Part shown: piece after piece, positions 1 through 35,360 of the stretch
Layout: the number at the start of each line of letters is the position of its first letter
Numbering within the stretch: the first letter of the stretch is position 1
From: a virus
IMG/VR virus record: IMGVR_UViG_3300005664_000022
Span: 1-35,360 of that record
Length of the DNA: 35,360 nt
Reading direction: 5' to 3' (one strand)
The notes under the pieces: generated by a model
The model's input: only the letters and a program-made list of their open reading frames with translations
Told to the model about the DNA's origin: nothing
Databases searched by the model: none
Made by a program: the position numbers and the translations under genes

Positions 1-20
1 CCCCCCCCCCCCCCCCCCCC
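1..20. other. Poly-C run at window edge
   Basis: Twenty consecutive C bases open the window and nothing in the following sequence resembles them. At the end of a sequence this is most likely an assembly or sequencing artefact (poly-G/C tail), but a genuine homopolymer at a genome end cannot be excluded. Confidence 0.6.
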
Positions 21-59
21 TTATTTCCCTGATAGCGTTGATGAGTGTATAATAAACAT

Positions 60-926
60 ATGATAAACGAGTATGTATCTAGTTTTGTAGCTGGATTTTC
101 TAAGATTGCCGCACCTCGGTGGATGAAAGAGTTAAAAAAGAACCCGGGCGGTTTTTCTAAGGCGATTGGTAATACCTACGCTACAGGAACCTCTCAGTGG
201 GGACAAACGGCTGAAAGAGTTGCACAATCAGTACATAAAAACCCAGCTCGTGCCAGACAACAGGTAGGAGAGTACGTGTTTGGTATACAACCATCCAGAC
301 CTCATAAAAACATCTCAGTGATGAGAAATAAGGACGTACACTCCCTAAGCCTTCAGAGCCCAGAACGGCGTTCCGCTTATTTTAAAACAAAACATGGATG
401 GTACAAGCAGCTTGCTTCCGTGAAAGAAACAGACCCACAGCACAAGGCACAGATGGATATGAAATCGCACCTGGATGCACTTAGAAAAGACCTTCCTAGC
501 AGTCTTAAAGATAGTGGGGAAAAAGCTAGGCGCTACCTAGAGGGAACTCACGGCAGCAAACCAGGTTTCTCATATAAGATACAACCCGTAGGTTCCAAAA
601 GAGATATAGAAGTTAAGCACCTCACACCTAAAGATAACGCACATCTGTTGGATAAAACACTTAAACGAAGCCCCTCCGCAGCTTCTCACCATATCACACA
701 CAAAGGACTTTTTACATTCCCCGCACACAGCGCAGACAGCCGCTTATTTTTAGGCGGTCTCTCCGAGGAAGAAGCTGCTAAACAAGGAATACATACAATA
801 AAGAGGAAAATACCGGAAAAATATATAACTTATTTACCTCCGAGTACCAGTCCATCAGAACAGAAGGATGCAGAGCTATATGTATCTGAAAAAGGTTGGA
901 AAGCTGGCAAAAAGAAACTTGGGTAG
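60..926 (+). CDS. Basic protein with N-terminal head-targeting-like tag
   Basis: A 288-residue, Lys/Arg/His-rich protein of unknown function. Residues 9-17 read F-V-A-G-F-S-K-I-A, the tag shared with eight other proteins here, so I infer delivery into the phage head and processing after Ala17. The rest is soluble-looking, with many basic residues that would suit DNA contact and a C-terminal part rich in K-x-P and Tyr. ATG at 60 is chosen because it places the tag near the N terminus as in its relatives; a GTG at 45 in the same frame would add five residues. No strong Shine-Dalgarno is seen; a TATAAT at 48-53 could make the message nearly leaderless. It converges on the next gene across a hairpin. 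Confidence 0.75.
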   Translation: MINEYVSSFVAGFSKIAAPRWMKELKKNPGGFSKAIGNTYATGTSQWGQTAERVAQSVHKNPARARQQVGEYVFGIQPSRPHKNISVMRNKDVHSLSLQSPERRSAYFKTKHGWYKQLASVKETDPQHKAQMDMKSHLDALRKDLPSSLKDSGEKARRYLEGTHGSKPGFSYKIQPVGSKRDIEVKHLTPKDNAHLLDKTLKRSPSAASHHITHKGLFTFPAHSADSRLFLGGLSEEEAAKQGIHTIKRKIPEKYITYLPPSTSPSEQKDAELYVSEKGWKAGKKKLG

Positions 927-948
927 AACACCCACCAATAGGTAAAAA

Positions 949-972
949 CAAACCACCTGCTAAGGCGGTTTG
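949..972. terminator. Hairpin between convergent genes
   Basis: CAAACCACC and GGCGGTTTG form a 9-bp stem with one mismatch around a 6-base loop. It sits between the stop codons of two convergent genes, so it may end transcripts from both sides. The T-tracts are short. Confidence 0.5.
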
Positions 973-976
973 CTTA

Positions 977-1807
977 CTACGTTAGTAGATTCTTGTCTCT
1001 TTTTGCGCTTAGTGGGGATGCAAGTTGATCTACTCCTAACCACGCTTTTAGTCCCGGCACCACGCTATCGCTGAAGAGCTGTCCGTTAGTTTCTACAACT
1101 ATGATCAGGTCTTCATTTGTTGTGGGAGCTGCTCTCTTAATCGCTTGCATCAATCCGTACTCTGCTAGAGAGATGGCCTGAAGCTCGTTCCCTATCATGT
1201 GTTCACGCAAGTTTTCTTTTACATCCACCTCTTTAAACTCCTTGTGTTTCCTGACTACCATGTTGAACACGTACTTATTTACTAGAGTTGTGATCTTAGC
1301 GTAATCAGGTTTGAATGGCAGGTTTAAGTCTTTAAGAGCATCAGTGAAGCTTTTACGATAGATTATGGATTCTATTCGTTTTGCAATGTGATTGTTAGAG
1401 TAGCCCTTCTGTTGCATGAACAGTTTAAACTTCTCAACATCTTTCTTAACACCCTTCTCAGGATCTTCTCTACGCTGCTGCTCCTCTTCACCGAGTCCGG
1501 CCAGCCACTGCTTGATTGGCTCGGCTTTTGGGGAGGGAATGGACTGGACTATGCGGAGTAGTACTTCTCTTGTAGCTACTTCAGTCATATAATATTTGCC
1601 GTCAGGTCCAGCCAACTTTTTTCGCGCACACAAACTTTTAAGCACGGGTTCGTTATTTTTTAGTTTAGTCCAGTACTGTTTTGCATGCGCTGTGTCTGTT
1701 AGTGCGGCTATAAAATCGATGACTGAATATAGTACCTCACCACTGGTGAGAGACACCCTGATTGGGTCGTCACCAAACTTTACTATGTCTTGTATTGTTG
1801 ATTTCAT
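977..1807 (-). CDS. Bro-N-like phage regulator / antirepressor
   Basis: A 276-residue protein whose first 100 residues resemble the Bro-N domain of phage antirepressors and DinD-like proteins: a 'V-x-Y-S-V-I-D-F-I-A-A-L-T' strand-helix, then 'A-K-Q-Y-W-T-K-L-K', then a 'G-K-Y-Y-M-T-E-V-A-T' turn. Bro-N domains bind DNA or oppose repressors. The central part (about 110-210) is charged and helical and may oligomerise. The C-terminal third is not recognised. The roughly 235-base non-coding stretch upstream holds repeated sequence motifs that could be its own operators. The family call rests on motif memory, without a search. Confidence 0.65.
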   Translation of the reverse strand: MKSTIQDIVKFGDDPIRVSLTSGEVLYSVIDFIAALTDTAHAKQYWTKLKNNEPVLKSLCARKKLAGPDGKYYMTEVATREVLLRIVQSIPSPKAEPIKQWLAGLGEEEQQRREDPEKGVKKDVEKFKLFMQQKGYSNNHIAKRIESIIYRKSFTDALKDLNLPFKPDYAKITTLVNKYVFNMVVRKHKEFKEVDVKENLREHMIGNELQAISLAEYGLMQAIKRAAPTTNEDLIIVVETNGQLFSDSVVPGLKAWLGVDQLASPLSAKRDKNLLT

Positions 1808-2043
1808 CTCTGTATGGTCCTTTTGTTATTTCTTAGTTTATAAAATCAGTCGTAACCTTGGCACTAGCTGTATGTATCTGACTTTATTGGTAAATACGTC
1901 AGTTGTAACCAATGCATCGAGTCATACTCGCACATACCAACCGTCCGATTTATCTCACCTGTAACCAACTGTCCGATTTTAAGCCCCTTTCAGTTTGGGT
2001 ACGCGCTATGCGTCACCAGGCCCTCCATAGCCTCTATGACACG
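1808..2043 (-). promoter_or_regulatory. Gene-free upstream region with two pairs of direct repeats
   Basis: No convincing gene lies here. CCAACCGTCCGATTT (1937-1951) recurs 28 bases later as CCAACTGTCCGATTT (1965-1979), and CAGTCGTAACC (1847-1857) recurs as CAGTTGTAACC (1900-1910). The second copy of the first pair is itself preceded by GTAACC. Such near-identical repeats between a regulator start and the next gene suggest operator sites. An A/T-rich TTTATAAA lies just upstream of the regulator and may be a -10 region on the minus strand. Confidence 0.4.
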
Positions 2044-3012
2044 TTATGTATACCGCCGCTCATGCTCCTTAACCCAGATCAGCTTCACCTGTGCTCGTGC
2101 TTCGCCACATGGCTGCCATCTAGGATGAGACCTGACCCTGGTGCCATCGACGTGGTACATCCTCGTGATATCGTGGAAGTGCTGGTTGATGAGGTAGACA
2201 GGGATAGTGCATAGGTTGGTTGAGCCGGTGGCCCTGAGCTCAGTTACTTTGCGTTTAGGCAAAGCTTCTTCTGGCAGTGTTTTGTCTAAGATAGCATCTG
2301 CACTGTGTATGTAGATCACAGCGTTTAAAGCAGTTCTAAAAACACGCGCCCGCATAGCCTTCGTAGTATCTCCGAACGTAGAGGAGACATAGTTCTTACC
2401 ATCAAACTTCATGTCTCTATTCACGACACAATGCTCATCGATTAGTTCATCTAAGTTCTTGTTCTCGAGTAAGATAAACAGATCCACGATCATCCCGTTG
2501 TTCGCGGCATCGGTGTAGCAGATCCATACCGCAGTACCTTCTTGCTCAGGGGTGTTCATGTAGATAGGCATGTCTTTTGCTTTGCAGATTCTGATGTAAG
2601 CGCCACCCACAGCAAATTCCTCATCTTCGATAGCGTCTTCTCCAAATGCTATATAGGCGAAGAAGTTTTCAGGTAACACGTTCATCGGTATCTTAAGATC
2701 AACTACGGACAGTGTCTTGGCGAAGTCTTTACCAACGTAATATGTTTTGAAGTTCCCGCGGCGCCAGTCCTGCATATTCGCAAGATACCGTATCAGCATC
2801 GGGTCACCACTTTTGTTCATCTTGTCCGTTGTACCACTACCAAATAGCGTATCGTACAGACCACTCTTGACTATGAAGCCGTCTTTCTTAACCTCCATGG
2901 ACTTGTTATCAAACCTGACCTCATCGTACATAATCTTGTTATTTCTGATGAGTTCTGCAGGCCCGCGCTTAAGCATTACAATCTCTGGGTGTAGCACTCT
3001 CTTTAATTTCAT
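2044..3012 (-). CDS. Unknown conserved-looking phage protein
   Basis: A 322-residue soluble protein that I cannot assign. It has a mixed alpha/beta look, no membrane segment and no clear catalytic motif. The C-terminal tail 'R-S-H-P-R-W-Q-P-C-G-E-A-R' followed by a short beta segment resembles a tail seen in various phage hypothetical proteins ('HxRxQPxG'), but this gives no function. ATG at 3012 follows an AAGGAG box. It lies 47 bases downstream of the 139-residue gene, probably in the same transcript. Confidence 0.8.
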   Translation of the reverse strand: MKLKRVLHPEIVMLKRGPAELIRNNKIMYDEVRFDNKSMEVKKDGFIVKSGLYDTLFGSGTTDKMNKSGDPMLIRYLANMQDWRRGNFKTYYVGKDFAKTLSVVDLKIPMNVLPENFFAYIAFGEDAIEDEEFAVGGAYIRICKAKDMPIYMNTPEQEGTAVWICYTDAANNGMIVDLFILLENKNLDELIDEHCVVNRDMKFDGKNYVSSTFGDTTKAMRARVFRTALNAVIYIHSADAILDKTLPEEALPKRKVTELRATGSTNLCTIPVYLINQHFHDITRMYHVDGTRVRSHPRWQPCGEARAQVKLIWVKEHERRYT

Positions 3013-3029
3013 AAAAACTCCTTAGGGGA

Positions 3030-3047
3030 TGGGCCTTCCATGGCCCA
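3030..3047 (-). terminator. Short intergenic hairpin
   Basis: TGGGCC and GGCCCA pair around a 6-base loop between the stop at 3060 and the start at 3012. There is no T-tract after it on the minus strand, so it may attenuate or protect RNA ends rather than terminate. Confidence 0.3.
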
Positions 3048-3059
3048 ACATTTGTTAAT

Positions 3060-3479
3060 TTAGTTCTGATCAGAGGGCATGTTGAGTGAAGGCACACACC
3101 TAGCAGTTAGTTGCTTAAGCATCTGTGTGAACCCAAGAATCTCTATGCCGTTTCTACTGTCGAAGTAGAGGGTAGACAGAGGAACTTCTAAAGCTCTTGA
3201 TAGTCTTATCGAAGCTCTGATCCCTATGTATGCTCTGTAGGTATCGTTTGGCACATCACACATATTGTCTTCTCTGTGTGGTCTTAGAACAATCTGTCTC
3301 CCACAATAAGTAACCAGAACGTGAACATTGTTTCCTTGCTTCCATTCAGCGTAGCCCAATGTTGGAATAAGGACTTCTAGCTGTTGCACCAGAGGTAGCA
3401 ATAGCTTTGCATGGTGGTTTATATTATCAAACGTGCCTTTGACACCTGATGACGTGGATCTTAGTAATGTGGTCTTCAT
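3060..3479 (-). CDS. Unknown 139-residue protein
   Basis: Function unknown. The protein is mixed alpha/beta with a basic N terminus (M-K-T-T-L-L-R-S-T-S-S) and a central 'G-R-Q-I-V-L-R-P-H-R-E-D' strand segment. It has no membrane helix or recognised motif. The start at 3479 is preceded by AAAAAGGAG. It is the first gene after the promoter-like element at 3563-3591 and a leader with two hairpins, so it probably opens a three-gene minus-strand unit ending with the Bro-N regulator. Confidence 0.75.
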   Translation of the reverse strand: MKTTLLRSTSSGVKGTFDNINHHAKLLLPLVQQLEVLIPTLGYAEWKQGNNVHVLVTYCGRQIVLRPHREDNMCDVPNDTYRAYIGIRASIRLSRALEVPLSTLYFDSRNGIEILGFTQMLKQLTARCVPSLNMPSDQN

Positions 3480-3504
3480 AGACTTGCTCCTTTTTATAGC
3501 GAGT

Positions 3505-3557
3505 TAAGCAGTCCTTTTTACGGCAACTGCTGATTTAAGAGGTGTAAAACACCTCTA
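3505..3557 (-). promoter_or_regulatory. Structured 5' leader with two hairpins
   Basis: On the minus strand, directly after the promoter-like element, AGAGGTGT and ACACCTCT form an 8-bp stem with a three-base loop. A second stem AGCAGT/ACTGCT follows before the ribosome site of the 139-residue gene. The first hairpin would be close to the 5' end of the RNA, where it could protect it from decay. Confidence 0.45.
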
Positions 3558-3562
3558 CTATA

Positions 3563-3591
3563 CTTATACCTGTTTTCTGGCCTAATTTGCC
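3563..3591 (-). promoter_or_regulatory. Early promoter-like element, copy 1
   Basis: Reading the minus strand, GGCAAAT begins the element and GGTATAAG ends it, with exactly 21 bases from the first G of the first box to the second box. This spacing is shared by all five copies in the window. It is sigma70-like (TGGCAA-type -35, TATAAG -10). It would drive the 3060-3479 gene and those downstream. Confidence 0.55.
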
Positions 3592-3613
3592 TCTCTGTAG
3601 TATCCTTTTTGGC

Positions 3614-4345
3614 ATGACATTTATGAGCGGTTTTACTAAGGTAGCTGATGCAGAGACTGAGGAATATAAGAAGGCTCGCCCCATACAAGATAAGCTAAGC
3701 TGTATGTTCAGTGTTAGGGAAGCAGCCGAGATCGGTCACCCTGTTAAAGTGGGTGATAAGATTGCTTACACATCACTATGCGGGTGGAAAGAGGGGGCTT
3801 GGGGTAGCCACACCAAGGGCTGTTCTGCCGACGAACCGGCGCAAGACCTGAGACGAGAGCTTGATAAGAAGCTAGCTGTAGAGCGAAGGAAACTGCCTAA
3901 AAGCGAGCGCTACCTTGGTTGGAGAGAGAGCGAAGCAGAGCTTGATAGAGTTCACCCACTTCCACATGACCATAGCGGCAAAGACTGGAATAAAGAGTCG
4001 GTTAAGATTGGTGATCTCGGGACTGTCGTGAAAGTGGACGCAGACAAAGACCGTTACGACGTCACCTGGGATAAGCACCCCGATTGTGTTTGGCAGAATT
4101 ACTCTGGGAAAGATTTAAAGATTCCTGCGCTAGGTTACCGCGCCTCACTTAAGTACTGGACCAAAAATCCGGGCAGCAGAGAGGCCTTATTAAATAAGGT
4201 CAAAGCTCTCGCTGGCGATGACTTCACCGTGACAGAGACTAAGAGCAAGTTCTGGCCTACCACTGCTAGGAACTTAGTTTTTAGAACTGGCGACCCTGCC
4301 ACAGCTAAAAAAATAAACGCTGCTAGGTACGATATTGAGAGCTAG
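3614..4345 (+). CDS. Tagged protein with SH3/KOW-like segment
   Basis: A 243-residue protein of unknown function with F-M-S-G-F-T-K-V-A at residues 3-11, the shared tag. About residues 125-165 ('G-D-L-G-T-V-V-K-V-D' through 'Y-D-V-T-W-D') look like a KOW/SH3-type small barrel, and an earlier 'V-K-V-G-D-K-I-A-Y' may be a second strand set. ATG at 3614 or 3623 both keep the tag; an upstream ATG at 3587 adds nine residues that would push the tag inward, so I reject it. No good ribosome site is seen. It is an isolated plus-strand gene between minus-strand blocks, which suggests an independent cargo gene. Signal placement is seen; head delivery is inferred. Confidence 0.75.
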   Translation: MTFMSGFTKVADAETEEYKKARPIQDKLSCMFSVREAAEIGHPVKVGDKIAYTSLCGWKEGAWGSHTKGCSADEPAQDLRRELDKKLAVERRKLPKSERYLGWRESEAELDRVHPLPHDHSGKDWNKESVKIGDLGTVVKVDADKDRYDVTWDKHPDCVWQNYSGKDLKIPALGYRASLKYWTKNPGSREALLNKVKALAGDDFTVTETKSKFWPTTARNLVFRTGDPATAKKINAARYDIES

Positions 4346-4373
4346 CACGCACATAATTTCCGTGTGTGCTAGC
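4341..4373. terminator. Bidirectional hairpin between convergent genes
   Basis: GCTAGCACGCAC and GTGTGTGCTAGC form a 12-bp stem with one G-U pair and a 9-base loop. It lies across the stop of the plus-strand gene and just before the end of the minus-strand gene, suiting a two-way transcription end. Confidence 0.6.
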
Positions 4374-4376
4374 TGC

Positions 4377-4637
4377 TTAATCAATATAAATTTTACTACC
4401 GTCACCAAGCTCCGCGTACAGAACCGTGTACCTAGTATTCCCACACATAGGATTGTATGTGGTATCCTCGTCCCCAGCTCTCTGGAACTCCCACTCTCTG
4501 TTGCAATCACAGCCGTAGTTTCCTTCGGTCCACCAGTAGTGCGAGTGCTCACCCCAGGTAATCCCTTTCTGATCCCCTATGCGGATCTCACCAGTCTCAT
4601 TGTTTTTAATAGCGACTTTATAGTTTTGTTCTATCAT
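4377..4637 (-). CDS. Small unknown protein rich in Trp, Cys and acidic residues
   Basis: An 86-residue acidic protein with 'W-G-E-H-S-H-Y-W-W-T-E-G-N-Y-G-C-D-C-N-R-E' near the middle and a further Cys at 'P-M-C-G-N'. Three Cys plus His could bind a metal, but no named family fits. It begins a few bases after the stop of the 35-residue gene upstream, without an obvious ribosome site of its own, so coupled translation is likely. Confidence 0.65.
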   Translation of the reverse strand: MIEQNYKVAIKNNETGEIRIGDQKGITWGEHSHYWWTEGNYGCDCNREWEFQRAGDEDTTYNPMCGNTRYTVLYAELGDGSKIYID

Positions 4638-4640
4638 GAG

Positions 4641-4748
4641 TCAGTACAGAAGGGGGATCTCTGTCTCCTCAATTATTACTTCAATATACAAATCAGCTTG
4701 CCTATCTAACAGTGCCCAAAGATCTTTCACCAATTCTGAATAGAGCAT
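4641..4748 (-). CDS. 35-residue acidic small protein
   Basis: An open frame of 35 codons starting MLYSELVKDLWALL and ending EETEIPLLY, preceded by a good GAGGAG ribosome site 8 bases upstream. It is the first frame after promoter copy 2 and ends four bases before the start of the 86-residue gene. It is predicted to be one amphipathic, acidic helix. Function unknown; it could be a small host-takeover protein or just a coupling leader peptide. Confidence 0.55.
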   Translation of the reverse strand: MLYSELVKDLWALLDRQADLYIEVIIEETEIPLLY

Positions 4749-4769
4749 ATAAATTTCTCCTCTAAAGAT

Positions 4770-4798
4770 CTTATACCCGAAAAGAGTCCTATTTAGCC
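4770..4798 (-). promoter_or_regulatory. Early promoter-like element, copy 2
   Basis: On the minus strand, GGCTAAAT and GGTATAAG have the same 21-base offset as the other copies, with TTTTCGG just before the second box. It overlaps the last codons of the methyltransferase gene. The leader is short: TATAAGATCTTTAGAGGAG runs straight into the ribosome site of the 35-residue gene. Confidence 0.6.
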
Positions 4799-5319
4799 TG
4801 TATGAAAAACACCTTAGTCACATCACAACTATGGATGAGCGCGGTATTACCGAAACGTCCTAGCTCTTCAGGCGTCCATGTCGAGACATGGTCTTCGAAC
4901 GGGTTGTCTCTAACACCCTTTTGCGGGCAGTTTGAGTAAGAAATAATTGCTGTCTTAGTGTGCTTGAAAATCTCTTCTAAAAGCTGGTTTGCCTCATCTT
5001 TGTACAGATGCTCGAGTACTTCTAGGAAGGTGACCATATCGTACTGGCCTAAGTTTGGTAGCACGTCCTGAGCAAGGCCGATGTGGATGCGGTCGTAATT
5101 AGCCCAGCATGGGGAGCGGTATTTCTCATGCACTTCGATGCCTTCTATAACAGTCTTCCACTCCGGCTGGTAAAATCTCCAACTCCACACGTCTGTGTAC
5201 TCTCTTGTGAGTGTTCCCCACTTCCCAAATCCCACGCCTATGTCCAGCACGCGCTTGGGCTGAACCTCTAAGATCTTTGTAGCAACAGGACTGATAAGAG
5301 CTGGGTGTGATGTAGGCAT
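4789..5319 (-). CDS. Class I SAM-dependent methyltransferase
   Basis: A 176-residue protein with a Rossmann methyltransferase signature: 'V-L-D-I-G-V-G-F-G-K-W-G' (motif I, residues about 20-31) binds S-adenosylmethionine, 'G-I-E-V' supplies the acidic ribose-binding position, and 'Y-D-M-V-T-F-L-E-V-L-E-H-L' is motif IV. The fold is short, with no obvious target-recognition domain, and no DNA methylase motif (D/N-P-P-Y/F) is seen. Small-molecule, sugar or protein methylation is therefore as likely as nucleic-acid methylation. A glycosyltransferase and another Rossmann protein are encoded in the same block, so surface-sugar modification is a possible theme. Confidence 0.8.
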   Translation of the reverse strand: MPTSHPALISPVATKILEVQPKRVLDIGVGFGKWGTLTREYTDVWSWRFYQPEWKTVIEGIEVHEKYRSPCWANYDRIHIGLAQDVLPNLGQYDMVTFLEVLEHLYKDEANQLLEEIFKHTKTAIISYSNCPQKGVRDNPFEDHVSTWTPEELGRFGNTALIHSCDVTKVFFIQAK

Positions 5320-5344
5320 TGGCTGACGCTACCTCAGCCCAGAA

Positions 5345-5593
5345 CTACTTGGAAAGAAATTTTTTGATTGCAGCTACAAGCCCCGGTCTAGGCTTTGGGT
5401 GCTCCCCATGTAGGGCTTTTAAGTGTTTACCCATGGACCGGCCTGTGGCACGAGCCAGCGCGTATTCGTCAGCCAGGTCTCTTGCGACCCTCTCAGCTTT
5501 ATGGGTACCGCCTAGTCTGCCACTGCTAAGTGCGGCTTGGATGATGCGGTGTCGACTTAGTGCGGCAAGTTTACTGAAGCCTTTTGTGAACAT
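5345..5593 (-). CDS. Small basic protein with head-targeting-like tag
   Basis: An 82-residue basic protein beginning M-F-T-K-G-F-S-K-L-A, the shared tag at residues 2-10. If cleaved after Ala10, a basic helical protein of 72 residues remains, ending in P-K-P-R-P-G-L-V-A-A-I-K-K-F-L-S-K. The charge suits DNA binding or membrane contact. It is the only clear tagged gene inside the minus-strand early-type block, so its product is either made early and stored or expressed from its own promoter. An A/T-rich GATAAAAT lies just upstream of the start. Confidence 0.75.
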   Translation of the reverse strand: MFTKGFSKLAALSRHRIIQAALSSGRLGGTHKAERVARDLADEYALARATGRSMGKHLKALHGEHPKPRPGLVAAIKKFLSK

Positions 5594-5620
5594 AGTTAAA
5601 TTTTATCTTGTTAAAGATTG

Positions 5621-5653
5621 GTAGTCACGCAGATTATAAGTCTGCGTGACTAC
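5621..5653. repeat. 13-bp perfect inverted repeat
   Basis: GTAGTCACGCAGA and TCTGCGTGACTAC form a perfect 13-bp stem around a 7-base loop whose minus strand holds TATAA. It lies between the stop of the 70-residue gene and the start of the tagged 82-residue gene. There is no T-tract on the minus strand, so it may be a terminator variant or a binding site for a dimeric regulator. Confidence 0.6.
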
Positions 5654-5662
5654 AACTACTTC

Positions 5663-5875
5663 CTATGGTTTATCCATAGACTTCATAAGCCGCTCTAGTA
5701 CAGCCCTCCTATGCTCTAGATCAGTAACTTTTCTAGTTTCTTTTTCTACGAGGTCTTGTAAGGATTTTATATGCTCATCTTTCATTTTTACGGCAGCGCT
5801 GTGCCGATTGTACCAGTAAAAGCCTATAAGAGCCCCAACCGCAAAAATCAGCAGGTACGTGATTAATAAATTCAT
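5663..5875 (-). CDS. Small membrane-anchored coiled-coil protein
   Basis: Seventy residues: one N-terminal membrane helix (about 2-22, LLITYLLIFAVGALIGFYWY), then a charged helix rich in K/E/D with coiled-coil character to the C terminus. This topology fits an inner-membrane spanin (i-spanin) or another small phage membrane protein. No partner outer-membrane spanin or endolysin is recognised next to it, so the lysis role is only a possibility. It has a weak AGAGAG ribosome site. Confidence 0.6.
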   Translation of the reverse strand: MNLLITYLLIFAVGALIGFYWYNRHSAAVKMKDEHIKSLQDLVEKETRKVTDLEHRRAVLERLMKSMDKP

Positions 5876-5889
5876 AGTTAACTCTCTTT

Positions 5890-6234
5890 CTATTTTACAA
5901 GATGTTTACAGTCGTGAGCCAGCATCCTCACACGCTCGCGTGTGATGACTTCTGGGGTAGCTTTAACGGCCATCTCTAAAACGCTCATGGTATTCTCTAT
6001 CATTTCTCTGCATGTTTCTTCCGACAAATTAATGGTCTGTTGTTTAGAGACCTCTTCAGCAATCAGTGCCTCGACTATATTCGAGGCAGCTAACCCTACA
6101 AGAACACCACCCACCTTACAGGTGAACATATTGATATCAAGACTAGGATCCGCTTTAATCTGAGCAACCGCCAATGCGACCACAACCTGCTTGATAGCTT
6201 CTGCGATTTCTTTTGTTGTTTTTATATTAGACAT
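5890..6234 (-). CDS. Unknown small helical protein
   Basis: A 114-residue, mostly helical protein starting MSNIKTTKEIAEAIKQ. ATG at 6234 follows AAAGGAG at good spacing; an upstream ATG at 6264 lies inside a terminator hairpin and is rejected. A moderately hydrophobic stretch ('V-G-G-V-L-V-G-L-A-A-S-N-I-V') is probably a buried helix rather than a membrane segment. No family is recognised. Confidence 0.75.
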   Translation of the reverse strand: MSNIKTTKEIAEAIKQVVVALAVAQIKADPSLDINMFTCKVGGVLVGLAASNIVEALIAEEVSKQQTINLSEETCREMIENTMSVLEMAVKATPEVITRERVRMLAHDCKHLVK

Positions 6235-6245
6235 AACTACTCCTT

Positions 6246-6283
6246 TAAAAAGGCAGCCGCACACATTTCTGTATACGGCTGCC
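6246..6283 (-). terminator. Strong intrinsic terminator
   Basis: On the minus strand, GGCAGCCGTATACA and TGTGTGCGGCTGCC form a 14-bp stem (with two G-U pairs) closed by a GAAA tetraloop and followed by TTTTT. It ends the collagen-like gene transcript, just ahead of the ribosome site of the next gene. Confidence 0.8.
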
Positions 6284-6297
6284 CATGATTTAGTACC

Positions 6298-7128
6298 TTA
6301 GTTATTCACTGACTCGAACGTTACAGGATGGTATATTCTCACCGGTACACTTGGTGGGAATCTATTAGCCTGTGTGATTGCCTGTGCGCCGGTTAACACG
6401 GTAGAGCTGTTGTTAGTACATGCTCTATTCGTGTCTTCCTTAGACAAGTAAGTCACTGACTGTGTTCTGAAGCCTGTGTTAATCTTCAACGCATTACCCG
6501 TGGTGCTTGAGTTGTTAAACTTCCACATCACAATAGCTTTGCCATGAAGATTAGCCTGAACGTATCCCTGGCCTGTGCAGTTAGCACCGGCAAAGTACAC
6601 ATCTACAGTGCTCGGTAAAAACCCGTTAAGGTCATACCATGCAACAGCGTCATCAGTTTGGTCGTAGACAAACAGGTTAGCGCTGATACCGCCACCAGTG
6701 GTTGAGATCAAACGATCACCAACCACGGTGTTATCAGCGTCCTTAACCTTGAACCATCTGCCATCAGCACCTGCTGCTCCTGCTGTTCCTGCAACACCTT
6801 GAGCACCCTGAGCACCGGCTGCACCAGCAGCTCCTGTGGCACCGGCAGAACCGGTTGCTCCTGTAGGGCCTGTTGCTCCGGTTGCGCCTACAGCACCAGT
6901 AGAGCCTGCGGCACCACTGATTGAAGCAGACGTTCCATCCGTACAAGTGATCGTAGCTGTGTTACCGCTTTGTGACACAGAACAACTACCTGAGACAGAT
7001 GTAGACGCTTGCGCTGCTTGATTGCCGGTACTGAGGGGGCTATCAGCATTCATGCTTGATACCGCACCCTCGCAACCAGCGGTTATAAGACTCATTGAAA
7101 CTACCAACATCATTTTTACATTTCTCAT
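6298..7128 (-). CDS. Collagen-like lipoprotein
   Basis: A 276-residue protein with a lipoprotein signal peptide: a basic start, a hydrophobic core, then L-I-T-A-G-C with Cys19 as the lipidation site. A short beta region with two Cys (about 45-70) precedes 17 or so uninterrupted G-x-y triplets rich in GAT/GAA (about 72-123), which should form a collagen-type triple helix. The C-terminal ~150 residues are a beta-rich globular domain with Cys pairs. A lipobox means it is made for the host envelope rather than the virion, unless it is kept uncleaved. It may coat or alter the infected cell surface (for example superinfection block), or be acquired from a host. It is followed by a strong terminator, so it forms its own transcript end. 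Confidence 0.85.
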   Translation of the reverse strand: MRNVKMMLVVSMSLITAGCEGAVSSMNADSPLSTGNQAAQASTSVSGSCSVSQSGNTATITCTDGTSASISGAAGSTGAVGATGATGPTGATGSAGATGAAGAAGAQGAQGVAGTAGAAGADGRWFKVKDADNTVVGDRLISTTGGGISANLFVYDQTDDAVAWYDLNGFLPSTVDVYFAGANCTGQGYVQANLHGKAIVMWKFNNSSTTGNALKINTGFRTQSVTYLSKEDTNRACTNNSSTVLTGAQAITQANRFPPSVPVRIYHPVTFESVNN

Positions 7129-7151
7129 ACGTACTCCTTTGTTATTGTTTA

Positions 7152-7382
7152 TTACTCTGACTCAGCTTCAACACTGCCTTCTTTTACAACCAGAAGTAGT
7201 CCCCATCTTTTTAGGAACTCTCTTGAGTTGTTTTTCACAAATGATTCTTTAAGTGCTGTGACCAATGCTTCAGCTGTCTCTAACTTAGATACACTGCGGC
7301 TTTGCTCGGCAGCCTTCATGAGCTCTGCTTCGAACTCATGTAAGCCATCTATAAGCATCATCGCTTCTTTTACTTCTTTCAT
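7152..7382 (-). CDS. Unknown small acidic helical protein
   Basis: A 76-residue protein, predicted to be helical throughout (M-K-E-V-K-E-A-M-M-L-I-D-G ...), of unknown function. It starts inside the end of the preceding 131-residue gene (47-base overlap) with GAGGTG just before the ATG, which indicates coupled expression. Confidence 0.65.
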   Translation of the reverse strand: MKEVKEAMMLIDGLHEFEAELMKAAEQSRSVSKLETAEALVTALKESFVKNNSREFLKRWGLLLVVKEGSVEAESE

Positions 7383-7731
7383 GGGACACCTCTATGTTTC
7401 TGACCAGGTTTATAAAGGCATCAAAACTTTTTATATCACACCTTATCTGCCTGTGCTCCAGCAGCCGCTGGTACCAGGGTAAGGATCTGATGTAGTCTGT
7501 TTTGATAACATTTAAGAACTCGGCTCTTAGTTTAAGCGCACTGACAGCGGTAAGCCTGACGTCGATCTCTATTTCTAGGATTTCATCGGGCTTATGCATG
7601 TACTTGTTGCAGAAGCTCTCTGCGCACAACTTCGCTTGTTCGATGAGAACAAGATCCCTTGTACGGCAAGACACTTCTTCAATCATGGCGCATGAAATGT
7701 TATCAAGAACATCCTCTACATCATGATTCAT
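7336..7731 (-). CDS. Unknown 131-residue protein
   Basis: A helical protein with four Cys (two in 'I-S-C-A-M-I-E-E-V-S-C', others at 'L-C-A-E-S-F-C') but no clear metal-binding spacing. AGGAG lies 6 bases before the ATG. It follows a 26-residue membrane microprotein whose stop codon is one base before this start, so the two are translationally coupled. No family is recognised. Confidence 0.75.
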   Translation of the reverse strand: MNHDVEDVLDNISCAMIEEVSCRTRDLVLIEQAKLCAESFCNKYMHKPDEILEIEIDVRLTAVSALKLRAEFLNVIKTDYIRSLPWYQRLLEHRQIRCDIKSFDAFINLVRNIEVSHERSKRSDDAYRWLT

Positions 7732-7732
7732 A

Positions 7733-7813
7733 TTAACTCCTCATACACAAATAGACATGAACAAGTGAAAAAATTCCTACACTTGTGCCTAAAATTATTA
7801 TTTCTAAATTCAC
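7733..7813 (-). CDS. 26-residue membrane microprotein
   Basis: A 26-codon frame beginning GTG five bases after a perfect GGAGG ribosome site. The sequence is almost all hydrophobic (from N-L-E-I-I-I-L-G to V-Y-L-C-M-R-S), predicting a single membrane helix. Its TAA lies next to the ATG of the 131-residue gene, sharing the AGGAG region. Function unknown; host-membrane targeting is inferred from hydrophobicity only. Confidence 0.55.
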   Translation of the reverse strand: MNLEIIILGTSVGIFSLVHVYLCMRS

Positions 7814-7823
7814 AACAACCTCC

Positions 7824-7856
7824 TATAAAAGGGGGAGAGCCCGAAGGCCCTCCCCC
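7824..7856 (-). terminator. Strong intrinsic terminator
   Basis: On the minus strand GGGGGAGGGCC pairs with GGCTCTCCCCC (one mismatch) around a TTCG loop and is followed by TTTTAT. It ends the transcript of the 130-residue gene just downstream of its stop. Confidence 0.85.
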
Positions 7857-7875
7857 AAGTTAACTAACTAGAGTA

Positions 7876-8268
7876 TTAAGCGGCTTTCTTAGCATGGGAT
7901 TTACCCTTGCTAAGTATTTCACTTTTACTCGCCTTACTTGCTATAGCAGCGGTAGCAGCAAACACAATAACAGTGACACCTGCTTGGAGGAACCTGTCCA
8001 CCCAAGTAGATACTTTATTGTTCTTAGGCTTAGCTGCTTCAGCTAGCTTTTCTTCTAGAAACGAATAATCAACCTGATTAAGAGTTCGTTCGATAATGAT
8101 TTTTCTATCGCTATCGTTGAGTTCTAGGGAGTTTTTTTTGATGTATGATTCTAGCTCATCCGCAGCTTTCTGACGCATAATTTCAATGCTTTTGACATCG
8201 ATCTTAGAGTCAGCTGGTTTAGAATCAACTGCTTCAGACTTCACTTCTTTTACTTGTTCATTACTCAT
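7876..8268 (-). CDS. Membrane-anchored charged protein
   Basis: A 130-residue protein. Residues 1-80 are strongly charged and predicted helical; a membrane helix runs about 96-112 (Q-A-G-V-T-V-I-V-F-A-A-T-A-A-I-A), and a short Lys-rich tail follows. A C-terminal anchor with a large cytoplasmic head fits a membrane-tethered adaptor. GAAAGGAAAC precedes the start. It sits alone between the promoter at 8458-8486 with a structured leader and a strong terminator, so it is a single-gene unit that is probably well expressed. Confidence 0.75.
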   Translation of the reverse strand: MSNEQVKEVKSEAVDSKPADSKIDVKSIEIMRQKAADELESYIKKNSLELNDSDRKIIIERTLNQVDYSFLEEKLAEAAKPKNNKVSTWVDRFLQAGVTVIVFAATAAIASKASKSEILSKGKSHAKKAA

Positions 8269-8382
8269 ATTGTTTCCTTTGTTCGTTGTTATCCCATTTG
8301 CTCATCAGTGCAGGATAGGGGAATACCTGCAGACCCTAACAGGGTTTCGCATATTTAAGCTGATCCAAGCAGTACAAATAGA

Positions 8383-8430
8383 AACCCCTAGATTTAGCTG
8401 CCTGTAATAGCGCAACTAAATCTAGGGGTT
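8383..8430 (-). promoter_or_regulatory. Long 5' leader with perfect 15-bp hairpin
   Basis: AACCCCTAGATTTAG (8383-8397) and its exact complement (8416-8430) form a 15-bp stem around 18 bases. It lies in a leader of about 180 bases between promoter copy 3 and the 130-residue gene. Smaller hairpins follow (GCAGG/CCTGC and ACCCT/AGGGT). There is no T-tract after the long stem. It could be an RNA stabiliser, a regulatory switch or a small RNA. Confidence 0.55.
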
Positions 8431-8457
8431 ACTGAGAGATATTATTCTCCTATTAAG

Positions 8458-8486
8458 CTTATACCCGAAAAACATCACTTTTTGCC
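8458..8486 (-). promoter_or_regulatory. Early promoter-like element, copy 3
   Basis: On the minus strand TGGCAAAAA, six variable bases, TTTTTCGGGTATAAGCTTAATAG. The GGC-to-GGTATAAG offset is 21 bases, as in the other copies. It is almost identical to copy 4 from -35 to +1 and would drive the 130-residue membrane protein. Confidence 0.65.
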
Positions 8487-8505
8487 ACTTATACACAGAC
8501 CCTGT

Positions 8506-9045
8506 TTAAGGCCTCATAACTGACATAACGATGCCCCAGATATATACATGACATTCTGTAACGGCTGAAAATCCGTTAGCCGCTCTTACTTTATAGGCAG
8601 GTGTTTTCCTTGCCATGACGATACAGTGCTCTGTGCTAGTATCTGTCATGTCCTCTCCTGCCATGGCCGTAGCCATGTTGTCTTTCATGAGTGTGGATAC
8701 TAATACCTCTGTATCAGGATGCCTTCGTAACATCTCAGAAAACAGCTGCGTAAACACACCCATTCCTCTGTAGTTCTCCGACACCTCTATAGAATCAAGA
8801 GATATCTCTCCTGGCTTTCTGGGGTCTACTCTGTATAAAAGTGCTCCTACACGGTCACCGTTATTGTTGTAGCCCTCGATTACGTTGTTTATTTCTACGC
8901 CTGTATTGAACACACTAGACTCCAGTCTAAGCATGCCCAGGCCTGGTACGGTTAGGTAAGCACTGCACACAGCAGGCTCTACCGCAGAAACAGAAATAGC
9001 TGCTGCTATAGCCACACCTATGGCGGCCTTGATTAAAGCTTTCAT
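8506..9045 (-). CDS. GNAT-fold acetyltransferase-like protein with signal sequence
   Basis: A 179-residue protein. Residues 4-28 form a signal peptide or membrane anchor ending A-V-C-S-A-Y. About residues 66-110 match the core of GNAT acetyltransferases: 'I-S-L-D-S-I-E-V' (strand 4) then 'N-Y-R-G-M-G-V-F' (the acetyl-CoA pyrophosphate loop, R/Q-x-x-G-x-G/A) and the following helix. An N-terminal export signal is odd because acetyl-CoA is cytoplasmic, so the domain may instead sit on the cytoplasmic face of the membrane. It has its own promoter (copy 4) and a hairpinned leader. The substrate is unknown. Confidence 0.7.
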   Translation of the reverse strand: MKALIKAAIGVAIAAAISVSAVEPAVCSAYLTVPGLGMLRLESSVFNTGVEINNVIEGYNNNGDRVGALLYRVDPRKPGEISLDSIEVSENYRGMGVFTQLFSEMLRRHPDTEVLVSTLMKDNMATAMAGEDMTDTSTEHCIVMARKTPAYKVRAANGFSAVTECHVYIWGIVMSVMRP

Positions 9046-9088
9046 AAGACCTCCGATATTTAAGTTGTTTGGGGATTACTTTAATAAC

Positions 9089-9151
9089 CGTACTTACTGA
9101 GATGGCCACACCTCAGTAAGTACGTAAGGAACCATGCTAGTGTATGCATGG
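9089..9151 (-). promoter_or_regulatory. Structured leader with 13-bp hairpin
   Basis: CGTACTTACTGAG (9089-9101) and CTCAGTAAGTACG (9112-9124) form a perfect 13-bp stem with a 10-base loop. A second stem CCATGC/GCATGG (9132-9151) lies nearer the promoter. Both are in the 5' leader between promoter copy 4 and the GNAT-like gene. Confidence 0.55.
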
Positions 9152-9181
9152 GAGTATAATTGATATTTTTACTCTATTAAG

Positions 9182-9210
9182 CTTATACCCGAAAAAACGC
9201 GGTTTTTGCC
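9182..9210 (-). promoter_or_regulatory. Early promoter-like element, copy 4
   Basis: On the minus strand TGGCAAAAACCGCGTTTTTT then CGGGTATAAGCTTAATAG, with the same 21-base box offset as the others. It sits just after the stop of the 65-residue gene and would drive the GNAT-like gene. Confidence 0.65.
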
Positions 9211-9217
9211 ATGTGGT

Positions 9218-9415
9218 TTAGGCTGGTTTTTTGGGGGTAGGTAGAAACCCAAATTGATTGGGTCTAGGGACATTAGCAGGGTCAATGTCGGTGTAGCTCT
9301 TCTTACCGGCTTTGAGTGCCATGCGTTCCCATGTAGAGGACCTAGGCTTTAGCTCGTTTGCAGCGGGTAACTTCTTTGTCTGGTTGTAGAAACCCTTAAG
9401 GAACTTGGATAACAT
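9218..9415 (-). CDS. Small basic protein with divergent tag
   Basis: Sixty-five residues, basic and proline-rich. The start M-L-S-K-F-L-K-G-F-Y-N-Q-T keeps F-x-x-G-F of the shared tag but has N-x-T where relatives have K-x-A, so it is a diverged or non-processed member. ATG at 9415 is preferred; an ATG 19 codons upstream would reach into the terminator region and bury the motif. TATAAT at 9426-9431 is only 10 bases from the start, so the message may be nearly leaderless. Function unknown. Confidence 0.6.
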   Translation of the reverse strand: MLSKFLKGFYNQTKKLPAANELKPRSSTWERMALKAGKKSYTDIDPANVPRPNQFGFLPTPKKPA

Positions 9416-9444
9416 AGTGGCTGTGATTATAGCACTGACACTTA

Positions 9445-9479
9445 AAATAAAAAAGGGGCAGCCAGTGGCCACCCCTTTT
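9445..9479 (-). terminator. Strong intrinsic terminator
   Basis: On the minus strand AAAAGGGGTGGCC and GGCTGCCCCTTTT form a 13-bp stem (two G-U pairs) around a 3-base loop, with the T-run continuing to six. It follows directly after the stop at 9481. Confidence 0.85.
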
Positions 9480-9480
9480 A

Positions 9481-9759
9481 TCAGTGCTGAAGGTCTTCTT
9501 CACACATATCCATAGGGCTTGCTACATATTCCCTGGCTGGTACCACGAACGCCTCTGGAGACCTGTAGGTGCTTAGAGGAATCTCTGGGTTGAACCTGAT
9601 GGTGATGGTTCTGGTCAGGGGCAGCAATATCTCTTGTCCTGGCAAGGTGATCTGCTTAGCCTGCAAAAGCTTTTGGCCTAGTTGGATCAGTTGTTCTGGA
9701 TCTGTGATATCTACTATCGTAGACGAGATGGTTGTTGATTTATCTAGTATCTTTTCCAT
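9481..9759 (-). CDS. Unknown 92-residue protein
   Basis: A small protein with a helical N half and a beta-rich C half ('T-R-T-I-T-I-R-F-N-P-E-I-P'). No family recognised. The start is immediately after the stop of the upstream 109-residue gene with GAAGAAAT before it, so the two form a coupled pair ended by the terminator at 9445-9479. Confidence 0.7.
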   Translation of the reverse strand: MEKILDKSTTISSTIVDITDPEQLIQLGQKLLQAKQITLPGQEILLPLTRTITIRFNPEIPLSTYRSPEAFVVPAREYVASPMDMCEEDLQH

Positions 9760-10089
9760 TTATTTCTTCTCCGTAAATATGTAGCTAGTGGCTACGTTCT
9801 TAAAATGCTTCACCGCGTTTACATAACCGAGCCCAAACGATGTTCCCTCTGCAATCACAACTATGGGCTGTGAGTTGTTTGGAAACACAATCTCCTCTGG
9901 CACGCCATAGGGCGGGGCTACGTACGAAACAATCTTCTGCCCTGAGGGTGATATAGACGTTTCAAATTGTATTGGCTCTATTAGTACTGGCGACGTCGCG
10001 TCAGGGTGTTCGTCAGGGCACTCTAGCAGCCCTACATACTTTCCCTGCGGTGTTGATACTATTGCTAGTGTTGATTCTTCTGGTACCAT
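9760..10089 (-). CDS. Unknown 109-residue beta-rich protein
   Basis: A beta-rich, Pro/Ser-rich protein with no membrane segment and no recognised motif. AAGGAG precedes the ATG at suitable spacing. It lies nine bases after the 192-residue regulator-like gene and is probably cotranscribed with it. Confidence 0.7.
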   Translation of the reverse strand: MVPEESTLAIVSTPQGKYVGLLECPDEHPDATSPVLIEPIQFETSISPSGQKIVSYVAPPYGVPEEIVFPNNSQPIVVIAEGTSFGLGYVNAVKHFKNVATSYIFTEKK

Positions 10090-10098
10090 TTTAACTCC

Positions 10099-10677
10099 TT
10101 AGTGCATTCCACCTTCGATTACTCTTAGCGCGTGTTGTCTTGCTTGTAGCATCTGCCCTGCTGCAGACGCGGCCCTGTCTGAGGCTGGGATGAACCGCTC
10201 TATTACTTGCTGCATTGAATCCAACCTCCCTCTTTGTCGATCGAGCTCTTCCATCATTACCGACCTGTCCTCAAGCATTTGGGATCTAGCTGCCTCAAGC
10301 ACTGAGACGTGTACAAGATCTCTTGTCGCATTTTCACGAATAAATAAGCTTAGGTTTGTTCTAAAGTCTTTACTGACAGTTGATTTAGATAGTAGTGCCA
10401 CAACCACCATGTCTTTTTCGGACCACAGGTGCATGTCATTTCTAACTCTGGCTACACCAAACTCTACCCTGTTTTTCTTAATAAACTCCTTAGCCTCGCG
10501 TTTTGCGAGGCTAAGGAGATCCAACTCATCTCTATGTCTGGTTACTACGGAATATAGTGCTGTTTGTGTTATACCGAGTGCTTTAGTTAACTGACCAGTA
10601 GTACAAAACAACTCCCCTTTCTCATCTTCCATCATCGGCATATAAAGACCCATAAAACTCCAGCGAACTAACTTCAT
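10099..10677 (-). CDS. Antirepressor-like DNA-binding protein
   Basis: A 192-residue protein. Residues about 22-50 ('L-F-C-T-T-G-Q-L-T-K-A-L-G-I-T-Q-T-A-L') look like a helix-turn-helix or Bro/Rha-like fold, followed by 'M-H-L-W-S-E-K-D-M-V-V-V-A-L-L', a pattern common in phage antirepressors. The C-terminal half is a long coiled coil (about 115-165) for oligomerisation. A perfect 14-bp inverted repeat lies inside the reading frame at 10486-10518, and a related CCTTAGC palindrome lies just upstream of the start; both may be its own binding sites. Family assignment is by pattern only. Confidence 0.6.
   Translation of the reverse strand: MKLVRWSFMGLYMPMMEDEKGELFCTTGQLTKALGITQTALYSVVTRHRDELDLLSLAKREAKEFIKKNRVEFGVARVRNDMHLWSEKDMVVVALLSKSTVSKDFRTNLSLFIRENATRDLVHVSVLEAARSQMLEDRSVMMEELDRQRGRLDSMQQVIERFIPASDRAASAAGQMLQARQHALRVIEGGMH
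10486..10518. repeat. 14-bp perfect inverted repeat inside a gene
   Basis: CTCCTTAGCCTCGC and GCGAGGCTAAGGAG are exact complements around a GTTTT spacer. The repeat encodes L-S-L-A-K-R-E-A-K in the regulator-like gene. A hairpin this strong in coding sequence is unusual and may be an operator or RNA control element. Confidence 0.7.
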
Positions 10678-10702
10678 AATATATCTCCTTTATTTAACTA
10701 AA

Positions 10703-10733
10703 TCCTTAGCGTCTCAAAATGCAACGCTAAGGA
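10703..10733 (-). repeat. 9-bp inverted repeat in intergenic gap
   Basis: TCCTTAGCG and CGCTAAGGA pair around 13 bases between the 62-residue gene and the regulator-like gene. It shares CCTTAGC with the repeat inside that gene. On the minus strand TTTAGTT follows, so weak termination is an alternative. Confidence 0.5.
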
Positions 10734-10736
10734 AAT

Positions 10737-10925
10737 CTATTTCTTACCCGCAAGCTTAGCCGGATCAAATATCACAACCACGGACCCGTCTTGGTTCATC
10801 TTCACCAATCTGGAGACTTGCTCAAGCTCTCTGATCCACCTTCTTCTATCGTCTACACTTGTTTTAACCACAGTAGTTTCATCGTACGTTCTAGTCTTAA
10901 ATGTCTCTTCTTTTTGTTCTTGCAT
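10737..10925 (-). CDS. Small unknown protein downstream of DNA polymerase
   Basis: Sixty-two residues, highly charged, with a helix (D-D-R-R-R-W-I-R-E-L-E-Q-V) then a short beta strand 'G-S-V-V-V-I-F-D-P'. GGAG lies before the start, nine bases after the polymerase stop. No family recognised; it may be a small partner made with the polymerase. Confidence 0.7.
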   Translation of the reverse strand: MQEQKEETFKTRTYDETTVVKTSVDDRRRWIRELEQVSRLVKMNQDGSVVVIFDPAKLAGKK

Positions 10926-10934
10926 AATATCTCC

Positions 10935-12824
10935 TTATTTTGTCCAACAACTAGCTAGGTGCCCCTCTACTTCCATAGTGACATACCGTAGCAACTTATT
11001 TGCTTCTTCCTTCATGATTTTGCACTGTAAAGCAAACACTGCCTCAGAGTCCGTCTTCTTTATATCGAGCACGATCTCATCATACACGCTGTTATACATT
11101 CTAGCGTCGTACTTGCGTTGTTTGCACTCCTTCCTGATTCTGTACATTGCGGCTTTGGTCATTTCCGCGTTTACACTTTGGATGTGGAAGTTTGCTCCTT
11201 CTCTACTGATGCCAGCGAGTCTTGCTTTAACCATCTCGTTTACAACACCAGCGATTTCATAGTCACTTAGAGCCGACTCCCCACACTTTTTCTTCTTACA
11301 TAGTTCTGCCACAACCTCTATCCTGAGCTTCTCCGGCTGTGGCCTAAACCACCTACGTTTTCTGCCTACAATATTAACAGCCTCAAACAGTGTGCTTGCC
11401 TCTGATTGCTTCGCTTCAAGCCACTCGATACAGGTTTTAAACGTCCTCTTATACCCGTAGTACATATCCTTAGTTTCTTGTGCAGTTATTTTTACTCCAT
11501 TACCTACCAGATCCTCATAAAGAGACGTAGCTCCGAGCCCGTAAAAAAGACCGAAGTTTATTGCCTTTGCAGGATCTCTGAGGTGTTTATTTTCATTCTT
11601 TTTAGTAACAGGGACACCAAAGAGCATTGATGCCACGTAACAATGAAAGTCCTCTCCTGAGTTGAATCCACTGACCATCAGAGGATCCCCACTTAGATCA
11701 GCAGCAATCCTTAACTCAGCTCCAGAATAATCAACTGTTCCTAGTAATCGGTCTTCATCGGTGATGAACGCGTTACGATACCGTTTTTCTCTGGGTATGT
11801 TCAGACAGTTTAGCCCGCCTACTGCAGCAGGCCTTCCGGTCTCTGTACCGTATTGATTAAACCTAAAATGCACACGCCCTGTAACAGGGTGAATAGCATC
11901 TAGATATTGCTGACCATAAGTGCTCAGTCGTTTTTGGACGGCTCTGTAAGCTTGCAACGCCTGCACCACAGGATACTGCTTGATCTTCCGCTGCGTCTTT
12001 TTATTTGTGTCTCTGATCATTTCCCCGTCTGCTTTAACCCCAAGCATCTGCAGGCCGTAGAGCACAACGGGGTTACTGTCGTAGTTTACAAAAACATCTC
12101 CGAACAAGTCACGCCCGTACACATTCTCGAAGTACACATCCAACTGGTTCTTAGCAACTAATGCAGCGGCGCGGTTATCATCCATAACAACTTTCCACGC
12201 CGAGGCATCAATCTTCTGCCCGTAGTACTCTATATCTGCGAAAGCCTGCACAGCCCTAGATTCTGTAGTCCAGGCCCTGAGTACTCCCTCACTTCTCATC
12301 TTTTTTTGCATCTCATCTATGAGTGGTAGCAGTGCTTTGGCATCATTAGCCGCGTAATCAAGCTGTGCTTTGCTAAAGTCTCCCTTATGCCCTATGAATG
12401 ATTTCTGAAGGGTTTTATCCACGTCAGTGCCTAGGTATTTTTTGCTTACAGCATCTAAGCCGTAACCTTCAAACTGTGTACCCGCAGTGAGTGTATACTC
12501 TGCAAGCATGGTATCGAAGATGCCTTCGATATCACAACCAGCAGTTCCTTTAACCATCTTGTAGTCAAACCCTCCGTTGTGGAGTGCTTTCTTAATGAGC
12601 TCGTTCTCTAGCGTAGGCGCCAGTGCCTTAAGTACATTCACGTCTCTGCAATCAAGGACGTAAACGTGACTGTCTGTGGCTAGGGATGCCAAGACAACTT
12701 TATCTTTATGTGGGTCAAGTCCTGTGGTTTCAGTGTCGAAGCTTAGACGAGTAGCACTGCTCATTAGCTCGCTATTTAGCTGCTCCGCCTGCGACGGTGT
12801 TGTTATGTATTTGTATTCAGTCAT
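10935..12824 (-). CDS. Family A DNA polymerase with 3'-5' exonuclease
   Basis: A 629-residue replicative-type polymerase of the Pol I family. The exonuclease motifs are complete: D30-T-E32 (Exo I), H-N-x-x-F-D87 (Exo II) and Y157-x-x-x-D161 (Exo III). The polymerase motifs are A 'D365-Y-S-G-A-E-L-R', B 'R416-D-x-x-K420-x-x-N-F-G-x-x-Y-G' and C 'Y581-D582-E583'. The usual motif C His is Tyr. The thumb is short and there is no 5' nuclease domain, as in phage polymerases of about 600-700 residues. It should copy the phage genome with proofreading. The start at 12824 follows TAGAGG, only 19 bases from the -10 box of promoter copy 5, so it opens its own transcript. Confidence 0.95.
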   Translation of the reverse strand: MTEYKYITTPSQAEQLNSELMSSATRLSFDTETTGLDPHKDKVVLASLATDSHVYVLDCRDVNVLKALAPTLENELIKKALHNGGFDYKMVKGTAGCDIEGIFDTMLAEYTLTAGTQFEGYGLDAVSKKYLGTDVDKTLQKSFIGHKGDFSKAQLDYAANDAKALLPLIDEMQKKMRSEGVLRAWTTESRAVQAFADIEYYGQKIDASAWKVVMDDNRAAALVAKNQLDVYFENVYGRDLFGDVFVNYDSNPVVLYGLQMLGVKADGEMIRDTNKKTQRKIKQYPVVQALQAYRAVQKRLSTYGQQYLDAIHPVTGRVHFRFNQYGTETGRPAAVGGLNCLNIPREKRYRNAFITDEDRLLGTVDYSGAELRIAADLSGDPLMVSGFNSGEDFHCYVASMLFGVPVTKKNENKHLRDPAKAINFGLFYGLGATSLYEDLVGNGVKITAQETKDMYYGYKRTFKTCIEWLEAKQSEASTLFEAVNIVGRKRRWFRPQPEKLRIEVVAELCKKKKCGESALSDYEIAGVVNEMVKARLAGISREGANFHIQSVNAEMTKAAMYRIRKECKQRKYDARMYNSVYDEIVLDIKKTDSEAVFALQCKIMKEEANKLLRYVTMEVEGHLASCWTK

Positions 12825-12843
12825 GGGAAAAACCTCTAGAGAT

Positions 12844-12872
12844 CTTATAACCGAACTAGAGTGAATTTTTCC
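12844..12872 (-). promoter_or_regulatory. Early promoter-like element, copy 5
   Basis: On the minus strand GGAAAAAT, then TTCGGTTATAAGATCTCTAGAGG. The offset matches the other four copies, with one change in each box. Like copy 2 it has the AGATCT...TAGAGG short leader. It would drive the DNA polymerase. Confidence 0.55.
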
Positions 12873-12880
12873 GTTTTAAA

Positions 12881-12979
12881 CTAGATCAGAATTTCGAACA
12901 GTTTGGCGGATACATAGCACAAAATAAGTGCAGCTGCTATGCATAGAAGGGATAGTTGCATGTCAAAGTCTTGTTTCAT
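12881..12979 (-). CDS. 32-residue membrane microprotein
   Basis: A 32-codon frame, ATG overlapping the stop of the Rossmann-fold gene (ATGA), with AAAGG upstream. After M-K-Q-D-F-D-M-Q it is a hydrophobic helix (L-S-L-L-C-I-A-A-A-L-I-L-C-Y-V), so a single-pass membrane peptide is predicted. Function unknown. The overlap argues for coupled translation with the genes upstream. Confidence 0.5.
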   Translation of the reverse strand: MKQDFDMQLSLLCIAAALILCYVSAKLFEILI

Positions 12980-13518
12980 TTGCGTGCCTTTGGGTGGTGA
13001 ACGGATTCGTCTTTTCTTACACGGCCGTACCAGACCGATTCTTCTTTAATACTCTTAACATCTAGCATGCCCAGGTCTTTGAATAACCTCAACGGAGACT
13101 TTAGATTAGCTCTGATGGCGTTCCAGCCGCCCTCCCTAATCACACGCCAACATTCTTCGGTGAACGGGGCTCTGAGAGCGTCATCCATTATGTCTACGAA
13201 AACAGCGTCGTAATCATTGGTATCTACGCCGCTCAGGTCTTTAGCGACGATGGCTAGTTTAATCCTGGTAGGTAATTGTGACATGAGTGATTCAGCAGAT
13301 CGCATCTCTGTATGAACAGCGTTACTACCGTCTTCAGGCACTACTAGCGTTATCTCAACCCCGTACTTTTCAGCCAAACCCTCTAAGGTGGCTACATTGC
13401 GTGTAACCTTCCCTACAAATAAAAGGCGCTTTGGAATTTCAGCCACGGCAAAAGGCTCGTGATTTATCTTATAGACTTGCAGGTTTAGTATGCGGGCCAG
13501 TGTTTCGTGTAGTGCCAT
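12976..13518 (-). CDS. Rossmann-fold, methyltransferase-like protein
   Basis: A 180-residue protein resembling a reduced class I methyltransferase: 'R-L-L-F-V-G-K-V-T-R' at the motif I position lacks the usual Gly-rich loop, while 'D-Y-D-A-V-F-V-D-I' and 'W-R-V-I-R-E-G-G' match motifs IV and VI. SAM binding is therefore uncertain, and it may be a degenerate or nucleotide-sugar-binding relative. It follows the glycosyltransferase gene after seven bases, suggesting a joint surface- or DNA-modifying pathway. Confidence 0.55.
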   Translation of the reverse strand: MALHETLARILNLQVYKINHEPFAVAEIPKRLLFVGKVTRNVATLEGLAEKYGVEITLVVPEDGSNAVHTEMRSAESLMSQLPTRIKLAIVAKDLSGVDTNDYDAVFVDIMDDALRAPFTEECWRVIREGGWNAIRANLKSPLRLFKDLGMLDVKSIKEESVWYGRVRKDESVHHPKARK

Positions 13519-13525
13519 GTATGCC

Positions 13526-14503
13526 TCAAAGGTTTTCGTATATCTGTACTAGTCTTGCAGCAAGAGTGTTTGGATGCCAGTACTTCTCCATCCAAGCCCT
13601 ACTTTTATTCCCCACTACCTGTAACTCTTGCATAGGCTTTGATGATAGCGTCTTTATGGTTTGGTAAAGTGAGCCGATGGTGCTGTGTATTGCGGGCAAA
13701 TCTTCCATGCCTTCCTCGCCAACAACTGTTTTCATCGCTGCCTTTGTTTTATCGTCCATATTACATAAGGTCACGCACCCTGCTGACATATATTCTAAGA
13801 ACGACAGATGGTAGCTGCCTGTGATGAGTTCTTCCACACCCATGTGAGACCATCTTTTTCTGCTCAAACAATCTAGATAACTTGTGTTTACGATCACGTC
13901 TTTTGTGATGCTTCCCTCTAGCTCTAGCTTAGTAAGCGCGATCGCTACAAAATCATATCCTTTATCGTCCCACCCTCTTAAGGTAGTGTTCGAGGGGGAG
14001 AAGCTTACGTTAACGGGCCCGCTATCCCATTTATAAGGCATGGGCGTGTACTTGATATCGTTGATTGGTAGTATATTAGGGACGATGAAATTCGCTTCAG
14101 GATAATGTCTGACATGGTACTGTGCAAGCACCGCTCGTCTACCATCAAAGAAGGGGTCCTTTAGTGTATTCTCGAAGCTTTCTGTACTGTCTCTGGGGGA
14201 GTGGTACTGGATAAGGCATTTTTTTGATCTGGCGATAGACTCTAGTCTAGGGCCCGCAGCTCCCTTAAATATGTGCTGCTCGAAAGCGAAGTTGTGGAAG
14301 TGGATTACGTCTGCTGATACAAACGCATGCTCGAGTGCGCCCGGAGGCGCGTTGTGCCATAGCTGGCCACCGACAAAGATTTTGTTTATGTTTTGCTGTC
14401 TGTCGACAAACAGCTCGGCCTCGCACCCGACATCGTTTAGAGCAGCGACGGTGTTAGCTGGTGCGTTAGATAGCGGCGTGTTGCTAAGGTGCAGCACTCT
14501 CAT
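13526..14503 (-). CDS. GT-B type glycosyltransferase
   Basis: A 325-residue protein with the layout of GT4-like transferases: N-terminal 'M-R-V-L-H-L-S-N' strand, 'A-D-V-I-H-F-H-N' (donor/acceptor cleft), a middle linker with 'I-V-P-N-I-L-P-I', and a C-terminal Rossmann half with 'S-F-L-E-Y-M-S-A-G-C-V-T-L-C', matching the E-x(7)-E-like region of retaining GTs (one of the two Glu is not obvious). It would move a sugar from a nucleotide donor to DNA, host surface glycan or a phage protein. Its ATG overlaps the stop of the 147-residue gene (ATGA). Confidence 0.75.
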   Translation of the reverse strand: MRVLHLSNTPLSNAPANTVAALNDVGCEAELFVDRQQNINKIFVGGQLWHNAPPGALEHAFVSADVIHFHNFAFEQHIFKGAAGPRLESIARSKKCLIQYHSPRDSTESFENTLKDPFFDGRRAVLAQYHVRHYPEANFIVPNILPINDIKYTPMPYKWDSGPVNVSFSPSNTTLRGWDDKGYDFVAIALTKLELEGSITKDVIVNTSYLDCLSRKRWSHMGVEELITGSYHLSFLEYMSAGCVTLCNMDDKTKAAMKTVVGEEGMEDLPAIHSTIGSLYQTIKTLSSKPMQELQVVGNKSRAWMEKYWHPNTLAARLVQIYENL

Positions 14504-14943
14504 GTGAGGCTCCCTTGTACCAAGTCTTTCTCACCCTTCTCCCCCGCACAAGTGGAGAGCATCTTATCTGTGTACCTAATCCATATAGGCCGTTTTGGGT
14601 CAAACTCATGATCGTGGACAGGGTTACCCCACCCATCTGTGTACCTGATAAAGCCACGGTGCCTGAGCTCGGTAAGCCCTAGAGCCACATGTTTTGGGTT
14701 ATACCCGCTGTTCTCAAATCCCCAGATTATGTTGGACAGAAGCCCCTCAGCCACTCTACCGTCTTTTGCAAAGCACTGGTGAAGCCCTATGAAAACAAGA
14801 GTCGCTTGGTTTCCTGACGAAATCTCACTTGGAACTTCCGACATCCCGCGATAAAGTGGTACAATGACCTGCAAGGGTTCCTTTGTAGAGTCGACAAGGA
14901 TGTCTGTAGACATCACAACCGAGGGCTTGGGCTTGTTTTCCAT
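14500..14943 (-). CDS. Unknown protein with possible winged-helix region
   Basis: A 147-residue protein. About residues 82-112 ('P-K-H-V-A-L-G-L-T-E-L-R-H-R-G-F-I-R-Y') look like the recognition helix and wing of a winged-helix domain, followed by beta segments. The N-terminal 40 residues are beta/Pro-rich. It is the first gene of the glycosyltransferase cluster and divergent from the late operon, a position that would suit a regulator. No family is firmly recognised. Confidence 0.6.
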   Translation of the reverse strand: MENKPKPSVVMSTDILVDSTKEPLQVIVPLYRGMSEVPSEISSGNQATLVFIGLHQCFAKDGRVAEGLLSNIIWGFENSGYNPKHVALGLTELRHRGFIRYTDGWGNPVHDHEFDPKRPIWIRYTDKMLSTCAGEKGEKDLVQGSLT

Positions 14944-14977
14944 AGTATTGAGTTTCCTTCTGCAGAGCTTACGCTTC

Positions 14978-15006
14978 TTGGCTTAGCCCCGCAAGTGCGT
15001 TAAAAT
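14978..15006 (+). promoter_or_regulatory. Late operon promoter candidate
   Basis: TTGGCT and TAAAAT are separated by exactly 17 bases, a good sigma70-type promoter, in the gap between divergent genes. The expected start near 15013 is only a few bases before the ATG at 15018, so the GAGG at 15007-15010 may lie outside the RNA. Confidence 0.5.
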
Positions 15007-15017
15007 GAGGTCATCAC

Positions 15018-15350
15018 ATGTTTAGCACAGGTTTTAAAAAAATAGCAACAGCGCCCACAGTCAACCTCACGCCAGAGGAATATTATGCTACAGTAGGTGG
15101 TAAAGATCCTTATGTTGGCGCAGTAATAGGATCCGCAGTAGGCGGCATCGCTGGCGCTATCAAAGGCAAATCTAACCGCAGCAAAGCAGCTATCTTAGGT
15201 GCTTTAGCAGGCGAGGCGGCAGGGGCCGGCACTGGCTACATCGGTGGTAAAGCTGTAAGAAGCTATCAGGCTAGAAAAGTTCGCAGATTAACAGGGGATT
15301 TGAATATAAGAGCTACGCCATCTCGTAGCTACGGCGGGGAGAACGCGTAA
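15018..15350 (+). CDS. Tagged glycine-zipper protein
   Basis: A 110-residue protein opening the virion operon. M-F-S-T-G-F-K-K-I-A is the shared tag (residues 2-10). Residues about 35-80 form two Gly/Ala-rich segments with G-x3-G spacing ('G-A-V-I-G-S-A-V-G-G-I-A-G', then 'G-A-L-A-G-E-A-A-G-A-G-T-G'), typical of glycine-zipper membrane helices, joined by a basic turn. The C terminus is basic. I infer a head-packaged peptide that could insert into a membrane when released. The stop overlaps the next start (TAATG). Confidence 0.8.
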   Translation: MFSTGFKKIATAPTVNLTPEEYYATVGGKDPYVGAVIGSAVGGIAGAIKGKSNRSKAAILGALAGEAAGAGTGYIGGKAVRSYQARKVRRLTGDLNIRATPSRSYGGENA

Positions 15351-16234
15351 TGTATAGATCTAAAGAAGTTTTGAACACGATGGCTAAGATTGCTGCTGAC
15401 GCTTATCTAGGTAAGCAAAAGACTGTGCTTAACGATAGCCTGAAAAAGATCGCAAAAGATGAGGGTCTTACCCCACACCAGATTGAGTACGTGGCTGCGG
15501 AAGCAAACAAAACTGTATGGGCGGATCTGTTTAAAATGGATAAGACAGCAAGCTATGACTTCGCTCTTGCCGAGCCAGGGTTAGTAATTAAAGAATTACA
15601 GCTTAAAGAAAGCACCGGACAAATTAAAGAGGCTCAGATGGATTATTTAGGCAGCCCTGTATTTAATAAGACCGCCGTAGATAAGAGTGTTTACGGTGAG
15701 TTTGTGACGCTCTCTACAGACTCAGCGTCCTACGACCAGGTTAAGCTTGCAAGTCACAGAGGTGATTTGAAACGTACCATGGTTTCTCGTATGGAGAAAA
15801 TGGCTCATCTCAGAGATGAGCTCAGCATGGAAATGATTAAGACCAGCACGGCTATCGACAACTGCCGTAAAGCTTTTATTAAAGAAGCTAGAACGCTTGT
15901 TATGGAAACCCCATTCACCGATCGCGGGATTGCTATGGACAAGATCGCTGAGTTCGTAAGATCCGCGGGGTTTAAAGAAGTCGGCAAAGACCTCATGGCC
16001 AAGCTATCACACGTGGTTAAATCACAGGGCCTGATCAAACAAGCAGACCTCAAAGCCCCTGAAGAATATATCAGTGACAAGCTCCCTGCCAGAATCATCA
16101 ACGGCAGACACCAGCTTTATATCACTATCCAGACTCTTCATAAGCTTCAAGAACAGGAACTTGGGCTGCAACGAAATTATGAGATTGTCGACAGCTCGCT
16201 TCCTATTTTGAAGGAGAAGATCCGTGAGCTCTAA
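15350..16234 (+). CDS. Helical virion/core protein with many K-x-A sites
   Basis: A 294-residue, mostly helical protein. The N terminus has M-A-K-I-A at 11-15 without the F-x-x-G-F part. Further K-x-A tripeptides recur about every 20-40 residues (K-K-I-A, D-K-T-A, N-K-T-A, V-K-L-A, E-K-M-A, D-K-I-A). If these are protease sites the protein is cut into peptides during head maturation, like a core protein. The last third is charged and helical. Function is inferred from the sites and neighbours only. Confidence 0.75.
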   Translation: MYRSKEVLNTMAKIAADAYLGKQKTVLNDSLKKIAKDEGLTPHQIEYVAAEANKTVWADLFKMDKTASYDFALAEPGLVIKELQLKESTGQIKEAQMDYLGSPVFNKTAVDKSVYGEFVTLSTDSASYDQVKLASHRGDLKRTMVSRMEKMAHLRDELSMEMIKTSTAIDNCRKAFIKEARTLVMETPFTDRGIAMDKIAEFVRSAGFKEVGKDLMAKLSHVVKSQGLIKQADLKAPEEYISDKLPARIINGRHQLYITIQTLHKLQEQELGLQRNYEIVDSSLPILKEKIREL

Positions 16235-16442
16235 GTTTACCACTGGCTTCTATAAAGTAGCTTTTGTGGGGGCACTCGTAGGAGCTCTCGGCAAAGGCGC
16301 TTTGGGAGCTGGTAAGCTTGCATGGAAAGGTGCTAAAGCCGCTAGTGGTGGATCAGCACTTGGAGCAGCACTAAATGCTTCTCAGTTGGTGGGTGATACC
16401 CAAACCAACTGGAACAAGATGCAGAAAGCATACAGGAACTAA
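16224..16442 (+). CDS. Tagged small glycine-zipper protein
   Basis: Seventy-two residues from a GTG start that follows AAGGAG and overlaps the previous gene by 11 bases. F-T-T-G-F-Y-K-V-A at 5-13 is the shared tag. It is followed at once by a Gly/Ala helix with G-x3-G spacing (V-G-A-L-V-G-A-L-G-K-G-A-L-G-A-G) and a short soluble tail. It is probably a membrane-active or head-core peptide. Confidence 0.75.
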   Translation: MSSKFTTGFYKVAFVGALVGALGKGALGAGKLAWKGAKAASGGSALGAALNASQLVGDTQTNWNKMQKAYRN

Positions 16443-16445
16443 CCC

Positions 16446-17834
16446 ATGTCTAAATTAATGAGGCAGGCAAAGGTAGACTTATTAGCTCTAAGCAAGATTG
16501 CAAATACAGCAACACCACAGGGCAGTGAGCTTAAGGCCTGGCTTAGACTTCTAGCTCCCGCAATGCTTACAGCGGGCATTGGTGGTATCGCAGGATACAA
16601 GGCAGGGAAAAACAGTGAGAGTGCTATCAAGGAAGAGGCAGACAAGCTTAAAGCCAGTTTCCACAGCACCTTTGATAAGTCCCCTTCCTTTAAGAAGGAC
16701 CCATCTTTGTACAGCCAGCGATTTAGCGAGCTTGCCCTCATTTCACCCACTATTGCTAAAAATCCTAACTTCGCGCACAAAATCATCGAAGGTAGTTTAC
16801 ACACAGGATTCGGTGTAGACGACATTCATAAATTATCCGCGATTGAGTTTCAACGCTCTAATACCAAGCAACTATCTATGCCAGAGCAAGCATCTGCCGC
16901 AGCAAGGGCTAATGCTATGAGCACAGTAGTAAACATATTTGGCGTACGCATGTTGGACGGTGTGCTGGAGGCCGGTAAGGACCTTAATGATATTCACGCT
17001 GCTAGGGTCGCCAAGACTGTTGCAGAAAATGAGGCTGGGTCAGCCGCTTCTAAAGCCAGTGGCATACATAAAGTTCAGGATGCTCCGTTCAACAGCAAAC
17101 AAAAAGACATTCTTAGAGAAGCGATGGACGCTGAAACTGCAAAGTATATGGCAGAGAAAAAGCTTAGAGCCGCCGCAGCTACCGCACCTAAAGAAGATAA
17201 GAAACCGGGCGGTTTGTTCGGGTGGTTAAAAAAGGAAAGTTCTATGGCAAATGTAAGTGACGAGTGTTTAGGACAGATGCTGGCTGAGCGCCACCAGATG
17301 TTAAAAACTGCTGGTATGTGGGATAGCATTAAAAAGAACATGGGCCCTGGCACAGAGGCTATGGCTGGTTACTTGAAGTTCATGGCACCCTCTCTGTTAA
17401 TTGGTGGCGGCGGTGCTCTAGTTCAGCACGTGCTACAAAGTCAGAAAGATAAGAAGGCCGCTAATGAGGCGGAGCAGGTTTATTTAAACATTGCTAAGTC
17501 TAGCGATGTGATGAAGCAGAACCCTGCCGCAGCACGCGAGATTTTCTCTACTATGCAGATGTTCGCACCAACTCTAGCGACTAGGCCGATGCTGGTTAAA
17601 ACTTTTGTAGAGCACACACTGCAAAACGATCATATGGCTCCTCAAGCAATTAAAGAACTTGCGGATGCAGAGGCTTCTGCTGGGCGCAAAGGTGGCACAA
17701 CCTTCCTTAAAAGCTTTAAAGAAAACGTTGATCTTGTTGGTAAGCCTGTCGCAGATTTTGGGACACAGTTTGATAAAGCCAAGAAAGAACACGCTAAGAG
17801 AAGTAGTACATTCGCCGAGCGAGATAAAAAATAA
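16446..17834 (+). CDS. Duplicated head/core protein with two membrane-like units
   Basis: A 462-residue protein made of two related halves. Unit 1 (about 30-122) and unit 2 (about 306-397) align along their length: 'L-A-P-A-M-L-T-A-G-I-G-G' with 'M-A-P-S-L-L-I-G-G-G-G', then a charged helix, 'K-N-P-N-F-A-H-K-I-I-E-G-S-L' with 'T-R-P-M-L-V-K-T-F-V-E-H-T-L'. Each is preceded by a K-x-A tripeptide (S-K-I-A at 16-19; L-K-T-A at 286-289). Met267 (17244) has AAAGGAAAG upstream and could start the second half separately. The protein may be a fused tandem duplicate of a membrane-active virion protein. Its stop overlaps the next start. Confidence 0.75.
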   Translation: MSKLMRQAKVDLLALSKIANTATPQGSELKAWLRLLAPAMLTAGIGGIAGYKAGKNSESAIKEEADKLKASFHSTFDKSPSFKKDPSLYSQRFSELALISPTIAKNPNFAHKIIEGSLHTGFGVDDIHKLSAIEFQRSNTKQLSMPEQASAAARANAMSTVVNIFGVRMLDGVLEAGKDLNDIHAARVAKTVAENEAGSAASKASGIHKVQDAPFNSKQKDILREAMDAETAKYMAEKKLRAAAATAPKEDKKPGGLFGWLKKESSMANVSDECLGQMLAERHQMLKTAGMWDSIKKNMGPGTEAMAGYLKFMAPSLLIGGGGALVQHVLQSQKDKKAANEAEQVYLNIAKSSDVMKQNPAAAREIFSTMQMFAPTLATRPMLVKTFVEHTLQNDHMAPQAIKELADAEASAGRKGGTTFLKSFKENVDLVGKPVADFGTQFDKAKKEHAKRSSTFAERDKK

Positions 17835-19762
17835 TGGAAAAACGGGCAGTATTCGGTGAGAACGTTGGTAAGGAACGGGACGTCTTCTTTATAAAAGAAG
17901 ATCGTAACTACCTTATTAAGCGTGCTAGCCAGTACCACCCAGAAATCCAAAAATATATCGACAATGCCACACCTATTAAGGATCTGGTGCAGGTGCTTAT
18001 CACGGCGCTAGGTGCTTACGAGCAGTGGGGCATTAATGCAAATGCCGATGCTTTTCCAGAGGCTGCTTTGTCGCACAAAGGCGACGACTTTGGTTACGAG
18101 ACATTCAAAACAAACGCCAACTATTTCTTACATCATGTTAATAAGGATCCTTCCCTTGCCAAAGGCAAGGTCCTGCATACGGTATGGAACCAAAAGGCAA
18201 AGCGTGTAGAACTTGTTATCGGCATCGATGTTAATCTTGACCCTGAAGGCGTGAGCTCTGTAGCTAACGGCGAAGCACTTGCATTCAGCATGGGCTCCAG
18301 ACTTCCTTACGATGTTTGTAGCATCTGTGGCAATAAGGCTAAGACACGCGCCGAGTACTGTGATCATCTGAAGTATCAGCTAAGACAGATGGACCCTGTT
18401 ACAGGCAAATTAGTCTACGCCAACAACACGCTCCCTAAATTTTTTGATATCAGCCGCGTCCTTATCCCTGCCGATAAGACTGCTTATATGTGGACCAAGG
18501 TAGCCGCTGCCGCAGGTGATAACCCTTTTGCAAAGCTTGGCTCCGCTGAGTTAGCGGCACTCCCACCAGGCAAGATCAACGACCTCTCGTACCTAAGGAA
18601 GATCGCTACCGATCGTGAAGCTCTCAATAAAGAAGCTGTTAAGAAATCCGCTGCCGTCAGTAAGTCAGCGTACATAAAAAAGCAGATTCCGGTACAGGTA
18701 CCAGCTCCTAAAGTAGTCTGTAAATTAGAAGAAATTATCCCCATCGCTAAGTTAGCTTTGGAGGCTAATTCCCCTAACATTGATATAAATGTGTTTCGTG
18801 GCCACTCGCTTCCAGAGGCTATGGTCACGCTTCTTGCCATGGGTATAGTCCCTAAGCGCGATGAGATGACGGGAATGCACGAGCTATTTGTAGCTCATAA
18901 GCCATCCGTGCTGGATAATTTGACTACAGGCATCGATAATTTTAGTAGAAAACTAGCGGATAAGTTAGTTCCTTATGTCGAGGAAAGAAGTTTTAGCAAG
19001 CCTATTTTGTTGAAAAGGTTGATGAAAACGGCAGCTCTTCCTTCTACTAAGCTTCGTGCGCTGGTAAACCCTTCTAGTAGTAAACTAGACAAGTTAGCAG
19101 AAGGCTCCACTGCTCATGCAGGTTTAGCCGCAGCGATCGCGGCCGCCCTTTACGCGATGATGTCCGGCGGGGCTGAGAAGAGATCAGCTGGTATGGGTAG
19201 GCTTATCGCAGACCATCCCTTCATCGCCATGGCACTAGGTGCTGGCATGATTAAAACACTAAGAAACTTAAATCCTAGCCGCCAAGTAGAATCTGGTCAG
19301 ATTACTCTTGCTGATCCAACTCGTGGCCTCTATAATAATGACTGGCAGAGTCGGTTTAGAGATCTTCAAACACGACCTGTCGCGGTTATAAAAACCGGGT
19401 CTGTGTCAGTCACTACTGCAAGCCAACTTATCGATGGAATGTCGTTGCTGTTTCAGCATGCAAACCTAAATAAACTGGCGCAATCACAGCACCCTGTTAC
19501 CGATTTTATTTTACAAAATCCAAGCAAATTTGAGTTAGGACTTATTGGCGCCTACGCCGACGGTCAGAATGTGTCTGAGAAAATCGGATCCATGATGGCT
19601 TCTGCTAGTCGTTTGATTAAGTCCGCGTCCTTAGGTAATCTCGAATTTCTTGAGATGTTGCCAGACACCGACAGGGACGTTGTATGGGATCTGGCTATTA
19701 TTAACGCGGCTGATGAAATCAATCGCAAAATTGTCGAGGGAGGCTCTTATGGCAACTCTTAA
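17834..19762 (+). CDS. Prohead maturation protease fused to core-like region
   Basis: A 642-residue protein. Residues 60-215 look like a herpesvirus/phage-type maturation protease: 'F-L-H-H101-V-N-K-D-P-S' supplies the His, 'A-F-S152-M-G-S' the Ser, with 'K-R-V-E-L-V-I-G-I-D' between. A C-x-x-C...C-x-H set (162, 165, 176, 178) is likely a zinc site. Right after this domain comes T-K-V-A (221-224), then further K-x-A sites (around 390, 415 and later) in a helical, partly hydrophobic region to the C terminus. I infer a protease that releases itself and processes tagged proteins. It lies before the core proteins and capsid, the normal place for such an enzyme. Confidence 0.7.
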   Translation: MEKRAVFGENVGKERDVFFIKEDRNYLIKRASQYHPEIQKYIDNATPIKDLVQVLITALGAYEQWGINANADAFPEAALSHKGDDFGYETFKTNANYFLHHVNKDPSLAKGKVLHTVWNQKAKRVELVIGIDVNLDPEGVSSVANGEALAFSMGSRLPYDVCSICGNKAKTRAEYCDHLKYQLRQMDPVTGKLVYANNTLPKFFDISRVLIPADKTAYMWTKVAAAAGDNPFAKLGSAELAALPPGKINDLSYLRKIATDREALNKEAVKKSAAVSKSAYIKKQIPVQVPAPKVVCKLEEIIPIAKLALEANSPNIDINVFRGHSLPEAMVTLLAMGIVPKRDEMTGMHELFVAHKPSVLDNLTTGIDNFSRKLADKLVPYVEERSFSKPILLKRLMKTAALPSTKLRALVNPSSSKLDKLAEGSTAHAGLAAAIAAALYAMMSGGAEKRSAGMGRLIADHPFIAMALGAGMIKTLRNLNPSRQVESGQITLADPTRGLYNNDWQSRFRDLQTRPVAVIKTGSVSVTTASQLIDGMSLLFQHANLNKLAQSQHPVTDFILQNPSKFELGLIGAYADGQNVSEKIGSMMASASRLIKSASLGNLEFLEMLPDTDRDVVWDLAIINAADEINRKIVEGGSYGNS

Positions 19763-20375
19763 TGAACTGATGGCGGAAGTAGGCCTTTCTGTTTCTGGAA
19801 ACGGACACACTAAGGAAGCTCAAGCACCTAAGTCAGTTAACGAAGAGATCAGTAAGGTATTAGAGAATCTCGGATTAGGTGGAGATGCTGAAACCATCAA
19901 GACCGCGTCTGAGGCAACACAAAACGAAGAAAACGGAGGCCCTATGGGTTTGACCAGTATTTATGAAGGTTTGTTCGGAGAAGAAGCAGCAGCTGCTGTT
20001 TCCACCCACCAAGAAAAAACAGCATCTGAACATGAAGAAGGCGATGTCTCGGCTTCCGATGTTTTCGGACAGCTTGCTGCAGCTTATTTCGGCGTAGCTA
20101 AAGAAGAGTATGTCGAGAAAGTAGCCGCTGATTTGGAAGCTGCTGCTGGCGCAGGACATGATCCTATGGCAAGCCTTGGAACTGGTGGACAACTCACCGG
20201 TATCATCGGTAAAGAAAAAAGCCCACGCCTCCCAGTGAATGCTCAACAGGGCGAAAGCCATGATGTCACCACCGGCGGAACTTCTCCATATAATTTGGCA
20301 TTGGCGCAGGTGAAACAAATCCTTAAGCGTAGTATTAAAACCGAGCCCGGTGTATCCGGCGGTTATAACCAGTAA
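19749..20375 (+). CDS. Acidic prohead core protein
   Basis: A 208-residue, Glu/Ala-rich protein. The start at 19749 has GAGGGAGG upstream and overlaps the protease gene by 14 bases; a longer frame from 19650 lies wholly in protease coding sequence and is rejected. K-x-A sites occur at I-K-T-A, E-K-T-A and E-K-V-A, plus T-K-E-A. Acidic, repetitive, multiply cuttable proteins next to a maturation protease resemble phage scaffold/core proteins. Function is inferred. Confidence 0.75.
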   Translation: MATLNELMAEVGLSVSGNGHTKEAQAPKSVNEEISKVLENLGLGGDAETIKTASEATQNEENGGPMGLTSIYEGLFGEEAAAAVSTHQEKTASEHEEGDVSASDVFGQLAAAYFGVAKEEYVEKVAADLEAAAGAGHDPMASLGTGGQLTGIIGKEKSPRLPVNAQQGESHDVTTGGTSPYNLALAQVKQILKRSIKTEPGVSGGYNQ

Positions 20376-20403
20376 TCGTAAGATCTGAAGAGGAGAATAT
20401 AAA

Positions 20404-21336
20404 ATGCATACACAAATTGAACAGATTCTTTCATCCCTGACCGAGGAAGATGTGCAATCTATCTTGAATACACAATTTCCTGAAGAACTCGAAAAGCAGG
20501 CTGCTGCAGAATTAGCTAGCGAAGACCTCGCTCAAGCTCTTTATGCATTCGGCGCTTACCAAGCTGATCGTGAACTTGCTGAAGTTGACGGCGTTGAAAA
20601 AGTTGCTGCTGAACAAACTGAAGAGTTTGATTCTGCTGAAGCTGAGATCGCTAACGCAATCGAAGAAGCTCTCGAAGCATCTGGCGTACTCGATTCTGAA
20701 GACGAACTCACTGTACAAAAAGAAGCTCAGGCTGCTGCAGGACTTATCTTTGCTGGTTATTCTGCACAGATCGAAAAGATCGCAGAAGAAGCTAAAGAAG
20801 TCCCTGGCAAGATGGCTAAAGTTAAAGCCGCTCTTGTTAAGATGCAAGAATCAGCTAAAGCTCACGCTGCTAAGGCAAAAGGCCATGTCGGCGCACACGC
20901 CGGCAAGTACGGTTTGGCTGCTGGTATCGTCGGTGGTATCGCTGCTAAGCACATGCATGATAAGCACATGAGCAAGAAAGCTTCAGAGCTTTCTGTTGAT
21001 GAACTTACTGGCCAAGTATTGGCTAAGCTTGCTGTAGCTCAAGAGATTGAGTTGGGCGTTGAAAAGCTTGCGAGTGCCGCTACTGAAAGTGCGGCTAGAC
21101 TAGCAAAAAAAGTAATCCCTGGCTCTGCTATGACCGCGACTGAAAAGGCTAAAGCTTTAGACAAGTATTTGTTAAAAAAGCACCCAGTCGGTCATAGGGT
21201 AGAAAAGCTTAAGGGCGCGGCTACTGATGCTGGCAAGTACTTAAGAGCTAACGTCAAGCCTATCGCTGGCGGAGCTGCTGTTGGTATGGCTGCTGGAGCT
21301 CTCGGCCACAAAGCTTTGAGCAAGAAGGAAGACTAG
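20404..21336 (+). CDS. Main scaffold/core protein candidate
   Basis: A 310-residue protein with a strongly acidic, Ala-rich first half and a basic second half. K-x-A sites are dense: E-K-Q-A, E-K-V-A, Q-K-E-A, E-K-I-A, K-K-A, A-K-L-A and E-K-L-A. Two glycine-zipper stretches follow (around 170 'G-L-A-A-G-I-V-G-G-I-A' and near the C terminus 'A-G-G-A-A-V-G-M-A-A-G-A-L'). It has a strong ribosome site (AGAGGAGAAT) and codon use typical of a well-expressed gene. It probably forms the prohead core and is degraded on maturation, possibly leaving membrane-active peptides in the head. Confidence 0.7.
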   Translation: MHTQIEQILSSLTEEDVQSILNTQFPEELEKQAAAELASEDLAQALYAFGAYQADRELAEVDGVEKVAAEQTEEFDSAEAEIANAIEEALEASGVLDSEDELTVQKEAQAAAGLIFAGYSAQIEKIAEEAKEVPGKMAKVKAALVKMQESAKAHAAKAKGHVGAHAGKYGLAAGIVGGIAAKHMHDKHMSKKASELSVDELTGQVLAKLAVAQEIELGVEKLASAATESAARLAKKVIPGSAMTATEKAKALDKYLLKKHPVGHRVEKLKGAATDAGKYLRANVKPIAGGAAVGMAAGALGHKALSKKED

Positions 21337-21338
21337 TC

Positions 21339-21833
21339 ATGGCTATCAAGTCACTACAAACCCTCATGGACGAGGCCGACAGGTTGATTGCATCAACCCG
21401 TGGCGACGTTGTGAAGGTTGCGGCAGTGGCTGGGTTAGATGACGTTGTGGGAGTTGCGCAGGCATTAATTAATGCTGGCGCTATTGAATCTGGAAATGAC
21501 TCTGGGGTTGTGAAAACAGCCTCGGAGTCTTCCGGGTTTGATAAACTGGCTCTCGCACTCAATCGGTCGCTTGCGGCTGTTGAGATTGAGTCGATGGAAA
21601 AGATTGCTAAGTTCTGCGGCTCTGCCCAGAACAACGGGTACACAGATCAACAGATTACAGAGGCAGTCCAAAAGATTGCCGCTGCAAGTGTTAAAAAAAA
21701 TCTGGCTACCTTAGTAGCTCTCGAAGCATCGACTACGGTAGGTACGGGTATTACTCAAAAAGTTAAGAAGCCTGTGTCTACTGACCAAGGCTGCGATGTC
21801 GACCTGACTAACAACATGGGGAGGGGGCTATGA
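21339..21833 (+). CDS. Core/virion protein with K-x-A sites
   Basis: A 164-residue helical protein starting three bases after the scaffold stop. K-x-A tripeptides lie at 26-28, 59-61, 69-71, 88-90 and 112-114, roughly every 20-30 residues. The C terminus is short, soluble and Gly-rich. It is probably another minor core component. No named family is recognised. Its stop overlaps the next start (ATGA). Confidence 0.7.
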   Translation: MAIKSLQTLMDEADRLIASTRGDVVKVAAVAGLDDVVGVAQALINAGAIESGNDSGVVKTASESSGFDKLALALNRSLAAVEIESMEKIAKFCGSAQNNGYTDQQITEAVQKIAAASVKKNLATLVALEASTTVGTGITQKVKKPVSTDQGCDVDLTNNMGRGL

Positions 21834-22180
21834 AAACAGTCTCTCTGGACATGGTTAAACAGGCCGGTGTTTTACTGAAGCGAGAACATGAGGAGCGTTT
21901 GCGGCTAGAAAAAGTAGCTTCTGCGCTCGAACATGAAAAACGTGCGATGAAAATTGCATTTCGTGAGGTAGAATTAGGTATTGCAGAGCCTTTTAAAACA
22001 TTTGATGAGTTTTTGAGTAAGGTTGCAAACCTAACTCAAGAAAACCTCGATATCGTCGAGAAGGCTTTGGAACGGGGTTATGGTTCTTCTTTCCATACCG
22101 CAGAGCTATCTGATGGGAGCCCAGCTCCCAGAGGAAGTAATGCATTGGAAAGATGGGTTTTGAATGGCGAGGAAGCATAA
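21830..22180 (+). CDS. Small helical virion protein
   Basis: A 116-residue, helical, charged protein. K-Q-A (10-12), E-K-V-A, M-K-I-A and S-K-V-A match the recurring tripeptide. The stretch 'P-F-K-T-F-D-E-F-L-S-K-V-A-N-L' through 'V-E-K-A-L-E-R-G' looks like a compact conserved helical motif near the C terminus. Overlapping start and position before the head genes support a core or head-assembly role, not proven. Confidence 0.7.
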   Translation: MKTVSLDMVKQAGVLLKREHEERLRLEKVASALEHEKRAMKIAFREVELGIAEPFKTFDEFLSKVANLTQENLDIVEKALERGYGSSFHTAELSDGSPAPRGSNALERWVLNGEEA

Positions 22181-22195
22181 AAAGGAGAAAATACT

Positions 22196-22663
22196 ATGTC
22201 ACTTCCTAGTGAATTGATTGCACCTATCAGCGTAGATCTTCGAGCAGAAGAGCTTGCTTTAGAAGTAATCAAAGGTAATGAAAAGTTGATGGTTATTGAT
22301 GGCGCTTTAGCCTCAGGAGTTAACGTAGCAGCTGGTGACTGGGTTTTGAAAACCACCACTGGTTTCGACGAAATTCCTACAGGCAACGGTCAACCACACG
22401 TGTATCCTGTCGTTACTGGTAACAACCAGTACGATGCATTGGCTACTGGAAATGTTACTGCTGCTATCGGCGGCGGTTTCATCTACCGTACCAATAAGTA
22501 TGTAGCTGGTTCCTACACCGTCGGTCAGGCTTTGACAGTCAAAGACTTGGGCGCTGGTGAGATGGTTCCGTCTGCTGCAGGTGTCAACGATGCTATCGTT
22601 GCTCGTGTGTACAATATCGATGCTGTAAAAAGCATTATGGAAATCTTGGTTCTTAATCGCTAG
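22196..22663 (+). CDS. Head decoration/stabilisation protein candidate
   Basis: A 155-residue beta-rich protein with no K-x-A tag, preceded by AAAAGGAG. It has an alternating Gly/Ala beta pattern ('D-G-A-L-A-S-G-V-N-V-A-A-G-D-W-V-L-K', 'G-S-Y-T-V-G-Q-A-L-T-V-K-D') typical of small phage decoration proteins and lies directly before the major capsid gene, where such genes usually sit. The fold is inferred from pattern and context only. Confidence 0.6.
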   Translation: MSLPSELIAPISVDLRAEELALEVIKGNEKLMVIDGALASGVNVAAGDWVLKTTTGFDEIPTGNGQPHVYPVVTGNNQYDALATGNVTAAIGGGFIYRTNKYVAGSYTVGQALTVKDLGAGEMVPSAAGVNDAIVARVYNIDAVKSIMEILVLNR

Positions 22664-22716
22664 TAGCGGTTGAGATCTTAGAAAACTAAGCCAACCTAAG
22701 AAGGAGGAGGCTACAA

Positions 22717-23640
22717 ATGATGAATGAAGAAGCAACCACATTTAATAACCTGTTTATCGAGCGTATGGATACGCAAGACGGACAGGTTAAGACAGCTCAG
22801 GCAGGACAGGCTTACGTCCGTTCTTTCCTACGTGAACACAGTTTTGCTCGTAAGATTCTCCCACCAGAGAGTGTTACCAGAGCAGATCTCCAACGTTCTA
22901 CCCGCCACGACACCTTGATCAAGGTAGTTGATTTCGAGCATCCCTCGACAGCTGCTGCAGTCAATTTTCGTTCGGCTGGTCGTGAGCGTTACTTGCAAGG
23001 CAAGCGTTACTCAGTACCTTTCTTCAAAGTTGAGAGCGATCTCTTCACGAAGCAAGAAGCTGAATTGCTTGCTTACGAGTACCCAATCACTAAGGTGATT
23101 GAAGAAAACAGCATCAAGGACATTATGTTTGTAGAAGACTCTGTCTTCTTGCAAGCTTCTGCCGGAGCTGTTTTCAATTCTGGTAAGAAAATTGTTAGCG
23201 CTGACACTGCTGTGTCACGTAGCAATCTTAACAAATTGTTCAAGATGATCGATGTGGATAAGCTCCAGTCGATGGTATGCTTGATGACCTCAGTCGATTT
23301 TGATGACTGGCAGGTTCAGCAAGCAACTGATGTCGGCTCACCTTTGGCTACCGAAATGGTTGTCAATGGTTACAAGTACGACACCATCATGCGCCGTAAG
23401 CTTGTTGTGACCAACAAGGTTGATTTGCTCAGCCCTGGTCATATCTACGCTTACACCGATCCTAAGTTCCTCGGTAACTTCTTCATCTTGAACGACGTTA
23501 AGTTCTGGATTAAGAAAGAAGCCGATCGCGTGTTCTGGAAGAGCTGGGAATACGTCGGAATGGGTATTGCAAACCTTCGTTCGGTTGCCAAAATCGAACT
23601 TGCGGTTCCGCAAATCATTCCTGGCGGCGGTTCTTTCTAA
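22717..23640 (+). CDS. Major capsid protein
   Basis: A 307-residue protein with a very strong ribosome site (AAGGAGGAGG). It sits at the end of the head gene run just before the strongest terminator in the operon. The N-terminal 27 residues end in G-Q-V-K-T-A; the following 'Q-A-G-Q-A-Y-V-R-S-F-L-R-E' starts a helix like the N-arm of HK97-fold capsids. The later 'A-V-N-F-R-S-A-G-R-E-R-Y-L', a long helix with 'F-T-K-Q-E-A-E-L-L-A-Y', and 'V-V-T-N-K' with a C-terminal beta region fit the class. Processing after Ala27 is predicted by the shared K-x-A signal. The capsid call rests on context and pattern, not on a search. Confidence 0.8.
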   Translation: MMNEEATTFNNLFIERMDTQDGQVKTAQAGQAYVRSFLREHSFARKILPPESVTRADLQRSTRHDTLIKVVDFEHPSTAAAVNFRSAGRERYLQGKRYSVPFFKVESDLFTKQEAELLAYEYPITKVIEENSIKDIMFVEDSVFLQASAGAVFNSGKKIVSADTAVSRSNLNKLFKMIDVDKLQSMVCLMTSVDFDDWQVQQATDVGSPLATEMVVNGYKYDTIMRRKLVVTNKVDLLSPGHIYAYTDPKFLGNFFILNDVKFWIKKEADRVFWKSWEYVGMGIANLRSVAKIELAVPQIIPGGGSF

Positions 23641-23665
23641 GATTAGAAGTATTTGTTCTATTCTG

Positions 23666-23698
23666 GCCCAGGTGGTTAACCTCCACCTGGGCTTTTTT
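23666..23698 (+). terminator. Strong intrinsic terminator after capsid gene
   Basis: GCCCAGGTGG and CCACCTGGGC form a perfect 10-bp stem around 7 bases, followed by TTTTTT. It should end or thin transcription after the capsid gene and keep capsid mRNA in excess over the neck and tail genes. Confidence 0.9.
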
Positions 23699-23749
23699 AT
23701 TGCCTACAGCACTGACCTAGATGTAGTGTGGGTTTAGGAGATTCATTAT

Positions 23750-24298
23750 ATGGAAAGCAAGAAAAGATACCGCATTGTAAACGTGACAAACCTCACCGGC
23801 GGCAGAGGTAATTTTTTAGATTTGGGCGAGATCAGCTCTGGCGTGTTTATTCCACCGGGGAAGTCTGTGACGGTGGAACTCAGCTATATCCCACAAATTC
23901 TCAGAGACTGGGCTGAGGCAGGTAACGTCCGTATCCACAATGACACCACTGGTCAGATCGAGATGGGCCCTAGCGCAGATATCTCAAGAAGTATGGTTGC
24001 TCCAGTTGGTGAGGTTTCTGCTACAGAGCTTGATATTGGAGAAGATGAGCCAGACCTTGCTGAGGCTGTCCCTGCGGCACTCCCACACCAAGCAGATACA
24101 CGAAGCAATGGAGCACACCTCCCCGATAACAGCCAACAATCCCGCGCGAAGGTAACATTAGGGAGCCAAGATGAGTCCTACCCGGTTGACGCTATTTCTC
24201 CTATTCCTGGCGACCGTCCTCGTAGTATCGATGATTCCGAGAAGTTTACTGTGAAAGCCCCCCGCACCCAAGGTGTTGGTGGCATCATGGGTCGGTAG
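23750..24298 (+). CDS. Unknown virion-associated protein
   Basis: A 182-residue protein. The first 70 residues are a beta domain ('Y-R-I-V-N-V-T-N-L' ... 'G-K-S-V-T-V-E-L-S-Y-I-P'), the remainder an acidic, disordered-looking Pro/Ser-rich tail. TTTAGGAG precedes the start. Position after the capsid terminator and before neck genes suggests a head-surface or joining component. Function not recognised. Confidence 0.7.
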   Translation: MESKKRYRIVNVTNLTGGRGNFLDLGEISSGVFIPPGKSVTVELSYIPQILRDWAEAGNVRIHNDTTGQIEMGPSADISRSMVAPVGEVSATELDIGEDEPDLAEAVPAALPHQADTRSNGAHLPDNSQQSRAKVTLGSQDESYPVDAISPIPGDRPRSIDDSEKFTVKAPRTQGVGGIMGR

Positions 24299-24308
24299 GT
24301 GTTAAAAT
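24280..24308 (+). promoter_or_regulatory. Internal promoter candidate for neck/tail genes
   Basis: TGGCAT and TAAAAT lie 17 bases apart, and the second box shares GTTAAAAT with the candidate before the late operon. The ATG at 24315 is six bases past the -10 box, implying a leaderless or nearly leaderless message. It overlaps the end of the previous gene. Confidence 0.35.
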
Positions 24309-24314
24309 AGGGAC

Positions 24315-24797
24315 ATGTCTAATCTATTTGATGTCCCACCACAACACAGGATTCGAATGGAGAAGGCGCGGAAATATCTGCGCCTTTTTCTTATGGATAC
24401 CGAGGAACTTAATAGGTTGGTGAGGGGTAAGGAGATCGATGACGATCGCCTTGATCTTGCTATTGAACTCACGATCAGTGATTGGAACACAACCACACCA
24501 GTGATTGGTAGAGTTAGCATAGGTAGTTTCCCCTCACTTTATTTGCTCCTGCACGGCGCCGCTATTCAGTGTTTGAAGATGGGCGGGCTATGGCAGACAA
24601 GAAACGAACTCACCTACAACTCTGGTGGCAGTAGTTTTGTCAGAGCTAATAAGACTCCGTACTACCAGAGCTGGATTCAGAATTTTTCATCTGAGTACGA
24701 GGCTAAAAAATTAAACTACAAGATTCAAAGGAACGTTGAGGGTGCTTACGGAACAGGGTTTCATTCTGAGTACGACTTAATAGGCTATGACTGGTAG
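24315..24797 (+). CDS. Neck / head-completion protein candidate
   Basis: A 160-residue protein whose first 60 residues are helical with 'A-R-K-Y-L-R-L-F-L-M-D-T' and 'L-D-L-A-I-E-L-T-I-S-D-W-N', a pattern typical of phage head-tail connector adaptors. The second half has Tyr/Trp-rich loops. It lies between head and tail genes as expected for a neck protein. No strong ribosome site (AGGGA). Family is uncertain. Confidence 0.55.
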   Translation: MSNLFDVPPQHRIRMEKARKYLRLFLMDTEELNRLVRGKEIDDDRLDLAIELTISDWNTTTPVIGRVSIGSFPSLYLLLHGAAIQCLKMGGLWQTRNELTYNSGGSSFVRANKTPYYQSWIQNFSSEYEAKKLNYKIQRNVEGAYGTGFHSEYDLIGYDW

Positions 24798-24805
24798 CGT
24801 CATAA

Positions 24806-25723
24806 ATGAACACTATAAAATTCAAATCCTATCGCGCAATACCTCTCAGCAAAACACCTGCTAAAGTTCTCATCAAATGGGAGATTGAGGCCGGCACTAC
24901 TGATTTGCAGGATTACGAGTTTTACGTCGAGCGTGGGCAGGCTGAAGATAACAAGCCTGGCGTTCAGAACGTAGATATTTTCAGAAGGCCTGTTACGCCT
25001 GAGATAGCGGTCACCACTACAAACAATATGCATGTGCTACATCGCGATGGTATCAGCGCACTTGATTTTAGCTGGTACCTTGATTTTAGCGACGCACTTA
25101 AGAACTTAAACGCCACTCCGTTTTACCGCATCAGATGCAGGAAAATAAGCACGCAAGAAGACATAGTCACTCCGAGCTTTACATGGGCTGGTGAGCTAGA
25201 CCTTGTAGGTCTTTATGTAATTGATGAGCACAACTTCATGCTCTCCGATGTGACTGGTGTGCCGTGCCTAGTTTATAACAGACGGCGTGGTGGAGTGCCG
25301 TGCCCACGTTGTTACGACCCCATTCAAAAGAAACGCACCTCCTCTAGTTGCAGCACTTGTTACGGAACCAACTGGGTGGGTGGCTTTCACAAACCTATTG
25401 ATACGTTTATTGACTTCACACCTAACCCAAAAGCATCTGTGATCCAGCAGTGGGGTGAAACACAGCCCAACGAAACAAACGCGCTCGCATCTAATTTCCC
25501 CTCCCTATCACCTGGCGATATAATCAGAGAGCTTAGGGAAGACAGGTTATGGCGTGTGGTACAGGTGGCCGAGACAGAGAAGCGGCGTGTGCCAATGCTA
25601 CAATTTACCCGCATCACAGAGATTAAGCCCGGAGACATCGAGTACAAGATACCTGTTGATGAATTGCTTTCTATTGCAAAGATTGCTGAGCTAGAGTCTA
25701 GTAAATTAAAAAGGGAGTTTTAA
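24806..25723 (+). CDS. Neck or tail-junction protein with zinc ribbon
   Basis: A 305-residue protein. Residues 1-115 look like an Ig/fibronectin-type beta domain. A middle 'C166-P-R-C169' and 'C182-S-T-C185' form a treble-clef or ribbon-like zinc site, followed by 'Y-G-T-N-W-V-G-G'. The C-terminal part is beta-rich with 'G-D-I-I-R-E-L-R-E-D-R-L-W-R-V' and a helical tail. The position between neck and sheath genes suggests a structural joint protein. The zinc site is read from Cys spacing, function inferred. Confidence 0.65.
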   Translation: MNTIKFKSYRAIPLSKTPAKVLIKWEIEAGTTDLQDYEFYVERGQAEDNKPGVQNVDIFRRPVTPEIAVTTTNNMHVLHRDGISALDFSWYLDFSDALKNLNATPFYRIRCRKISTQEDIVTPSFTWAGELDLVGLYVIDEHNFMLSDVTGVPCLVYNRRRGGVPCPRCYDPIQKKRTSSSCSTCYGTNWVGGFHKPIDTFIDFTPNPKASVIQQWGETQPNETNALASNFPSLSPGDIIRELREDRLWRVVQVAETEKRRVPMLQFTRITEIKPGDIEYKIPVDELLSIAKIAELESSKLKREF

Positions 25724-25725
25724 TT

Positions 25726-25920
25726 ATGTTCGCAGAGGGCTTCAAAAAGATTGCGTGGGAGATTAATCAACAGGCAGCCGCTGATTTTAGTCGCGGAGCT
25801 AGCAAAGGCTTTGGCGCTGATGACTGGAAGTCTGGTATACAAAACCTCAAGAATCAGATTGGTCTAGGAGGCCCCCAAAAACCTCCTGCAGCAGGCACAG
25901 TCGACAGGGCTGGTGGGTAA
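25726..25920 (+). CDS. Small tagged protein
   Basis: Sixty-four residues starting M-F-A-E-G-F-K-K-I-A, the shared tag. The mature part would be about 54 residues, Gly/Gln-rich and without a membrane helix. AAAAGGGAG precedes it. Probably a minor head cargo peptide. No other function can be read. Confidence 0.75.
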   Translation: MFAEGFKKIAWEINQQAAADFSRGASKGFGADDWKSGIQNLKNQIGLGGPQKPPAAGTVDRAGG

Positions 25921-25922
25921 AA

Positions 25923-26144
25923 ATGTTCAGCACTGGCTTCCTCAAAATCGCTGGCGTGTATAGTGTGCAAGGACCTCAAGGCGGTATCAAGCCCAGCAGC
26001 AAGCCCGCACGCATTAGCAGTCCTACGCCCGCACCTAGTTTTCTAAAGTCTGTTACCGGGGCCAAGGCGACCACTCCATTTGGCAGGCCTCTAACCGGCT
26101 TTGGGCACCGTCCCAAAATAACGTCTTTCCTACGACATGGCTAA
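25923..26144 (+). CDS. Small tagged proline-rich protein
   Basis: Seventy-three residues starting M-F-S-T-G-F-L-K-I-A, the shared tag, then a basic, Pro/Ser/Gly-rich tail (K-P-S-S-K-P-A-R-I-S-S-P) without predicted structure. It begins two bases after the previous stop and overlaps the next gene by eight bases. Its charge suits a DNA-contacting cargo peptide. Confidence 0.75.
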   Translation: MFSTGFLKIAGVYSVQGPQGGIKPSSKPARISSPTPAPSFLKSVTGAKATTPFGRPLTGFGHRPKITSFLRHG

Positions 26145-26451
26145 GGCTAAACTAACCCTATCCTCTGTAGAAGAGTTGTTTTCTGACACCTCACCGTTCC
26201 CGGCGGAGATGATCAGGGATCAGGTAGTTGAGGACCTTAAGATGACTGATTTGGCAGGTGCTAATCCGTCTCAGCTAAAGATCTCTTTTGATGCTGACCA
26301 AGGGAGTGATATACTCATCAGGAGGATAGACCCAAAACAAGCACAGGGCTATCTCGTCTTTCAAGACGAGCGGGATTACACTTCTTGGCTTTCCGCAGCA
26401 CTAGCAGGACCTCCAGATTCAGAAAGGAGCGGCAATGGCAACGGGACCTAG
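26137..26451 (+). CDS. Small tail-region protein
   Basis: A 104-residue acidic alpha/beta protein with a Gly/Asn-rich C terminus, start inside the preceding gene. No motif or tag. It overlaps the next gene by 17 bases, so the small genes here are tightly coupled. Probably a minor structural or chaperone-like component of neck or tail, function unknown. Confidence 0.65.
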   Translation: MAKAKLTLSSVEELFSDTSPFPAEMIRDQVVEDLKMTDLAGANPSQLKISFDADQGSDILIRRIDPKQAQGYLVFQDERDYTSWLSAALAGPPDSERSGNGNGT

Positions 26452-27064
26452 AGATATAATCGACCCAAATAAGTTCTTCCCTAACACGTTGTTGTTCATG
26501 GAGAATAGTTTGCTCGCGTTTTTGCAGGCACTATTTTCCACATTCCCTCAGGATACCGGGTGTTTCCACTACAATGACAGCTCAGACCTGACAGAGATTA
26601 AGATCGAGGGTCAGGGCACTGACAACTTAGATTCTGTCGACACCAGGCCCAAAATCACAGTATTTCGTGGTAACGTGGGTTGGAACCTGGCTGGAATAAA
26701 TGGATCGGTGGGGAGTAAGAATTTAAGCCAGTTGCAGGTCAGACACACCGCGATCTTGTCAGGGACTGTTGGTATTAGCTGCTACGCTAGAGAAGATCTA
26801 GAAGCTGACCGTATCGCAAACATCTGTGCAAGCGCAGTAGAAGCGTTTAGCCCAGTAATTAGAAGGTTTGGTTTCTTGCAAGTGCACACGGCTCAGATAG
26901 GACAGCGAGCTCAGATAGGTGCAGATAGTCGTCCTGAATTATTCGTTACTCCGGTCCTTATCAAGGCCGAGGTAACAAAAAACTGGAACCGCGAGATCGT
27001 GGATCCTGTTCTACTTAGAAAAGTTTTGATACAATATGTTACGACTCCTAAAGTTGGTCCGTAA
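26435..27064 (+). CDS. Tail-completion/terminator-like protein
   Basis: A 209-residue alpha/beta protein. An N-terminal helix (F-M-E-N-S-L-L-A-F-L-Q-A-L), a beta region with 'R-P-K-I-T-V-F-R-G' and 'G-T-V-G-I-S-C-Y-A-R', a helix with 'E-A-D-R-I-A-N-I-C-A-S-A-V', then a beta region ending in 'V-L-I-Q-Y-V' match the topology of small phage tail-terminator proteins that cap the tail and join it to the head. It lies directly before the sheath gene. AGAAAGGAG precedes the ATG. Confidence 0.6.
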   Translation: MATGPRDIIDPNKFFPNTLLFMENSLLAFLQALFSTFPQDTGCFHYNDSSDLTEIKIEGQGTDNLDSVDTRPKITVFRGNVGWNLAGINGSVGSKNLSQLQVRHTAILSGTVGISCYAREDLEADRIANICASAVEAFSPVIRRFGFLQVHTAQIGQRAQIGADSRPELFVTPVLIKAEVTKNWNREIVDPVLLRKVLIQYVTTPKVGP

Positions 27065-27087
27065 CTTAGCCCAGAAGAGGTTGATAA

Positions 27088-29034
27088 ATGGCATACAGTG
27101 AACCAGGCGTAAAAGTTTCTCAGCAGTTTGTAAATGCATTGCCAGCACTGGCAGCGTTTGCATTACCAAACGTAAACGTAGGGCCAGCCTTCCAGGTTGT
27201 TACTGGCAGGGCCGCCGGCGCATACACGGGTGTTGCCGCAGACTATGCCTACGCAGGACAAATCTTAGGTACGATCGTAGACACGCGCGAAGACGACGGA
27301 GACCTAGTTGGTTATCCGGTGAAGATCGAATTAAAAGACACTGTCATCCGCATCCTGAACCAAACCGGTACGGGTGATGTAGATACCTACGATCTTAATA
27401 AATTTAACGACGTTACGGTTAACGTTTTTCTAAACGTTGTCGCGGGAGACGTTATCGTTGTCACTGGCTCAGGCCTCGGCAACAACGGTGCTTACACCGT
27501 CAGAGAGAAAGTTAGCAGCAACATTTTAGTAACTAACGAAACCTTTGCAGCTGTAGAAGCAGGCCTTAACTACAGCATCAGACGCAATATTCAGACTAGT
27601 GTAGGTAATGTATTAATCCCTACCTCTACATCTGGTGTCACCGTCACTGACTTGTTAGTCCACTTACCGGTCTCTCTTACCTACGTTGACACTGTTTTTG
27701 GAACGGTGCCTATCATCAGCGCAGAAGTCCTTCTCAGTTACAGAGCGCTCCGTTTAGAAAAGTCTGCTGATGTGTTTGAGTACAAGAAAACAAGCGAGCT
27801 CCAAGCTGATTTCGGTCTTGACCAAATCGTGCCTGAGAATCCAGTAGTTTTCGCGGCTTTCTTAGCACTCAATAACTCAGCCACTCCTACAAATATCTTA
27901 GCTCTTCCACAAGACTTCTTAGTCCCTGGCGATGAGCTTCTGGCTTACAGCAAAGCATTTGATATTCTAGCACTGACTGAAATGTACGCGATCTCTGTTC
28001 TTACTCAGAACACAGCCGTACACGGATCCCTTAAATCTCATGTAGAGGGTATGTCTTTACCAGACAACAAGCGTGAGCGTGTCGGTATCATCAACCGCAA
28101 AATTGTTCTCGATGCTGTTGTAGTTGACGAGGTCACCACAGGTGGAGCCGAAGGCATCAGCGGTGTCGGGTTTAACATCTTTGATTCTGCAGCGTCACAG
28201 TTCATCACCGATGGTGTTGTCCCTGGAATGTACCTCAAAGTAACTGCACCCTCTCCAGTAGTTGGTCGGTACAAGATCGGTGCCGTGAGTAGCCAGACAC
28301 ATCTCATTCTCTCAGAGGCAGCTCCTGCTGCAGCTCTAGGAGTGACATTCACTATTGAAAAGAACCTTACCAAGGCAGAGCAAGCAGCTGTACTTTCAGC
28401 TTATGCTCATAGCTTAGGATCAAGACGTTTGGTCATGACTTGGCCAGATGTGGTTAAGATCCCTGTAGGGAACGTAATCAAGCAACTTCCTGGGTATTTC
28501 TTAAACTCTGGTATCGGCGCTCTTACCACAGGGTTGCCTACTCAACAGGGTCTGACCAACACCTCTGTAAGCGTTTACACTGGTGTGGTTCATAGCACTA
28601 AATACTTCGACAGAGATCAGCTAAATGTGATCGCTGACGGCGGAGTGATGATCTTTGTTCAAGACGTGCTTGATCAAACGGCTCTTTATATCAGGCACCA
28701 GCTCACCACTGACAGGTCTGCTATCAAGTTCCAAGAATACAGCATCACCAAGAACGTGGACTTTGTTGCCAAGTTTATCCGTAACAACCACAAGCAGTTT
28801 ATTGGTAAGTACAACATCGTCGACAATGCTTTTGACGATCTCAAAACCAATGCTAAAGGCATCATCACTTTCTTAGTGGAGAAGACAAAACTTCCTAAGA
28901 TCGGTGGCGTTCTTCGCAGCGGGAAGCTTACAAAAATTGAGCAGGACCCTGTCAATATCGATAGTATTGTTGAGGTGTATAACCTAGATATTCCAGTGCC
29001 TCTCAACAACCTAGACATCACTATTGTCGTCTAA
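27088..29034 (+). CDS. Tail sheath protein
   Basis: A 648-residue contractile tail sheath protein. It starts 'A-Y-S-E-P-G-V-K-V', the typical sheath N-arm, and ends with the conserved sheath region: 'G-G-V-M-I-F-V-Q-D-V-L-D', 'R-H-Q-L-T-T-D', a long helix around 'F-I-G-K-Y-N' and a final strand 'D-I-P-V-P-L-N-N-L-D-I-T-I'. The middle part holds two extra beta insertions of about 100 residues that make it longer than minimal sheaths. It has no head tag. AGAGG precedes the ATG. This gene establishes the contractile tail. Confidence 0.9.
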   Translation: MAYSEPGVKVSQQFVNALPALAAFALPNVNVGPAFQVVTGRAAGAYTGVAADYAYAGQILGTIVDTREDDGDLVGYPVKIELKDTVIRILNQTGTGDVDTYDLNKFNDVTVNVFLNVVAGDVIVVTGSGLGNNGAYTVREKVSSNILVTNETFAAVEAGLNYSIRRNIQTSVGNVLIPTSTSGVTVTDLLVHLPVSLTYVDTVFGTVPIISAEVLLSYRALRLEKSADVFEYKKTSELQADFGLDQIVPENPVVFAAFLALNNSATPTNILALPQDFLVPGDELLAYSKAFDILALTEMYAISVLTQNTAVHGSLKSHVEGMSLPDNKRERVGIINRKIVLDAVVVDEVTTGGAEGISGVGFNIFDSAASQFITDGVVPGMYLKVTAPSPVVGRYKIGAVSSQTHLILSEAAPAAALGVTFTIEKNLTKAEQAAVLSAYAHSLGSRRLVMTWPDVVKIPVGNVIKQLPGYFLNSGIGALTTGLPTQQGLTNTSVSVYTGVVHSTKYFDRDQLNVIADGGVMIFVQDVLDQTALYIRHQLTTDRSAIKFQEYSITKNVDFVAKFIRNNHKQFIGKYNIVDNAFDDLKTNAKGIITFLVEKTKLPKIGGVLRSGKLTKIEQDPVNIDSIVEVYNLDIPVPLNNLDITIVV

Positions 29035-29061
29035 TTTTCAAAGCATTAAGGAGATCTATAA

Positions 29062-29778
29062 ATGGCTACTACCGACTTTGCAAACTGGGACTTCAGTAAC
29101 TATCATGTCCAGCAGGAACTTAAGGGCGGACAATTCGTGTCTGCAGAAACATCACTGATCGCCTCCGGAAGACCGGAAATCACTGGCGGCGGTAACTACA
29201 GCTCCGGCACTGCCGGTGACGTAGGCACCGTGTACCCTATTGGTTTGATCGAGAACGCAGGCATCAGCCAAAGCAAGCAGCTACAGAAGTTGTTTGAAAT
29301 CGGCAGCTCCAGAAGCTACTTCGTTCCCGGCCGCGTGATCGGGTCTGTGAACATCGGCCGTATTTTTTACTACGGCCCTTCGCTTCTCCGAACCTTCTAC
29401 GCCTACTACTACAATGATGCTAACAACATCAAAATTGGTACAGAAGCAGCTAGCGCTGAAGTAACTCTAGAGGATAGCAGTATCACTCAGTCTCCTCTCG
29501 CAAGACTTCTTGGTAGCGACACCGCTTTCCACAAAGTTAAGCACAGTCCTGGCGAAGATTACTTCTACGTGAATCTTGCCTCTGACTTATTCAATCAAGG
29601 CTTTGGTCTTGCGTTCTACTTTAAAGACACTAACTTCAACTCTGTCGGTGCATTCTATCTTGAGAATGTGTACGTACAGGGCCACCAGTTCAGCCTGAGC
29701 TCTGGTTCAGTGCTGGTTATGGAAGGTGCGTCTATGCAGTACGATCGTATTGTTCCTATTAAGTTGATTAACGCCTAA
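29062..29778 (+). CDS. Tail tube protein
   Basis: A 238-residue beta-rich protein directly after the sheath, preceded by AAGGAG. The 'F-V-P-G-R-V-I-G-S-V-N-I-G-R' strand pair, and an ending 'Y-V-Q-G-H-Q-F-S-L-S-S-G-S-V-L-V-M-E-G-A-S-M-Q-Y-D', fit tail tube proteins, whose hexameric rings form the inner channel within the sheath. No head tag. Called from place and beta pattern. Confidence 0.8.
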   Translation: MATTDFANWDFSNYHVQQELKGGQFVSAETSLIASGRPEITGGGNYSSGTAGDVGTVYPIGLIENAGISQSKQLQKLFEIGSSRSYFVPGRVIGSVNIGRIFYYGPSLLRTFYAYYYNDANNIKIGTEAASAEVTLEDSSITQSPLARLLGSDTAFHKVKHSPGEDYFYVNLASDLFNQGFGLAFYFKDTNFNSVGAFYLENVYVQGHQFSLSSGSVLVMEGASMQYDRIVPIKLINA

Positions 29779-29792
29779 TAGGTGGTGCCTGC

Positions 29793-32309
29793 ATGGATTC
29801 TCTGGATAAAAAACTAAGGTTAACATTCCGCACGATGTACGGAGCAGGTACCGGAAGCGCTGGGGCTGGCCTTGGGTTTTTAGCTAGAAGCCGATATGAA
29901 GACAGGTTTAAGCCAGACAAAGAAAAAACAACTGGGGACAAGCTATTAGCAAAAGCACCTGTGCTGGGAGCGCTCACGGGCTTTGGTGCCGGATTCTTTA
30001 GAGGTAAACACCACGCAAAGACATTAGTGGACAGCCTAAGCAAGTTTGGAGCTCTAAAAAAAGACGTTGAGCTCAGGCCACATCAACTTGATTTGATCGA
30101 TCAGGTGCACAAAAACAACGGTCAGATGCTAGTAGCGCACGCAACCGGAGTGGGCAAAACCCTGGGTGCTATAGCAGCGTTTGAGGACCTGAAGCAAAAG
30201 GGCAAGGCTAGTAAAGCTATCGTAGTGGTTCCGTCTTCGCTTAGAAGTAATTTTGTGGATAGCGGTATCAAGAAGTTTACGAATTCTTCTGTGTCTACCT
30301 TTGGGCCAAAGAATGAATCGGGGACTAAGAATGTGGGTCATCACTCAGCGGCAACCTATAATGTCATAAGCTACGATTTGTTCAGAGAACACGGCAAAGA
30401 AATAATTGATAAGTTAAAACCAGACACACTCATCATGGACGAGGTGCACAGAGCTCGCGCCACTGAGGGTGTTACATACAATAAACTCATGGATTTGAGG
30501 CCACACTTTAAAAACGTGCTCACACTCACTGGATCTGTGGTTAACAACGACCCTAATGAAATCGTACCCCTTCTAGATATTACCTACGGCAGGACGGGTC
30601 ACAGGCTGGTAAATACAAAATTCTTCGATAAGCTATTTGTTAATAAACAGGCTAAAACTGTTGGGTTTATACAGCCAAAGACAGTCATAGAGAAATCTCT
30701 TAAAAACAAGCCACAGCTTAGTAAATATTTAGAAGGTAAGGTTAGCTACGTACCACACGAGGATGTGGAGAAACTGCTGCCCAAGAAAAGCATGGAAGTT
30801 GTACGTGTACCAATGTCTAAGAGACAGCACGAACTATATGACTTCTCCATGAGTTCTGTAGATCCGCTTACAAGATGGAAGATTAGAAACAACCTCCCGG
30901 TGGGGCAGAAGGAAGCTCAAGAAGCTTTTGGAAAACTCATGCAGGCAAGGCAAGTTGCCACAGACCCATCAGTTCTTGACAAAGAGCTGCAGAAGCTACC
31001 GGATCCAGCTGCATTTAGTCCTAAAATCAAACGCATCGTGGATGACCTTCAAAGTCACCTTGATGCTGGAAAAGATAATAAGTCCGTTATCTATGGTAAC
31101 CTTCTTGAGGGCCAGCTGAAAGCTGTTGAGAAGTCGCTCAAACATAAGGGCATTGATTACACCACTTTTTACGGTGTGGGTAACGAAGGGAACTCCGCTA
31201 AGGCTAGGAAGCAGAATATTGAAAACTTCCAAAAAGGTGACCACAGAGTACTACTCATTTCTGGTGCTGGTGCCGAGGGCCTTGATCTGAAAAATGCAAA
31301 CATGCTTCAGGTGGTAGAAGGACACTACAACCCAGAGCGTATTCACCAAGCCGAGTCTCGCGTGAGAAGGCTAGGCTCCCCTGTCAAAGAGGTTCAGATT
31401 AAACGCTATGTATCCACACCATCAGGTTCTAAAGCAGGCTCGTACCTCAAAGACTTGTTGAGTAAAACACCTGTTGGAGGAAACACAGGCGTTGATGAGT
31501 GGATTTATACTATAGCCGGTAAAAAAGAAAAACTTAACGCATCATTCAGGGATGTTCTTAATAACCGCGGCGTAGATAAGACAGCTGGGTTCAACGTTAA
31601 TGACTCTGACGACAGGGCCTTTGCTGGTCACCTGTTGGGGTCACAGGCTCCGGTTGCAGGGCAGTATGGAATGATATTCGGACGTGCTTTTGGAAGACCT
31701 ATAGCTAACTTAATGGCTAGACAAACAGATAAAGCTTTAGAGACAAAGGCAAAGCAAATCTTGTTAGATATGGGGCACGAAAACCTTGCTACAAAGCAAC
31801 ACTTTCCTAAGATAATGGCAGAGTCTAAGCTGGATGAGAAAGCACTAGACGCTAGTATGGGTATGGCTGCACTAGCAGGCGGCGCTGGTTTGATGTATAG
31901 CCTAAACCCAAGCGCGCACAAATTAGTCGATAAGTATGTAGCCGCCCCCCTAGGTAACCAACTTCAGAAATATTTAGCAAAGCGTCCTATCGTACCTTAT
32001 GGAGGTAAAGCCTCCGATAAAGCACGCATGTTGCTTCATGCGGCTTCCAGCACTCCCGGAGGCCGTAAGTTAATAGCCACGGGCTTAGTAGGTATAGGTA
32101 TGGGATTAGCTGGGCCTATACTAGGGGCATACGTAACTAGAAAAGTGCTAAATAGTTCCCTTAAAACAGACAACCCCGATCTTAAAAAGGGGATTGATAT
32201 TTATAAAGAAAAACTTCGCAAGAAATATGAAAGTAAGTACAAAACCTCTAAAGGATTTGTAAACGAGTTCGAGACCAAGAAAGAACTTGGTATTGATGTG
32301 ATTGATTAA
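29793..32309 (+). CDS. SF2/SNF2-type helicase with glycine-zipper flanks
   Basis: An 838-residue protein. The core (about 90-545) is a superfamily 2 helicase/translocase: 'A-T-G-V-G-K-T' (117-123, Walker A), 'D-E-V-H' (216-219, motif II), 'T-L-T-G-S' (motif III), 'V-I-Y-G-N-L-L' (motif IV), 'I-S-G-A-G-A-E-G-L-D-L' (motif V) and 'H-Q-A-E-S-R-V-R-R-L-G' (motif VI). It would use ATP to move along duplex DNA. Unusual flanks: residues 15-70 and 640-790 contain Gly/Ala-rich membrane-like segments, and D-K-T-A-G-F at 595-600 looks like a processing site between core and C-terminal region. Located in the tail operon rather than with replication genes. Confidence 0.85.
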   Translation: MDSLDKKLRLTFRTMYGAGTGSAGAGLGFLARSRYEDRFKPDKEKTTGDKLLAKAPVLGALTGFGAGFFRGKHHAKTLVDSLSKFGALKKDVELRPHQLDLIDQVHKNNGQMLVAHATGVGKTLGAIAAFEDLKQKGKASKAIVVVPSSLRSNFVDSGIKKFTNSSVSTFGPKNESGTKNVGHHSAATYNVISYDLFREHGKEIIDKLKPDTLIMDEVHRARATEGVTYNKLMDLRPHFKNVLTLTGSVVNNDPNEIVPLLDITYGRTGHRLVNTKFFDKLFVNKQAKTVGFIQPKTVIEKSLKNKPQLSKYLEGKVSYVPHEDVEKLLPKKSMEVVRVPMSKRQHELYDFSMSSVDPLTRWKIRNNLPVGQKEAQEAFGKLMQARQVATDPSVLDKELQKLPDPAAFSPKIKRIVDDLQSHLDAGKDNKSVIYGNLLEGQLKAVEKSLKHKGIDYTTFYGVGNEGNSAKARKQNIENFQKGDHRVLLISGAGAEGLDLKNANMLQVVEGHYNPERIHQAESRVRRLGSPVKEVQIKRYVSTPSGSKAGSYLKDLLSKTPVGGNTGVDEWIYTIAGKKEKLNASFRDVLNNRGVDKTAGFNVNDSDDRAFAGHLLGSQAPVAGQYGMIFGRAFGRPIANLMARQTDKALETKAKQILLDMGHENLATKQHFPKIMAESKLDEKALDASMGMAALAGGAGLMYSLNPSAHKLVDKYVAAPLGNQLQKYLAKRPIVPYGGKASDKARMLLHAASSTPGGRKLIATGLVGIGMGLAGPILGAYVTRKVLNSSLKTDNPDLKKGIDIYKEKLRKKYESKYKTSKGFVNEFETKKELGIDVID

Positions 32310-32318
32310 GGAGAAACT

Positions 32319-33134
32319 ATGAGTTTTAAAGGGGGCTTCAACAAACAAGCCGGTTTTTTAGACGCAGCCGGACGGGTTCTTAAAAGCAGCGTAACAGCCA
32401 AGGGAGCTGTTAAAAACATCGGTAGAACTGCAGCTATGGGTGCCGCAGGCGGCGCACTTACTGGTGGTCTACAGAAGGACGAGAACGGTAACCGCGGCGG
32501 TATCGGCGGAGCTCTTAAGGGAGCTGTAGCTGGTGGTGTTGGTGGTGCTGCTATCGGCGTAGGCGCAAATGCTGGAGACAGGGTCTCTAAGCTACGTGGC
32601 ATCAACAAGGTTAAGAACATGCCAGGGAAGCCGGCAAATCCTATTATACTTCCTAAACCAGCTGTCCAAAGATCAGTGCCTAAACAGCGCCCAGATATTA
32701 CGCCTGAGTACGCTAAAGTAGCTATGCTACTTAAAGAAGCTGCCAAGCGTAAAAAAGGTTCTAACATTTCGCCTCCTATGGCCGGACACTCTTTAGCCGA
32801 CCAACTGGCTAAGGCTAAAGCTAAGAAGGACGCAAACCCCGATCTTAAAGCTGAGAAGCGCTTCAATAAGCTGCCTAAAAAAACGCGAGATTTATACAAT
32901 GAGGCTAAGGCTCTCAGCGATAAAGCACAGAAGGGCATTGATGATATCAAGGCCAGCCGCAGAGCCGCTGTAACTGCAGAGGCTAAGGCTGCTGGTAAAG
33001 CCGCAGCACCTAAGATCGTTGCTCCAAAGTCAGGGTTTGCTAAACACTGGCCTAAGGCTGCTGGCGGTGCGATCGCTGCCGGTGCCGCTGCTTATGGGTA
33101 CCACAAGTACAAGCAGAAGAAGGAAAACGCATGA
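32319..33134 (+). CDS. Tagged glycine-zipper virion protein
   Basis: A 271-residue protein with F-K-G-G-F-N-K-Q-A at 3-11, the shared tag. A very Gly/Ala-rich region follows (about 45-85, 'G-A-A-G-G-A-L-T-G-G' and 'G-G-A-L-K-G-A-V-A-G-G-V-G-G-A-A-I-G') with G-x3-G spacing, then a basic Lys/Ala helix region containing Y-A-K-V-A, and a C-terminal hydrophobic helix with a basic end. AAGGAG precedes the ATG. A membrane-inserting, head-stored protein is a reasonable reading, not shown. It ends with an ATGA overlap. Confidence 0.75.
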   Translation: MSFKGGFNKQAGFLDAAGRVLKSSVTAKGAVKNIGRTAAMGAAGGALTGGLQKDENGNRGGIGGALKGAVAGGVGGAAIGVGANAGDRVSKLRGINKVKNMPGKPANPIILPKPAVQRSVPKQRPDITPEYAKVAMLLKEAAKRKKGSNISPPMAGHSLADQLAKAKAKKDANPDLKAEKRFNKLPKKTRDLYNEAKALSDKAQKGIDDIKASRRAAVTAEAKAAGKAAAPKIVAPKSGFAKHWPKAAGGAIAAGAAAYGYHKYKQKKENA

Positions 33135-33595
33135 GCTTCGCCCACTCCTTCACCAAAACCGCTTTAAAAATGCGAGCTACTCCAAAGAAACATGGCGGTA
33201 GCGATGGTAAGCAGAGCTACGAGTTAAAGCGAGTGGGTAACAAGTGGACATGTTCCTGCCCTGATTTCACCTACAGACGCAACCATGTTGGCGGTGGCAA
33301 GTGCAAACACATCGAGGCGCACCTACAGGGTAAGAAGCCGTGGGAAGTCTCTACAAAGAAGCCGAAGCCTTTTAAAGAGCAACTCCCTGGTGGGTTAAGC
33401 TCTGGGCATCAGCCAAGTGAGTTTGAAGCAAAGCAGCTCGCCATGGGTAAGAAGACTGAGTCTGAACACACCAGCAACAAAAACTTAACCACTGAGATCG
33501 CCATGGACCATCTTATGGAAGACCCTAAGTACTACTCCAAGCTTAAAAAAATGGAGAAGAAGTCTCACTTCGTCCGCAGGTTTATCAGAGAGTAA
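33131..33595 (+). CDS. Tagged SWIM zinc-finger protein
   Basis: A 154-residue basic protein with F-A-H-S-F-T-K-T-A at 3-11 (tag with Ser for Gly). Residues 30-65 form a SWIM-type zinc finger: 'W-T-C41-S-C43-P-D-F' with 'G-K-C58-K-H60', the C-x-C...C-x-H arrangement used to bind DNA or protein. The remaining C-terminal part is charged and helical. Zinc binding is a family property; DNA binding is likely. As the last tagged gene in the operon it may enter the host with the genome. Its stop abuts that of the convergent nuclease gene. Confidence 0.8.
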   Translation: MSFAHSFTKTALKMRATPKKHGGSDGKQSYELKRVGNKWTCSCPDFTYRRNHVGGGKCKHIEAHLQGKKPWEVSTKKPKPFKEQLPGGLSSGHQPSEFEAKQLAMGKKTESEHTSNKNLTTEIAMDHLMEDPKYYSKLKKMEKKSHFVRRFIRE

Positions 33596-34012
33596 TTAGT
33601 CTTTGCACCATGGCTTTAGGGACTTGGTACCGCCGCTATAAGGTCTAGCAAGTTTAAGGTCTAGCAGTGTCTTGGATAATCTCTCCCCATCGATCTCCAC
33701 GTCGGCCAGAATTCTAAAATACTTATCCCTACCAGGATTTCTCAAAGCTATTTGCTTAGCCGCCTTTAATTTCGCAGCTACAACTTCTCTTGCTTTAACA
33801 GCAAGGCGTTTAGTACAGGCAGACTTGCTAGTCATCTCTGGGGTGTCCACCCCATTAACCCTAACTGTGATGCCGTGCCCTAGTATGGGATCTACAGCGG
33901 CTATATCAACGGTGATGGTGTCACCGTCATGGTTTTTGATATAGCGCACACTTTCAAAATCAGGGTAGGCCATTGCTGTGACAGACAGTAATAAAAGCAG
34001 TGCTTCAAACAT
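33596..34012 (-). CDS. Secreted thermonuclease-like (SNase) protein
   Basis: A 138-residue staphylococcal-nuclease-fold protein. A signal peptide (residues 1-15, M-F-E-A-L-L-L-L-L-S-V-T-A-M-A) directs export. Core motifs: 'H-D-G-D-T' (28-32; calcium and catalysis), 'V-R51-V-N-G-V-D-T-P-E59' (the conserved Arg and Glu eight residues apart as in the family) and 'D-K-Y-F-R100' (second catalytic Arg). All key residues are present, so it should cut DNA or RNA in the periplasm or outside. It could degrade host or competitor DNA or defend against incoming phage DNA. The start overlaps the end of the upstream gene by eight bases. Confidence 0.85.
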   Translation of the reverse strand: MFEALLLLLSVTAMAYPDFESVRYIKNHDGDTITVDIAAVDPILGHGITVRVNGVDTPEMTSKSACTKRLAVKAREVVAAKLKAAKQIALRNPGRDKYFRILADVEIDGERLSKTLLDLKLARPYSGGTKSLKPWCKD

Positions 34013-34772
34013 TGTTTAGTATCCTCTTTGAGTTCTCTCTGATGTAGCGTTCTTTTGAAAGCCACTTATCTCTGCGTTCTGAATCAAATACAACAGCGTT
34101 TTGTGGAACAAATAGCATAGGCAATGGATCCACCACCTGCTGATAATTATTATGGTATCCGTAGAGCCACAGCTTATTTTGAAGGTAAATGGGTAGAGAT
34201 CCTAGCTCATCTAATCCAGGTCCATCCCCTGACCCCGTAGAGCACTGATGTAAAATGATCTCAGACTGCATTTCTTTGAAAAGCCAGTCTTCATTGAGTG
34301 TGCAATTACCTGAGATAAACACCCCTGAGTTTGGAAGCCTAAGCCCGTAGCTCATTTCATCAGATGGATGGGGTACCAAGACAAGTTCCTCGTCATGGTG
34401 TTGATCTTTTATTGTGATTTTAAGTGTCGCTCTCAGGTTAAAGGAATCAGATAACCTGATCCCGTAGTAGTCAGCGAAATGTTCGTTTACAGCAGAGAGT
34501 ACCCGCTGAGGTGCCACTAAATATGGCAATGTACTTTGCTTTTCAAATATCTGGCACAGCTCCTCGATGCCTGCGGTCTGGTTACTGCCCGTATCAAGCA
34601 AGATCAGCATGTCTAAGTCTTTAATGGATTTCCCCAGTGCCTCTAGCCTAGCCGGCGCCTGCGCAGGCGCGCCAATGAGCGCGAAGCAGTCAGGTGCTTC
34701 TATAGCAAAGCAGGCTGGTATTAGGGGGTGCCTGCAGAATTTGGAGCCTGTTCCTAGTGTTCTTAGTTTCAT
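34005..34772 (-). CDS. Metallo-beta-lactamase-fold protein without metal ligands
   Basis: A 255-residue protein whose first 75 residues follow the metallo-beta-lactamase / RNase Z layout ('L-R-T-L-G-T-G-S', strand, loop, 'L-D-M-L-I-L-L' then an 'A-G-I-E-E-L' helix). Where the family has H-x-H-x-D-H this protein reads D-T-G-S-N-Q, so all metal ligands of that motif are absent. Later 'V-P-H-P-S-D-E' and 'I-S-G-N-C-T' (usually S-G-D-T) fit the next motifs with one Asp lost. A hydrolase function is unlikely; a binding or regulatory role is possible. It lies next to the nuclease gene and may act with it. Family by layout, not search. Confidence 0.55.
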   Translation of the reverse strand: MKLRTLGTGSKFCRHPLIPACFAIEAPDCFALIGAPAQAPARLEALGKSIKDLDMLILLDTGSNQTAGIEELCQIFEKQSTLPYLVAPQRVLSAVNEHFADYYGIRLSDSFNLRATLKITIKDQHHDEELVLVPHPSDEMSYGLRLPNSGVFISGNCTLNEDWLFKEMQSEIILHQCSTGSGDGPGLDELGSLPIYLQNKLWLYGYHNNYQQVVDPLPMLFVPQNAVVFDSERRDKWLSKERYIRENSKRILNNV

Positions 34773-34773
34773 C

Positions 34774-35274
34774 TCAAGCTCGCATGCAGACTTCAGTTAC
34801 CTTGACCATTATGTTAGGAATCACTGTCTCTGCTATTTTATCTCTATCCAGATTCCATGCAGTGGCACCACCTCGGATGAGGAAACTTGTGGCTTTAATC
34901 TGCCAGTCGTCTTGGGGTTTATAAATGTCCACCTGCACATCGTAGGGTATCAACTTATTGAGCTCGGTAATGCAGTGGTAAAGAGCCTGCTTATAAAGTG
35001 GTTCTTTTAGTAAATTCTTCTTCGCGTGGATTGGAGTGACATGGATCACGTAGTCGTCCCCCACAATCCCGTATTCTAGTTGCACCACCTTGTTGTCTAC
35101 CTTTATAAACGTCTCAACGGTCGCGGTCATGGGAGACATATCAAATTTACCTGTCTGAACCACCCCAGTATCAGCCAACACATTGAAGAACGTGTCTCCG
35201 TGTTCTTCCCAACTGGCCTTCGTGTCTTCAGTAGCTTCTGGGTCTTCCTCGAAAAAGAATTTATCTTTACTCAT
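34774..35274 (-). CDS. Unknown 166-residue acidic protein
   Basis: An acidic alpha/beta protein of unknown function. The N-terminal 25 residues are strongly acidic, followed by alternating strands and one helix ('Y-K-Q-A-L-Y-H-C-I-T-E-L-N-K'). No membrane part and no recognised motif. It overlaps the stop of the upstream partial gene (ATGA), so expression is coupled, and ends one base before the MBL-fold gene. Confidence 0.7.
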   Translation of the reverse strand: MSKDKFFFEEDPEATEDTKASWEEHGDTFFNVLADTGVVQTGKFDMSPMTATVETFIKVDNKVVQLEYGIVGDDYVIHVTPIHAKKNLLKEPLYKQALYHCITELNKLIPYDVQVDIYKPQDDWQIKATSFLIRGGATAWNLDRDKIAETVIPNIMVKVTEVCMRA

Positions 35275-35360
35275 GCTTTTATGACCTCCAAAAACTTCTT
35301 AATGTCCCACTTACCACCATCTAGTTTGTATATTCTAGGAGCACGCTTAATCTCTTCCAC
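35271..35360 (-). CDS. Partial gene, C-terminal 29 residues
   Basis: An open minus-strand frame runs from the window edge to a TGA that overlaps the next ATG. It encodes 29 residues ending K-F-L-E-V-I-K-A. The rest is outside the window, so product and function cannot be judged. The tight ATGA overlap supports that it is a real gene end. Confidence 0.55.
   Translation of the reverse strand: MEEIKRAPRIYKLDGGKWDIKKFLEVIKA

Follow-up and report, generated by a model that had tools for sequence, protein, structure and literature searches.

A portable nine-residue N-terminal tag as a likely capsid-targeting propeptide in a clade of uncultured phages

Introduction

Among the closest described counterparts of the system presented here is the capsid targeting sequence (CTS) of phage T4, in which about 10 N-terminal residues are carried by unrelated internal proteins (IPI, IPII, IPIII and Alt) and are cut by gp21. 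In the ten-residue propeptide of IPIII, residues 4 and 7 serve mainly for targeting, and residues 8 and 10 for processing (PMC9026906). The established cut site of the T4 head proteins is (L/I)-x-E. In phage P1, an N-terminal signal directs the DarB protein into the head, with 30 residues being sufficient for a reporter, and the N-termini of the Dar proteins have no consensus (PMC9024508). In SPN3US and similar phages of the phiKZ type, gp245 strips head and ejection proteins of their N-terminal propeptides, which are mostly 111-254 residues long (two have 20-24), are cut after A-x-E and can be cut internally at several places (PMC10052503). Phage proteins that are packed in the head and injected are normally identified only by proteomics.

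Those tags described here that have the form M-F-x-x-G-F-x-K-x-A carry aromatic residues at positions 2 and 6, and Lys and Ala at positions 8 and 10, which may be compared with the positions of T4 IPIII. As in T4, the tag is found together with a protease of similar fold and with core proteins that are rich in the same kind of site. Unlike the T4 CTS, it ends in phi-x-K-x-A rather than (L/I)-x-E, each genome has about 10-20 tagged proteins where T4 has only a handful, and it has internal and C-terminal copies in apparent polyproteins, while no exact tag exists in the T4 stretch that was scanned. Given that the tag ends in K-x-A and has no T4-type (L/I)-x-E, its interpretation as a homologous T4 CTS proper was rejected. 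Unlike the Dar N-termini of P1, it has a strict nine-residue consensus over 98 protein clusters, and no short tag common to many proteins has been described in the SPN3US/phiKZ type. The head modules of phages Arash and D69 and of Bacillus phage G contain a homologous capsid protein and protease, together with core genes enriched in phi-x-K-x-A, but differ in the absence of the exact tag from the scanned stretches and, in phage G, in a capsid protein with GRVALA. A literature search using the letters of the motif returned nothing relevant, although most subscription papers were outside its reach.

The tag in the window

The window, that is, the whole stretch of DNA analysed here, is a virus record of 35,360 bases. 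In its six-frame translation, nine genes have F-x-x-[G/S]-F-x-K-x-A at the N-terminus with identical internal spacing, beginning 1-8 residues past the start codon in all nine:

84-110, plus strand: tag A, FVAGFSKIA; gene 60-926 (ATG at 60), 288 aa, no family
3620-3646, plus strand: tag B, FMSGFTKVA; gene 3614-4345
5564-5590, minus strand: tag C, FTKGFSKLA; gene 5345-5593
15021-15047, plus strand: tag D, FSTGFKKIA; gene 15018-15350, glycine zipper
16236-16262, plus strand: tag E, FTTGFYKVA; gene 16224-16442, GTG start
25729-25755, plus strand: tag F, FAEGFKKIA; gene 25726-25920
25926-25952, plus strand: tag G, FSTGFLKIA; gene 25923-26144
32325-32351, plus strand: tag H, FKGGFNKQA; gene 32319-33134, glycine-rich and basic
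33137-33163, plus strand: tag I, FAHSFTKTA, with Ser for Gly; gene 33131-33595, SWIM zinc finger and DUF5661

No tenth tag and no internal copy were found in the six-frame scan of the window, and shuffling of the residues gave an expectation of 0.047 matches per window against the nine observed. The tag is absent from the sheath (27088), the tube (29062), the decoration candidate (22196) and the DNA polymerase (10935, minus strand). An initial annotation had claimed both that nine genes open with this pattern at the same spacing, one with Ser for Gly, and that these last four proteins are untagged; the first claim held in full and the second held in the scan of the window. A correction in scope is needed for the K-x-A half, which is not limited to the nine genes but recurs all along the head-core genes (15350-22180) and is also present in the major capsid protein (22717).

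Two other features of the window were observed by eye. The gene at 6298-7128 (minus strand) has collagen-like G-x-y repeats behind a predicted lipoprotein-like signal, and that at 33596-34012 (minus strand), which adjoins the last tagged gene, encodes a small staphylococcal-nuclease-like protein with a signal-like N-terminus.

Spread and portability of the tag

A search with the major capsid protein (22717) recovered 39 IMG/VR loci with 58-87% identity, on contigs of up to 182 kb, while the cultured relatives identified by this protein are distant (Vibrio phages D69/D148/D181, 31%; Salmonella phage Arash, 30%; Bacillus phage G, 22%). The search for the motif over phages, which the initial annotation had proposed as a check, found it to be abundant in the relatives and absent from the control phage stretches. 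The window and the capsid-protein loci together contain 119 copies of the strict form F..GF.K.A, nearly always a few residues from a start codon. Four long relative contigs have about 10-20 N-terminal tags each, nearly all on the strand of the capsid gene, and in these long relatives the tagged genes form clusters near the head genes and a second cluster elsewhere. There were no exact matches in the stretches scanned from T4 and phiKZ (50 kb each), Arash (91 kb), D69 (41 kb) and phage G (45 kb), and the motif is therefore not a common one in phages at large. None of the phages found to have the exact tag is cultured; Arash and D69 have phi-x-K-x-A sites but, in their scanned stretches, no F-F tag.

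One sublineage has the tag in a stereotyped form, F-W-x-G-F-E-K-[R/Q/K]-A, and a DNA pattern for this form matched 58 stretches in IMG/VR, mostly true N-termini. The same pattern (FWxGFEKxA) had 51 matches in the far larger GTDB genomes, mostly short chance frames, which serve as background only. The co-occurrence of tag and protease was also assessed on 25 extra contigs with tag matches, of which one contained the protease, although this was uninformative, as most are short linear fragments and several of the matches are due to chance.

The tag is portable. When it was removed from 160 tagged proteins, the remaining sequences fell into 98 clusters with no detected similarity between them, and the logo of these proteins is nearly flat directly past the Ala, where the conservation ends. 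The presence of one short N-terminal peptide on otherwise unrelated proteins is one of the criteria for the class of T4-like capsid targeting sequences, and it is fulfilled here. As the members were picked by regular expression, the identity of 0.98 at the fixed tag positions within clusters is circular, and a homologue search with the mature part alone was used instead. In this search, 35 of the 45 non-self homologues were tagged exactly or with about one change, four had phi.K.A, and six had no tag. The third codon positions at the fixed residues are free (53/41/33/29 for Gly; 52/45/33/30 for Ala), and selection is therefore acting on the peptide.

The tagged proteins

The families that could be recognised in the tagged set comprise SNF2 helicase, ATP-dependent DNA ligase, NUDIX, DnaJ, SWIM zinc finger, DUF5661 and glycine zippers, while most tagged proteins had no family in Pfam, NCBIfam or PADLOC. 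The PADLOC matches were to generic helicase profiles and are not evidence of defence. The initial annotation had read the tagged set as a cargo list; across the clade, this list runs far beyond nine entries, with enzymes (SNF2 helicase, DNA ligase, NUDIX) among them.

The helicase homologue of Arash is untagged, is 38% identical to a tagged helicase and lacks just the front extension, with the alignment beginning at residue 20 of the tagged protein, so that the tag is a clean add-on. The SNF2 helicase occurs in two forms in the clade, a short tagged one and one with a long glycine-rich N-terminal extension, as in the window (29793-32309). Several homologues have a K-x-A-like site just ahead of the helicase domain, where the window has SKFG, and the untagged helicase at 29793 has an incidental PHROG match to a DarB-like profile.

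Sites of the tag type in the head-core genes

Beyond the tags and the protease, the K-x-A sites of the head-core genes are distributed as follows:

15350-16234, plus strand: head-core protein, 10 K-x-A against 2.95 expected
16446-17834, plus strand: head-core protein, 4 K-x-A, including LSKIA at residue 19; 7.5 expected, not enriched alone
19683-20375, plus strand: scaffold/core-like protein, 4 K-x-A
20404-21336, plus strand: scaffold/core-like protein, 10 K-x-A
21339-21833, plus strand: scaffold/core-like protein, 5 K-x-A
21830-22180, plus strand: scaffold/core-like protein, 5 K-x-A against 0.8 expected

The motif [LIVMF]-x-K-x-A was found 37 times in seven head-core proteins of the window, against 6.8 expected (5.4-fold, z 11.9), while 24 early and 7 tail proteins of the window were at expectation, and the control motifs (reversed, and with Arg) were flat, with no enrichment. 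The relatives gave a matching pattern, in that phi.K.A was found in their core genes 32 times against 3.7 expected in Arash, 33 against 3.7 in D69 and 12 against 2.9 in phage G. As a positive control, the same method was applied to [LI].E in T4, which gave a parallel pattern, with 31 against 13.1 expected in the core and 41 against 37.1 in the tail. Individual internal K-x-A sites remain uncertain, however, because a three-residue motif is common.

In a logo of 422 core sites, in which P5, P3 and P1 were fixed by the search and the other positions were free, Leu, Phe and Met predominate at P5, Glu at P4, Thr, Val and Ile at P2, and Ser and Ala past the presumed cut. The preference for Glu at P4 is common to the tag and the core sites, while the core sites have no enrichment of F at -8, and have G at -5 in 14%. 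The longer phi-x-x-G-phi-x-K-x-A is present in head proteins of Arash and D69 (for example, LTDGIVKVA and IDQGLVKEA), and it is possible to infer that this represents an ancestral form of the tag.

The prohead protease and the capsid protein

The features of the protease and the capsid protein are the following:

17834-19762, plus strand: prohead (head maturation) protease, 642 aa; phrog_18299, E=2.9e-11; 14 K-x-A in all
17918-17926, plus strand: candidate N-terminal self-cleavage site KRA, residues 29-31, in an L-x-K-x-A (27-31) ahead of the domain
18497-18505, plus strand: candidate C-terminal self-cleavage site KVA, residues 222-224, a K-x-A past the domain
22717-23640, plus strand: major capsid protein; phrog_2522, 3.6e-14
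22780-22797, plus strand: predicted maturation cleavage site G-Q-V-K-T-A, capsid residues 22-27, from the conservation of G-x-x-K-x-A

Gene 17834 is a head maturation protease, and gene 27088 a tail sheath. In the protease alignments, H101 and S152 are invariant and are the candidate catalytic His and Ser. An AlphaFold model of moderate quality (mean pLDDT 70) was matched by Foldseek to T4 gp21 (5jbl_B; prob 0.91, TMt 0.55), although the E-value of the top gp21 match is weak (0.062). The structure matches in BFVD include many prohead proteases, with gp19 of phage G at 4.9e-13, while a profile sequence search with the protease against the PDB found nothing relevant. A prohead protease of the gp21/HK97 type is recognised by its fold and by conserved Ser and His candidates, both of which are present here.

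K-x-A, with L-x-K-x-A as the form ahead of the domain, is found on both sides of the protease domain in nearly all the relatives, even in gp19 of phage G, with Gly replacing the first Ala in one locus (L003). This arrangement is what self-cleavage at both ends of the protease would need, although the cleavage itself is inferred from the sequence. In one relative, the protease ORF (L021:3536-6613, 1025 aa) contains an intein (Intein_splicing and LAGLIDADG) directly past the invariant Ser-Met-Gly, that is, at the candidate catalytic serine, and the same split is found in the protease ORF of G025 (1087 aa).

The G-x-x-K-x-A of the capsid protein ends at residue 26-29 in 25 of 25 aligned relatives, and is kept in Arash and D69 even though their identity is only about 30%. 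Directly behind its Gly, the sublineage of the window itself has Gln, and one sublineage, together with Arash and D69, has Ile, Leu or Met. The capsid protein of phage G (gp27, L186) has GRVALA at the aligned place, yet K-x-A is kept around its protease gp19, which may point to a relaxed P3 specificity or another site; no report on the cleavage sites of phage G was found in the literature searched. The end of the tag is thus the same phi-x-K-x-A as the sites of the capsid protein, core and protease, with cleavage at all of these being inferred.

Internal tags and apparent polyproteins

Eighteen tags lie in longer open frames directly behind another K-x-A, for example, EKSA|FWDGFEKRA and TKKA|FWQGFEKRA (the vertical line marks the start of the tag). 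Several of these may still be N-terminal, given a start codon close by, while others are clearly internal. One ORF is organized as tag-NUDIX-EKTA-MA-tag-DUF6582. Another opens with an N-terminal tag and closes with a further tag at its extreme C-terminus (LKEA|FWRGFRKGAA-stop). The double-tagged protein is found in L029 near 19988-20510, with the same gene in L031, and its C-terminal tag recalls the C-terminal processing of T4 Alt. Judging from their sequences, these ORFs look like cleavable polyproteins, which argues against a mere leader.

Proposed mechanism and alternative explanations

The most probable reading is that the nonapeptide is a capsid-targeting propeptide, with a function like that of T4 and a different sequence; packaging, cleavage and ejection are inferred. 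The front part, F-x-x-G-F, would dock the new protein on the internal core or scaffold of the prohead, although no partner has been identified, and the back part, [phi]-x-K-x-A, would be the site at which the phage's own prohead protease (17834-19762) recognises it. This division is proposed because of the analogy with T4 IPIII and because F(-8) and G(-5) are not general in the core sites. During head maturation, the protease would cut the tag after the Ala, fragment the core proteins at their numerous phi-x-K-x-A sites, cleave the capsid protein behind residue 27 and release itself by cuts at its two ends. The cargo would then lie loose inside the mature head, and would probably be ejected along with the DNA. 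The initial annotation had proposed a head-targeting tag cut after the Ala, with the logic of T4 and a different sequence. Every computational test supports this, including the portability over 98 clusters, the phi-x-K-x-A common to the capsid protein, protease and core, and the K-x-A that precedes the internal tags, while the presence in virions and the new N-termini are inferred. To our knowledge, there is no virion proteomics of any tag-bearing phage, the tag-bearing records being uncultured contigs.

The alternative that survives best, though it is unlikely, is that the nonapeptide is only a propeptide of the prohead protease, which would keep proteins inactive or tethered until maturation, for example, with the targeting located elsewhere in the protein. 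This view is favoured by the phi-x-K-x-A half, which is clearly the shared site of the protease type, and by the capsid protein, which has the G-x-x-K-x-A part alone. However, the 98 unrelated mature parts have nothing else detectable in common, and F(-8) and G(-5) define the tag without being general in the core sites, so that the front half is probably more than a cleavage site.

There is still less reason to accept a docking motif that stays uncleaved and binds a partner in the virion or in assembly, its K-x-A likeness to the core sites reflecting a shared binding surface rather than proteolysis. Cleavage is only inferred, and the core and capsid proteins could bind one partner. Against this, the same gene cluster encodes a prohead protease that has the motif on both of its own sides, the conservation ends exactly at the Ala, a second K-x-A lies ahead of the internal tags, and the T4 core is enriched in a similar way for its proven cleavage site.

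It is equally improbable that the tag addresses the tail, the host membrane or a replication compartment rather than the head. The tagged genes at 25726 and 25923 do lie amid tail genes, and in the relatives some are far from the head genes, but the tail proteins lack the motif, with phi.K.A at expectation, while the head-core set, the capsid protein and the head protease have it. Finally, the tag could be translated merely by chance, as a repeat at the DNA level, a mobile cassette or a translation leader. This would fit the location at gene starts, but is practically ruled out by the lack of conservation at synonymous sites, and by the tags inside and at the end of ORFs.

Implications

The capsid-targeting propeptide thus remains the preferred reading. 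The predicted cleavage sites of the head proteins in Arash, D69 and phage G are a plausible precursor of the tag, although this can only be offered as a possibility. A bolder reading, for which the chances seem evenly balanced, is that of a clade-wide nine-residue address code that works at N-terminal, internal and C-terminal positions, in which polyproteins would be imported to the prohead and cut into injected effectors, and the full injected proteome, with tens of host-directed proteins, would be readable from the sequence.

If the preferred reading is true, the T4 strategy of a short targeting propeptide and a protease also exists with a different sequence code, and a regular expression would list the injected cargo of a large uncultured clade, including helicases, ligases, NUDIX hydrolases, J-domain proteins and dozens of families without a known function. 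Reporter proteins might likewise be loaded into phage heads by means of such a short, cleavable tag. Under the same condition, the tagged genes would provide ready candidates for counter-defence and host take-over.
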